A program made the position numbers and the translations under genes. Positions 1 through 64,000 of a stretch of DNA of 64,000 bases are shown in pieces (position 1 is the first letter of the stretch; the number at the start of each line of letters is the position of its first letter). The notes beneath the pieces were generated by a model. It ran no database searches. It was given only the letters and a program-made list of their open reading frames with translations, and was not told the DNA's origin. Source of the DNA: Mytilinidion resinicola (lineage: Eukaryota > Ascomycota > Dothideomycetes > Mytilinidiales > Mytilinidiaceae); NCBI RefSeq assembly GCF_010093595.1, contig NW_022985446.1:1544303-1608302 (forward strand). The letters run 5' to 3'.

Positions 1-192
1 TATATAGCTAGAAAGGGTATTCTATCAGGTGAAGAAGCAGCCGATCGTGCACAACCTGTACAGGAAGGGGCAGCAGAGGAGGCAGCAGAGCCACCGGCCG
101 AGCGGCCACAGCGAGCAAAACCTAGGTGCAGCATGTGCGAATCAACAGAACACAATGCACGTACGTGCCCTAGGCGGCAGGCAGCTAGCTAG
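1..192 (+). CDS. C-terminal tail of a pogo/Fot1-type DDE transposase (partial, runs off window)
   Basis: Frame 1 is open from the first base to a TAG at 190-192, about 63 residues. The tail is rich in Ala, Glu and Pro and ends in a CX2CX4HX4C zinc knuckle (Cys-Ser-Met-Cys, then His-Asn-Ala-Arg-Thr-Cys). A short zinc knuckle at the extreme C-terminus is known from fungal Tc1/mariner-superfamily transposases of the pogo/Fot1 group, and the RIP-mutated copy at 15.5-18.0 kb ends in the same knuckle. The catalytic part lies outside the window. There is no RIP here, so this copy is younger or better protected than the central one. Inference: this is the 3' end of a pogo element whose terminal repeat follows directly. 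Confidence 0.7.
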   Translation, partial: YIARKGILSGEEAADRAQPVQEGAAEEAAEPPAERPQRAKPRCSMCESTEHNARTCPRRQAAS

Positions 193-309
193 TATGTAGC
201 TGCATCAAATATATTTGTTCGTGGTGGAGTAATTCGGAATATTTGGCCTCGGTAGCGTGGTTGGGTGGGCCACTAGCTTGTGCGGGCCACTAACTTGTGG
301 ATTACGTTA
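193..309 (+). mobile_element. 3' untranslated end and terminal inverted repeat of the pogo-type element
   Basis: After the transposase stop, the sequence ends in two iterations of a GGGCCACTA(A/G)CTTGTG motif followed by GATTACGTTA. The same arrangement, with doubled GGCCCGCTCGCTTG and then TGGAGTACGTTA, closes the truncated pogo copy at 30.1 kb. A RIP-mutated version bounds the copy at 15.5-18.0 kb. The element therefore probably ends near 309. Confidence 0.55.
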
Positions 310-1221
310 ACTACACAAGAACCTGCTGAGTAAGCGGCTAGGCAGGAAGGGGCCGACAATCACCCCCAATTTAGACCAAGAACGGCGAGTTCGCAAAGAG
401 TGAATGTGTCCTCCAATGTGCCTCCCGTTGTGATGGTGATAGATCATGAATGCTAAATACCGAGTAAGTGTTGTCCTTCCTTCTGCCGCCCGCTGTGATG
501 GTGCCTGTCCCTTGTGCTTCCAACAAGTTCAAACATTACCGAACGGAAAAGTACCACTTTTCCCGCTAGACGTAAAGCCCTGCGGGCTAACCTAAACCTG
601 ATGGTCAATCCTGTGATTACATGATATGGTTGTGCCTAGGAGCTGTGAACGGAACTGCGAGGCTACGAGGCTGACCAATGGTAAGCAATCATGACAGGCA
701 ACGCGGCTCCGATACCTCATATAGAGTGCTGGAGTGTCCATTTTTTCAGCCTCGCCAGGGTCGCCATAAATGGTGCGGGGGTGAAGCGGCAGGCGGCACG
801 TAGGCCACATGCACGGCCGTCGCTACACGATGATCCTAGCTGAGGTCAGGGTACCCTGGACAGTAAGCGCTAGGGTTTTGTGGAATGGAGGAATCAAGTC
901 GCCAATCCCCTGGGGCTGGATGCGCCGCTAGTGAGTGCCAGAACCAAACGAATGGTTTTGCGACAATTTACCAAACGAGTTGGTTTTTCGACAACTTACC
1001 AACCTAGTAAGGTTTACGAGTTGTTCCTGTCCACGACACTCCAAATTCACATTTGCCGGCAACAGATCTTTCGAAATCCCTTTGCAATTTGCGATCTTGG
1101 TCACTATTCCCGGCTTAATTCTCCGAGCCGGATTGGAAATAGTCAGCTTCAATTCACACGCTTTCATTACCTTGACGCCAACTTAGCCTCGAAACCTGAA
1201 GGAGAGAACGAATTCTCAAAC
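310..1221. other. Intergenic region upstream of membrane-protein gene A
   Basis: No convincing gene is seen. The short open frames at 592-810, 880-1221 and 928-1167 look like chance. A block near 669-690 (core GCTGACCAATGGTAAGC) recurs near 31515-31532, which lies upstream of copy E of the same gene family. The sequence is of normal base composition without RIP. Confidence 0.5.
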
Positions 1222-1359
1222 ATGAAGGCCGATACCATTCTCGCAGCGGTATTTGGCGCTTTGACTTTACTAGCAACGATAGCTGGAGTTCGCTATAAAA
1301 ACTCCATCGGCGGTTTAGTCTTGAAGCTTTTCAGATGTGGACGCCGCCGTCGAGGTTAG
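1222..1359 (+). CDS. Small single-pass membrane protein, family copy A
   Basis: ATG at 1222 opens a 45-residue frame: about 6 polar residues, a hydrophobic span (ILAAVFGALTLLATIAG), a basic RYKNSI step, a short second hydrophobic run, then Arg-rich CGRRRRG and a stop. The family template is clear from copies at 3308, 3890, 5466 and 32332. All have the hydrophobic span, the K/R-Y/F-K-x-S-I step and an Arg cluster. As in copies D and E, exon 1 would be exactly 133 nt, ending at 1354 before a GTTAGT donor. A decayed second exon seems to remain at about 1435-1500 (Tyr-Leu-Asp, then Pro-Ala, as in copies D and E, but with frame breaks and no clear acceptor). The product may therefore be just the 45-residue membrane anchor. 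No known Pfam domain was recognised; function is unknown. A membrane location is inferred from hydrophobicity and basic flanks. Confidence 0.5.
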   Translation: MKADTILAAVFGALTLLATIAGVRYKNSIGGLVLKLFRCGRRRRG

Positions 1360-2820
1360 TAGATTTTCTCTACGATGAACCACCGCGCCGCAGGTAAATT
1401 GTAGTGCATGTCTGGATTCATGATTTAAAAAGTGGCTACTTGGATATCCGATATCCTGCATTTCTTTGAACTGTTTGAAGTCTGGTACGGGAGATGGACG
1501 GACTTCAGGGTTCCAGGTCTCGATCACACCAAATCCCTTCTGCGTGTCCCCCGATGTCGGTCCCCCGATTTCGGTCCCCCGGTTTTGGTCACGTGATGCT
1601 GACGTAATGCATGTTTAGACCGCGAAAGCAACCAGGACATCGAGACCACCTCCCTTGGGCCTTCATCAAGCCAGAGCCAACATTCCACGGGCATTGAACT
1701 GCTTACTCTACCTCCTGTTCAGTATCCGATGTACCTCGATTGGCCGGTCCCTCCCTCCCCGTACGACGAGACTCGTCGCGAGCAGCATGAGTGGAGTACT
1801 GTGGCCTAGACAATCGCTTAGGGACTGGATAATCAGTTGGCCATAGCTGGATGAATGAAGACTGGTGTGCGTAGAGCTGAATGAGTGGTTTGGATACGAT
1901 GCTTGAGCGTTCGGCGGCCCGCGCTTTCGAGGATGTACTGAGGTATATGGTATTTTACTTGGACCTTTCGTTATATCTTTCATAGAACCTTCTTCTATAA
2001 TTTTCAACGCACTCCTCTGAAGTTGGAGGTGTTCACTATTGGTGTCCTCTACCGGGTTGTAAGATTTCGATCGCTGTCGATGCTAGATGGTGAGGCTCGC
2101 CTCACAGCTGTGTCCATAGCCTCCGACAGTATTTGGGACATCTCGAGTTCGTCGTCGCTCCTAACGATATGCTGTTGATGAGAAAGACCTTGCTTCTACC
2201 CTAGAGACAAGAAGCAAGCCGATTAGGAGTAGGAGCTGGTCGATGAAATTTAAGATCGGAAGAGAGTCCAACACACTTCTCGCATGTGAATGCTGGTAGA
2301 GACTTTCGTATGTTGTGTTAGCCGATGCTATAGTCTCACCTCTGTACTTATCTTGCGATGGACGAAGCTTTAAAGGTGGGGTTCTGGCAGATGTTTAGCC
2401 GCACCGGCCGTCTCCGGAATCCAGCCTCGCACGTGATCCATGTCGCGATTACGCTGTAAGATAGAACCGGATCTTCCAAGCCTAAAGTCAGGCGCTGTAG
2501 CTCTTGCCAACATATGGTAGTCTTGTTAAAATAGGATCTGTGTCATGGGGGTGAGGAGACCGCGTGCTACGGGTGCCCAGAAGCCACGCCCCCGGTAATT
2601 CAACGTCCCAAGTATCAAGCTACTTGGCGCACGGCATGCTTGTCATAGGGAATGTATGGGGCGAGAGTTCTGTCTTAGCACTAAATGATTGTGCGGAAAC
2701 GCGAGGACGCGAGTGAGCTGGTGTCGACACAGGCCCCCGAGTCGCCAGCCAAAGGCGGCACGATCTGCCAATCCGCCGAAACATAGCCTCACAATCCGCG
2801 CGCAAATTCCGCAGGGAGCC
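1360..2820. other. Intergenic region with remnant exon 2 of copy A
   Basis: The first 150 bases hold the decayed exon 2 of copy A. The rest shows only short unconvincing open frames (1655-1846, 1708-2007, 2620-2805). A run of three CCCCCGAT/GGTCCCC-type steps lies near 1548-1585. No RNA gene or transposon ends were recognised. Confidence 0.4.
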
Positions 2821-3297
2821 TCACAACGCTGAGGAGGCAGAAATTATGTAGGAGCCACCAATTTCTCGCCCGCCAACACCTCTATAATTACTCCAAGTTC
2901 CTCGAGCTTCTTTCCCATCTTGAAGCGCAGACTTTATCCATTTCTCCCAGTGCCCATCTTCGCTACTCAAAACTTCGTGACCGTGCGACAGCGCAATCCT
3001 TGCTAGAGCGGGACATGCCAACCAACCAATAGAATAACACTCCTGCAAGTGCTTAGCCTTGCGGCTTTCCTTCGCAGCCTTCTGGTCTATTCTTTTCTCG
3101 AGGTCTTTCTGTATGAGATTATTTTCAGCATGGATTTGAATATCTCTGACTGTCTGAAGAAACTGTCTTCCTTGGATGACCTCGACAGGACTAACATTTG
3201 GCGCAGAACCCGCTAGACTTCTAGCACAACTCTTTCGGCGATCATTGGACATCGTAGTCGAAAGCTGCGACCCAGACTTTACGTCTTCACCCGTCAA
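2821..3297 (-). CDS. Hypothetical protein, 158 residues, divergent from membrane-protein gene B
   Basis: The frame is open on the minus strand from ATG at 3297 to TGA at 2821. The middle (about residues 45-85) is rich in Glu, Lys, Gln and Arg, with heptad-like spacing that suggests a coiled coil. It is followed by a WLACPALARIAL segment and a Trp-rich HWEKWIKSALQDGKEARG segment, which look protein-like rather than random. No family was recognised. The start lies only 10 bases from the ATG of gene B on the other strand, so either the two share a very short divergent promoter or the true start is further in. The C-terminal 25 residues may read through an unspliced intron. This could still be a chance frame or a fragment of a larger lost gene. 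Confidence 0.3.
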   Translation of the reverse strand: MTGEDVKSGSQLSTTMSNDRRKSCARSLAGSAPNVSPVEVIQGRQFLQTVRDIQIHAENNLIQKDLEKRIDQKAAKESRKAKHLQECYSIGWLACPALARIALSHGHEVLSSEDGHWEKWIKSALQDGKEARGTWSNYRGVGGREIGGSYIISASSAL

Positions 3298-3307
3298 TCA
3301 AAGTAAA

Positions 3308-3702
3308 ATGGCGGATCAACACGCCTCCCATGCCCATCTCTCAGCCGAAGCCATCTTTGGTCTCATCTTCAGCATTCTCACCCTCACGGTTGCGATCGCG
3401 AGTATCCGGTACAAAGACTCTATATGCATGCTTTTCCTGAGGTGATGTCGCCGGACTCGTACTCAAAGAGGTTAGTCCTGCTGCGGACTCCTAACACTTT
3501 CTTCGATCTCAGCTAATGCGACGTAGGAAGTACTGATCTCGAAACCGGCAACGATAGCGCACAGAACAGAGCCGGAAGGAGCGACCTTGAGCTCCAGAGA
3601 AGCAGGTCGACGTTCTTAGACTGGCCTTTGTTGCCTTCGCCGTATGATGTTGGCCGGACGGAGAGGCTTGAGTGGGAGAGAGTGAGAAGCAGCGATGCCT
3701 GA
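3308..3702 (+). pseudogene. Small membrane protein family copy B, two exons, one in-frame TGA
   Basis: Exon 1 (3308-3470) encodes 17 polar residues, a membrane span (FGLIFSILTLTVAIASI), the RYKDSIC step and an Arg-rich end. A TGA at 3443-3445 interrupts it where copy C has TGG, as expected from a G-to-A change. The proposed intron runs 3471-3526: GTTAGT donor, CTAAC branch site at 3491, TAG acceptor. Exon 2 (3527-3702) keeps the frame. It encodes a Thr-Asp-Leu-Glu-Thr start, then a PSPYDVGRTERLEWER segment that matches PFELSQTEQLEWQRER of copy D, and ends at TGA 3700-3702. Conservation across the intron shows the two-exon model is real. The early TGA makes the present product a 45-residue anchor unless it is read through. 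Function is unknown. Confidence 0.55.
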
Positions 3703-3889
3703 TCCAAATTGAGGGTGGTAGATCTTGAACGGGAAGCTTCCTCGGGTCCGTTTAGATTTGAAGATGTGTTGTGTTGTCGTGCGATGATCTTTTGGAATGG
3801 AAAGTGGAAGTAGAATCAGAGAGTCAGGTGGTCAACGCCCAGCACAGCGTCAGGAGCTGAGGAACGCTAGCCATACATATTCTTAGTCA

Positions 3890-4087
3890 ATGCCCTTCTT
3901 TTTCATGCGAAAATTTAGTCTTCATCTGAACTTGCGCGAAACGCCGAAGCTCTCTACCGAAACGCTCTTCAATCTCATATTCGGTATTCTTGGTCTAATG
4001 ATGTTGATTGGGGGCCCTCAGTATAAGGACTGGATATTCTCACTCTTCTGGCGTTGGTGTCGCCAAAGTCGTGGCCAACAAGGCTAG
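3890..4087 (+). CDS. Small membrane protein family copy C (exon 1; second exon decayed)
   Basis: A 65-residue frame starts at ATG 3890; a second ATG lies at 3905. It holds the family core: a hydrophobic LFNLIFGILGLMMLIGG span, QYKDWIF in place of RYKDSIC, then an FWRWCRQSRGQQG basic tail. At the position of the conserved donor the sequence reads CAAG|GCTAGC, so the GT donor has become GC and translation stops at TAG 4085-4087. A decayed exon 2 can be followed at about 4138-4330 (Thr-Asp-Ile-Glu start, then Glu-Leu-Gln and Thr-Phe in the order seen in copy B), with several stops. The copy lies 190 bases downstream of copy B in the same orientation, so it is a tandem duplicate. Function is unknown. 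Confidence 0.45.
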   Translation: MPFFFMRKFSLHLNLRETPKLSTETLFNLIFGILGLMMLIGGPQYKDWIFSLFWRWCRQSRGQQG

Positions 4088-4330
4088 CCCCACAACTAGA
4101 TCCTACTTTAGCAGTGAGTATTTCTTAACACTAAGTAGCTTATACGGATATCGAAGCGAGGGAGGGGCGCGCTTAAGATAGACTAGGAGAGGAAATCTTT
4201 GAGCTCCAATAGACTTTCTCAGGGCCACGTTTCTGGACTGCTCTGTACCGTCCGTAGACTGCTCTGCAATATTCCCGCGGTATAAGCCCTGAGCTAGTAG
4301 GGCCCAGAGGGTTGGACAGAAGAACATGCA

Positions 4331-5465
4331 TGAATGATGTAGACAGAAGCTCGTGGACGGTCATAAACTGCATAGGGAGATTTTTCTATCTTGTTCCTAG
4401 ACTTCTAGGTTTTATTCGTATAACGACGTCTTAGGATACGGCGTGGAAAATGGGGCGGAGATTCGCGCTTTATGCCGCCCGCTTTAAAGAGATTTGGGAC
4501 TAGAGCAAATCGAGACTCCCAGATCATTTTCGCATGGTACGCCTTGAAAGCAAACTCGTTCCTATCTAGCTAAGAAACGGCAAGCATGATCGTCACCAAG
4601 ACAGGACGGTGAGGCAATCGATTCTAGGCAACTAAAACGTGCAGCAACCGGGAGCGAGATGCTAAGAGAATGAGCAGAGATTGGCCCAGCGGAAAATTAA
4701 GTAGCAAGTGTTCTTGTAGATGGCTTCCCAGACATTTGGGTGCAGGGATGGGTAGTAGCCTTACAACTCGAGCGACATGTTGAGGTGTTCTGCAGCGGGC
4801 CGAAAGAAAGCCGCGTCATGCCCGCCAGCCTCTAGCCTCTAGCACGGCGAATATCTAGCAAACGCTAGAAAGACGCGGTGGCCGACAAAGAAAATATTGA
4901 GAGCTGCGCAGTCGACGATCCGTAGCTATTACCCAGAAGTGATTCTTCCATTGGAGCCAAGCTGCTGTATAGAGTCCAGATGCGCGCGTAGGAGGAGTAC
5001 TTTTGCCTGGCAGTGAGCGCGAAGTTGCTCGTGCGAAGAGCCAGGAAATGGGCGCCGGTGGACGGGTGAACGTGCACTGCCCACTCAAGGAGTAATCCTA
5101 GAGATGGAGCGAACGTAATGTGACATGATATGGCCCGCGGGCGCGCCACGGCGGTATTGGGGCGGTGAGCTGGAGCAGCCAGGGATCTGTGCTCATCACC
5201 GTGCTCGCCGTACCCGCCAATGCCTTGCTGCCCTCCGCTTACGCGCTCGGTCATTGCAGCTCTCTCTCATCGTAACTGTAAAATCTTAAAAAGAAACGTC
5301 TGTCCTGATCGATTGGTATATAGTTTTAACCACGACCACTCATTCGACGAAGGCTTCTTCGACAAATATCCATCCGTGAAGTGTCTCCTACTCACTCCGC
5401 GACACATTCGATTGCCTCAACGAGGTAGAGAAGTTGATAGTCCAGGAACAGCATCTGAACCCGAC
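4331..5465. other. Intergenic region between membrane-protein copies C and D
   Basis: No supported gene is seen. The minus-strand frames at 4855-5088 and 4865-5254 overlap each other in different frames and show no recognisable motif. The last 250 bases are presumably the promoter and leader of copy D. Confidence 0.4.
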
Positions 5466-5853
5466 ATGGCTCATGAAGCAATGTTGGCAATCCTTTTTGG
5501 AGTTTCGACATTGGTCGTCACCGCAGCCGGTATAAAATTCAAACACTCGATCTGCTGCTGCTTCCTCGGCATGATTCGAAGAAGACACCGAACGCAAGGT
5601 CAGTCAATTCTTTCCTTCCTTCTTGCTTCCTGTTGATCTTCCAGAAGATGGCACTGCAAGATGGCGGGGATGCTGCGCCACACAAGGCTGACCAATCGCA
5701 GGAGATCGGGACATCGAAACTGCTCAGCGCCCACCCATAGAATACTTAGAGTACTTCCATCGACCTGCGGCAACTTCGCCGTTCGAGCTTAGTCAAACTG
5801 AGCAACTGGAATGGCAGCGGGAGAGAGATCGGGATAAGGGTGCGTGGCGATAG
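5466..5853 (+). CDS. Intact small membrane protein, family copy D, 94 residues, two exons
   Basis: Exon 1 is 5466-5598 (133 nt). The intron is 5599-5701: GTCAGT donor, GCTGAC branch site, CGCAG acceptor, 103 bp. Exon 2 is 5702-5853. The joined frame is open and gives 94 residues: MAHEA, a hydrophobic span at about residues 6-22, a KFKHSI step, a Cys-rich ICCCFLGMI run, the RRRHR cluster, then a soluble acidic tail. The tail begins GDRDIET, contains EYLEYFHRP and ends with PFELSQTEQLEWQRERDRD. Both exons and the intron phase match copy E, and exon 2 matches copy B. It lies 370 bases upstream of the HET gene at 6223 on the same strand. Inference: a membrane-anchored partner or regulator of the adjacent HET protein. 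No known domain was recognised. Confidence 0.7.
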
Positions 5854-6222
5854 GTGCTATGTCAGATAGAGGGTGGTACGTGTTGTGGGTATATGCGGAC
5901 TTTGATCTGGTGCCCGGTGAAGGCACTGATGTTTTAGCAGACACAAGGTCATTTTGACGTGTTACGGAAGCTTCAATGATAACGATGTGGACTGGAAGAT
6001 GATGAAGAGGAAATATCGGACAAGGCTGAGGTTGAAGTTGGGATGCTAAGCTTTTAGAGGCTAGGTCTGATTAGGTACTAGCGCAATATAGTAGCTTCGT
6101 TTCCCGAAGTCCCCATCCCCACCTCTGCTGCCTCAGCCTCTTTACCCTCCTACACTCAACATCAACAATCAGACCGCGAAACATGAGATAAGCAGGTCCC
6201 GGGCGTCATAGCCACTGCCAAC
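5854..6222 (+). promoter_or_regulatory. Promoter and leader of the first HET gene
   Basis: The last 170 bases, including a pyrimidine-rich CCTCTGCTGCCTCAGCCTC tract at about 6123-6141 and an AACATCAACAATCAGACC leader, are conserved at about 33288-33340 in the duplicated block. That conservation outside any coding frame, together with its position before the ATG, marks it as the likely core promoter and 5' leader. Confidence 0.45.
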
Positions 6223-7983
6223 ATGCTCGAAGTGTGTGAATGCAGATCTGCGAGACCTGAATCTCCACCAACGTCAACTCCCTACTCATACACGCCGCTA
6301 GATACTCCGGATCAATTTCGAACCATTCGGCTTTTACCTGCGGAATCGTTTGAAGCTCCCATTGAATGCCAGATTTGTATAGCAAATCTCTCCCATGGTT
6401 CTTCCTATGAAGCGCTTTCATATGCTTGGGGAAGTAGCTCTCGAGAGAATTCGATAAAATGCAACGGCCAAGATTTGTTCGTGACCCCTAATCTACTACG
6501 GGCGTTGAAGAGGCTACGCCCAATCTCTACACGCAGCATATCGAATCCGGGACCTCTTAATCTATGGGTAGATGCTATCTGCATTGACCAAGAGAATCGG
6601 AAGGAAAGAGCTCATCAAGTCGGCATCATGAAGAGGATCTATCAACTCGCCTCGAAAGTTGTTGTATACCTCGGAGAGGATGTCAACTTCAAGGACAGTG
6701 TCCCAAGTATACGAATGTTGTGGCTGCTCGACTCCTCCTGGTATACTAGGATGTGGACTCTGCAAGAATCTTTACTTAACCCGAACACGATCGTCAGGCA
6801 CGGCGAGACTATGCTCTCATGGGAAGATCTCGAGATCGGGTTCCGGTCATTACCTCCCAGTTTTCGTTACAACGCAGCGCAGCGGAATGCTATTCTCCGC
6901 GTCCAAACTACTAGAGAGTTGAGACTGCAGTTTCGAGAACTGCAGGGGTTTGTCCAGCATCCTCAGCCCACAGACCGCACAATCGCCGATCGTTTGTCCC
7001 GCATGCTATCTCTGTGCCAGTACTTTGAATGTGGAGATCCGAGAGACAAAGTCTTCGCCATCCTCGGCCTTGTCGATAACTTAGATTTCAACGCACTACC
7101 CGAGCTAAATCCGGACTACAACACTCCCGTTACGGAGATATACCGACGTTTCGCATTGTTCATTATCACCAGCCTGAAGGACCTGCGCATCCTTCACGAC
7201 GTGGGTATTAGCCGCCGTCTGGAAGGTCTGGCGACATGGGTACCAGATTGGAGTGTCACGAATCCTCAGGGCAAACTTTCTCGCAAGCTCTGTCGGCCTC
7301 ACTCTGATTCTTTTGATCTTCAGCAGCTCGGAATAGAAATACGAGGGGATGGATGGTTACTGATCTGTAAGGGTGCTTGTTTCGACACAATCGCTACCGT
7401 CGGCATGCCTCTTCGCGACATGACTGAATACATGAAGATGGCCAATGACTGGCGTAGTGCATTACCCCCGCACATGTCCCGTGTCTACAGCAACCACTCA
7501 GAAATCGACTTAAACAGCTCTAAAAACAGCTCTAAAGACAGACTCATCAATGAAGAAAACGTAGAATATGCGATCACCACCTTTTTGACAATGCTGACCG
7601 CCGGCAAATGGAATCGTCTTTCAGAAGTTGCCCGCGCACAGTGGTACGGGCGACTGGGATTCAGAGCAGAATGTTGGCCTGAGGATGCTAGAGACTTGAT
7701 CAACCTACAAGAACTTTCGGAGGAGATCGATGGCTGTGCTGGAAGAAGCGTCATCTTCACCAAGAGCGAGAAACAGGGACTTGCGCCACCACGTGCTCGA
7801 CCGGGGGATCTGCTAGTGTGGTTCGATGGCTCCGACTTCCCGTTTGTTCTTCGACCAGCGGAGAAACAAGACAGTAGCGATCAGGAGTATGAGATAATCG
7901 GTGACATCTATGTTTCTAACTTTGATGCCGCTGCGTTGATGACGGATAGCCTGGTACACACGACTACATTTATGATCCGATAA
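6223..7983 (+). CDS. HET-domain (heterokaryon incompatibility) protein, 586 residues
   Basis: One uninterrupted exon. The HET domain (PF06985) starts at about residue 62 with YEALSYAWG, continues with LWVDAICIDQEN (residues 114-125) and a Gln-Val...Ile-Tyr...Val-Val-Val-Tyr-Leu-Gly stretch (about 132-151), then WYTRMWTLQES (173-183). This is the order typical of HET-6/het-e type domains. The linker between YLG and the WTLQE motif is short compared with many family members. The remainder (about 200-586) is the usual poorly conserved HET-protein C-terminus, with no second domain recognised. HET proteins trigger cell death after fusion of unlike hyphae. The ATG is preceded by a leader that is conserved in the duplicated block, which supports the start. 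It follows membrane-protein copy D on the same strand. Frame and codon use look intact, so the gene is probably functional. Confidence 0.85.
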   Translation: MLEVCECRSARPESPPTSTPYSYTPLDTPDQFRTIRLLPAESFEAPIECQICIANLSHGSSYEALSYAWGSSSRENSIKCNGQDLFVTPNLLRALKRLRPISTRSISNPGPLNLWVDAICIDQENRKERAHQVGIMKRIYQLASKVVVYLGEDVNFKDSVPSIRMLWLLDSSWYTRMWTLQESLLNPNTIVRHGETMLSWEDLEIGFRSLPPSFRYNAAQRNAILRVQTTRELRLQFRELQGFVQHPQPTDRTIADRLSRMLSLCQYFECGDPRDKVFAILGLVDNLDFNALPELNPDYNTPVTEIYRRFALFIITSLKDLRILHDVGISRRLEGLATWVPDWSVTNPQGKLSRKLCRPHSDSFDLQQLGIEIRGDGWLLICKGACFDTIATVGMPLRDMTEYMKMANDWRSALPPHMSRVYSNHSEIDLNSSKNSSKDRLINEENVEYAITTFLTMLTAGKWNRLSEVARAQWYGRLGFRAECWPEDARDLINLQELSEEIDGCAGRSVIFTKSEKQGLAPPRARPGDLLVWFDGSDFPFVLRPAEKQDSSDQEYEIIGDIYVSNFDAAALMTDSLVHTTTFMIR

Positions 7984-8256
7984 CGCGGAAGCCTGTCGGC
8001 GGAACACCTCGTGCCGCGTATCTGAGGACTGATAAAAGATGAATGGGAAGCACTTTCAGAAGCCGAGCATCTCCCACCAAGATCAATCTAATGCGCTTAA
8101 CACCAGCACGATTTCAATATATCCATTACAACATTGGGTAATAATCTTGAGCACATGAATATCTCACTGCTCGGGCCCCAACCTTACTCGCTCGACGCCA
8201 CTGTGAGGAGTACCCCGGCTAGTAGGGTTGGGTGTATGTCTAACATTGAGGGAGCT
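7984..8256. other. 3' flank of the HET gene with a dispersed repeat
   Basis: No gene. At about 8173-8222 there is a copy of a dispersed motif (CTCGACGCCACTGTGAGGAG followed by a GGCTAG step), also present at 57.6-57.98 kb and weakly at 35.84 kb. Confidence 0.4.
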
Positions 8257-8441
8257 GGCGCTCTCTGCCTTAGCGCAGAGAGCAGATGCTCGGGCATCCG
8301 CGGGCTCTCTGCATTAGTGCAAAGAGCAGACGCTCGGGCATCCGCGGGCTCTCTGCATTAGTGCAGAGAGCAGACACTCGGGCCCCCACAGCCGCCCCGT
8401 TCGCTATCTACCTTCGTGCAGAGAGCAGACGCCCCGGGCGG
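8257..8441. repeat. Tandem array of 44-bp hairpin-forming units
   Basis: Three units start at 8261, 8305 and 8349, so the period is 44, and a partial fourth lies near 8413. Each unit holds CTCTCTGCATTAGTGCAGAG, whose arms CTCTCTGCA and TGCAGAGAG pair around a 4-base loop, followed by CAGACGCTCGGGCATCCGC. In unit 2 one arm carries a single mismatch (CAAAGAG). It is not a CRISPR array: this is a fungus, and there are no unique spacers. It lies at the border between the HET locus and the AT-rich transposon block. Confidence 0.75.
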
Positions 8442-9345
8442 CATATCTAGAAGCAGCGCATGGTCTATAGAGGCGGCCGCTTCTCGTTTAGTAATTAGTG
8501 GGTCCTTCCCAGCGATTACTAACGCTTAAGCGATGGAACTACGAATTGCTGATATTATTACCTTAAACGCCCGACTTTGGAGGATATGCGGATTTGCCTT
8601 CTTTTTTCCTACGTTACTGATATCCATGTTCACTACACCGCGCTTCTGCCTTGCATTTTGCCTTGCATTCTGCTTGCATTCCCCTTGCAGCTAATAGCTG
8701 ATTTACTTTCTTATATAATTGAATACATTATTTCCGGCTTCTAGGCTCTCGCTTTTAGAGGTCTTTGTTATTTTTTATTGGATAATTCTATTTTAGGTAA
8801 GCTTATCCGGACGGAGAGTATCTAAACTAAGCGTGAAACTTCTCTAGTAGAAACTCCTGCTTTACTTCCTTCTAATAAGTACTAAAATTTAGTAGGCTTT
8901 TATTGGCCTATATTTAGAGGATCCTACCTAGAAAGTATTAAGAATTACTATTATATATACTATAGCTCTATATTCTATAATAGTAAGGTTGCAACTATAT
9001 ATAGTAGAATAGTTATTTAAAGAGCTTAATTATAATAAGAAAGATATAGCTGCTTATATATTAGAAGGCTATAATATTTATAGTTTACTAATAGCAACAG
9101 TAGATATATATACTCTAAGACTTACTCTACTACTAAAAGTTTATAGAATTAGTTTCCTATAGCTCTTATAGCTGCGTTTAAAGCTGCTGGTATAATACTA
9201 ATAGTAGTAAAGAAACCTAGGTAAAAAAAGCAAAACTTAAGTATAAAGATAGGGTTTTAACGCTTATATATAATAAGGGGGTTATAAGGCTAGTAAAAGC
9301 CCCCTCTAAATCTAAGAACTAGAGATAGGTATAAAAAAGGGTTAA
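8442..9345. other. AT-rich, RIP-mutated relic sequence
   Basis: From about 8740 the sequence is strongly AT-rich and TA-rich with no open frame. This is the signature of RIP on an old repeat. No family could be assigned. Confidence 0.4.
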
Positions 9346-9350
9346 AAGGC

Positions 9351-9722
9351 TGTCACGATAGCGCTACACGCGAGAGGTCGAGGGCTTAAAGAGGAGCGTT
9401 GATTAGGTGCTATGTACAATGCTACGTGGAGAATCAAGACGTTGTGTAAGGAACAGGAAGACGGGAGACGGGCCACCGGATATAAGGGCGTGGCCGAGCG
9501 CGTGGCGTACGGCCTCTATGCCGTTTCGGCGCGTGGCACGCGTGTACGCGAGGGTAGGTGGCTGGAGCGGGACAGGATAGGAAGCGGAAGCGAGACGGGA
9601 GCGGAGCAGGGCAGGCAGGGCAGGAGGCCGGCCAACGGTAGTAGGCCGGTGCAGATTGCTGGAGTTGTAGCAATCTGCGGCAGAATTTCGGTAGGTAGGG
9701 TGTCGCGGTCGATACCGTGACA
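9351..9722 (-). repeat. Left LTR (transcriptional 3' LTR) of the chromovirus
   Basis: 372 bp, from TGTCACG to CGTGACA. It is GC-rich and almost free of RIP, in contrast to the interior next to it. Confidence 0.85.
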
Positions 9723-12700
9723 GTACCCCCCTCCTAAACCCAAGTCTCTTGGCGAGTAGAAGGCGCTGTTCGTGATGTGTACGGCTATTTATCGGGAGTA
9801 GGGCCGTGAATTAAATCTTGATTAAGGTTTTAGGGTCCAGCAGGACGGGGCTTATTGGACGCAGGATCGTGAGCTTCGGGGTGGCGGCGATAATAATCAG
9901 CCGCAGCAGTAGTGTCCTTTAGGTTGTTAACGGGTTGCTAGAACAGGTTGTTGTATCCAGTCCATCGGACTAAGTACTTGTATTGCTTTTAGCGCCGGTT
10001 TAGGCGCATGCCTTTAATACGGTTAATATACTATTCAGTCTCTCCTTTAACTTAAATAGGTTCAGGTGGGGGCGACTCCTGGCCAGGCAGGTAGTTAGCT
10101 TGCGGAGCGGCAGGACGGAGTAATAAGATATAGAAGACAGGATATATCTTTATAGATTTAGGTAGGCCTAGTTAATAGGCGTACGGAGAAACAATCTATA
10201 TAATTGGGAACTTCCCTAGGTTCTTCTAATTAAGCTTCTTAGCGGGTTGATTTATACGGATATTCCGTGTATTTAACCAGACTTTGTCACCTACTTTATA
10301 GGCCGGTGCGCCTATATATTTTCGGTTGGCGTATTCTTCTTGCATTGCTTAGGCCTAAGTTATCTCTTTGCGGATAAACTGCTTAATATTTAATATCTTA
10401 TTAACTATTTAATTAGCCTTAAGTGCTTGCAGTGCTTAATAGGTAGGGCGCGGAGTTCCTAATAGCGGTTTAAAGCCTATTCTCGGGTGTTGTCCTAAGA
10501 TAGCAATAAACAGTGTTACTGTTGTCGATTTAGATCAGGTGTTGTTTACCTTAAACTAAGCGGACGGCAGCTAGGTAACCTAGTTATCTTGCTCGTAGTT
10601 TATATAGGCGCGGAGGACTTATTCCAGCATTAAATTAGCCTTTTCTATTTAGCTATTAGTTTCCGGGTAGAAGGCCGATAATAATTAGGCTTTAATACGT
10701 AGTTGCTTATAGAGTTTATCCTAAAACGCGGAGATAAACTATATTCCTTAATCGGATACGCATATATTAGGCAATCCGTGATATACCTAAATATATTAGT
10801 AGAATAGGTTAGCTATAGCCTTAGCCGTAATTATTCTATAGGGAATTATATATTAGTACTTGCTTAGGCGGTTTACTATAACTATAATATTAGTGCAGCC
10901 TTCGGATTTAGGTAGTTTAATAATAAAGTCGACAGAAATATCTTGCTAGTAATACTGCAGGACGGGCAGGGGTTTTAGGAAGCTATTATACTTCTTTTTT
11001 AAAGCCTTTATACAGCAACAGGTGTAATAGTATACTATAAATCGGCGGATTATTTTAAATATATACGGCTAGTAGTATTTTCTTTAAAGGATTTCTAGAG
11101 TCTTTCTATATCTAGGGTGGCTGCTAACAGGGGAATTATACATGTAATAAAGCAGTTTAATCTTTAGTTTATTATTATTAGGAATTGCTATTCGGTTGCG
11201 GAAGTAGAGCTTGCTATTTCGCTTTTTGCATTTACTTAGGGTAATCTTCTTAGAGCGGTATACTCCGGAGCATAATATTTCTAGGACTTCCTGGATAAAC
11301 TTATTATTTAGGTATTTATCCTTAATAATCTCCTAAATTATTCGGTTAGTTTCTATTAAATTTAACTGCGTAAACAGGTTAGAACAGAGCAGTATCTAAT
11401 TTCGGGCTGCTTAAGCTTCTTTTTACGCAAGCGCATTTTATATATAACGCGTTAAGGCGTTAGGCTTTTTACTATACTTACTAGGTTAGTAGGTAATTAA
11501 AAAGTTAAATTAGGACAGGTATTCGGACTAATAAGCCTGTTAGTAGCTTAACTGCTTTATAGTTATAAAGTACTGCAGGTTTTTATAGTTGCTAAGAACC
11601 TAAATTAGGAATACTGCGCCTTTTAGTTTAGGCCGCTACTGTTTAAAGCATTAGATAATTGCTAGGAGTTCCTTATTATAGATCTTATAGTTGTATTTAG
11701 CAGAACTTAATTATTTTAAGAAGTAGGCTATAGGTTAAAGTATTCCTTATTTATCTATTTATAAGAGCACTTTAGTATTTATATAGTTAGACAAATCGGC
11801 CTTAATAATAATTAGCAGTTTAGGGTCGAAATAACAGAGGATTAGGGCGGTGGTAAATACTGTCTTAAGTTATTTAAATACCGCACGGCAGGACTTATTA
11901 AACCGGAACGGAATGTCCTTCTTTATAAGTGTAATTAGGGGAGCGGCCAGGCCAGAGAAATCGTTAATAAATTGTTGGTAGAAGTTTGCAAATCTAATAA
12001 AGGCTTATACGTCCTTAATATTATAGGGGACTTTCTAGTTATAGATATTCTTAATCTTATTCGGGTCTATACTAATTCCGCCGGTTAATATTATATACCC
12101 TAGGTAGGTAACCTTATCCTAATAGAATTTGCACTTATTAATATCTAGTTATAGGCCGGCGGCTTCTATTACTTCCAGGACTAGCTTTACGTAATACTAG
12201 TAGTTTTCGAAGTTTTCGCTATATATTAGAATATTGTTAATATATACAGTATAAAATACGTCTAGGTATAGGCGGAGCACGTTGTTTATATAGTGTTAGA
12301 ATATGCTAGGAGCGTTAGCTAATCTAAATAGCATTACTAGGTATTTAAACAGGCCGTATCGCGTCCGGAAAGCAGTTAGCTATTTATCTCCTTTTGCGAT
12401 TTATAAGCAATTAAATACGGAGATAATATCGAGCTTTATATAGTATTTCGCCTTGCTTAATTATACTAGGGTCTCCTAAATTAAGGGGATTAGGTATTAG
12501 TTCTTAACAGTTATAGTATTTAGCGCGCGGTAGTTAATATAGAATTATAGGCCTTCTCCGGGCTTTTTAACAAAAATAACCGGAGAGGCGACAGGTGATA
12601 AACTAGCACGGATAAATCCTTTCGCGAGGTTGTTGTTAAGGTACTTCCTTAGCACCTTTAATTTATTTTATAACATTCCGTATAACGGGCTAAATCCGTG

Positions 12701-14871
12701 CAGTTTGCCGTCTTTAAGCATAATTTTATAATTATACATTCGGTATTTAGGTAACTTATTAGCTTCCTGTCGGGAGAAGGTTTTTAGCAAATAGTAATAT
12801 TATGCTGGGACTTTTATAGCTAGGTCGGTTCGGGTTTTCGGAGCTAAGGCCTTATTAATATCGGTAATAGTAATAGTAAAGATTTTATAATTAGGTTATT
12901 AGGCTAATTAGGTTATAGACGCCGCGTTTAGTATATAGATATCCGTCCGGGTATTAGGTTTAAATTTAGAATTAGATTTAGTTTCGGGTTTAGTTTCTAG
13001 CTTAGGTTTAGGGTTAGGCATATTTATCTAGCGTACTATTTTAGGAAGCTAGTAATTGTGTCGGTGTTGTATAGACAGGCTCGATTGCTATAAGCAAAAG
13101 CGTCGGGTTAAAGGTGTTAGGCACTGCTTAATAAAGGGCGCTTTAGGAAGCTGTTCTATATAAGTTCTTATTATAGAGGTTTAGAAATTGCGCAGGCATT
13201 GCGCCTGGTATTAGGACAATCGAAATAATAGTTATTAGTTATTATAGTTAAATCTAACACAGTGCTTATACGCCAGGGCTATCCTAGTAGCAGCTTATAT
13301 TTGCTAAGTTCTAGTATATAGAAACGGATCTATTCCACGTGGTTTAGGTAGCGGAGGGTTACTTGCGCAGAGTATATAATTTGTCCTCTTTTAAGCGTTT
13401 TTCTATTAAATTTAGTTGGGCGTAAAACGTAAAGGAGTAGGTTAAAGCGGAGGTTCTATGCGCGCGCCAGATTCCTGTAAATATAACCTATACCTATAGC
13501 TCTACTATTAATTAGAGCTACGGCGTTTATATAGGTAGGGCCTTATTATATAAAAACAGGGATAAGAATCTATTATTTCTAGGAGTTAGGTTTAGGTTCT
13601 TTAAACAGGTTTATAGAAATCCGGGGTTAGAATAGTCCCGGGGGGCGACTTAGCCCTAGGATAGGGCTTTTAACAACTTCTTTATACAGGATAAGCGGCT
13701 ACCTCTAGATTAATTAGAGCTAGAAAACAAAGCAGTAGATATAGAAAAACGGCGGGCAGATAAAAATTAGGTGGAATTAGTTAATTGCGCGTATATGCGC
13801 GGTTAGGGGCTTAGAGGCTTATCTACGCTAGATAATTAGACTTAGGGTAAGGGGACAGAGCAATCGCGGGAGATATAGCTATACTTTCCGCATTTAAAGT
13901 AGAGGCCCTTTTAATAATATTTGTCTTATTCGGCTAAGCCGGCTGGAGTATATTTAGATATATTAATTTCTATTATATCTAGGTCCTTTTATAACGGAGG
14001 GGAATATTAAAAGGGTTAGCCGGGTAGGAATTATAGATTATTATTATACTTTGCAATTAAGTTGGTATAGTTGTTTAGATTATCTGGGGTAATAGCGCTA
14101 ACTATTACACGGCGGAGTTTATTAGAAAGGGAGTATTAGAGCTAAGTTATTAGGCTAGCTTTATTTAGATCTGTATTAGCAGTAAGTTATTGGAATTTAG
14201 CAAAGTATAATATAAAGGCACGCCTTCCTTGCTTTAGTATATAGAGTTAATTTAAGGATATAAGTTTCTAGTTTAGATTGCTATATATAGCCTGCAGGAA
14301 TTGGATAAGTTAATTAATAGTATAGATATCTTAGTCTATTAAGGGGTTAATAAGCGTTAATAGGTTAGATTCTAATTAAGAGTAAGCGTATAGCAGGCGA
14401 GCACGTTTAGTTAGGTATTAATTAGCATTTCCTTCCAGTTTATACTATAGTTATTAGACAAAAATTAGGAGTTCCTTTTAACTTCCCTTAAATATTAGAG
14501 GGTTAATTAAATATTTAGTCTTTAGGGTCGGCGGGGCGGCAGCTGTTAGGAAGGAGTCTATTAAAGTTGGCGGAGTAACTTTAATAGTTAGGGTCCGTAT
14601 ATAGTTTATATTATTAGCAGGTATTAAGCTATTATTTAATTTATAAACAGAAGGCCCTGCAAATTATTAGTCGGGCGCTAGTAGTAGAGTAGGGGTAGAT
14701 TTAAACTAAATTGCGGCTACTTCCTCCTGCAGAGCAGTAATTTCCTGTTTCTAGGCGGACAGGACTTCTATTACGGCAGCCTGCTGTTCCTTTATAGAGC
14801 TAACAAGCTCTAGAAGTATTATAGTCGGGTCGGCAGGGGTGTTTATAGTAGTAAGAGTAGATATAACGTAA
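9723..14871 (-). pseudogene. gag-pol of the chromovirus, destroyed by RIP
   Basis: Read on the minus strand, the frame is full of stops created by C-to-T type changes, but landmarks remain. A CCHC zinc knuckle remnant lies at about 13866-13917 (Cys-Gly-Lys, then Ser-Arg-Asp-Cys). Reverse transcriptase lies at about 12200-12420, with a Tyr-Gly-Leu-Phe...Leu-Ala-Asn-Ala-Pro segment and a degenerate Tyr-x-Asn-Asn catalytic box followed by Ile-Leu-Ile-Tyr-Ser. RNase H and integrase should lie at about 10.5-12.0 kb. A chromodomain lies at about 9830-10010 (Tyr-Lys-Tyr-Leu-Val-Arg-Trp-Thr-Gly-Tyr), ending in a Pro-rich tail near the left LTR. A second, diverged copy at 22.3-23.97 kb covers the same 3' part. 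The product is certainly non-functional. Confidence 0.8.
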
Positions 14872-15281
14872 TATTACGATAGCGCTACACGCGAGAGGTC
14901 GAGGGCTTAAAGAGGAGCGTTAATTAGGTGCTATATACAATGCTACGTAGAGAATTAAGACGTTGTGTAAGGAATAGGAAGACGGGAGACGGGCCACCGG
15001 ATATAAGGGCGTGGCCGAGCGCGTGGCGTACGGCCTCTATGCCGTTTCGGCGCGTGGCACGCGTGTACGCAAGGTCCTTACCAGATCAGGTGATAGGAAA
15101 AGGGGGCAGCCGGTAGGTAGCTGGAGCGGGACAGGATAGGAAGCGGAAGCGAGACGGGAGCGGAGCAGGGCAGGCAGGGCAGGAGGCCGGCCAACGGTAG
15201 TAGGCCGGTGCAGATTGCTGGAGTTATAGCAATCTGCGGCAGAATTTCGGTAGGTAGGGTGTCGCGGTCGATACCGTGATA
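14872..15281 (-). repeat. Right LTR (transcriptional 5' LTR) of the chromovirus
   Basis: 410 bp, the same as the left LTR except for a 38-bp additional segment near 15071-15113 (AAGGTCCTTACCAGATCAGG and following) and scattered C-to-T/G-to-A changes. The changes include both termini (TATTACG, CGTGATA). Confidence 0.85.
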
Positions 15282-15639
15282 AAGGCCAACTTAACCCGCT
15301 TCTAGAACAGGAGCTAAATTTAACTAATAGCAACTATTTACCAGGAATTTATATTATAGAAAAGAAGGAAATAGTAGTTAAGATATAAGTATTAGTATAT
15401 ATATCTAATATACTCTACAAGTAAGCCGTTAACCTAAACGAGCGGTTTAGCCTAATATATACTAAAATATTAATATTTTATAGCAGAATATTTTAATAAC
15501 TACTAAATAATAATTTATAAAAATTTAAATATAAGCTATTCTATATAACGTATTCTATAAGTAAGCGGTCTACCTAAGTAAGTAGTCCACCTTATAAGTA
15601 GAACACGACGCGTTAACTTCTAACTACTATATATTAACA

Positions 15640-17935
15640 ACACAACGTGCAATTAATATAAAATAAAGGTCGAATATATATTGCTATCGCAGCAATTAAT
15701 CGGCAGCAATTTATAAGCGAACGACGCGCTATTACGATATATAATATCGCTCGAACAACGTTTAGACAACAACGCAATAGAATTACCGCGCGATATAATT
15801 GCGAGCCCAATTTAAAAAAGCTTACTAAGCTGGAGGAATTAGTTATTGTTTAATATATACTCGACCTAGATTCGCAAGGATTTGCGCCTAGCTTGTCTGC
15901 TATATAAGATATAGCTAATAAATTGCTCGCTAAGCGCGCCGCTAGCTAAGTTGGTAAGAACTAGCTAGTAAACTTTATTAAGCAAACACCTAAGCTTAAA
16001 ACATAATTTAATTAAAAGTACAATTATTAAAGAGCTCTATATAAGGATCTACAAGCAATTAGTAATTAGTTTAGGCTTATCTATAATATAAAAGCAAGGT
16101 ATAGTATTATTAATAATAATATATATAACTTTAATAAAGCTGGCTTCTAAATAGGCGTTATTTTAATAGGCGTAGTTATAATAGGCTCTAAGCAGCGCAA
16201 TTATCTAAAAGCTATATAGCTAGGCAATTGCAAATAGATAATAATAATCTAAGGAATTAATGCCTATAGATAGGCTATCCCGCTATTTATTATCTTTATA
16301 AGTAAGTACTATCTTTCTATATAGTATAAGGGTAATAATATACTACTAGACTAGGTTATAGCAGTAAGTAATAGTAGCTAAACAATAAATAAGCTTAGTA
16401 TTGCCTGGCTATAGTATTTTAATATATATATAAAAAATCGCACCGTAGGCACGTATTAGCTGCTAATTATTAATAGCTATAAAAGCTATATTTTGCTTAA
16501 ATTCTAATAAATTTATAAGGAGAATAATATTATTACTCTTTATATACCGCCGTATTTATTGCACCTGCTGTAGCCACTTAATATTAGCTGCTTTTTGCTA
16601 TTAAAAAGGGTATATAAGCGCTAAATTAAGGACCTAGTACGCTACTATATTAATTCTATTATAAAGCGGGGACTACTAATCGTATACCCCCTAATTCCTA
16701 AACGTACACCCCCTTTTTACTCTATATACACCTCTTCCTTTTAGCGCTTCACTACCTTCTAATTAGCTCGGAGAGCCCGGAGCTTCCTCCGGGCATTCAC
16801 CCTTACGTTTCTCTACACGTGATGCTATACGCGAGGCTGTACGTAATGCTATACACAAGGCCGTACGTAATACTATACGCGAGGCCGTATATAAGCTTAT
16901 ATATAAGGCTATATATAAGCTCGTACGTAAGCTTATATATAAGTTTATACGTAAACTTATATATAAGCTTATATATAAGCTCGTATATAAGACTATATAA
17001 ATTAGTATAGCTATATAGCCTTTTTATTCTACGGCGTATTTTTTCTAATTTATGCAGCCGTATATATAGCTATACGTAAGCTTATACGTAAGCTTATATA
17101 TAAGGCTATATATAAGGCTATATAAATCGGCATAATATAATTACTTATATTATATATAGCCGTATTTAGAGAGAGCATTCGGAATTAATAAGCAAGTTAA
17201 GCAAGCGAATCGGAGGCTACGGAGCAGCCCTCCAAGCCAATTAGAAGGTGGTAAAGCGATAGAGGGGAGAGAAGGTGTACGTGTAGTAAAAAGGGGGTGT
17301 ACGTCTAGGAATTAGGGGGTGTACGATTAGTAGTCCCCTATAAAGCTAAAGTTTTTACTAGTATTTAAAGTAGTATTCTATAACTTAATTATAAAAAGCA
17401 ATATTTATATAAGCTTTTAAGGCGCAGGCTTTATACTGCTTAATCTAGAGGCAGTACTTTTAAAGCTTAATATTATACTTTATATACTATTGCCTTCTAC
17501 TATAGAGGCTTAATAGGAATTAAAAATACTAAGTAATACTTTTAAGCTAGGCTTTTAATTAGCCTTAATTTATAATCGTATTTAAATATATTAAAATAGC
17601 TTACCTATAGCAATTCTTAACTTGCTTAATAGCCTTTTTAAAGGTGCTGCAGTTATAATATATTAAGCTACGCTGCTGTATAATATAGTTGCCAGCCTTT
17701 AAAAGGTAAATAAAGCTGCTATAAAGTGTAAAATATATAAAAAAAAGCAGATTTAGAAGGAAAAAACTTTAATAAAGAAAGCAGGCTCTTAAATAGCTGC
17801 TTAAAAAATTGATAAGGCAGCTTAAAGCAGAAGGCAGTAAGCCGGAGCGCGCTTTAACGGCAGCGTGCGGCGCTGTAGGCGATGTAGTAAACCAGGGCAC
17901 AACGCTTATACGTGCAAAAAAGATGTAGAAGTTGC
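15640..17935 (+). pseudogene. RIP-destroyed pogo-type transposase
   Basis: The N-terminal helix-turn-helix part at about 15640-15970 matches the un-mutated minus-strand frame at 29734-30058 (for example Leu-Asp-Ser-x-Gly-Phe-Ala-Pro). The catalytic DDE part at about 16440-16660 retains the order Leu-Leu-Ile...Asn-Ser-Tyr, Tyr-Ile-Pro-Pro-Tyr...Leu-Leu...Pro-Leu-Asn, as in pogo and Fot1 transposases. After the MITE at 16668-17338 the frame resumes with Lys-Ala...Phe and runs to a C-terminal zinc knuckle at about 17868-17915 (Cys-Arg-Arg-Cys, His-Asn-Ala, Thr-Cys). There are many stops, so it is non-functional. Confidence 0.7.
16668..17338. mobile_element. 671-bp MITE/foldback element with an 8-bp target duplication
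   Basis: It starts GGGGACTACTAATCGTA and ends with the inverse TACGATTAGTAGTCCCC; the terminal repeats extend about 110 bp. It is flanked by a perfect 8-bp duplication TATAAAGC (16660-16667 and 17339-17346). An 8-bp duplication is typical of hAT-like transposases acting in trans. The centre (about 16810-17150) is a minisatellite of short CGTA(C/T)(A/G)TAAGCTTATATA-like units in which GTAC/TATA/AGCTT palindromes alternate. It carries no coding region. Confidence 0.8.
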
Positions 17936-18315
17936 TATAGAGCAGGCTATAAGTTGTATATAATTAATATTTAAGGCAGCTAAATATAATAAAATGGACT
18001 ACTTGCTTAGGTAGACCGCTTACTTATAGAATACGTTATAATCTATAATATATTAGGATTTTAAAGCTATTTATTTAGTAATTACTAAAATATTAGGCTA
18101 AAACTAAGGAAAACCACTAGATTCTTATAACTACTAAATAAATAGCTTTAAAATCTTAATATAATATAGATTATATATAATATAGCTTATATTTAAGTTT
18201 TTATAGGTTATTATCTAGTAGTTATTAAGATATTTTGCTATAAAATATTGATTTTTTAGTGCTAAACCGCTTACTTAGGTAGACCGCTTAATTATAGAGT
18301 ACGTTATATAATACT

Positions 18316-19270
18316 TAATTTTATATTAAAATTTACTAGCGATTATTACTTAATTTTATACTATACTACTAAATTTATATAGTTAAGCTATTTTATACAC
18401 TTATTCTATATAACTATAATAGAGATATTTAGAGCTAACTTTATCTATTAAACTACCTTTATTACTTTAACTATCTAGTATTTCTATAAAATAACCGGAG
18501 CACCTATAGTATATAGCTATAAGATAGGATATAGATATATTTTTTCCAATTTATACAGCTTGCCTGCGCAGGCGTATAACCTGTAAGGCCTCTGCAAGTT
18601 ATATACTTGCTTAGGCCGGGGTATATATAGCCCTAGGCCATGTATTATAATTTTTTAAAAATTTGTCTTTTAATATATAAAGTTATTAATTCCATCTCTA
18701 AGCCCCCTGCTATATACTTTTCCCTTATATTTAAATCCTTTATATTTCCTTATAAAAGGCAGCTAGCTTATACCTAACCTAATTACTAAAATAATAAATT
18801 CCGGAGAATTTCCTTCTACTACCCCTACTATAGGAAGACGGTTAGAATAACTTAATATAGCTAAAGCTAACCTAATTACTCGCTAGCAATTTATAGATAG
18901 AGCGTATGCGTTCTATAATACGTAGAAAACATCTACTAATAATAAGAATAACCCTGGAAATTATAAGGGTTTATCTAATTACTAATAAAAATAAGCTATA
19001 AGGCTTATAGCTACTTAATAGCGAGAATCTATTAAGGAAAAAAAAGGGCTTCCTAGCTAAGTAAGAAAAAAAGTTCCTTTTGCTAAGCCTTGCTTACTAG
19101 GGCCTTAGTTTATAAGGGTATAGCTTAAGTTTATATAAACCGGGGTTTATCCCCTAATATGCGCCTGCTATAGCGTTTTCGGCCTTTTATACTTTTTAGC
19201 CTGTATTTAGGCGTGTAAGAATTATTCTTGCGCTTTCTTTATATATAGCTATAACCTTAGTAACTAAAGG
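18316..19270. other. AT-rich RIP-mutated relic, unassigned
   Basis: High TA content and many stops in all frames. No transposon domain could be identified. Confidence 0.35.
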
Positions 19271-20590
19271 AACACCAAAATCGTGATTCGACCCGTATTG
19301 TCGTACGGGCGTTCCTTTCCGTCTTATTCGAACCGCAAGGCTCGTATGAGAATGAGAATCACGTCGATTACTGGTGCACGACGTTGTCGTTGCTGGCGGG
19401 TGCCTTTGAAGACATCGCTCGCTGTTCGCAGCCAGAATTGCAGAGTTTTCACGGGTCTTGGCGCTGCCAACGTCAGGCTCGACATCTACAGACAACCAAC
19501 GGGACAAACAGAGGAACTAAATCTAAAAACCATCCGACATCCGAATTACCTAGGACACAACCTAGGGCCCTACCCAGCGCCTGTCTTGCTGGCGAAGCGA
19601 TTGTTCTAATAGGATGATAGGACACCTCTGTACCGGCCACGATGGAAGCCCTTGTTTCTGCAAACCGACAACCGGAACCGGAACCAGGAGGACCAGGGGA
19701 GTAAGAGCAAGGACAGTGGCGGTTTGGTTAGTGGATAGCGAGGGGTAGTAGCTGCACGGCGTTGAGTTGCTACAACGACCTCCATCTGCAAGACACGGTC
19801 GGCCTGTCGTCGTGAGAACGTCACAGGTAACGCGAAGGGGCTGCTGATGGGTCCGGTCTATTAGCAGCCGTGAGGCGTGGTATACAATGGCAGCGACAGT
19901 CAGCTCCAGGCCTTCATTTTGGACGCCTGGTGGACTCGTGATAGACGGCGGTCTATGGGGAGTGTGCAGAGTATGCTTGCGGCCTTCCCGTTCTGCTCCT
20001 CTCGTGCACGGCTGTACAGCTCCGGCTTGTACAGGGCCTCTACACGCTGAGGACGATAGGAGTGTACGCGCATACTCTGTAGCCTTCCCATTTTGGCCGG
20101 CTATTACATAGGGAGGAGGATTAACACCTCGCTGGTGACACTGTCTGTATAGCCCGAAAGGACAGATGCGCGTGTCGGTCTATCAAGAGGCAGAGGCAAG
20201 CTGCGAGATAGGCTTATGGAGCAAATCAGGGGTAGGCAGGCGGGAGAAGGTTTATCGTGAGCTGGACACCGTAGAAGCGCTCTGCGTGGAAAACTGTGGC
20301 AAGGAAGCTAGGCAGGTAGCTTCGCGTCCACTTGCTGTATATCTAGCTAGCTAGTTATATCTATTCCTGGTTAGGAAGACGCATCACGATGGCTTATTCC
20401 GTGGTGGACTTGATAGATCTACCACGTGTCCCCAATAGCTATACAACAACGAGAAGAGCGCTCAGCGCTATATACCGCAGAGGACGGGGTTTTCATCCGA
20501 ACGCTGCATGGCAGCAAACGGTTTCTCCTTGTAAACTAGCCTAGATAGAACAGCTGCATGGACCCTAACGGGAGCTACACCAGCGTAATA
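19271..20590. other. Island of normal base composition inside the AT-rich block
   Basis: About 1.3 kb without RIP. Several overlapping frames of 60-108 codons exist (19196-19507 minus, 19283-19609 plus, 19887-20111 plus) but none shows a recognisable motif. A CTTCCCGTTCTGC / CTTCCCATTTTGG motif pair lies near 19985 and 20085. It may be an un-mutated transposon end or a host fragment. Confidence 0.3.
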
Positions 20591-20599
20591 GAATTTAAT

Positions 20600-21979
20600 A
20601 ATAATAACCTTAGTAACTTATAACTTTATCTATAGTAACTCGGGTACTATATTACTTTATAGCTTAGGTATACTAGTTTAGGGTTTAGATTACGGTTTAA
20701 TTATCTAGAACACCTTATTTATCTCTAATAAATAGTTAATCTCTATCTTTTTAGGTTCTATATTATAGTAGTTACCTATAGAATTGCTATTATACTCTTT
20801 ATTTATTATTACAGCAATTATATATACTTCTTTCTGCTATATTAGGTAGTATTCTATTACTTACTTATCTAACTAGTATATAAAGCAGTTATTATTATAG
20901 CACGCTGTCTATAATATAGAGTTATAGCGGTCTCCGCTTATTTTTATTATAACTGCTGCTATTTATTTATTCTTAGGGCACTTATTTACAAAGTAGCTAA
21001 TTTCTCTATATAATAGGCACGCTCCTTTATAGCGTTTTTTTTACCTTTTTTTATTAGTTATTAGTTTTCCTTTAGGGTTATTATATTGTTTTATAATATT
21101 AATCTCTATATAATCTCTATAGTTGCGGTTATTTACTTTTAGTTTTAGCCTTACTAGCTAGGCGTAGGAATAAAGTCCCTTTTTATCTACTTATTCTAGT
21201 TGTTATTTATACTGTTAACTGTTAATTTATATAGCTATTTCTTTAAGTTTATAGAGTATTAGCGGCCTCTTACTCTATATAATTTTATTTTTAATATTTT
21301 TCTTAAAACCTCTATAGTATTATACTTTTAGAGCCTTATCTTCCTATAATAACTTTAATATAATCTATATAAACTTAGAAGTATAATAGCTAGTTAAGCT
21401 ACGTTGCTTTAAAATAGCAATTTATTATTCTACTGTTTATTCTTTATTAGTGTCTCTAAAGGTTATTTAGAGTGCCGCTTTAAAGTTTATATAGTTGTTA
21501 AATATAGTATTTATTTCTAGTTTCCGCTTATTTATATTAGTATTGCTAAGCTAGTCTATAAGTATTAGGTTAAACTAGTTAAACGCTTCTTTTTTTAAGA
21601 AGGTTGCTGCTATACAAACTTTATTAGATTTAAATATAAGGTTGTTCTAGTTTATATATAGATATAGTCTTATTTATATAAAAAAACACTTATAAAGCTC
21701 CTCTATTACTAGTAAACTCTTTAGGTTTATTTATTTTATACCCCCTGCTGCCGGCTACTTAGTTAGTAGTAAGCTTTTTTTAGACAACTTAGAAATTCCC
21801 CTATAGGGCCTTAATCTTTTTATCCTTTATATAGTTCTATACTTTAAGTTATTATACTTATATAAGTAGAGCCTATAGCTATATTACTATATTAGTTGCT
21901 ATTATAGTTAGGCCTGCTATAATACTTCCTAAAAGGGTCTATAGTAGTGCTATCTTAATTAATTATTATATATAATTCC
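20600..21979 (-). pseudogene. gag relic of a further LTR retrotransposon
   Basis: On the minus strand at about 20975-21030, a RIP-mutated CX2CX4HX4C knuckle can be read (Gly-Ala-Cys, then Val-Asn-Lys-Cys-Pro-Lys-Asn-Lys). Two of its ligands now read Tyr through G-to-A changes. The surrounding sequence is AT-rich with no open frame. Element ends were not found. Confidence 0.45.
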
Positions 21980-22325
21980 TATTATAATAGTGCTATAAGC
22001 AGGAGTTTAAGAGCTTAGAAGGAAGCTTTAATTAGATGCTAAATATATTACTACGTAGGGAATTAAGACGTTATATAAGGAATAGGAAATCGAGAGCGCC
22101 GGTAAAAAAGATATGCCGGCAGAATATACGTATAGTATAAGCTCGCGAGCTCTATATAAGATTAGGTAACGACGCTATATAATCTAGTCTATAACCTAGA
22201 CTATAACCTAGACTAGGTTATATAATCTAGGCTATATTCTAGGATATAATCTAAACTAGGAGCTAGACTAGATATATAATCGGCGAATTATAGTAGGTAA
22301 AGTATTATAAGTAGTTACTATAATA
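21980..22325 (-). repeat. LTR of a second, diverged chromovirus copy
   Basis: 346 bp aligned by eye with the LTR at 9351. It shares the GGAGC, AATTAAGACGTT and TAAGGAATAGG blocks, and is followed by the same polypurine tract region (AGTACCCCTCTTCTAAACC at 22325). A CTAGACTATAACCTAGACTA cluster with palindromic repeats occupies about 22180-22270. RIP-mutated. Confidence 0.65.
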
Positions 22326-23973
22326 GTACCCCTCTTCTAAACCTAAGTTTTTTAGGCGTTAAAGTTGTATTATATAGCCCTAGGGTAGTTAGCAGAAGCC
22401 TTCTGCGCAGGGCCCTTATAATTATATAATTATATATTAGGTAGCTCGGGTATATTAGAGTGCCGGCGATAATAATTAGCGGCAGCTATTATATCTTTAA
22501 GCTCTAAAGCAGGCTCCTAGAATAACTTATTATAGCCAGTCTATTTAATAAGGTATTTATATTGCTTCCGGTATTAGTTAAAGCAGAGGTCTTTAATATA
22601 GTTAATATAGTACTCCGGTTTACTATTAACCTTAATAGGTTTAGAAGGAGAGTTTTTTTTAGCTAGAAAGGTAATCTAAGAACAGGGCGGCAGGCTGTAG
22701 AAGGGAGATATAGAAGATAGGGTAGATCTTTATTATATTAGGCAGGCCTAATTAATAGGTGTATAGTAAAACCACTTATATAATTAGAAACTTTCTAAGG
22801 TTTTTCTAGTTAAGCTTTTTAGACTTTTATTTTATACAGATATTTTAGGCGTCTAGCCAGACTTTATTACTAACGCGGTAGAACGGTGTACTAGTACGCT
22901 AACGGTTAGCAAACTCTTTCTATATTACTTGTGCCTAAGTTATCTCTTTATAGATAAATTATTTAATATTAGTTATTTTATTAATTATCTAGTTAGCTTT
23001 ATAGGCTTACAGTATTTAATAAAAAGGGCGCTATATTCCTATAGAGGGTTTAAAGCCTATTTAAGGGTTCTATCCTATAATAGTAATAAATAGTATTACT
23101 GTAGTTAATTTAGATCTTATATTATTTACTTTAAATTAAGCTAATAGTAGCTAGGTTACCTAGTTATCTTACTAGTAATTTATATAGGCCCGGAGGACTT
23201 ATTCTAGTATAGAATTTACCTTCTCTATCTAGCTATCCGTTTTAGGGTAGAAGGCTAATAATAGTTAGGTTTTAATTTATAGTTGTCTATATAGTTTATC
23301 CTAAAATACGGAAATAAACTATAATTCTTAGTTAGAAACGCATATATTAGGAAGGCTGTAGTACACCTAAATATACCGGTAGAATAGGTTAGCAGTAGCT
23401 TAAGCTGTAATTATTTTATAAGAAATAATATATTAATACTTGCTTAGATAATCTACTATAACTATAATATTAGTGCAGCCTTTAGATTTAGGTAGATCTA
23501 TAATAAAATTAACTAAAACATCTCGCTAGCAGTATAGTAGAACCGGTAGTAGCTTTAGAAAGCTATTATACTTTTCTTTTAAAGCCTTTATATAGTAATA
23601 GGTATAATAACAGGCTATATATTAGCGGATTATCTTAAATATCCAGGGCTAGTAGTATTCTCTCTAGAGGATTTTAAAGGTCTTTCTGCGCTCTAGATAG
23701 CCGCCTATAGGTGAATTATATATATACTAAAAAAGCTTAATTTTTAGTTTATTATAGTTAGGAATTATAAGGTAATTATAGTAAAATAGTTTATTATTAC
23801 AGACTTTATATTTGCTTAAGGTAATTTTCTTTAAATATTAGGTTCTAGATTATATTAGCTCTAGGACTTCTTATATAAATTTATTATTTAGGTACTCTTC
23901 CTTAATAATTTCTTAAATTATACGATTAGTTTTTATAAGGTTTAACTCGGTAAATAACTTAGGGCGTAATAAG
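22326..23973 (-). pseudogene. 3' part of a second chromovirus pol, truncated at 23973
   Basis: It aligns with 9723-11390 of the first element, including the chromodomain region (about 22460-22590) and the integrase side of pol. The alignment stops where the LTR of the next element begins (23974), and the rest of the gene is not found on the far side of that element. RIP-mutated and non-functional. Confidence 0.65.
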
Positions 23974-24241
23974 TATTACGGCTTAAACGGTAAAGCTTAC
24001 TGCACAGCGTAACACGTAATATTAGGACCCGGCGAGAGGCCTTATTATAAGGGCCTATGTAAGCCTTAGCAGGAGTATACCTACTAACCGCCGCCCTGCC
24101 TTCTTATAGCTTCTTAAGCTACGTTTTATTATTTAACCCGCCTACCTGCTGTATATTATAGAACACGTAGTAAATTTAGTTATTACTTCTACCTACCTGC
24201 CCGAGCTAGCTAGGGCAATTCTACCGCCCGAGACCGTAATA
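23974..24241 (+). repeat. Left LTR, RIP-mutated
   Basis: 268 bp, TATTACGG to CCGTAATA; the un-mutated partner reads TGTCACGG to CCGTGACA. Confidence 0.85.
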
Positions 24242-27200
24242 TTATATAGCTCCTTACCCACCTAGCTATCTACCTGCACCGCCGACCTAATATCCTACCT
24301 TTTCCCCCTAGTTCTACCGGACAGCAAATCCGCGTTCGCCGCCTATATTACTAACCACGTATATAAATAGTACGAGTACTACCGCTAAATATATAAATAT
24401 ATTAATACCGCCCAGGAAAACCTTACTAAAAACCACTAAGCCGTACTCTGTATATAAGCCCTGGAATTAGAAATTAAGGAATATAAATAATAAAGCAACT
24501 AACTAAAGGTATAATTATAAGCTGTCCGTAAATACTAAAAGAAAGAAATAAAAGAGCTTATAAATAAACTAGCTTTAGCCCTTACTAAGAGATAGAAAGC
24601 AATTAATATAGCTATACCTACTGTCCGCACCGCCCTATAAACCCTAATACTGCAAGTACTAACTAAAAAAAATACAGCTAATATAGTATAAACGCCTCCG
24701 TCTACTTCTAATATATCTACTACCCCTACCCGGCTTTCTAAGAAATAACTTAACCCTAATAAGTTTATAGGTAACTAAAAGAACCTCTGCCGCTTCCTTT
24801 TTTAAATCTATAAGAAAATAACTGTTAACTAAAACCGCTTTCCTAACCCCTAAAGCTTAATATCCTATATAAATAGTTATTTAAGTGGAAACCTATACGC
24901 CTAAGTTCTGCTGTATATTATAAAAGGAAACTGTTAACTACCCGATTTTAAAGCTATTTTAGAACTTTTAAAATAAGTATATAAAAACCCTAACTAAGTC
25001 CGTAACTCCTGCACTAAACTATTCCGCCTCCGCTAAAATAATAAAGAATTTAGTATTTTTCTTACTAAATTCTAACGCCTAGCTTTAGAAGGAAAGCTTT
25101 TTAAAAAAGCTTTACTAACCCTTTTAGAAAAAGCTATTAACTATAAACTAAAAGGAATACTACTCTACTATAAACCCCCTAGTAGAAAATACTATATATT
25201 TATAAAGTTCCTTTAAAACCTAAATAACCGCCGCAAATAATATAAAGTATCTACTACTGCAACCCCGAAAATATACGCTAATATAAATTAAACCTATTAG
25301 GAAACACCCGTTTCTATAGGAATATAAACTGCTATACCCTAGTTATTACTAAGAGCGTCCGGCGCTATAAAAATTATAGAAGTCTCCGGAGACCTAATAA
25401 ATCTTTTAAAAGGTCGCTTAACTTAATATAAAAAGAAGGAATATTACTATTATAGATCTAAGAAATACTTTATCTATAACTGCCCTTAGCCTAATAAACG
25501 CTCTATCCGCTCCTGCTCTATTTATAAAAACGCGTTTTTCTAGAGCCCCTTACCGCCCTCTACTAAATATAGAACCTAAATACTACTAAAACCCGCTTCT
25601 CCCCTATTTTCTACTTTAATAAAAGGATTAAGCCTAATATAGGTTATAGCCAGGCTTATATACTGCGCACTATATAAGTATCCGCTGCTGCTATCTAAGG
25701 GATAACTATTAAAAAGGAACAGGTTATAAGAGCTAACCTGTTAATTATACCTGCACGTTTAGAATACTAGGGCCAGAGTATTCTAGTATATAGTATAATT
25801 AATAGTAGCTGTAAAGGGAAAGTACTAGTTAATAAAGACTAGGTAAAGTATTACTATATTCTAATAATTCCGCTTAAGTACCCTTTTTACCTAGAACTAG
25901 CCGATAGAGGTAATTCCGAAGCGGGTAAAGTAACCTATACTGTTTAGGTTTAATTATAAATAAATAAATATTTAGAGACCGTTTAAATAGGAGTAACTAA
26001 ACTAAGTTATTACCTAATTATTCTAGGAATCCTGTGGCTACGCCTGTATAATCCTATACTAGACTAGTCCTGTAATATACTATAGTTTATAAGCTAGTAC
26101 TATTATAAATACTATAATATACTGTAAAAAGCAACGCGTGTATAAGGAATTGCTAATATTCTAAAAAAAAACCGCCTAGAGTACCTGCTGCCTGCACTAA
26201 AAAACCTAGAAAAGAAGAATATAGCACCCGTTTCCTTACACGTATATAGCGCCTACCTATAAAGAGGATATAAACTCTTTTCTATATTACTAGATAATAT
26301 TAACTATATTCTATCTAAAAAAAAGGGCTTTAACCTAAACCGCCTGCCTAAAAAACTATAAAAGTTTACTAATATTTTTTCGCCTAAAAATGCTAACTAC
26401 CTGCTACTGCACCGCCTATATAACTATAAAATTAAGTTAGAAAAAGGAAAAACACCCTTTTTTAAACCCTTATACCTAATATTCTATAATAAGCTAATAG
26501 CTCTAAAAGAATAGGTAGCAGATAATCTAAAAAAAGGATTTATCCGCCCTAGCTCTTCGCCTACTGCGTTACCTGTATTATTTATAAAAAAGCCTAGAAA
26601 AGGCCTCCGCTTCTATATTAACTACCGAGCGCTAAATACTATAATAGTTAAGAACCGCTACCTGCTACTATTAATAAAGAAAACCTTAAGTAACCTAAAA
26701 AGGATAAAGTACTTTATAAAGATTAATATTATATCTGCCTTTAATAACCTATATATAAAAAAGGGTTAAAAATAGCTTACTATATTCCAAACCCGACTAG
26801 AACTGTTTAAAACCTTAGTAATACTATTTAGGCTTACTAGAGCCCCTGTAACGTTCTAATAATTTATAAATAATACTCTGCAAGAGCATTTTAATATTTT
26901 CTATACTGCTTACCTAGATAATATTCTAATTTATAGCCGGAACCGAACTAAACACCTAGAGTATATCTATACTATACTAAAACTACTATAAAAAGCAGGA
27001 CTCTATATAAAAATTAAGAAATATAAGTTTTTTACTAAAAAAACAATATTTCTAGGCATTATTATAGGAGCTAACGGCCTATAAATAGACCTAGAGAAAA
27101 TTAAAGCCGTAATAAACTAGAAGATACTAACTTGCCTAACTAATATATAAGCTTTTATAGGATTTAGAAACTTCTACCGCCGATTTATTAAAGACTTCTT

Positions 27201-29130
27201 AAAAATTATTACTCCGCTAGTACGCCTAATAAAAAAGGGTATTACTTTTATATAGAATACTACCTGTTAGAAAGCTTTTACTAAATTAAAAAAAGCCTTT
27301 ACCTCTGCACCTATTTTAGTACTATTTAACTAGAATAAGCCTATTATTATAAAAACGGATATATCTAATTATATTTTAGCTAGCGTCTTATTATAGTACA
27401 AAGACGACAGAATCCTGCGCCCTGTTGTATTTTTCTTAAAAAAGCACTTAGTTATAGAATATAACTATAAGATATATAATAAGGAACTGCTTACTATTAT
27501 TTAATACTTTAAAGAATAGAAACTAGAGCTTAAAAGCGCTGCCTTACCTATTAAAGTTATTACTAACTACTATAATCTAAAGTACTTTATAATAATAAAA
27601 CTACTAAACCGCCGCCAGGCCTGCTGGTCTAAATTCCTGTCCTATTTTAACTTTAAAATCACGTATTAACCCGGAAAACTTAAGGTAAAGCCTAATTCTC
27701 TAACTAGAAGGTTAGAGAACCTGCCTAAAAAAGGGGATAAATATCTCTGCTACTAGAGCCAGATAATTCTAAAGAGATTAAACTTTAAAAATAAAATAGA
27801 AAAGAAAACTATAAGGAAAATAACCTTTAAAAATAAAGCTAAAATAATAGCTCTAGCACCTATAAAAACCTAGTAAAAAGGCTTATTACTAACTTTTCTA
27901 GACAACACCCTATAAGATAAATAAAAGACTAAGGGAAATATAGAACTACCCTCTATAATTGCCGCCCTGCTAAGAATAGTATATAAAAAAGACCCTATTC
28001 TGCTATTAGTTCTAAAAGCCTTAAAAAAAGGACACTGCTATTATATAAAGCTTATATTAGCTAAATACTAAAAAAAAGGTAGATACCTATACTATTAGAA
28101 CTGCCTATATATACCTAACTATAATAAACTAAAGGTAGAACTTCTGCGCATATACTATAGGAACGCTATTACTAGCTACCCTAGAAAATCTAAAATATAT
28201 AGCCTAATAGCCTGCAGTTACTACTAGCCCGGAATACTACTTTATATAGACTATTAGGTTAGGAACTGCTAAATATATAAAAGAACTACTTTATTATAAA
28301 AAGCCTATTAGGGTATTCTAAAGCCGCTGCCTATTTCTAAAAAAGCCTAGCGTAATATATTAATAGATTTTATTACGCACCTGCTATATAGCGGAAAGTA
28401 TAATATAATCCTTATTATAGTAGACCGCCTAACTAAAATAAAATACTTTCTTACCTATAAAGGGACCTGCAACGCGGAAGATATTATAAAACTTTTCCTA
28501 AAAAATATTTAGAAACTATACAGCCTGCCTGCCTCTATTATATTTAACTAAAGGCCCTAGTTTATAGCTAAATTCTAGAGATACCTAACTAGCCGCCTAA
28601 GAATTAACTGCCTACTATTAACTATATACTACCTCGAAACTAATAGCTAGACTAAGAGAGCTAATACTATCCTAGAATAGTACTTACGGGCATATATATC
28701 CTATTTATAGGATAACTAGGCTAAATAGCTGCTTTTAGCTAAACTGTTAATTAATACTATAAATTCTAAAAGCACTTATATCTCCCCCTTTTTTATAAAC
28801 TACGGCTTCTACCTATATCTAGGTTTTAAGCCGGTTAAACTGTTAACCCGCCCGCCTGCTAGAAATACTAAGCGCTTTGCTAAGTATATAGAAGAGATTC
28901 TGGAATATCTAAAGTCTAAACTTACTGCCTTCTATACCTAATATAAGGATAATATAAACTATAACTGTTGCCCTGCTTATAACTATTAAGTTAACAACTT
29001 AGTATAGTTAAATGCTAAGAATATTAAAACCCTCCGCCCCTAGAAGAAGCTAGATTGGAAGAATCTTAGACCGTTCCGCATAGAGAAGGTCGTCAGCCCT
29101 TACGTATACTGCCTAACCTTACCGGAGAGC
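24242..29130 (+). pseudogene. gag-pol of the gypsy element, RIP-destroyed
   Basis: Plus-strand remnants in the usual order. A gag zinc knuckle remnant lies at about 25440-25495 (C-terminal Asn-Cys-Pro). Reverse transcriptase lies at about 26500-27060, with Tyr-Arg-Ala-Leu-Asn and a degenerate Tyr-Leu-Asp-Asn catalytic box followed by Ile-Leu-Ile-Tyr-Ser. RNase H starts at about 27300. Integrase at about 28330-28700 has Asp-Phe-Ile-Thr and Ile-Ile-Val-Asp-Arg-Leu-Thr-Lys segments. Many TAG/TAA stops replace Gln and Trp codons, which is the RIP pattern. Confidence 0.75.
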
Positions 29131-29430
29131 ATGCGCAACCACAACATCTTCCACGTTAGTTTACTAAGACCTGCCGCGAATGATCCGCTGCCCGGCCAGC
29201 GTCAAGAACCACCGCCGCCAGTTGAAGTCGAAGGCTTGGAGGAGTGGGAAGTCGAGGAAGTTGTCGACTCTCGATGGGAGCGTCGCGGTTGTGGCCGCCC
29301 CCGCCTGAAGTACACGGTGAAGTGGACCGGATACAACGAAGTCACAGAAGAGCCCGCTGACTATCTGGAACATGCCGAGGAAGCTATCCGGTCGTTCCAC
29401 CGCCGTTACCCTGAAAAGCCCGGTCCTTAG
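29131..29430 (+). CDS. Un-mutated C-terminal part of gypsy pol with chromodomain
   Basis: A 99-residue open frame. [12 protein letters not shown] is the conserved end of gypsy integrases. A Pro/Glu-rich linker follows, then a chromodomain (about residues 40-90: [19 protein letters not shown], a [16 protein letters not shown] helix). The ATG is internal to pol, so this is not an independent gene. Its normal base composition contrasts with the RIP-mutated upstream part. It ends at TAG 29428-29430, 35 bases before the right LTR, with a GGAGGGGAGTAC polypurine tract at about 29453-29464. Confidence 0.75.
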
Positions 29431-29465
29431 GCCTCAACGGAGTTCGGCCGTAAGGAGGGGAGTAC

Positions 29466-29733
29466 TGTCACGGCTTGAACGGTGAAGCTTGCTGCACAGC
29501 GTAACACGTGATGTTAGGACCCGGCGAGAGGCCTTGTTGCAAGGGCCTATGCGAGCCTTGGCAGGAGTATACCTGCCGACCGCCGCCCTGCCTCCTTGTA
29601 GCTCCTTGAGCTACGTCTTGTTATTCAACCCGCCTGCCTGCCGTGCATTATAGAACACGTAGTGAATTCAGTTATTACTTCTACCTACCTGCCCGAGCTA
29701 GCTAGGGCAATCCTGCCGCCCGAGACCGTGACA
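29466..29733 (+). repeat. Right LTR, un-mutated
   Basis: 268 bp, TGTCACGG to CCGTGACA. It differs from the left LTR only by RIP-type transitions. Confidence 0.85.
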
Positions 29734-30142
29734 CAACCTGGCCGGCACCGCGCTTATCTAGCAGCTTATTGGCCATATCTTGTACAGCGCTTAACCGCGG
29801 TGCAAATCCTCTTGAATCCAGGTCAATTATATGTTGAATAATAACTGATTCCTCTAGCTTTGTAAGCTTCTTTGAATTGGGCTCGCAATCGCGTCGGGAG
29901 GTTGTTCCGGCGCGTCGTCGTTGAAGCGTGCTTCTAGGGACTTCGAAGGTTGTTGCAGCTTGTCGCTCGCTTTGAATTTGGTTCTTATTGATTGCTGAGA
30001 TAGCTAGGCATATTAGGCCTTCGCTTTGGACTAGTTGCGCGTTGTGTTGTTGAGGCATGATAGTTAAAAGTCAACAGAGCGCGTTTTGGTGATGGGGTGG
30101 CCCGCTCGCTTGGGTGGCCCGCTCGCTTGTGGAGTACGTTAC
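29734..30142 (-). pseudogene. Truncated pogo-type transposon: terminal repeat plus transposase N-terminus
   Basis: On the minus strand the element starts near 30142 with the inverse of GAGTACGTTAC and a doubled GGCCCGCTCGCTTG terminal repeat. The transposase begins at ATG 30058: a Gln-rich start, then an ISAINKNQIQSERQAA helix-turn-helix segment (psq/CENP-B type), then LDSRGFAPRLSAVQDMANKL. At 29733 it runs into the LTR, and the frame continues for about ten meaningless residues. The DDE catalytic part is missing. There is no RIP here. It matches the decayed N-terminus at 15640-15970. Confidence 0.7.
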
Positions 30143-32331
30143 CTTACTTAAAATATAACACGCCGGTCACTATGTTCACACGCTGCGACTTAGCGCCAAT
30201 ACTCGAGTTGCAGCACTACAACCTAGGATCAACAACTTATATGCCAGTAACGTATCAGGATAGCATGCTAATACAGGAGGAAGTAACAGGTAGTGCAACA
30301 GCAGTGCTGCAGCACGGTATTAGTACTGCATTAAGTAATAGGATGTCACCAGCAACGTATCAAGAGAGCTGCCACGTTAAGCTCCCGGGGGTGGCCCCCC
30401 TTCCTTCTCCTAGTATATAAACAACGAGCTAGACACCTATAGAAATCAGAGTTCAGAGCCAATTTCAACCTGAGTCCAATGGTGTACCTCAGCTCTTCCA
30501 TCGTTCGATTTGGGAACAAACCCAACACCCTGGAGATCTGTCCGAACCTTATTACTTCTGTCTTCCCCTAGGCACATGCCGTAGCAACTGCTTCACTCAT
30601 AACCTGAGCCCGCTCTTCTCGTAAATGCATTACTAAATCACTGACCACCTGGCAAGAGCGTGCTCAACATCCTGCCAAGTCTGCTAATCACTGCCATACT
30701 CTTAGGAAAGTTACTTGCGCAAGCTCAGCAAAGAGAGAACTACAAAAGAAGGATATAAGATAGGAATCTGAGTGCGTCACTTAACGAAGCATGCTGGCAA
30801 TATTAAAGAGGTTGTGTGCTGCTTCCATCAGTCTCTGATGAAGTCACGTGCTGCTGGTCCTTGGCGCTAGATAGCAGTCTCTGGTCGCCTGTTTGGACGA
30901 GGGGCCAAACCAAGGAGCGAGAATCCGCCGCTAAAGCCACAATCCATACCCGAGCTTACTCCGCAGGAACACCTCACGACGGTGCGGCGTCGTCGCAGGG
31001 CAGCAGAGCAGAGTCGCAGAAAGCTCCACCTCTTCTTTGCTTTGTAGAAATGGTTCGCCAGGAAAGTGGTATTACTGAGCTACTTGCTACGCGCAATTTT
31101 TCGGCCAACGGATGCAAATGACACTGTGCTGCGCGGTCAATCAATATAACTAGACTTAATTTGGTGTCAGGTGGAACTAAATGCTAAAGGTTCTACTCTG
31201 AGACTTACCTTATGGAGGGTATTTTGAATTAAGAGGCTGTCTTCTCAAACAACATTTAAGAACGATGTTGTGATTTACGGCACATAACGTCTTAGCATAC
31301 ACAGTGTATTGAAGCCTTCGTTTTGGGTAGTTAGGGATACTTCAGCTACGATGTTTAAAGAGGTGGTTTCTATTGGTCAAGTGCGCATTTAACCGCAGTA
31401 TTGGGAACACTAATCTTTATGAAAGCGCATGCAAAACCGTCCGGAGTGTCCGCCTAAAATCACTGCTTTTCATAGTCCCAGGTTAGTCAGATAAGCTGCA
31501 GTCGCTCAAAGCGGGGCTGACCAATGGTAAGCTTGCGTGTTGGAAGACGCGGCTCTACAAAAACATGTAAGCCATCGCGGTGTGCTAATACACGAGAATT
31601 AATGATTGGAAAATCTTTCTCGTACCTGCAAGCCCGAGTGTTGATGCATGCATGATTAAGGCAAGCATACGCGCATCCCACGTGATGTTACGAACAACCG
31701 CGAAAGGCTCTGTACAGAACAGAGGGCCTCGGGGGCAAGGTGCAGGAACCAAGTTACCAAGACCCATGACAGGACACACGTGACCAGGGGTCACGTGGGT
31801 GATCTTACTGATCTCGCTTGGCAAGGACAGAGTAGAGAGATCAGGACCAAATTGTATGAAGGGCGGAAAGCTATAAGAGTCTGGAGGATTCCCTATTGTC
31901 TTTCTCTCCTTCGTACTCAATCTTGTTTATGTATCTAGCATACTGAACTTAACGGCAATCTTACGACTCAAGTTTTTTGACTATCTTTACACACTTCCAA
32001 TACTACTGAAGCCAGCTCCCTTCCAACGTTCTACTTATTCACACTCGAACCTCGCGTCACGTGCTAGTCCGTGACGAAGTATACCAGCAGGTGAGTAGAA
32101 ACCTAACCGTCCGGACTATCCCCTCGAAGACCCTTGGTGTGATCTTTAGGTGAATGGGCAGTTCATAACACGTGGTTCCTCGGCGACCTCAGCTTATCCG
32201 CCCCCACTAACATCCGCCTGCATTGTAGTAGAGGCGCTGAGGGAAATAAGACGGCCGCGACTCTTGCTTCACGACTCTCTAGAGGCTAAAACCGTGCGAT
32301 ATTAGCCGCATAGACAATACGAGATTCAACT
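30143..32331. other. Intergenic region upstream of membrane-protein copy E
   Basis: No supported gene. Frames at 30097-30420, 30816-31121 and 31585-31920 show no motifs. The core GCTGACCAATGGTAAGC repeat seen at 669-690 recurs at 31515-31532. A TATAAGAG box and pyrimidine-rich stretch near 31870-31920, after TGTTACGAAC at 31686, could be a solo LTR, but no matching end was found. Confidence 0.4.
31777..31797. promoter_or_regulatory. Perfect palindrome with two CACGTG boxes
   Basis: CACGTGACC and its inverse GGTCACGTG are separated by AGG. CACGTG is the core site of bHLH factors (Cbf1/Pho4/NUC-1 class). It lies 535 bases upstream of membrane-protein copy E. Regulatory use is inference only. 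Confidence 0.3.
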
Positions 32332-32740
32332 ATGTCTAAGGAAGAGATGTTGGCTGTTGTCTTCGGGGTCTTGACCTTGCTCGTTACCGGCGCAGGGATA
32401 AGGTTCAAGCACTCAATATGCGGCTGCTTTATCGCCATCGTTCGGAGAAGGCATTGAATTCGGGGTAAGCAGTCCTAATTTTCTATTCCATGACACATCC
32501 ATTCAATTTCTGTCCCCAGGTCTGTTCTGCAAGATGAAAGATAATGTATCAAGGGCTGCACAAGACTGACCAATCGCAGGCGACCGGGACCTTGAAGCGT
32601 CACGGCCCCCAAGCAATTTGGTACGCACCGAGTACCTGGACTACTTTCATCGCCCTGCCATACCGTCGCCGTTTGATCTCAGTCGCACAGAACAGCTAGA
32701 ATAGCAGCAGGAAAGAGACCGAGAGGAGCCAACGTCATGA
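32332..32740 (+). pseudogene. Small membrane protein family copy E, two premature stops
   Basis: Exon 1 (32332-32464) is 133 nt, the same as in copies A and D. It has MSKEEM, a hydrophobic AVVFGVLTLLVTGAGI span, an RFKHSICGCF step and RRRH. A TGA at 32455-32457 replaces the Arg (CGA) codon of copy D. The intron 32465-32579 has a GTAAGC donor and a GACTGACCAATCGCAG end. Exon 2 (32580-32740) keeps the frame (GDRDLE, EYLDYFHRPA, PFDLSRTEQLE), then has TAG at 32702-32704 where copy D has TGG, and ends at TGA 32738-32740. Both lesions are single transitions. The similarity to copy D covers both exons and the intron 3' end. The first stop would leave a 41-residue anchor. Confidence 0.7.
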
Positions 32741-32993
32741 TACACGCGTTTTCAGGGGATGCGTTCCGCCTTCGAATATGGAGGGTGCGGGGGGTTTAAT
32801 ATCACCGCTGGATGAAAGTCGTCAATGTTTTGAGAAATCCATGCTATTCTTGATGCATTGTGTGGGCGTGATTCTACTGGTGTATCTTGGAGAGGATGAA
32901 GGAGGAGAAGTTAGGCGAGGCTGAGGTTGATGTTGGGACGCCAAGATTTCAGGGGCTAGCCCCGGTTCGATATTCTACTAGCGCAATAGAGTA

Positions 32994-33270
32994 CAAGGGG
33001 CGCGGCCAAGTGCATATTCCGGACACCAGCTAACGTACGCGAGGCGACGAACATCAAAACCACCAGTTTTTGGTACATTGGAGGAGCTATACCACAACAA
33101 CTACAACCATCGATTACGATCCAGGTGGGTAGATGTATCTGTCTGTGTATCTTAGTGATAATTATCGAAGAAAAAAAATTTATTAACCGATACTGGGTGG
33201 TGCGAAGCAACTTTTAAGATTTGGGTGAGATGCTTACGTAACCGGAATATGCACTTCGCCGCGCCCCTTG
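32994..33270. mobile_element. 277-bp TA-flanked MITE in the duplicated HET promoter
   Basis: Terminal inverted repeats of about 29 bp (CAAGGGGCGCGGC at the left, inverse GCCGCGCCCCTTG at the right) are flanked by TA on both sides (32992-32993 and 33271-33272). The paralogous block at 6080-6100 reads straight through without it (GCGCAATATAGTA, GCTTCG), which is an empty site confirming insertion. TA duplication points to Tc1/mariner-type mobilisation. It shares the CAAGGGG terminus with the MITE at 36392. Confidence 0.8.
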
Positions 33271-33272
33271 TA

Positions 33273-33480
33273 ACTTCGATTCCTTTGCGCCTCTGCTGCC
33301 TCAGCCTCTTGCACTCAGCATCAACCATCAAGACTTCGGAACAAGATATAAGCAGCTTTTTAGGCTCCGCAGCCACCGCCAAAATCATTGGAGCGTGTTT
33401 CTCTAGACCCGCGCAAAACCTGAAGTTCCAACAACGCAACTCCGTACTCATACGCGCGGCTAGATACCTTGCTATGCACC
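33273..33480 (+). pseudogene. Orphan promoter and first codons of the first HET gene
   Basis: This matches 6095-6310: the CCTCTGCTGCCTCAGCCTC tract, the leader, a GCCACCGCC step before the start, and the first ~30 codons (CAACTCCGTACTCATAC region). The ATG has become ATC (about 33384) and the frame is lost. Similarity ends near 33480, after which a different HET gene begins at 33530. Confidence 0.65.
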
Positions 33481-33529
33481 CCTTCCCTATTTGTTTGCCT
33501 TAGCTCCGGCCTGGCGACTGTCTTAAAGA

Positions 33530-35763
33530 ATGGTTGTATCGGTGTATGACTTGTCGAAGGCGACCTCATTGTGCAGGAGCAGTGAAACCCGAGTGGAAAG
33601 TTTCTTTGCTATTTTTGACACTTCGGGCTGTCTACTAAGCTGCAACGCACTCAGAGAGCTCCAGTCTGCACTTTCAATCCAGCCGGCACTTGGAAATTCA
33701 GGGGATTACAAGAAGAAGAAAGCGATCAGGCGGTCTTACAAGGAGGCTCTCCAGCGATATTTCTCCTTAGCCGAACTAGCGGACTCGATTAAGAGCGGCT
33801 GTCGCTCTTGCAACGTGCTACGGCAGATACTTGAGCAAGTTTCCCTGATTGGCCCTCACGACCAGCACAATGCCGATACCTCGTTCTACCACTTGTCTTC
33901 CGTATTCGTTTTGAGCAAGCGAATGGCAAACAATGATACCGCCGGTATACAGCACATACAGCTGTTCTCCCCTCGAAGTAGGTTCCCCGATTCGAACGTC
34001 TGTGTTGTTTCCGTTAATTGATGGTAGATTTTGGGCTACAAATTGAGCATATGCGTATTTCAGAATTTTTATCTGGAACCACAAACTCGGATGTGTCAAT
34101 GGGCCGGCTTCGGAAATGGCTAGAGGTATGCGACGCGACTCACGAAACCTGCAATAACAATAACGCAAGCCGCCTTCCTTCTCGTCTTATAGACGTGACA
34201 CAGATTCCGAGAGGGAGCATTTCGGGAGTTAAACTCATTCGCACCATGCCCGGACAGTCTGGAAAGTATGTTTGCCTGAGTCACTGCTGGGGGAAAACAC
34301 CCATCACGTGCTGCACAACAATCGATACTGTCGGAAAAGCTATGGATTTCCTCGATTATGGCGCACTCCCGAGGAATTTCCAAGACGCTATTACTATAAC
34401 GAGGAGACTAGATATACAATACATCTGGATTGATTCTGTCTGTATTATTCAGGACGACAAGTATGACTGGGAAGTTGAGTCCGCGAAGATGGCGGATATC
34501 TACCGATACTCCTACCTGACTATTGCTGCAGCCTCCTCCGCGGATTCTACTGGTGGATGTTTTTCGAGTACGAATGCGGACATTTGCATGTCTCTTGATG
34601 ACAACACTGGACGATTACTGTTGGTTGGTGCGCGCATGTGCGATGCTATGGGCACTGTGAATGACGAAGCAGAGGTCAAGAAACGATTCCCGTTATTTCA
34701 AAGAGGCTGGGTCTTGCAGGAGCGTCTAATGTCGAGACGCATTCTCTACTGCAACTACGGAGAGCTGGCCTTTGAATGCCTGGAGTCTAAGACGTGTGAA
34801 TGTGGAAACTCGTCTCTCTCTCCACACGTAATAAACGGAATGGGAAAACGAGAGGCCAACTTGAGACATCGGCTTCTAATGGCAAAAGTCTCCGTCCCCA
34901 GGGGCGATTTATCTCTAGAGTGGCGTTCCATGGTTTCAAGCTATACGCTTCTGCACCTCACCAAGGCGAACGACATACTCCCGGCCATTTCAGGATGTGC
35001 CAGGGTCATATCTGAATTGACCGGAGACGAGTACCTTGCGGGGATGTGGAAGAAATCCCTGTCCATCGAGCTCCTCTGGTACATCGAGACCAAGCGCAAG
35101 TTCTCACGGGCTGCTTGGACGGCTCCATCCTGGTCGTGGGCCTCAATATCCCCTGGCCAGGAAATCTTCTTTCTCAAACCAAACCTCAGCAGCCCGTGGA
35201 GGACAATGCTTGGCGAATCCATACAGACCGTCGACTGCAAAACCGAGGGAGGTAACGACCTCGGGCAACTCGTACCTGGAACGGGCCGTCTCACACTCAA
35301 ATCGGCATTACTACCCTGTTTTGTTCGTCGCTTTTGCAACGAAAGCGCCACGGCAGCGCAGCCCTCCCATGACAGGCGCAGATTCGGCCTACATTATCGA
35401 GTCACGATCGCGAATCCTGCCGCTGCATGCGAAGTTCCAGTGCCCGCACTTGAATCACAAGACGGGCAGTTTGTGTTCTACCCCGACGTACGACTCGGGG
35501 ATGAACTCTGGTTCGATCCGTTTCCTGCTTGCTCGATCTGCTCACTTGCTCGAATCTGGCTTCTGCATATCGCTCGCAAAGTGGATGGTGGTGAGTGCCG
35601 GGACATTTTTATGATGCTTAAGGAAATTGAGGCAAGTCCGAATACATATGGAAGATTTGGTGTGACGAAATTTGAAGGGCATACGGTTGGTCAGCGGGGT
35701 AGGTGGTTTAAGGAGGTGTGGGAAAAGCAGGCGATGCCAAAAAGGGACTTTTCGATCGTTTAG
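33530..35763 (+). CDS. HET-domain protein, two exons, about 727 residues
   Basis: Two overlapping frames join cleanly if 33978-34027 is removed as an intron: 50 bp, GTAGGT donor, TTAAT branch-like site, GGTAG acceptor. Exon 1 (33530-33977) ends in phase 1 and exon 2 (34028-35763) restores the frame. The N-terminal part has a SIKSGCRSCNVL Cys motif (about residues 86-97), common before HET domains, then a WLEVCDATHETC motif. The HET domain spans about residues 228-375: YVCLSHCWG, LPRNFQDAITITRRL, YIWIDSVCIIQDD, then MADIYRYSYLTIAAASS. A GWVLQERLMSRRILYC motif follows. Role by family: non-self recognition and cell death. The C-terminus is the usual variable HET tail. It differs from the HET protein at 6223 and belongs to the group with the ...LSHCWG/IDSVCIIQ signature. 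No lesions seen. Confidence 0.85.
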
Positions 35764-36391
35764 ACCAACACATCTACCTAGGACGTGCTTGTAATAGATT
35801 ACCAAGAGACGGATATACCACGCCCCTGGCTTCAACCTTCACTCTTACGCTCTCGACACCCCCAAAAGGCAGTCTAAGTTCCATTGCATTGAACTCTACT
35901 CCATATTTATAGTTTCCAACACCTGTCGCGGTACCACAGCCAGTGCCCAAAATGTGTTGGTACTAGAATCCCCTACATGCGACACCACCCAAACTTAACC
36001 AGCACCCACCCAACCCCCTCAACGCATCTCTGTTGCCCGCTTCATCCCCCTCGCTACCTCCACCCACCTCACAACTCCCAGCACTACCCCTACAAGTATC
36101 GCTACCACCCTCATCCCAGTCAGTTACATGTCTACCACCCCGTCCAACATAGAACCTCTAACCCTCCCCAGCTACCTCTCACTAGACCCGTTACACCCCG
36201 CCTCGGACCTTCTGTAGTTATCTTACGCCACCTCTGCAGGGCCCAAAATGCCTCCCTCAAAACTCCTCGCGGACTATCTAAATAAACGCATCCCAGGTCT
36301 GCACGCTTGTGATGTCGTCCTAGTAGTTATCGACCAAACATAGCTCGATCTGGAACCCAGACCCCGCTGGCCGCGATCTTCTCGCACGGTA
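35764..36391. other. 3' flank of the second HET gene, pyrimidine-rich
   Basis: About 35980-36190 is strongly C-rich on this strand (Cys/Pro/His/Thr in translation), so the 102-codon frame at 35977 looks like a composition artefact. A weak copy of the dispersed CTCGACACCCCCAAAAGGCAG motif lies near 35851. Confidence 0.35.
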
Positions 36392-36550
36392 CAAGGGGGT
36401 CGCCTGAGCGGGCCAACCGCCCTCCCTGCAACTTTTGGTGGCGTTATAGTAATCATCTACGAAAAGAGTATGGATACGACTATAATGCCACCAAAAGTTG
36501 CAGGGGGGAGGGGGAGGGGGGGCGGTTGGCCCGCTCAGGCGACCCCCTTG
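36392..36550. mobile_element. 159-bp hairpin MITE with TA flanks
   Basis: Arms of about 60 bp (CAAGGGGGTCGCCTGAGCGG and its inverse) enclose a short loop near 36450-36477. TA lies on both sides (36390-36391 and 36551-36552). The right arm carries a G-rich expansion (GGGGGGAGGGGGAGGGGGGG) absent from the left arm. The GAGCGGGCC step resembles the pogo terminal repeats in this window. Confidence 0.8.
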
Positions 36551-36796
36551 TAGGTACCCGGCGCTAGAGGCGACAGGGTGATGTCGGTGCGTCGGTGTTC
36601 GTGCCTGGGTGGTATTACTTGCAGGGAAAGGGAATAAATAGACCACGTGATTACTCAAGGCAAAGAACAGTGGTGATAATTTACAGTGAACTGACGAATT
36701 AAAGGTATGTATAGGATTCCGCCTTCCTGCAACCCCATGCAACCGAGACAACAGAGACAGAGAGAGATGGTATCGATCTAGCCACATCATAACCCC

Positions 36797-36797
<1 letters not shown>

Positions 36798-36838
<41 letters not shown>

Positions 36839-36841
36839 AAA
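36798..36841. repeat. Homopolymer tract: about 31 C followed by 13 A
   Basis: It lies directly 3' of the phosphate permease stop codon. Such a tract is prone to sequencing and assembly length error. Confidence 0.85.
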
Positions 36842-36876
36842 CTCTCCTTAGTCCCTCCACTCCACTTCACCTGAAT

Positions 36877-38763
36877 TTAGACAGTCTGCACCGCCTTCTC
36901 CGGCGCCTCTGCCCCGGCCTCACTCTCACTCCCCGTCTTGCCCACCGGCACCGCATGCTCCTCGCCCGTCATACTCTCCCCGCCCAAGTCATACTCCCCC
37001 GCCAGCTTCTCCAGCGTGACGCGCTTCGTCTCCGGCGTCAGCAGCGTCGTGAAAATCCCTAAAAACATAAACAGCGAATAAATCTGCATAACATGATTCT
37101 GCCACGGATTCGCATTCGTCTTGGTCGCGCCCCTAGTCCTCAGCGGCGCAATCGCCGCCTGCGCGATAATACTCCCGATCTTGCCGCTCGCGGCGCTAAT
37201 CCCGTGCGACGTGCTGCGGTAGCGCGTCGGGAAGCATTCGCCGGGCGTGATGAAGGTGGTGGCGTTGGGCCCCCAGTTGAAGAAGAGCTGGACCAGCACG
37301 TAGAGCGCGAGCATGGCGTGGTCCGAGAGGTGGTTGTACGCGAAGCCCCACACGATGAAGAGGATGGTGAGGATGCAGAAGCCGACGAGCTGGATGGGCT
37401 TGCGGCCGATGGTGTCGACGGTGGCGACGGTCAGCCAGTAGCCGGGGATCGCGCCGGCGCAGGTCAGGATGGCGTTGCCGGCAGCGAGGTTGTACAGGGT
37501 CTTGTACACGGTTTTGCCCTTGGCGTAGCCGATGGCGGTGAGGACGGTGGAGGAGTTGAGGCCGAGGCCCTGTGGGGGGGGGGGGGGTTAGTGTGATATG
37601 GGGGAGGAGGGGGAGGGGGTGGGGCTTACGTAGAAGGCGACGTCGAGCATAAACCATGAACCGGCGGTGCCGAGGAGGATCTTTCCGTTCTTCCACTTGC
37701 CGTAGAACTTGGCGAAGTCCCTCCAGCTGGCCTTGGGCACCTCGAGCGCACCGGCGACGGAGGCGCGGCGGGTAGTGGCTTGGGCGATCTCGTCGGGGTG
37801 GCCCTGGGATTTGCCGGACATGTAGGCCTTGACGTCCTCGTTGGCCTTCTCAACGTCGCGAGCGACGTCGAAGGTGTAGCGGGGGGTCTCGGGGATGGTG
37901 AGACGGTAGTAGAGGGCGATGGTGGCGGGGACGACGCCCAAACCTGGGGATTGTTAGGTTTACTAGGGAGGGGGAAATGGATGAGTGCGGACCGATGAGA
38001 GCACGCCACATCTTGTCAACCGCAAGAGCGCACACGGAGCCTGGGGAGCAAGTGGCGTAGGATGTGGCAGACTCGAGAGAGCCTTTGAAGCCGGCGACGA
38101 GGCACAGCATGACCAAGGCACCACCGAGCTGGCCGAAACCCTGCATAGCGAAGACGGATCCCATCATGGCACCGCGCCACTTGGTGGTCGCGAATTCGGA
38201 GGTGATGATGGAAGATAGGGGGTAGTCGCCACCAATTCCTTCGGAGGGTTAGCTGTGAAGACGAATTGGAGGTTGAAATGCTCACCCATGCCCATAAGAA
38301 CTCGCCAGAAGATGATGGTGCCCACAATCGAAGCACCAGGACCGGAACCGCAGAGAGCCTGGGCGATAGTCGCGAAGATGATGAGGATCAGCTCGAGACC
38401 GTACATCTTCTTACGTCCAACAACATCAGCGAGCGCACCGAAGCCTAGCTGGCCGATGACGGTTCCGGCCGAAGTAGAGACCTTGATGGCGGTGTCCTGG
38501 GGCGTGAAGAGGACGCCCTTGTTGTCGTGCTTGTAGACAACCCCCAACATGATGGTCAGGAGCGAGACACAGAAGATGTCGTAGGAATCGGTGAAGAAAC
38601 CCGTGCCGGCCACGAGACAGGCGCGGATATGGTACCAGCCAAAGGGCGCCTTGTCGATTTCGGCGAGAGCGAGACGACGGCGCTCATTGGGGTCCTCGAC
38701 ATCGACGAAGTCGTTGTGGAAGTTGTGGAAGGCAGAGTTGCCGCCGGCTGTCTTGGCTGCCAT
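36877..38763 (-). CDS. PHO84: High-affinity phosphate:H+ symporter (PHO84 / Neurospora pho-5 type, MFS)
   Basis: Four exons on the minus strand: 38286-38763, 37993-38238, 37630-37943 and 36877-37569. The introns are 47, 49 and 60 bp, with GTGAGC, GTCCGC and GTAAGC donors and CTAAC branch sites. Total 1731 nt, 576 residues, no stops. The start reads AFHNFHNDFVDVEDPNERRR LALAEIDKAPFGWYHIRA, as in fungal phosphate permeases; then comes FFTDSYDIF, GQLGFGALADVVGRKKMYG (MFS loop 2-3), the GGDYPLS signature of the phosphate:H+ symporter family split by intron 1, TKWRGAMMGSVFAMQGFGQ, ETPRYT, and LFFNWGPNATTFITPGECFP in the second half. It has 12 membrane segments in the usual 6+6 arrangement. It imports inorganic phosphate across the plasma membrane. 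The second intron donor (GTCCGC) is unusual. A CACGTT element lies at 39125-39130, 362 bases upstream; this is the low-affinity Pho4/NUC-1 type site. Confidence 0.93.
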
Positions 38764-41209
38764 TGCTGCAGAAGCTGAAGGAGTTTGCTTCTGGGAGAGG
38801 GATTGTCGCGTGTGTGAGCTGCTGGAGCATCAGCCCCGGCGGGACACAGGCGCACTATATACAGCGTGCAGCGCGACCCCTTGGCGGCGAGAATCGCAAC
38901 GGAGCAATGAGAGGCGCGTGTTCTGGGTCGTGGCCTGTCGTGCGGGCCCGCCGAGGGCAGGGCAGGGTGTCGATGGCATGCCGGAGGGTGCATCTGGGGG
39001 TTGGCGGCGTGCCGAGGCGCATTTGCTGCATCTCCAGTTCGGCGCTGGCTCGAAGCAGCAGGCAGTCAAGAAGGGCCATGTTGAGGTGTCGTTGCATTGG
39101 GCCAATCACAGCGCGCGAGGTGCCCACGTTTTGCGCTAACGAGACGAGGGCCCGGGATCGCTGCAGGGCTGGCCAGGGACCCTTCATTCTCTGCACCCCT
39201 CACTGGCTGCAGCCCCAAACCCACGAACGACCCCGTTGGAAGCCTCCAGGAATCTGCCCATGCCGTGGACGAGGCCGATTCCCAATGCGCAATTTGGCGG
39301 CCCTGGCGCTTCTGGTCAGCTTCTAGAAGGCCGCCTGGACGCAGCAGCCTCAATTCCTGGGAGCAGCAGCAAGCATCCCCCTTGGCCCCATCACTCAGGT
39401 GCCTTATCACAAAGCCGCCCAGACACGACGCTATCAGGACCCTCGGTCGCAAGTACGCATCTTGAGATGCCGCGGAATCGATTGACGAGCCCGGCTGCCC
39501 GGCTGTGGACCGGCTCTCTAGGCCGTCTTCGCGCTACAGAACTAACGGCGAAGCGCCAGATGGATAACACATCACGCCGTGCTCTTGGATGACCGTGGCG
39601 ACCCAGGCTGCTGGATTGACATGCCCAGACGCGGCGCCGTCGTCTGCCCAGATGTGGATGTGGAGCCAGAGTCACTCGACAGCGACAGAATCCAAGCAGT
39701 CGCGCTGCAGCTCTCAACCACGCCCCCTGTCGTCAGCCGTTCCATCCGTGTTGGTGTGCCGTGCCCGCGTGCAGTGCTGGCAGACACGGGCGCTGTTTCG
39801 AATCCATCGCCGCGTCGTGGGGACGCCTCGTGTAGCCTTCGCACCACTCGGTGTCGCTTGTCGCCTTCTAGATATCGCGAAGAACGTTGAGACAAGCTCC
39901 CACAGCCGTTTTCCAAGGGGGCTAAGGCCGTGAACAGAGTGACAAGAGATGTCCAGCACCAGAGAGAGGCTTGTTGTGATGACAGCGGCCATGGCATCGT
40001 CACGGTCTGGGCAATGAGACTTCGTCCTTGGCCTGCAGCCTTATCCCACTACAGGGGAAGGTGGACAGAAGAAGAAACTCGCCTTCCAGAAGCCATCGCC
40101 AAGCCGCCAGCCCCATCCCGTCGCCCAGTAGTGTGCCTGTCTGTCAAAACGCAGCCTCAGAAATCTCAGAGTCGTACACGTGCTCATTTTAGCCAATCAC
40201 CGCTCAGCAACAACATCGTGGTCAGCCAACACTTACTTTCTCTGACTACACAAAAGAATTTGTCTGGTGTGCAGCAAATTGCGAGCGATAAAAATTCTGT
40301 TATTGCCGCTCGCCGCCAGCGCAGGACTCGGGAAAGGGTCCCAGTACCTTTGAGACCTGTCCCACGTGACACGACCCGCGTACCGGATTCCCTTTATACC
40401 CACGCCGTGACCATCGGTTACTCGCATTAGGCTCTTTCTTTGCATGAGGGGTGTCTCTTTTGAGAACTTTGCTCGTTTGCCCACTCCCTGAACCAACCTT
40501 TTGATCCAAGCTTTTAGCACTCAATGCTGCCTTACTCAGCCTCAAATCTACTTTACGCTAGGAACTCGATAGCAATGCTTGACAAACATAAATCCAAAAA
40601 TCCCTCGCTAATGCATAATCAGATGCTACCCACAAGGGTGGACAAATGACTGATAAAACGTTGGCAAATGTCACGTGCATTGATTAGTCAGCATCAACAA
40701 CGATTCGTAGCCTTCTCGACTCCCTTTCCTCTTCCACAATCAACAACGCCCAGATCGGGGTCAGCTAACAAACAACGAAGGAATTTCGTCGAACAGTTGT
40801 GTAATGTCAACTCTCTGGTCTCGAGAACCCTCTCAAGCGTGTATGTATTCAGTGCTGTTGAGAGCATTGAAACATGCACAGTCTTTCTTTGGTTCTCAAG
40901 GTAGGTCTGCAAGCCATTGTCGTTGATATCGAACTTGTTATCAGGACGTAATGCCTGACTCTAGGCCTTAACTGGTCGTCGTACCTTCACAATGCCTACC
41001 ATCGACCAGCACGACGTATCCAGTGAACATTGTCTACTCATGTTTCATTGTCGTAATTTACAGGTCAACATTGTCTATAGGTTGCCCCTTCATAGTGGGC
41101 TTACAATACGTGGATATATATTTCGGAGAATCTCCCTTTTTGGCTTTAGTCACGAGTTTTCTAGAATCGTGTTCTACTGCAACTGTTTTCAGAACCAGCA
41201 GACCACATT
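38764..41209. promoter_or_regulatory. Divergent intergenic region between the phosphate permease and the AAA ATPase
   Basis: About 2.4 kb. Many overlapping open frames exist on both strands at 38.8-40.0 kb because the region is GC-rich; none has a motif. Possible bHLH sites: CACGTT at 39125-39130, and CACGTG at 40177-40182, 40363-40368 and 40672-40677. A weak-start leader before 41279 ends in CAATCACCACC. No RNA gene was recognised. Confidence 0.45.
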
Positions 41210-43168
41210 TTGGAAAATAACCCAGCCACACACGTCTTGGATCGCTCCGCACACATCCCTAGCTTTCCAATCACCACCATGTTCCCGAACATGCTTCTCA
41301 ATCCTCGTCTAGGCACCGCTTTCGAAAAGATCTTCCCGAGCCAGCTTCTTCGATATGACGCTGGCAATGACGCTGGCGTATCCGAATTCGCATCTCTGGC
41401 CGCCATCTCGGTCCCCTCCGAGATTCCTGCAATCTTTAGCCCCCTTTACCGCCTTATTTCGGTCATGACCCTCCGCGCCTTCCGATTCGATATCCGGTCA
41501 CCCATCTTGAAGATCTTTGTCTTCGCTGGTGTCGTCCAAGGCACTATCGTAGGCTGGTGCTACCTAAAACCCTTCTTCTTTAGCTGGTTCACATCCACGA
41601 TCTCGATCCCACACACAAATGTGGCTCAGCGCCACGTCAAGTCATGGATGAAGCAAAACCTTCCGCTCTCGCACGATCGCCACGTCGAAGTTCTTAACGA
41701 AGACGATGATGAATATCTTGACGACCAGGAGGAAGATGAACATGGGTACGTTATAGCTGCCAAGATGAAAGACATGCGCGAGGTCTCCTACAAACTCCCG
41801 GCCTCTCGCTTCTTCTGGCAACGCCACCGTCTCTTCTACTACACGACTAGGTCCCACCAACCTATCCAAACGATCACCAGCTCTAGAGGCGAGGTCATTC
41901 AAGCGCCGAGCGGCGAACCAGAGTGCACGTTAGTTCTCATGACTCTTGGTCTCTCTCTAACACCTTTGCGGAGCTTCCTACATGAGTGCAAGAAGCAGCA
42001 TGAAGCAAGCATCCGCAATACGACCATTTTTTATGACCGCGCGGAGATGTCTACGAGTTGGGGTGTTCCGCGCGAACGGCCCGGCCGTCCTCTATCCACC
42101 ATCGACCTCGACGAGAAACTCAAAACCGCTCTCGTCGCCGATATCACCGAATATCTGCATCCACACCGCGCAAAATGGTACTCTGATCGTGGCATTCCGT
42201 ATAGTAGAGGCTACCTGTTTCACGGTCAACCAGGTGTCGGAAAGACGTCAATGGCCAAAGGATTAGCCAGCTATTTCCACCTTCCGCTCTTCTCAACTAG
42301 CCTAAGCCGGAATATGAACGAGCATACCCTCGACACCCTATTCCGCCAACTTCCCAAACGCTGTATCATCCTCCTTGAAGACATCGATTCTGCTGGCATT
42401 CAGCGCGAGGAAATGAAGGAAGCGAACGCCGAACAACCAAATCCCTGGACACAGGCGGTGCAGACGAGTTCGCTATTCGCTGGACAAGCACATCAGCTAG
42501 GAAGGGCTGGTATCAGCCTTAGCTGTTTGCTGAACGTCATCGACGGACCGAATTCTGGAGAAGGCCGCGTGCTGATCATGACGACCAATACACCGGAATC
42601 GCTCGATCGTGCGCTCATCCGCCCTGGCCGCATCGACATGCAAGTCTTCTTCGGCCCTGTCTCCCGCAAGGTCACTGCGAGCATCTTCAAGCGCATGTAC
42701 ATGATCGAGACACCAGCCAACGGCGTAACCGTCAACGAACAGACAACGGAACTCGATGAGCAAGCCGAAGCCTTCTCATCACATATTCCAGAGCTAAAAT
42801 TCACGCCAGCCGAAGTTCAGACCTTCCTAACCATGAACCGCACGCCGGAGCAAGCAATCGCTGCCGCGAAAGACTGGGCTGATAACCTCCTGGTCTCGAA
42901 GGAGAAGGGGCTGAACGTTATTACTGGTGAGACTGATACGCCTGGTCATGTATCGTTTGATGGATCTGAGACTGACGGGCCCGAAACTGATGATTCCAAC
43001 ACTGATGTCTCCGATAATGAAGAAACGCACAAGAATGAGGATAGCGAACCTGATATGCGTGCCCTCCTGAGCTCAGCGTTTCAACCATCGATGCTTGAAC
43101 AGCGTGTCCCCCCGCCCGCTCCATCTTCGACATGCTCGGATGAAACCATGGTGGATGAGGAGTGGTAA
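41210..43168 (+). CDS. BCS1-like AAA ATPase
   Basis: A single exon of 652 residues from the first ATG. The in-frame ATG at 41279, preceded by CACC, is the more likely start (629 residues). A predicted membrane segment lies at about residues 97-120 (ILKIFVFAGVVQGTIVGW), followed by the BCS1 N-terminal domain (to about 290). The AAA module has Walker A GQPGVGKTS (about 339-347), Walker B CIILLEDIDSAG (about 385-396), a sensor-1 VLIMTTNTPESLDRAL stretch and an RPGRIDM arginine finger (about 470). The C-terminus is acidic and Ser/Thr/Asp-rich. True BCS1 (about 450 residues, mitochondrial inner membrane) inserts the Rieske protein. This longer form, with an acidic insert (NEDDDEYLDDQEEDEHG) and acidic tail, belongs to the expanded fungal BCS1-like group of unknown role. 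No lesion is seen. An inverted repeat arm begins two bases after the stop. Confidence 0.88.
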   Translation: MENNPATHVLDRSAHIPSFPITTMFPNMLLNPRLGTAFEKIFPSQLLRYDAGNDAGVSEFASLAAISVPSEIPAIFSPLYRLISVMTLRAFRFDIRSPILKIFVFAGVVQGTIVGWCYLKPFFFSWFTSTISIPHTNVAQRHVKSWMKQNLPLSHDRHVEVLNEDDDEYLDDQEEDEHGYVIAAKMKDMREVSYKLPASRFFWQRHRLFYYTTRSHQPIQTITSSRGEVIQAPSGEPECTLVLMTLGLSLTPLRSFLHECKKQHEASIRNTTIFYDRAEMSTSWGVPRERPGRPLSTIDLDEKLKTALVADITEYLHPHRAKWYSDRGIPYSRGYLFHGQPGVGKTSMAKGLASYFHLPLFSTSLSRNMNEHTLDTLFRQLPKRCIILLEDIDSAGIQREEMKEANAEQPNPWTQAVQTSSLFAGQAHQLGRAGISLSCLLNVIDGPNSGEGRVLIMTTNTPESLDRALIRPGRIDMQVFFGPVSRKVTASIFKRMYMIETPANGVTVNEQTTELDEQAEAFSSHIPELKFTPAEVQTFLTMNRTPEQAIAAAKDWADNLLVSKEKGLNVITGETDTPGHVSFDGSETDGPETDDSNTDVSDNEETHKNEDSEPDMRALLSSAFQPSMLEQRVPPPAPSSTCSDETMVDEEW

Positions 43169-43170
43169 CG

Positions 43171-43780
43171 TCCATCACTGCAGGTCGAGAAACACTCCGC
43201 TCCGAGAAATATGAGGGGTACTTGAACTTCAAACAAATTAAGTTTTGTGCACACGTTGATCTCTGTCCTAATCCTATACACGTTACATGCTGTAGCCATT
43301 TCTGAACATCTAGGACTCCTTGCATCTAAAATTTACAGTTGCGTTGTCGCCTTCGCGCCTGATTTGCGGAGAGACTCTTTTCATGGTTGTAACCGGATTC
43401 TATCGCCACAGCACCACTATCAAGCTCCTATCACTTCTGCTACTCATATAATGGCCTTCTAAGCCTTAGAGCCTCACCACCATACTAGGAAGTCGTCGTC
43501 AGCCTTGTGGCGGCTATCGCACGCAAATTCATGCAAGGTCGCCACCCTGGTCGGTACTTCTAATTGAAATACTTACTAATTACAGCTAGTGCAAAACAAC
43601 CCCGCAAGTCTGACATAAGTATTATAGTGTAATTTACATATGTCATCTAGCAAGCCAAGCTTATGGCTGTGAGCGTGTGGCTAATCGGCGTTTTAGTACC
43701 CCACCTTATGTATCCAGTTAGGCACTATTAGCCTGCACACATAATTTGCCACAGTATAAGAAGGTAATTTAGTTAGGGTC
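43171..43780. repeat. Left arm of a long inverted repeat around the NLR relic
   Basis: GTCCATCACTGCAGGTCGAG and the following ~600 bases recur inverted at 47085-47299 plus 52879-53275, a copy split by the Copia element. Similarity is high to about 43755 and fades after. The translated frame at 43247-43462 also reappears at 52988-53203 minus with few changes, but has no motif. No target duplication was found at the outer ends. Confidence 0.8.
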
Positions 43781-43899
43781 TCTGCTAGCTAGATTTATTA
43801 TATAATCTTTTCCTAGATAAGTACTTAGAGTATAAAAGATATATAGCTAAATAGATTATCCGCTGCATATAAATATCCTAAGTATAACAGGGGAGGCTG

Positions 43900-46640
43900 A
43901 AATTAAGGCTTAGCTAAGTTGCCGCGTCTCTTAAGATAGTCCTGTAAACCTCCTACACCGCGTAAGGCCACTCTGTCTATATATTCGATATAATACAACC
44001 TAGTGCAATAATTGCCTTTAGAAACTGCAACTACGGCTTTTAGGCGGGTATTATTAATAGCCCTGTTTACTATTATCCACCGCCTAGTAGGTTAAACAAC
44101 GGCCAATGCTTAACTGCGCTAACGGCTATCCCACACCAGAGTAAGTAGAAACCCCGCCGAGCCCTTCCTGCGCCGTCCCCTTTTACCGTAACCCGGACTT
44201 TGTTAATTGCAGAACACTGCTTAATTAGATATATAAAACGTGCTCCGCGCCGGCATTTTATATAGCGCTGGTGGGCCTGGGCGGTATAGAGTAAGCTAAA
44301 AGGATACTTAGGCCAGTGCTTGCACCTAATATAAGTATAGGAAGTTGCAGCTTACTATTAAGTACTGCTATTAAGCTATAGATTAATCGCCGGAGATATA
44401 GGTATTCTAGGTGCACGCCAGCAATACGGCCCGCATTAAATAAGGCTACTAAGATATTGCGGACTAAGTTAAGCTGGCTGGCTGTAAAGACCTATAAGCA
44501 GATGTGTTTAAGCTAGTCTATAACTGGCTCCGCAACAAGATAAACGGAAGGTGGCTGCTAGTCCTTAATAATACTAATAATACTGCTGCTTTCTCTCTAC
44601 TAGTAAGTAATAGATAGAAAATATAAGTAAGCGGCGGAGATAGCACTCCCCTGTATTACTTCTTATTGTACCTGCCCTAGAGTAAGAACAGCTTAGTTCT
44701 AGTTACTAGTTAGATAAGGAGCGTGGCGTTGCAGCTAGTAGAGGAAAGAGATATTATACCTATCGAGCCTATAGATAATGCCGGCGCGCAAGCTTTTCTA
44801 TAGAAGAAATTAGGAGAGAAAGTTAATAAAAACAGCACTACTAAGCTAGCAGACGCCCTTAAATTTATGCTACTCGCTCTTATACAGGCGGCGGCGTATA
44901 TCTAATAATAAGTACTAAGGTATTTAGTGCAGCAGTACCTAAAGTAGTTCTATAAGAGTAATAGAAAGAAGATAAGCCTATTAGACTATAATAGAGGCTG
45001 TCTTTAGAAAGATAATAAGGCTAAGAACTCTATTCTTATAATATAGCAAATCTCGTTTAATTATATACTTAAGGTAAGGCGGTCGGCGGCAGACCTATTA
45101 TTATTAATAAGCTTTTTTAACCGGCAGGGGATTCCCGAAACACTTATTCGCAATTAAGGTAGGACGGGGAATAGACACGGGGACGCAGACGCTATTAATA
45201 TAGACAGCAAAACGAGTAACAGCAATAGTAATAATAGCGAGTCGGAAACTAGCATTAACAACGGATTTAAAGAGGATATTCTTACGCTAAGGAACTACTT
45301 ATTTATTGCGCTTACTACTAATACAGCCACGTTTAATATGCACAGGCTTGTGCAGCTCGCCACGCAGAAGTGGCTGGAAGGGCAGAACTAGCTAGAAATG
45401 TGGAAGCAGCAGTATATTAACAATTTTTGCGCAGTATTTCCAACCGGGGAACATAAGAACTGGGCCTAATATCAGGCGCTCTTTCCGCATGCTAAGTTGG
45501 CGCTATTGCAGCCGCCTAAGTCCGAGGAATCTCTTAAACAGTAGGCTCTATTGTTGTATAACGCGGCCTGGTATACGTGGCAAAAAGGAAGTCTAAGTAA
45601 TACTAAGAAACTGTTAATAAGGTTAATAAAGGTTCGGATAAAAGTGCTTAGTAAAGAGCACAAGGATATATTAAGCAGTATGGCAATAGTAGGGCTAGCA
45701 GTAAACCTTGCGGGGCGGTGGAAGAAGGCCAAAGAGCTGGACGTGCAAGTAATAGAGACAAGTTTAAGGGTGCTTAGGGTAGAGCATCTAGACACGCTGA
45801 CCAGCATGGCCAACCTGGCGTCGACGTTTTGGAATTAAGGGCGGTGGAAGGAGGCCGAAGAGCTGGACGTGCAAGTGATAGAGATAAGAAAGAGGGTGCT
45901 TAGGGAGGAGCATCCAGACACGCTGACCAGCATGGCCAACCTGGCGTCGACGTNNNNNNNNNNNNNNNNNNNNNNNNNNNNNNNNNNNNNNNNNNNNNNN
46001 NNNNNNNNNNNNNNNNNNNNNNNNNNNNNNNNNNNNNNNNNNNNNNNNNNNNNNNNNNNNNNNNNNNNNNNNNNNNNNNNNNNNNNNNNNNNNNNNNNNN
46101 NNNNNNNNNNNNNNNNNNNNNNNNNNNNNNNNNNNNNNNNNNNNNNNNNNNNNNNNNNNNNNNNNNNNNNNNNNNNNNNNNNNNNNNNNNNNNNNNNNNN
46201 NNNNNNNNNNNNNNNNNNNNNNNNNNNNNNNNNNNNNNNNNNNNNNNNNNNNNNNNNNNNNNNNNNNNNNNNNNNNNNNNNNNNNNNNNNNNNNNNNNNN
46301 NNNNNNNNNNNNNNNNNNNNNNNNNNNNNNNNNNNNNNNNNNNNNNNNNNNNNNNNNNNNNNNNNNNNNNNNNNNNNNNNNNNTCGACGTACAGGAATTA
46401 AGGGCGGTGGAAGGAGGCCGAAGAGCTGTTTATGCAAGTGATGGAGACGAGAAAGAGGGTGCTTAGGGAGGAGCATCCAGACACGCTAACCAGTATAGCC
46501 AACCTAGCATTTACATTCAAGGCTTAAGGCCGCAATAATAATGCTATTTTACTAATAGAAAAATGCTCCCAGCTATAAGTACAGGTCCTAGGCCCTTAAT
46601 ATCTATATATAGTACTATCGGTTAGAACTCTAAATTAGTA
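43900..46640 (+). pseudogene. NOD-like receptor relic (NB-ARC + TPR), RIP-decayed
   Basis: No long open frame remains, but conserved NLR segments can be followed in order on the plus strand. A Gly/Asn-rich motif with Pro tail lies at about 44023-44090, then a P-loop-like GLGGI at about 44277-44292. A WVFWVHASN-type segment at about 44405-44430 has two Trp codons now TAG. WLRN...RWLLVLNN at about 44519-44570 corresponds to Walker B. EERDIIPIEP is near 44745, LADALKFM...ALIQAAAYI at about 44850-44900, then MHRLVQLATQKWLEGQ at about 45340-45390. TPR units with LASTF/GRWKEAEELDVQVIE follow at 45660-45953 and 46390-46530. Stops are mostly TAG/TAA from C-to-T or G-to-A changes. Fungal NLRs of this class control non-self recognition and cell death. 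The gap 45954-46383 falls inside the TPR array. The N-terminal effector domain could not be identified. Confidence 0.75.
45954..46383. other. Assembly gap (430 N)
   Basis: The same GTCGACGT-type TPR sequence lies on both sides, so the gap is in a near-identical tandem TPR array. The real number of repeats is unknown. Confidence 0.95.
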
Positions 46641-47084
46641 GCAGCTAGAGAATATAGGTATCGGAGTTTAAAGAGACTTTAATTTATATTACACTTTTAT
46701 AACTATTATTAGGGCATTCTAAAAAAGATTATATAGTAAATAGAGCTAGTAGAAATCCTAAGTTAGTAAATCTATTTCTTGCTTATAGTAGTAGGGTGGA
46801 GCTAGTAAATTGCGGAATAGGTTATACCTAGTAAGTATATATTATACAGGTATAACTAGAGGTAATAGTTGTAGTAAAAACTCTATAAGGTGCTTCTATA
46901 AGCAGCAGGCAAGCTAAATATACAGTGCCGGCTAATATATATAATATATTATATGCCCCTGCTAACAGTATATATATAGTATCTAACGGTAATTAAAAAG
47001 ACTTAGTAGTAAATATTGCTACTATAAGCAGGGAGTATAGCCGACCTACTTCGGCTATACTTTTATTAGCTTAAGCTATAGTAA
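46641..47084. other. AT-rich relic between the NLR remnant and the right inverted arm
   Basis: RIP-like composition; no gene recognised. Confidence 0.35.
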
Positions 47085-47299
47085 ATTAGAAAAGTACCTT
47101 TTACTATTATAACTAATCACGTGCCTAGGCTAATAGTGCCTAACTAGATAACTTATATAAGGTAGGGTACTAAAACGCCGATTAGCCACACGCTTATAGC
47201 TATAAGCTTAGCTTACTAGATAATATATATAAATTACACTATAATACTTATATTAGACTTATAGAGTTGTTTTATACTAGCTATAATTAGTAAGTATTT
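47085..47299. repeat. Right inverted arm, inner part
   Basis: Inverse of about 43560-43780 (for example GGTAGGGTACTAAAACGCCG against CGGCGTTTTAGTACCCCACC). More RIP-mutated than the left arm. It is cut at 47299 by the Copia element. Confidence 0.75.
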
Positions 47300-47493
47300 T
47301 ATCGTACTTAGGTGTGCACGGGATAAAATAGGATTAGAAATAATATTAAGCAGTAAAGTATAATTAATTGTATATATATAGTGTCTCTTATTAGTCGGGT
47401 TACCCCGCCCGACGTTCTATATAGCTTTAATAGCAAGCTTATTAATACAGTTTTTACCTTAGGCCTCTATAGCTAATACCTTAGTCTGCAATA
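47300..47493 (-). repeat. Left LTR of the Copia element, RIP-mutated
   Basis: 194 bp, TATCGTAC to CTGCAATA. It differs from the right LTR by transitions. Confidence 0.85.
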
Positions 47494-50400
47494 TACCTTT
47501 TTAAATTTTACTCTATTTTAGATAAGGTCTAAACGTTTTATAAACTATTCTCTTCTAATACGCATCCTAGATTAATCCGCGATAAGATATTAACTAGGCC
47601 TAGTTAGCGTATAAAGTGTGTGTGTTTCTCTATTAAAAGGGGCTTTATAAAGCTATCCGAAGGTATACCTATAGTTAAAACCTACTAGACTATAACTTTA
47701 CTACTTTAATAGATCTGCCTTAGCTATAAGCTATAGATATTAACGTATTTTAGTTTTAAGGTTAACTATAGCCTTTTTTTCTAGATTAGGCCTACTGTCT
47801 GCTAATTATTATAGAGGATATAAGGTTATTATTCTAGATTAAACTATACCTGTGCGAATAGCCTATATAGACCTATTATCTCCCTTACTGTATATAACAG
47901 CAATAAAAGCTCTGCTTTAGTTATAGATATTATAACAGTTTTCTATTTAAAGAACTACTATATAATTAGTCTATTAAACAGCTTTATAAAGTAACCTTAC
48001 GTGGATTTTTAAGTTTCTAGATTATCCGCGAATAATACGTTGCTTAACAGCTACAGCACTTTATTATTGCCTGTCTCTACTGCTATAGAATTTATAGAGC
48101 CCGAGAATTTAATAGTATAGTACTTTATAGTTTAGAAATATAAAAGAACTCGATTTATATATTATAAGTACTCTAGTAAAGGGTTTATTATAAACTAACT
48201 TAACTAGCTGGCTGTAAACAAGATATCTAGTTTTAATACTACTGCTGCGTATAATATTAAACCTATCTTTTCCTATATTTCTATAACTTGCTATATAGTA
48301 GCCTATTTTTTAAAAGGTTAGGAATAATATAATAAAGCAAGAGGTATATAAACTATTTTCTATAACTTATCTATTCTATATTTAGTATAGATTTTGTTAA
48401 TATATCTATTTTAATAGATCTAAAGCTTTTTATCTATAGCGTTTTACAGGATCCTAATATTAAAAAAGGAAATTGCTTTACTTAAATCCTTAATCCTATA
48501 CTTGCTATTTACTACTAACTTAAATTGCTTAATATAGTAGACGTATTCTTATTCTATAATAATAAGGAGATTATCTATATAGAGAAATAAAATAAGGCCT
48601 GTTTTATTATTAATAAAAATATATAGTTTATCTAGGCAATAATTAAATTCTAGACTGTTAAAAAATAATATAAGTTTATTAAACTATAGCTTTAGTAACT
48701 TTCGCAGGCCGTAGAGCGCTTTAAGCAATTTCTAAACCTTTCCTGGCGTTCTATACCCTAGTAGACAGGCAGTATAGATCTTATCGTCTATATCTGCGTT
48801 AGTAAATACGTTTTTAAAGTTAATTTAATAATATAGAAGCCTAAATATATAGATAAGTGCTATAAAAATATAAAAGCTCTAATACGCCCCTATAGCTATA
48901 TAGATGTTGTTAGAAATATTATATTAAAAATTGCCTTTTATATATATTTAAGCTTTATAACGAATAAGGTAGCCAGCAGTATTAAATTTATACGTAAAAA
49001 CCTATTTAAGCAGTAGCACTTGCTTATACTCCGGGTAATTAATAAGTTTAAAAGTATACTTATCTTTAAGTAACTTAATCTTAGTATCTATAGCTTGCTT
49101 AAAGCTGTCTCTTTCTAGATAACGCTTTAGCTAATACTAGAATTCCGGTAGTAGTATTAAGTTTTTTTAATAAGCTTTTAAAGTCCGCGCCGATGCGAAT
49201 ATATAAACTATTTATTAACCTAGTTTAGTATATTCTAGTTATAAGGTATATACCTATTACTATACCTTCTTCTATACCTAGCGTGCAGTAAGTAACTAAG
49301 CCGAATTTGCTGTATACTAAGTTGCTGTAGCATAGGAAGGGTTTTATAGTATTATGCTCGGTTGTCTAGATCTAAGTAATATTAGAGTAGGATATAGCTA
49401 TATATAAAGCCTATCTATTTAACTCTATATCCCTATTACTATTTATACTAATAAAAGTTATAGAAATAGTAGAAACACTAATAAAACCTTATATTAAACT
49501 AAATTAGGATTAAGAATACTTATATCTTCCGTTAGTTAAAGCTCCGTATCTGTGTTATCTAGATTAACTTTATTAATACTAATTAAAAGTGCTTATCCGG
49601 TTTCGGGAAGGCTTATAGAGAGCTATAGGTTATATATAACCTTTTTATCTATCTGTATATCCCGAGATATAATAATATAATCTAGATATAGAATCTAAAC
49701 TTTATAGATATTAGTTGCGTTTAGCCTAATAAGCTATTCTTTAATTGCTTTATCCTGCAGCTTTGCCCTTACAGGACGGTCTCTTCTATGCTTAATTAAA
49801 ATATAGGCAAGGAATCCGATAATTTTAATATATAAGAGATTTAGCTTATAGCTATATACTATTTTAAAAGGTGTTTACTATTGCTTTTATTATACAGGGG
49901 TGCAATTAAAAAGATAAGTAGCATAAGCTACTATATATAGCTAGAGCTTATAAGGTAGTCTGCTTTATATACGGAGCTTATAAGCTATAGTTATTATTAC
50001 TCCTTTAGAATATTCTATAAGGCTATTTTAATCTAGAGTATTAAGTAGAGATAGATTAAAGGTAATTCCTTTTGCAATTATAAGATTCTTCTACTGCTAG
50101 CTTAGTTTTTTCTTGCTATCTAAATAGATATATTATATAGTAAAGCCCTAGTTATTGTTTATAATAGTAAGGAACTCTTATATTACTATAACTAGTTTTT
50201 CTTATATTTTATATAGGAGATTAAAGAAGATATAGTATACTAAATAGTTGTAGTAGAAATATATAACCTACGCATCGAGATTAAATGCCTTTTCTATATA
50301 AATAAGATCTAGGTAGACCTTTTTAAATAGGTAGGTTCCTCTCTATATTAGAACGCGTGAAATTTATTAATATACTTACGCAAGTTAGTATTCGGGACAG

Positions 50401-52284
50401 AGCTCTAAGGTCCGCTGGAAATTGCAAGTACTAAGTGCTACTTCTTTAACTGCGTGTAGTACTTGCTTAAGAGCTTCTTTCCTAATATACCCTAATCTAG
50501 CATACTAAATATCTATTAATACTATAGCAATCTAGGGCGTTTTTAACCTCCTTACTATAGCAAAAGCTTATATAGCTTTAGTATAAGATTTGGCTTTAAT
50601 AACGGAATCCTAAATATATAGTTTAATAACCCGGAATATACTATATTTAGTTATATTAAATGCGTTTAATCTATTTAAATACTTTATCCAATATATCCTT
50701 ATATTAAAGAAAAGCCCTTGCCTTTCTAAAAAGTCTATATTTATAAGGTTTTAGTAGAAGCCTAGTATATATATAATATTATTAAGCTTAATAAGACTAG
50801 GACCTAATAGAGTATTAATATAGACTATAATATCTCCTATCCTCTTAATATGCGCATCTATATTGCTAAATTATATAATTTCGTTTTATATTAGCTTATA
50901 CCTAGCGAATTTTAACAGGTTATTGCAGATATATATATCTGCATAATTATTAAGCCTAAAATAGTTGTTATACTTATTATTTGCTAATATACTAAATATA
51001 AACTTTAAGATGGCAAAGAATACCCTTATCCTGGTAGTAGTCGAAGATAATATAGTATTATTAGTTGCCTTTTTAGGTTAGGTGTTTAAAGTATCGGTAG
51101 GCCAAAACTTTAGTAAAGTAATATTGTTTCTAAGGAAGTTTTTCTTAATCTTTAATCGGAGCTATTTGCTTCCTATAATTACTATAATAACCTTAGATTA
51201 AACTTAAACTATTAGTATCTAATCTAATAGTATACTTAATAGATTAAGATATTAATAGTCTATATACTTATAGGCAAGTCCGCACACGCAGTTTTATAGG
51301 CTTATTAGTAAGTTTATTATTATTAGAGTTAAGTTGGCCCTTTATTTCTTCCGTTTTAGCTGTAAACTATTATTATCTAATAAATCTAAATTATAACCGT
51401 GCTTTCTGCCTTAAAGGGTGGCGTGTGCAGCTCGCCCTTTTATAGTTTTTTCGCTTACTAGTGCTATAGTCCTAAACTGCTTAATATAGAAGCCTATTAT
51501 AATTCTCTTATTAGAAAGTACTAGATTTAGCCTGCGGAAGAACCTAAGAGTCTTATTAATAGTATTCTAAGCCTTCTGCATAATTATAATATTAGTATTA
51601 TTCTCTATTTTATTAGAGTTAGAGTTATTATTAATAGTTATAAAACCGGTGCTTGCGTAATTTAGATTTATCTAGTTAAGCGCAGCAAAAAGTGCGTTGG
51701 AAATATTCTCTATTATTTTTGCTGTTTCTCTAATAAGGGTTGTTTCCCCCTTAATATAAGCTTTCTTTAACTTTATATAATTATAGAATAGAGGATTAAG
51801 GTCCTGTAAAGCTTTAATAAAGGTGTTATATATCTAGGACTTGCTTAGGTTTTCGATTTTATACTGCTTTGCATTGTTAACAAGAGTAGGCCATCGGCTA
51901 AGCTATTTATCGAGACTAGTGCTGCTATATCCTTTCTTAAGCTTCTCGAACTCTATCCTAATATTCTGTTTCTGGTCCTTTGCGGTTAGCTAGATGCTCT
52001 TAGCTAGCGCAATAACCTTGCTTCGGACTGTGTAAATTCTAATATAGTGTTGTTTAAACTCCTGGCAGACTGTAATATTAATATATTTAAAGACTTTATT
52101 ATACTTCTTCCTTTCGCTATTATAAATAGCTTAAAGGCTGTGGAATCTCTAGATCGTGTTATTATTTGCCGAGTCTAGTGGTTTGGTAACAGTAAAGACC
52201 AGGTTTTTAATGCCTTCGGGGTTACAGTAGTTCCACACATCGTTTTATACAGCAAGATCCTCGATAGAATTAATCTAATCGGTC
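47494..52284 (-). pseudogene. Copia gag-pol, RIP-destroyed
   Basis: On the minus strand at about 48555-48640 a reverse-transcriptase block can be read (Lys-Thr-Gly-Leu-Ile-Leu-Phe-Leu-Tyr-Ile-Asp-Asn-Leu-Leu), the RIP-changed form of the Copia YVDD box. Everything else is stop-rich. Integrase and protease should lie to the right (about 50-51.5 kb) but were not pinned down. Confidence 0.6.
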
Positions 52285-52287
52285 TAA

Positions 52288-52482
52288 TTATTGCGTGTGT
52301 TGAGTATTGGAAGGTTGTGATCTTTGATCGACATTGTCGCGATAATTCCTGCAAAATCCGGTGGCAGGAACGGAGCTTTGCTGCAAGTTGAGCATAGAAC
52401 TTGGGCGTAGCAAGTTGCCGAGACGTGTGATGGATTGCCGTAAATTCGAGATAGACTGTTGTATTTGATCTTGATTGTTCAA
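52288..52482 (-). CDS. Un-mutated N-terminal fragment of Copia gag
   Basis: A 64-residue frame, Gln/Asn/Ser-rich (NNQDQIQQSISNLRQSITRL start). It lies 200 bases from the PBS on the minus strand, where gag should begin. Normal base composition extends from about 52285 to the right LTR, while the sequence to its left is RIP-mutated. Not an independent gene. Confidence 0.45.
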   Translation of the reverse strand: MNNQDQIQQSISNLRQSITRLGNLLRPSSMLNLQQSSVPATGFCRNYRDNVDQRSQPSNTQHTQ

Positions 52483-52684
52483 AGGCCTTAACTCAATCGA
52501 TTTCTGAGTCCTTATCTTTGAATGTTGAGGTTGTAATGTTGCTTTTTCTACAACCCCGCTTCTCGTAGAATCGGCCGAGGATTGTTGCCGCTTCGTGAGA
52601 ACTGCTCCGTTGAGAGGAGAATTGTCTGATTTATTCGTTGCTCGTAGTGCTGTGTAGCAGGAGAAGAGCTACCGGGCTCATAAC

Positions 52685-52878
52685 TGTCGCACTTAGGTGT
52701 GCACGGGATGAAGCAGGATTGGAAATGATATCAAGCAGCAGAGTATGATTGATTGTGTGTGTGTGGTGTCTCTTGTCGGTCGGGTTACCCCGCCCGACGT
52801 TCTATATAGCTTTGATGGCAAGCTTATTAATGCAGTTCTTGCCTCAGGCCTCCACGGCTGATGCCTTGGTCTGCGACA
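52685..52878 (-). repeat. Right LTR of the Copia element, un-mutated
   Basis: 194 bp, TGTCGCAC to CTGCGACA. Confidence 0.88.
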
Positions 52879-53275
52879 TATTTCAATTAGAAGTACCGAC
52901 CAGGGTGGCGACCTTGCATGAATTTGCGTGCGATAGCCGCCACAAGGCTGATAACGACTTCCTAGTATAGTAGTGAGGCTTTTAGGCTTAGAAGACCCTT
53001 ATATGAGTAGCAGAAGTGATGGGAGCTTGATAGTGGTGCTGTGGTGATGGAATCCGGTTACAACCATAAAAGGAGTCTCTCCGCAAATCAGGCGCGAAGG
53101 AGACAATGCAACCGTAAATTTTAGATGCAAGGGGTCCTAGATGTTTAGAAATGGCTACAGCATGTAACGTGTATAGGATTAGAACAGAGATCAACGTGTG
53201 CACAAAATTTAATTTGTTTGAAGTTCAAGTACCCCTTATATTTCTCGGAGCGGAGTGTTTCTCGACCTGCAGTGA
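52879..53275. repeat. Right inverted arm, outer part
   Basis: Inverse of 43171-43575, nearly identical. It ends CTGCAGTGATGGAC at 53275. Confidence 0.85.
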
Positions 53276-53459
53276 TGGACTTTATACGCCTGCTCAAATC
53301 CCCGGCCGTCAGCTCTTTGATGACGAGTATGTTGATGGTTCTGATGACGAGGATGAGGGGCATTGGATGTGCCCTCCACCCCTCTCTGCTGAAGAAGAAG
53401 AGGCGGAGTTTGGCGAACTTGGACGGCATTCTTGGCGGAAGCCTTCCCGAGATGAATAG
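53276..53459 (+). CDS. Acidic C-terminal fragment of an unknown protein
   Basis: The open frame that crosses the arm continues to TAG 53457-53459. The segment beyond the arm reads LYTPAQIPGRQLFDDEYVDG, then an acidic DDEDEGHW stretch, a CPPPLSAEEEEAEFGELG run and a basic end. This looks like a genuine protein terminus rather than noise, but no family was recognised. The arm junction has removed the upstream part, so it is probably a gene fragment. Confidence 0.35.
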
Positions 53460-54499
53460 CGGGTTTAGTCGCTGGTACGTGGTCCGTCTTGAAATATGAC
53501 GCTTCGTCGTTTTTGTTGACTAAACAGTTCTGTGGGAAGCTGTGAGCAAGATCAATAAACCAGGCTCCCTTATCTTCTCTTTGTAAGGTTTAATACCTCA
53601 ACCTACTAGATAAATGAAATTTCTCTACCCCAATGCTTGACTTCCTTAACTTGGCCGTGATGTTTGAACTCTAAATGCCCATATACCAAAGCGATTACGG
53701 AGAATTCGGTGTTTTGTAAGTACCACCTATCACGTCTGTAAAGCTCTAAAACACTGTGAAGACTGAAAACTTGTACGTACTCAATAGTTTAATGTAGTAA
53801 GGATTTTAGCTATTTGTGAGAATCATGCTGCGGGGCTGAGTACTCCAAGTCGTGGCTATTGATTCTGTAGATACATACTGCTATTGATGAAATTGTTATA
53901 CGAAAGTAGGAATAAGACTATGGTCTATCAATCTCCAAGTATTGTAAGAGCACAAAGCCGCTTTGTCCATAAACTGTCATAAAAATACTGCCGTGGGAAG
54001 CACCCCATCCCGTTATGCAGAATTCACAGATGATCAAGCAACTAACTATCACTTAAGTCATTTCCAATTTCCTTCTCCTTTCACAGCCTCGAATCTCCCT
54101 GAAAACCTGTTAGGCACTGCAAAGAACGTCCTCACAAATAGACGTGCATGAGTAGTCTAAGGTACCACAGTCAGTGGCTAAACATTGTACACAGTTGCAT
54201 CGCAGTGTGTTACTTGTCTACCAGTAGCGAGTCCCTCTACCTAGCTATTGCTAGAACCTTGCCAAATCGCGCAGGCCGTAGTCGGCTAATAGAGAAGTGA
54301 CGCAATCGGCTAGCGCAGCGCAGTCTTCCTCATCTACAGCTCCACGGCAACCCACTTCCTCGCCACGACACCAACCTGTCTCTCCTCCATCCGTCAAGCC
54401 AGCGCTCAACGCACGCCAAAGGTAAGCTCCCCATAAACACGCTGCGCCCAAAACGGATCACTGATCCGCCTCCAGCTCTCCCAATTACCCTGTTGAACG
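53460..54499. other. Intergenic region
   Basis: No gene, RNA or transposon end recognised. The 62-codon frame at 53963 has no motif. Confidence 0.4.
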
Positions 54500-54830
54500 C
54501 GCCACCACTCTCTGATGATGGGCCGCGCCCGCCATCATCAGCAGCAATCGCCAGCACCACAACCGAGATCGCCTCTTTATGCGGGCTCCGGGCGCACCGC
54601 CCCCCCATCATCGGCAGCAATCGCCAGCACCGCAACCGAGACCGCTTCTTCATCCGGGCCCTTTCGCACCGGGCGTCCACTCCAGCGACAACACGATGGA
54701 CCAAGTCAACAGCATTGACATTCCGGACAGGTTCGAGTCCTTGCTCCTGGCTGAGAGAAGGACGAGACCCGCCAGTGCTTCCCTCCGCACCAATTTGCCC
54801 GGCGCCTTGCGAAGTGAGTAAACGCTCACG
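54500..54830 (+). pseudogene. Fragment resembling the N-terminus of RNA polymerase II subunit RPB11
   Basis: A frame at 54579-54821 ends in MDQVNSIDIPDRFESLLLAE. PDRFE-x-x-LL is the conserved start of fungal RPB11 (family known to begin MNAPDRFELFLL in yeast). The downstream KEDHTLGN motif that defines the subunit is absent, so only the first ~20 residues match. A putative GTGAGT donor follows at about 54814. Upstream is a Gln/Pro-rich segment made of two ~73-bp repeats. Low similarity length makes chance possible. Confidence 0.35.
54532..54677. repeat. Two 73-bp tandem units
   Basis: CCATCATCAGCAGCAATCGC at 54532 and CCATCATCGGCAGCAATCGC at 54605, each followed by similar CCAGCACC(A/G)CAACCGAGA(T/C) and a GGGC-rich tail. 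Translated, they give a repeated HHxQQSPAPQPR peptide. Confidence 0.65.
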
Positions 54831-55103
54831 AGACGTCGCCCGCCCAGCTGGAACTTGGAGCGGCTCTGTCTCGAGGATCTCGTCGCGTGGGATGGGTTTA
54901 CTGGCGTGGCTGGAGGCCTGCATTGCGCTGATGTTTGTGGCGCGCGTGAGCTAGGAGGGGGGAATGAGAGGAGGGTTTTGTGGATGGCCTTGTGGAACGT
55001 TTTTGCCTGGCGTTGCAGGTTACGCTACGCTCGGTCGTGCAAAAATTCCGAATTGAGCGGGAGAGACGGTTTCATTCTCGCAAGATATTGGGAGTGGCTC
55101 CCG

Positions 55104-55255
55104 GTCTTCGTCATTGTCGAGACATGCGTCAAACTTATCAAAGATGGCCGCAGAGTTGTGCTAGTCTCCTCCGGCGCAATTGATGTTGGTCTGTGAAGAA
55201 TGGACCGAGGAGGCTGGAGAGCTTTGCGCGCGTGCGTAGCAGCTTGAGAAAGGCG
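55104..55255 (+). pseudogene. PRO1: Fragment of glutamate 5-kinase (PRO1 type)
   Basis: The frame reads IVETCVKLIKDGRRVVLVSS GAIDVGL, then TGA, then RMD. Fungal and yeast glutamate 5-kinases have an IVETVVKLR-x-x-G-x-x-V-x-x-VSSG-x-I-x-VGL-R-R-M stretch in the amino acid kinase domain. The stop falls where Arg (CGA) is expected. The family continues RPKHLA...QALAA; here only R...AL...C-V-A-A remains, with further stops. Upstream and downstream parts are not found. Glutamate 5-kinase catalyses the first step of proline synthesis; this copy is non-functional. Confidence 0.55.
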
Positions 55256-56366
55256 TGGTGGCGTAAGTGACCCTCACCTCCCTCCCGTGCCTCACCCATC
55301 TTCAGATCCTAAATTTGGACAGAAATGGAAATCCGTTTCTTGGAGAAAGTCAATGCCGCAGACCCGTCCGATAAGGAGCGGTGTCATATTGACGTAGAAT
55401 GGCCGCGACCCGGTCTCACTCGATACTATCAACTTGCGCGGCTCCACCATCTGCTACTTCATCCTACCTGACAGTCTCCCACTCGACACCACTCAGGGTT
55501 TCCGGCCTACGTGCCTAGCCAATTACAACTTCTACAGAGAGGGGTTGGGGTACGGTGGCCTACCCTGCCTACCGCTGCCTACTGCTGCCTCTAATTAGTA
55601 CTTATGCCTACGCTCCCTATGTAGTATATAGTCTGCTCGTACGGCTTCACAAATCAAACAGAGTTCACGTCAATTTGCAACCTAAGTACACCCCGCTCAT
55701 CGACGATCAACTCAAACCGAAGAACAAGGTGGGGAAGGGAGCCGCGGATGCACTACCCGCTACTTCGTCCTACCCGCCAGTCTCCCGCTCGTGCCATGGT
55801 TTGCTTGGACGACGACGAGAGTGAAGGAAGATACACGAGGACAAAGAGGCTGGCTCAGGATGCGGCTGTTCAGTTGACTGGAACCAAAAGAACTGAGAGC
55901 GGCGGACAACCTGGTCTATTTCCTCGAAGAGGCTGTGAGTAGATGGATTGGGGGGGAGTTAGTATTTAGAAGAAGCATGTCTCAAGTTACTTAAACGGAC
56001 CTTTCCTGTCACTACTACTGCTCTAACGCGTATGTAAAGCTCTAATGCTCTGTACCCTACACAAATTGGTTCCATAATAATGGTTCCTTAGGGAGTGAGG
56101 AGGAGCTGTAGAGAGCAGGGGGTAACGAGTGAAGTGAAGGTGAAGGCTGGTAGATACAAGCCCTGCAAAGACGGTAGCAGGGCTTCTAGGCTTGGTAAAG
56201 GTGAAGGTGTTAGCTCGTTTAGTCTTCTTCTTTGCCTTAAATAGGTTACAACGTCTAACCCTCTATCTTTGCAACACCTCGCTCACAGCCTTTATTTGGC
56301 TAATTGGCTTATTGGAAGCAAAATCTCACTACTACACCTCACCCGCACCTCACCCGTGCCCTCACC
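55256..56366. other. Relic-rich region, no intact gene
   Basis: A frame at 55555-55824 contains a PLIDDQLKPKNKVGKGAADA segment that matches a minus-strand segment at about 59220-59375 (LLIDDQPKSKNKAGKDTADT), so a piece of the same gene is present twice. A CTGCTACTTCATCCTACCTG / CCGCTACTTCGTCCTACCCG pair lies near 55450 and 55757. About 55960-56065 resembles 58450-58550. Confidence 0.4.
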
Positions 56367-56560
56367 ATGCCGTGAGACCTTCTCTCCCTGCCGAACGAGA
56401 TCCTCATGAAAATTGGGGACGCTTGTCTCCTCGACGACCGCGCCTCGCTGGCCGCCTCCTGCCGCTAGTTCAGGTGGCTGATCGGGGAACACCCCTTCGG
56501 CCGTCCAGGCACTGCGGAGGCCCGGAGCCTATACAACTGCTTCTGCCGATCTGCTGTACG
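56367..56560 (+). pseudogene. F-box protein fragment
   Basis: From ATG 56367 the frame reads Met-Pro-stop, then LLSLPNEILMKIGDACLLDD RASLAASCR, stop, FRWLIGEHPFG. LPNEIL...I...L..D..SL..SCR.FR..I is the F-box (Skp1-binding) signature. Two stops, at 56373-56375 (TGA for expected Arg) and at about 56466 (TAG), disable it. F-box proteins recruit substrates to SCF ubiquitin ligases; only the first ~60 residues remain. Confidence 0.6.
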
Positions 56561-57589
56561 TTTAAGTATTATACAGTGCTATGTTAAGATTAGTGTACTC
56601 ATGCATAGTAATTAGTTCCTGCGCGTTCTGGGTAGAGACCCGCAGCCCGCGCCCTGGTACTGGTGCGCGGCGCACAACCGCTCGCATAGATACCCCTGCA
56701 GCCTGGGTCAAGAATAAAGGTGACAACTACTAGTTTGCAGCACATGAACACGGCTCTAATGCGAAGCTAGCAGCGGACTAGATGTGCAAGTCATCAGTCA
56801 TAAGCGGCAGAGACACGGCCCGTGGTTCGGTGGTAGCTTGTTGGGTCAGATGCCGGAGTTCAAGAGTTATTGCCATACCGAGGCCGAGTATGACGAGATT
56901 GGGCCTAGCACTGTAGGAGGGCTTGCGTTGCTGGGCGGGCTAGGCAGCATTTGGAGCAATGAGTCGGTAGTGAGTGTGCATAGGATGGATAGTGTGGGTG
57001 TTCGGGGTTTGGGTTGGATTTTTTTGAGCTTTGCTTTGTATAATACTATGCACACTTTATGCTCCTTACTTTGTTTAGAACTGTTCTGTAAGTGAAAACT
57101 TGTTATAAGTGAAGAACTTATTAAAAGTAAAAAACTTATAGTAAGTAAAAAACTTATAGTAAGTAAAGGAGGTTTTATAAGTGAAATATAGTTTACTAGT
57201 CGCTCCTTATAATTATAAGTCTAGTAGTACCTAGCTAAAGCTAAGAGTAGTAGTCTAAGTATTGCAAAGGGCTGTTTATTCTAAGAAGTTTAATACTTAT
57301 AAATATGATATATCTTTATGAGAATGTTTGTCCAGATAGAGAAAGCCTATTAGCCGAGCTTGTCCTCTTTGTAAAGTCCGCTCTCCAACCATCAAGAATT
57401 GTGCTTCGTCAACTTGGAAAGAACATCCTCCTACAGTGTATAAAGCAGTATTAAAGCACGATTGTGGTCGCAACAAATCCATGGAATTGCCGTCGTGTTG
57501 ACTCTGCAGTTGCTATCATGGTGGCTCACTAGGCAAGAGGTAGTCTAGTTCCCACCGAGCTAACTTTACGTTGTGTTTCCAGACCAGAG
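56561..57589. other. Intergenic region, in part AT-rich
   Basis: No gene recognised. Short direct repeats of AACTTATAGTAAGTAAAA(A/G) lie at about 57100-57180. The frame at 56784-57095 has no motif. Confidence 0.4.
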
Positions 57590-58000
57590 TGTGGATACGC
57601 GGATATACCTCTACACTGGCTTTATTCTTACCCGCTTGACGCCACCGAAAGGAGTGGCCCAGCTAGTGTGTAGATAGCTAGTCAAACAGCTGTCTAAATC
57701 CCCTACGCAAACATTGACATCAGGTTTCTGGGCTGGTAACTTGGAGACACGGAGATCTTACGGATTGAACCGCGCTCTTGTCCACTCCACGCCACTGTAA
57801 AGCGTAGCCCAGCCAGTAGATAGCTGGCTGGTCAATAGACAGTCAGATTTCCACTGCACCAGCTCCCATGTCGTGCTTATAAGCCATAGGCTTGTATATA
57901 GGGATATCCTACTACACAAGCTCTACCCTTGCCTACCCACCACCGCCGTCAGGGGTAGCCTAGATAGCAGGTGAGCATTCAGTCAAAAGGCAAGCCGATC
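57590..58000. repeat. Three diverged copies of a ~180-bp repeat
   Basis: Units near 57595, 57770 and 57905 share a (C/G)GGATAT(A/C)CT start, a CTTGACGCCACCGAAAGGAG core, a GGCCCAGC(T/C)AG step and a CAG(C/T)(C/T)AGTCAAA end. The same core is seen at 8173 and faintly at 35851. Confidence 0.5.
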
Positions 58001-59189
58001 CGGGGACGTTCAAATTGGGTAGACGTTCTCCTTTTGCGTGAAGACTTTACTTACTTAACCTACATCTTCTACTTACGGTCTGCAGCTAGGGTCTACCATG
58101 CTTCTATTATTCCCCATTTTAACCTTCTTAGAAAATCGCTTGTGTAACTTAGCCAGGCTGGCAAACATAAATCTGCTTACACTTATCGACGACCTCTTGT
58201 GGTATTCTAATGTACTAACAACGACCTGGAAGTCGTGTTCGATCCAGATCACCACGTTTCCTTCCCTGACTTCAATACTGGCATCTTCTCTCTCTTACGT
58301 GAAATTTGGGACTGGATACTTTTAGAGCATGCTACGTCTGCATTAGCTATGAGAGGAACTCTGATAGAGGAGAATGATGTGAAGAATTGGACTGGAATGC
58401 ACAACAGTGAGTGGATTGGACTATAGTTGCCGGTGAGAATCAGTGTTTAGAATGAGAATGCGTCCAGTCACTCAAAAGACCCTTCCTATTGCTACTTGCC
58501 ACTTCTTGAATTCGTACGTACAATTTTAAGGTTTTATACCTACACGGACTGAGTGCTTGGTAGTCGATCTTCAGTCAACTGAGTTTCTTCATTTAATTGC
58601 GGAGAGATTCTCATCCTTTGCTCAAAGTTATCTCCACGTCCACAATCTCTTCGTATAGATATCCAACACCGTCCAGGGTAGCCCTAAGAACTCAACCTTG
58701 CCAGAACAGACGCTTTAATATTCACTTGGCGCCTTCTGTATTAAGCTCCGTGTGTCAGATTACCCCTCGGCTCATGTTTGGAGATGTAATAGGCTGAGAG
58801 AGTGACCCGAGGCAGAGACCAATGAATATGTCCAGCCGTATATCTGAATGACCACTGATGTTAGCATAGCTCAGCCTCTTCACAAACAGCCTGAATTGAT
58901 AGTAAGTCTGAACTAGGAGTTATGATCTTTCAGACCCATCTCGCCCCGTGCAATCCGCTCCGGGCCAGCAGCTGCCTCATCCACGTCAAGGTCTTCTGTC
59001 CCTTGGGATTCTAGTTGACTCAAAGGTAATTCAGCTTGAAGCGAGCATGAACTAAGCTCCTACTCGTACCGATGAACATCCATCGCTCGAATCCCTCCGT
59101 AGCTTCCAAAGCGAGCCCGCCACTCCCGCCGCATTTCTCGGGAAGAGAGTAGCACCACTCACCCAAGGTTCTCGAAGATCAGACAGAGA
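58001..59189. other. Region with a possible coding fragment at 58192-58426
   Basis: The frame around 58235-58426 reads FDPDHHVSFPDFNTGIFSLL and REIWDWILLEHATSALA before TAG; it is protein-like but matched no family I know. The remainder shows no gene. Confidence 0.3.
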
Positions 59190-60064
59190 TGCTTTATGTG
59201 TTCGAGGCAACCATAATAGTGTACGCATCTGCGGCTCTCTTCAAATGAGGAGGGAGACCATCCCACCTGGCTCTGACCGTAGTAGCGTACGTGTCGGCGG
59301 TGTCCTTCCCCGCCTTGTTCTTCGATTTGGGTTGATCGTCGATGAGAAGCGTGCCGTTGATAGCCGGTCCGACGGCAGAGGAAGGGGTTGCTCCGCAGCT
59401 CGCTAGGCCTTACATCTGTAGAGAACCCAAGGCCTGTCTCGTAGGTAGACCTTGCCAGGCTTTGGATTAGAAGAGGGTGCGGCACTCCAGCTTTGCCCAC
59501 ACTTTCTTTGGCTCCGGTTGAGCTTGCGGCATCTTGTAAGATTGCTCCTGTAAGGGACACTGGCCTGCGCTTCGAGTCCCGCAGGCCTGTCTTGGCCAAC
59601 GGGTGTTGCCTCAGCTTGAGCACGAGCTCCGTGCGAGGGGTCTTTGTAGGTCTTGAGGCGGGAAGCGGAGGTAGCACGAGGCCGGGGAATGAAGTAGAAT
59701 GTGGCCAGGCTGGACTACCCAGCGTCGGAAAGCCGGTTAGACACAGCACTAGGAGAGGTAAAGAAGCTGACCATGGCGTAGACCGATTTCGCGGTAGGGG
59801 TGCCAGAAGGGCCGGCTCAGGTGGGAGGGGGGCGTTGATGTTTGGGCGTTTGTTCTTGAAGGAAGGCAGGGAGTGGGCGATCTGCTTGTGTGCAGGCTTG
59901 AAGTCGATGTGGACACAGCGTCGAGGCGCCCTCGCCGTCTCGTGCGTCTCTGGTCGCGTTGTGGGCCTTTCTGGGGGCCTCGAGGTGCTGGGATTGCCGT
60001 TGGCTGGAGGGGCAGGTCAGTGACGAGCGGTGCAAAGGCTGCTTGGAGTACGTACCGTCTGACA
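59190..60064 (-). pseudogene. Hypothetical gene relic with a 5' intron
   Basis: On the minus strand an ATG at 60064 (CCACC before it) starts MSDA, interrupted by an intron at about 60003-60054 (GTACGT donor, CTGAC branch site, CCAG acceptor). The frame continues NGNPSTSRPPERPTTRPETH and then an RRCVHIDFKPAHKQIAHSLP segment for about 80 residues. After about 59790 the protein-like reading moves to another frame (VYAMVSFFTSPSAVSNRLSD, then a stop, then ATFYFIPRPR). A last segment at about 59375-59210 reads LLIDDQPKSKNKAGKDTADT and ends ...TIMVASNT. The family is unknown. Start, intron and protein-like segments suggest a once-real gene broken by small shifts; alternatively a second unseen intron restores the frame. 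Confidence 0.4.
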
Positions 60065-60841
60065 TGGTGGCGTTCTTGTTTTGGTATTGAGGTTGACACT
60101 TGGTGATGGTGGGAGTGTGGCGAAGTGTATCTGCGGTGGGATTTGTTATAGAGGGAGCCCATAACACCTGAATGTCCAGCACGACAGCAATGACGCCGTG
60201 AATTGTCTATTTTCTGACTTAAGTGTTCATGAATCAAGGGATTGAAGTGAATCAAAGAAGACAATTGCTCCTGTCTTGTCGCTTTTTGGGACAGCTCCGG
60301 GGGCTATATCTTACAGACATCAACGTAGGAGACTCGAGGCTGGAGATGAAATGGGAGTTTTAGCTCAGCTCGAGGCGGTGGAGGGATCATCATGCTAGTA
60401 AAGAAAGCAGGTAAACAAGGAGAAGAACTCAATATTCTAATCGCATCTACCTTCACAGGTCCTACTCGCCTCCCCTCAAGGCAATATCTTCGTGGCCTCT
60501 TCAAACATAACAGTCACTTGCGCAAATTGGAAGCGAACAGTTCCTGATTCTCGGTCGAAACCCATGTATCTGGGGCAGAAGGGTGCTAATAACGTCAGCT
60601 GCTTGTGAACGCGCCAATCATAAGGTCATGACTCTCTGTGCTCTATTGCGTGACGTAATTTTTGTTGGGGTAGGTCAAAATCACAACATCCGTGCCGTCC
60701 TGCCGTGCCTCTTCACTCCTCCACCAACCACCAAACCCATCCATCTTGAGCTCTTCACAGCACAGCACTCGCATTCACTCTCCTGGAGGGCATCCTCTCA
60801 ACAGTCTTCCTCGTCCAGGTTCGTAGCTCGTCAGTCACTGC
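60065..60841 (+). promoter_or_regulatory. Likely promoter of the multi-intron transcript
   Basis: No gene. A TGACGTAA bZIP-type (CRE/ATF) site lies at 60651-60658, and a pyrimidine-rich stretch at about 60700-60740 precedes the first exon. Promoter role is inferred from position. Confidence 0.35.
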
Positions 60842-60971
60842 AAGAGTGATAGCGCGCATAGTTGCCGCAGTGTCGGGCGCGCATAGTTGCCGCAGTGTCG
60901 GACGCACAGGTGTGAGACACATTGTCAGAGCTGGTAAGTACTCCCCTCTATCTTCTTCGGGTTTGCTTAAC

Positions 60972-61116
60972 GCGCTCTATATGATGATAAAAATACATTG
61001 GACTTGTTCCAAAGATTGTCGGACTTGTTCCGAAATGAGACCCGCATTTACGTTCTGCAAGAGTCACAATTTTGCAAAGTAGCTTCGCCTCCTCAGGAGC
61101 ACTCCAGGCTGACAAC
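60972..61116 (+). ncRNA. Candidate intronic box C/D RNA, intron 1
   Basis: Box C ATGATGA at 60981-60987, 48 nt into the intron. The only CTGA (61109-61112) coincides with the branch site, so box D is doubtful. Confidence 0.25.
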
Positions 61117-61375
61117 ATCACAGCAGAAGCTTCAGAGCAACCTCTAAAGGCTAGAGATGGGACTATTCGCCCGTCCTTCAATCGTCTACACCACGAAGCG
61201 ACACGCTCACGACGCCCGTGGAGACATCAAACCGAAGCCTCGCACAACATTTTCTCGCTTTCCTTCCATCGAAGACCTCGAATTGTTAGAGATGGTCAAG
61301 TCCAAACCAGGGCGTGTGGATGTACTGTACCTGGTAAGCACACCCAGTCTTTCCCTTCTCAGTCTTCGCGAAGAT

Positions 61376-61462
61376 TGGCGAATATGATGAAACGGTCTTT
61401 TCCTCTTGTCTAATAGGCTGCCGGTGGATGCCTTTGAGAACAAACCACATCTGAACACGCTC
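61376..61462 (+). ncRNA. Candidate intronic box C/D RNA, intron 2
   Basis: Box C ATGATGA at 61384-61390 and box D CTGA at 61451-61454, 61 nt between, a normal size. GCG before and CGC after could form a short terminal stem. An internal GTGGATG could be box C'. Confidence 0.4.
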
Positions 61463-61788
61463 CTTCCCTACAAATCTACATCGCCTCTTCACTCGAGTCT
61501 TAGGCTAACAATGACTTCTTAGAAGCAGCGGGACAGCCTCTGACCTGAACAAGCGCTATCTCCTCCCTCACTCGCTTCTCTACGCCTCGAAAACGAGACC
61601 AATCGTAATGCTCTTGAAGCCCTCGAGCCTGCACGGGCCTCTACCGTTGCCTGATCAGTACCGTCACACAATGCTTTATCGGATATTCGCCACCAAATGC
61701 AGGGCCATATCCCCTCGAGTGCCAACCGGATAGGCGTGAAGTCCATGGTAAGCATTTTCCAATCCTGTCTTTCCCTTTTTTACAGCGC

Positions 61789-61919
61789 TTCGCCATATGA
61801 TGAAGTTCACGTCTTTGTATTGAAAGAGCTGCCGTTGGATGCCCATGAGGTTGCCTTTGGATGCCTCTGAGGTTGACGTTGGATGCTCGTGAGAACAACA
61901 TATTATTCTGAGAATGCCA
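61789..61919 (+). ncRNA. Candidate intronic box C/D RNA, intron 3
   Basis: Box C ATGATGA at 61797-61803; CTGA at 61866-61869 and at 61908-61911. Three copies of a TTGGATGCC(C/T)(A/C)TGAGG-like ~25-bp unit lie between, matching the single GGTGGATGCCTTTGAG of intron 2. Confidence 0.4.
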
Positions 61920-62268
61920 CATTACTACAATCATACGTCACTTCGTCCAGAGTTTTGCGCTAACAATGGTGTCGCGGAAGCGTAGAATCAGTGTCCAAAG
62001 CTGACAATCGCTGCCTTCGGGCCCTTCGCCCGTACTCGTCCTGCTAGCAAGCAGGGCATCTACAGCCCTTCTCGAGACCTCGAACCGATATACATCTTTC
62101 TTCATGTCTTGTTCGACTCTGTTAGAGAACGCTTTCTGGAATATCCCTGGGTGGACCCTCGTGGGCTCAAATTCTGAGACGGATTGTGAGATGGGAGGTG
62201 GGATCGGTGTAGTGCTTCCAGTAAGTGCATCTTCCTGATACCCTCTGCGTATTGCACGCAAACCCTCC

Positions 62269-62440
62269 CTTATAATGTGATAAAACAAGCCAAAACAACC
62301 AAAATGCCCGCGGCTTCTGGCATTTCGATCGGTTCTCTGCTGCTGGTGGGTTGGGCTCGCTACAAGCTGTGCGCCTATGAGAGAAACGTGTCAGTCTTTC
62401 TAATATAGTCGATTTTGGAACACCCCTCAGATTATCGGAA
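62269..62440 (+). ncRNA. Candidate intronic snoRNA, intron 4 (weak)
   Basis: GTGATAA at 62277-62283, 57 nt into the intron, has one mismatch to box C, and no clear CTGA follows. It may be a different RNA class or nothing. Confidence 0.2.
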
Positions 62441-62627
62441 CTAAATAGAAACACCAATCAGCTAACCATGCATTGTAGGACTATAGATACACGAGAGTGG
62501 GAATCCAAAACTGTAGCTTTTACGCTCAACCACGACTCCTTTTGCTCCAAGAGATCCACCACAAATCACTGCGCTGTAAGTGCCACTTTTCTTACGTCCT
62601 CCTTGCGGTGGGTTTATTATACACAAC

Positions 62628-62702
62628 TCCACTTTGTGATGACACAAAATTTGACTACCTTTTTGATTGAGCTGTCCCGCCCATGGGGGCTGATACGCTA
62701 AT
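62628..62702 (+). ncRNA. Candidate intronic box C/D RNA, intron 5
   Basis: Box C GTGATGA at 62636-62642 and box D CTGA at 62691-62694, 48 nt between. No long terminal stem seen. Confidence 0.35.
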
Positions 62703-62907
62703 GATTACAACATTTTGTCTGATTCAGTGGCATCTACACCAAACTGCAACAATTCCCAAAGAAGACCAGTCGGCTGATGACAAGAAGCAGTGCATACGAA
62801 GCGACAGATCCAGCGTGACGCTTCGAGCTAGAATCCCGAGTTCCTCTGCCTCAAGACATCCATGGTGAGTGTTTTCTTATTACACCTGCTTACTGCACAA
62901 ACCTCTA

Positions 62908-63084
62908 TTTACGTCGTGATGACCAAGCAAGCCCCTGGGGCTAATCACCCTAGGGACTAGTAAAAGCAGGCTATAAGGCACCTTCACAGCCATCCTTTGC
63001 GAAGGGGTAGCCCTTTGCGTGTTTCCTCCGGGATCGGTCTGTAGCCTATGAGCACAAACCATTTTAATTTTTCTGAACTAGTCT
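62908..63084 (+). ncRNA. Candidate intronic box C/D RNA, intron 6
   Basis: Box C GTGATGA at 62916-62922; CTGA at 63073-63076. The centre (AAAAGCAGGCTATAAGGCAC) is shared with intron 7. Confidence 0.3.
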
Positions 63085-63256
63085 TTTCTACACGGCACTG
63101 TTATGACCTCTCATGGATATTGGATAGCTAACATCACCTCGCAGTATATGCAAAACTACATATCCAGCATGGCACGTCCATCTAGACTGCGGTTTCCCTC
63201 CATGTTGAAATCCTCATGGTGAGTGATCCCTTTCATTTGTTTATTATCCGAGACCC

Positions 63257-63392
63257 TATCAACAATGATAAAGCCATACGTAAAAAGGGCAAGCTATAAG
63301 GCGCCTCCGCAGTCATACTATTTGAGGGACAGCGTATGCGCACGGCAAACTCTTTCAAACATTCCTTTCACAGTCACTCACTGAGATTGGGT
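63257..63392 (+). ncRNA. Candidate intronic box C/D RNA, intron 7
   Basis: ATGATAA at 63265-63271 (one mismatch to box C) and CTGA at 63381-63384. The centre AGGGCAAGCTATAAGGCGCC resembles intron 6. Confidence 0.3.
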
Positions 63393-63533
63393 AGCTAACA
63401 TCACTCCGCAGGAAGGAAGAAAAATGACTCCCACCGTCGGCCTTATACCGACCAGAACGCCCTGGCCCTTCTGAATGCTTAAGAACAACCCGGTGAGCAT
63501 CATCTCTTTAAAGCCTTCTACTGCCCAGCACCC

Positions 63534-63674
63534 CTACTAGAGTGATGATAATGTAAAAGGTGCTGAGGAACCCCGCGGCTCTCCCCGGTGAGAGGAACAG
63601 CTTCTACAAGTTCTTCTGGGATTGTCTCGTGTGCGGAAGCCGTTGATTAGCCCATCCATTGTCTGACACGATTC
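63534..63674 (+). ncRNA. Candidate intronic box C/D RNA, intron 8
   Basis: Box C GTGATGA at 63542-63548; CTGA at 63663-63666, with an earlier CTGA at about 63563 possibly serving as D'. Confidence 0.35.
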
Positions 63675-64000
63675 CTTTTACACATAACAATCGTAACTAC
63701 TGGCGGAGACTCATTGGCTAACGAGACTGATAGGCCACAGGAGGCGAAGAGTACGATTAATAGCTTTACCCGCGAGGTAGCTCTGGCAGCGTTGGAGTGG
63801 CGGAGACGGATTTGCGCAACGCGGAGGAGTCTTTCAGAGAAGTGTTCAACTGCGTGGAGGTTCGGAGGGCGACGGGCTCGCTACATGCGAAAGTGATATG
63901 AAGGTAGTCCATGGGAGAGTCCCAATTTCAAATCATCATTACGAAGCACTTTCGATTGAATATCCTGCACTGTGTAGAGATGCGCTAAGTGACGCCGCAA

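Follow-up and report, generated by a model that had tools for sequence, protein, structure and literature searches.

A tandemly arrayed family of two-exon, predicted single-pass membrane mini-proteins in Mytilinidiales with a probably incidental link to HET genes

The genome of Mytilinidion resinicola carries 15 copies of a gene family encoding proteins of 93–135 residues, 12 on the contig that holds the window (C10; the window being the whole 64,000-nucleotide stretch of DNA analysed), two on contig C27 and one on contig C2, so that the family is larger than the five window copies first noted. The best reading of these copies is that they encode orphan membrane-anchored, adaptor-like peptides that evolve by birth and death.

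Results

Copies in the window and in the genome

A preliminary description of the window had reported five copies of the same architecture (Table 1). We searched for them with an independent profile, built from four Lophium proteins and P0004 only, without window sequences. Exon 1 was found in all five copies, with E values from 1e-24 to 5e-4, and exon 2 in four (A, B, D and E); 20 Markov-randomised versions of the 114 kb yielded no profile match at E<=0.01. The places and the plus strand of the five copies are therefore upheld, but because copy B has one in-frame stop, E has two and C is a relic, A and D are the sole intact copies in the window. Judged by eye, copy C lacks a GT donor where one would be expected, and its exon 2 is decayed and not intact. 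RIP is not supported as the origin of the stops in E, as D and E differ by 30 C>T/G>A changes and 33 reverse transitions, although AT-rich blocks nearby have RIP-like indices.

Table 1. Copies of the family and HET-related features in the window
Feature	Position	Strand	Remarks
Copy A exon 1	1222..1354	+	133 nt; hydrophobic span and basic cluster; Lophium orthologue P0003, 82% identity
Copy A exon 2	1619..1809	+	Tail with YLDWPVPPSPYDETRREQHEW; preceded by 264-nt phase-1 intron
Copy B exon 1	3308..3470	+	In-frame TGA, codon 46
Copy B exon 2	3527..3702	+	FLDWPLLPSPYDVGRTERLEWERVR; independent profile match
Copy C relic	3890..4087	+	Exon 1 only; exon 1 E 5e-4 with independent profile
Copy D exon 1	5466..5598	+	133 nt; Lophium orthologue P0001, 79%
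Copy D exon 2	5702..5853	+	Preceded by 103-nt phase-1 intron
HET1, HET-domain gene	6223..7983	+	Starts 369 bp after D; PF06985 86.2 bits
Copy E exon 1	32332..32464	+	133 nt; in-frame TGA, codon 42
Copy E exon 2	32580..32740	+	In-frame TAG within motif
HET1 5'-end relic	33290..33467	+	Matches 6122-6305, ~28 codons into HET1; 72% over 188 columns
HET2, HET gene, other subtype	33530..35763	+	Starts 789 bp after E; PF06985 105.3 bits on 34018-35763

Outside the window lie ten further copies, namely the two on C27, the one on C2 and seven on C10, 13–25 kb upstream of the window; all 12 C10 copies are oriented alike, on one strand. Intact (open) two-exon models, with splice junctions picked by eye, were obtained for ten of the 15 copies. 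The other five are broken or doubtful, which suggests that many family members are dispensable. The public protein set returned three of the ten open copies, one of them with its intron read through. For copy I, the public model (P0002) is identical to the two-exon model that we had drawn up beforehand.

We found neither a companion gene nor a shared promoter with the copies. The C2 and C27 copies are surrounded by vWA, carboxypeptidase, SBDS, F-box, MFS and inositol-pentakisphosphate 2-kinase genes, and the upstream C10 array is flanked by SUZ/R3H-type, WSC, 2EXR, LysM and GH18 genes. No companion gene recurring with the array units was found among 614 ORFs of at least 35 aa in C10:1517000-1552500; what recurs between units is mini-gene exons only, plus two local tandem repeats. 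The most widespread upstream 8-mer occurred in three of 14 copies (C left out), against 3–7 of 14 in 20 random sets, and cross-copy BLAST within 800 nt upstream gave no match at E<=1e-4. A shared promoter was thus rejected, as was a transposon origin, the flanks not being shared and coding constraint being present.

Predicted topology and the tail motif

In the open copies, a hydrophobic span of about 19 residues is followed by a basic cluster, and a phase-1 intron then separates this part from the tail. The 133-nt exon 1 of A, D and E and the phase-1 intron after their basic cluster, both reported before, reappear in our gene models, and the intron is in phase 1 in all ten open models. Each of the ten M. 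resinicola open copies encodes one 19-residue span (mean hydropathy 1.95–2.73) with 0–1 K/R before it and 4–10 K/R in the following 25 residues, and the single span and charge pattern are likewise present in five of five family proteins from other sources. One span of this length with positive-inside charges is what a signal-anchor is expected to have, and the proteins are predicted to be anchored in this way.

The TEQLEW ending described for exon 2 holds for D and E and nearly for B; shared by all ten open copies is S-P-x(10)-W at fixed spacing in the tail. SP[YF][DE] is present in eight of them and the fuller motif [FY]L[DN]WP..PSP[YF][DE] in four (A, M, N and O), while in place of the motif Tyr, D, E and P0004 have Phe and I has Asn. 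Exon-2 queries against the genome matched family members only, bar one weak match at C2:1815713 (E 0.126; E 0.31 with the profile), which we judged to be chance and rejected as a motif bearer. An AF2 model places helices at 2–24, 26–40 and 92–106, but is poor overall (mean pLDDT 61.1, pTM 0.23), giving helices plus disorder at low confidence.

Relatives and selection

At E<=10, at least eight related proteins were found among 1834 candidates: three from M. resinicola, four from Lophium mytilinum, which like M. resinicola is a bark fungus, and one further protein. The protein search was word-based, so distant relatives may be missed; among the matches listed, the family so far appears confined to Mytilinidiales plus that one protein, as would befit an orphan family without relatives beyond a narrow lineage. 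Pfam gave no match above the cut-off for seven members searched (best E 0.15, in one member) and nothing at E<=1 for copy D, PDB gave no match at E<=10, and a literature search on the family found nothing. These negatives support the earlier view that the two-exon genes for single-pass membrane mini-proteins form an undescribed family, and its reality is further supported by relatives in a second genus and by selection. The Lophium relatives keep the same layout and include orthologues of A and D (Table 1), H (67%) and the C2 copy (61%), and the tree pairs D (100/99), H (100/99) and C2 (95/97) with Lophium. With dN/dS = 0.24 for the N–O paralogue pair and D–E mismatches of 0.19, 0.16 and 0.59 by codon position, the paralogues show the sequence signature of purifying selection.

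HET genes and alternative explanations

The same-strand HET genes said to follow D and E directly were confirmed by PF06985 matches (Table 1), the HET2 frame being broken near 34020. If this arrangement were functional, D and HET1 would form a two-gene cell-death module in which D, anchored in the membrane, acts as sensor, guardee or trigger of HET1; the remaining copies would be HET-less relatives. Fungal cell death has precedents for such modules (PMC12881547), and D ends 369 bp upstream of HET1 on the same strand. The best match of HET1 is the Lophium HET protein P0009 (72% over 67% of HET1; second-best match 30% over 58%), and P0009 and the D orthologue P0001 are each on a Lophium contig of 1613766 bases, apparently one contig, on which the orthologues of A and H apparently lie too, so the D–HET1 linkage may have been kept. 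However, P0009 as modelled in the public set is 398 aa long, compared with 586 aa for HET1, and may be truncated, whereas the D orthologue is complete. A HET gene stands next downstream of two of the 15 copies (D and E) and was found for none of the other 13, those on C2 and C27 lying among other genes, and adjacency to a cell-death gene is therefore not consistent across copies. Moreover, E–HET2 derives from one duplication with D–HET1 and HET2 belongs to another subtype; judging from the HET1 5'-end relic, D and E go back to a single old duplication, in which the first ~28 codons of HET1 were copied as well. Since the genome has at least 151 HET matches, chance adjacency is plausible. With no HET gene recurring with the array unit either, the functional HET link proposed for the whole family is not supported, and linkage as a family rule was rejected. 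Homologues scattered without HET genes, named beforehand as one outcome that would refute the link, are nearly what we found, the exception being the HET1 relative apparently on the contig of the D orthologue. We therefore consider a HET partner quite unlikely; the link, which comes down to a single gene pair and a single duplication, is probably incidental.

Membrane activity itself could be the function, the hydrophobic helix and the cationic juxtamembrane helix permeabilising or modulating membranes, as in a defence peptide or a pump-regulating micropeptide, with a regulatory tail. The predicted helix–break–cationic helix layout is consistent with this, as is fast turnover, a third of the copies being broken or doubtful, but 1:1 orthologues are retained and the fixed-spacing tail motif of all ten open copies would be superfluous for membrane damage alone, which leaves this explanation unlikely. 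Adjoining AT-rich, RIP-like blocks and the recovery of just three open copies from the public protein set might instead point to a repeated non-coding or transposon-derived element and not to genes. Coding-type constraint, a single intron position and orthologous proteins in another genus argue against it, as do the unshared upstream flanks; codon-position bias and orthology already contradict such an origin, which we regard as next to impossible.

Discussion

With little more than even confidence, we lean towards a Mytilinidiales family of single-pass tethers or adaptors that undergoes tandem birth and death, its HET adjacency being passive. By the positive-inside rule, the N-terminal span would be a reverse signal-anchor with N out and C in, and the basic cluster would hold it in place. 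The disordered tail would display a short helical C-terminal peptide with S-P-x(10)-W, often of the form WPxxPSPY[DE]x[ST]xxExxEW, and a putative cytosolic partner would bind it; a role as membrane tether or adaptor would follow from the peptide being offered to that partner. Birth and death would take place in a HET-bearing, repeat-rich region, next to whose HET genes the copies would lie passively.

LAT, a transmembrane adaptor of animals, has a short outer N-terminus, one span and a disordered cytosolic tail with short motifs, and the family is predicted to have the same features. Unlike in LAT, the motif Tyr is not constant and exon 1 of the C2 protein has no Cys. The family thus does not match a LAT-like adaptor defined by a conserved Tyr and a juxtamembrane Cys, with Phe in D, Asn in I and a Cys-less C2 exon 1.

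In Neurospora, 42 of 69 HET genes share a cluster with a lineage-specific gene when max-gap is set to 5, and 14 do so when it is 0 (PMC10684091), in keeping with passive adjacency. Like those lineage-specific genes, the family is taxon-restricted and domain-less, with adjacent paralogues in a HET-holding region; unlike that set, it forms a single coherent family that has a motif of its own, and its C10 array lies ~98–157 kb from a contig end that need not be a telomere (the C27 copies lie 96–99 kb from the contig start, and the C2 copy ~546 kb from the contig end). The main text of PMC10684091 never uses the word "transmembrane". Fungal two-gene cell-death modules include HELLP/PNT1, het-S/nwd2 and PLP-1/SEC-9 (PMC12881547), and het-B is reportedly paired with a PII-like partner (PMC10890737). 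As in these modules, a family gene adjoins a cell-death or HET gene, with linkage apparently kept once (D–HET1), but 13 of the 15 copies have no such next-downstream neighbour and a known effector domain is absent. A bolder idea, which we hold to be very unlikely, is that the array supplies the fungal immune repertoire with a diversified set of membrane-anchored peptides serving as recognition elements or adaptors, D and HET1 forming a functional two-gene module kept since the genera split and the other copies serving cell-death proteins in trans through S-P-x(10)-W.

If the D–HET1 pair is functional, it would represent a membrane-anchored HET partner, a kind that did not turn up in the papers searched. 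A single duplication can mimic HET linkage, which calls for caution with guilt-by-neighbourhood claims in HET-rich genomes. To the small fungal membrane proteins missed by annotation, our analysis adds a coherent orphan family whose signature is clear and which selection has maintained in two genera.

Copy inventory and gene structure

The genome comprises 47.1 Mb in 44 contigs, of which C10 and C2 measure 1,675,696 and 3,067,355 bases, and the window corresponds to C10:1544303-1608302. The union of exon-1, exon-2 and local profile searches, with the best candidates scored, revealed at least 15 mini-gene copies, 12 on C10 (all on the forward strand), two on C27 and one on C2. Successive exon-1 queries matched nine, eleven, twelve and twelve places, and successive exon-2 queries four, eight and nine. 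Copy C and, on C27, exon 1 of copies N and O were detected by the local profile alone. An exon-2 match at C2:1815713 (E 0.126) was judged to be due to chance.

Positions and state of the mini-gene copies
Copy	Start	Strand	State
K	C10:1519243	+	TGA, exon 2 decayed
F	C10:1520894	+	open two-exon model
G	C10:1523066	+	no in-phase acceptor found by eye
H	C10:1524853	+	open two-exon model
J	C10:1527413	+	open two-exon model
M	C10:1529085	+	open two-exon model
I	C10:1530804	+	open two-exon model
A	C10:1545524	+	in window; ATG to stop open after intron removal
B	C10:1547610	+	in window; TGA in exon 1
C	C10:1548192	+	in window; exon 1 alone left, no GT donor at expected place (by eye)
D	C10:1549768	+	in window; ATG to stop open after intron removal
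E	C10:1576634	+	in window; TGA in exon 1, TAG in exon 2
N	C27:96426		open two-exon model
O	C27:98523		open two-exon model
C2 copy	C2:2520547		open two-exon model

Avoiding circularity, we built exon-1 and exon-2 profiles solely from four Lophium mytilinum proteins and a further family protein, P0004, and ran them against all six frames of a 114-kb part of C10. With a cut-off of E ≤ 0.1, the exon-1 profile gave 12 matches (E 1e-24 to 5e-4) and the exon-2 profile 10 (E 1e-24 to 2e-4), all on the forward strand, while 20 Markov-1 randomisations of the sequence gave none at E ≤ 0.01 (best values 0.019 and 0.7). All five copies that the preliminary description placed in the window are present. Of these, A and D are intact, B and E bear stops, and C is reduced to exon 1. 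The 133-nt exon 1 reported for A, D and E was borne out, and M and the C2 copy have the same length.

Ten of the 15 copies (A, D, F, H, I, J, M, N, O and the C2 copy) gave open two-exon models, while K, B, C, E and G are either broken or doubtful. In every open copy the basic cluster is immediately followed by a GT..AG intron, 44-264 nt long and in phase 1; this uniformity of phase is partly by construction because the junctions were set by eye. Independent support came from copy I, whose public model P0002 is identical to the model drawn up independently of it, and from the Lophium proteins, whose alignments with A, D, H and the C2 copy run across the junctions. The C2 junction was taken from public model P0005, the initial by-eye junction having differed slightly. 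For copy H (L016), public model P0008 (BDZ99DRAFT_463556) reads through the intron and ends in a different C-terminus.

Protein features

A single 19-residue span of mean hydropathy 1.95-2.73 was found in all ten open copies and five other sequences, with 0-1 Lys/Arg ahead of it and 4-10 in the following 25 residues; by the positive-inside rule, the tail would lie in the cytosol. All ten open copies carry S-P, ten residues and W; SP[YF][DE] occurs in eight, and the fuller motif [FY]L[DN]WP..PSP[YF][DE] in four (A, M, N and O). The AF2 model of the Lophium A orthologue (mean pLDDT 61.1, pTM 0.23) has helices at 2-24, 26-40 and 92-106, with pLDDT under 50 at residues 47-74, and the last helix spans PYDETRREQHEW. 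No Pfam family scored above cut-off (best E 0.15, in one of seven members) and no PDB chain matched. With a predicted span, conservation and no match in either database, the proposal of an undescribed two-exon, single-pass membrane mini-protein family is supported, and the family is apparently unnamed.

Relatives, orthology and selection

In a search of 5.8 billion proteins with a seven-row profile, eight of 1834 candidates scored E ≤ 10: three from M. resinicola, four from Lophium mytilinum and one other. Copy D as lone query returned a single protein, its Lophium orthologue P0001. Orthologue identities were 82% (A-P0003), 79% (D-P0001), 67% (H-P0007) and 61% (C2-P0006), and the paralogues A and D share 37%, below the orthologous pairs. 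In a tree of 15 sequences, the D and H pairs each had support of 100/99 and the C2 pair 95/97; copy A and its Lophium partner sit at a fork without resolution. Together, the pairs and the tree indicate that at least these copies split before the two genera diverged.

Among ten pairs analysed by NG86, five had finite dS, with ratios of about 0.15-0.27 that are rough because most dS values exceed 1.6; N-O gave dN 0.24, dS 0.97 and a ratio of 0.24. In the other five, D-E included, dS was saturated. Mismatches between D and E at codon positions 1, 2 and 3 were 0.19, 0.16 and 0.59, indicating that copy E was long under constraint and broken late.

Other features of the window

AT-rich blocks (GC 0.27-0.46) occupy 8001-30000 and 44001-52000 of the window, with RIP-like indices of 1.44-1.95 (TpA/ApT) and 0.26-0.89 (second index). 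By eye, 29.0-29.4 kb resembles the chromodomain end of a gypsy-type element, and an ORF fragment at 45869-46441, interrupted by N at 45954-46383, resembles TPR/kinesin-light-chain repeats.

Relation to HET genes

As the preliminary description stated, same-strand HET genes lie directly downstream of two copies: HET1 starts 369 bp past D and HET2 789 bp past E. D and E belong to one duplicated block (65-74%; window 5466-5834, 5997-6093 and 6122-6305 versus 32332-32724, 32891-32993 and 33290-33467), so the two adjacencies are not independent. The last piece reaches about 28 codons into HET1; at E, the gene that comes after this HET1 relic is a HET gene of a different subtype, and tblastn of the HET1 protein against HET2 found no significant match (best E 0.46). 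HET2 (window 33530-35763) falls in two frames split near 34020, through a frameshift or an unrecognised intron.

The linkage to HET genes claimed for the family is not supported, since no HET gene was found next downstream of the other 13 of 15 copies and the D and E adjacencies represent one duplication. The C2 copy is flanked by vWA, serine carboxypeptidase and SBDS genes, and the C27 copies by an F-box gene, an MFS transporter and an inositol-pentakisphosphate 2-kinase. Flank scans covering the upstream C10 array (19 ORFs or proteins, out of many more short ORFs) showed it bounded by a SUZ/R3H-type gene and by WSC, 2EXR, LysM and GH18 genes. The C10 array falls into two parts, separated by a LysM protein and then GH18 (chitinase-family) ORFs (L017, C10:1537290-1541851). 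When 614 ORFs of C10:1517000-1552500 were compared all against all, mini-gene exons alone recurred between units (in frames of both strands), besides two local tandem repeats. The genome gave at least 151 HET matches (364 first-look candidates, 150 scored); HET1 itself is missing among the matches listed, so no locus can be declared free of HET genes on the strength of this list. By our own arithmetic, with 364 HET genes among about 15,700 genes (assuming one per 3 kb), chance alone would give about 0.17 of the 15 copies a HET gene as next gene on the same strand. The final 226 kb of C10 holds four known HET genes, a density above the genome mean. In Neurospora, clusters that join a HET gene to a lineage-specific gene take in 14 of 69 HET genes at max-gap 0 and 42 at max-gap 5 (PMC10684091), so such neighbourhoods are the background.

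In favour of a HET link, the linkage of D and HET1 seems to be kept in Lophium, although ordinary synteny would have the same effect. Among 7992 candidates scored, the closest match of HET1 was a Lophium HET protein (72% over 67% of HET1 length; the public model, 398 aa, may be truncated), followed by one at 30% over 58%. This relative lies on a contig of 1,613,766 bases, the size also given for the contig of the A, D and H orthologues; the C2 orthologue is on a different contig, of 2,251,244 bases. By eye alone, the Lophium HET protein P0075 has a layout like the mini-proteins, its N-terminus being hydrophobic and the stretch after it rich in Arg.

A HET partnership is not supported for the family and could at most concern the D-HET1 pair. 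The single-pass membrane mini-proteins constitute a real, conserved and apparently unnamed orphan family whose array evolves by birth and death, and for which adaptor-like action via the C-terminal helical motif would be the likeliest mechanism.
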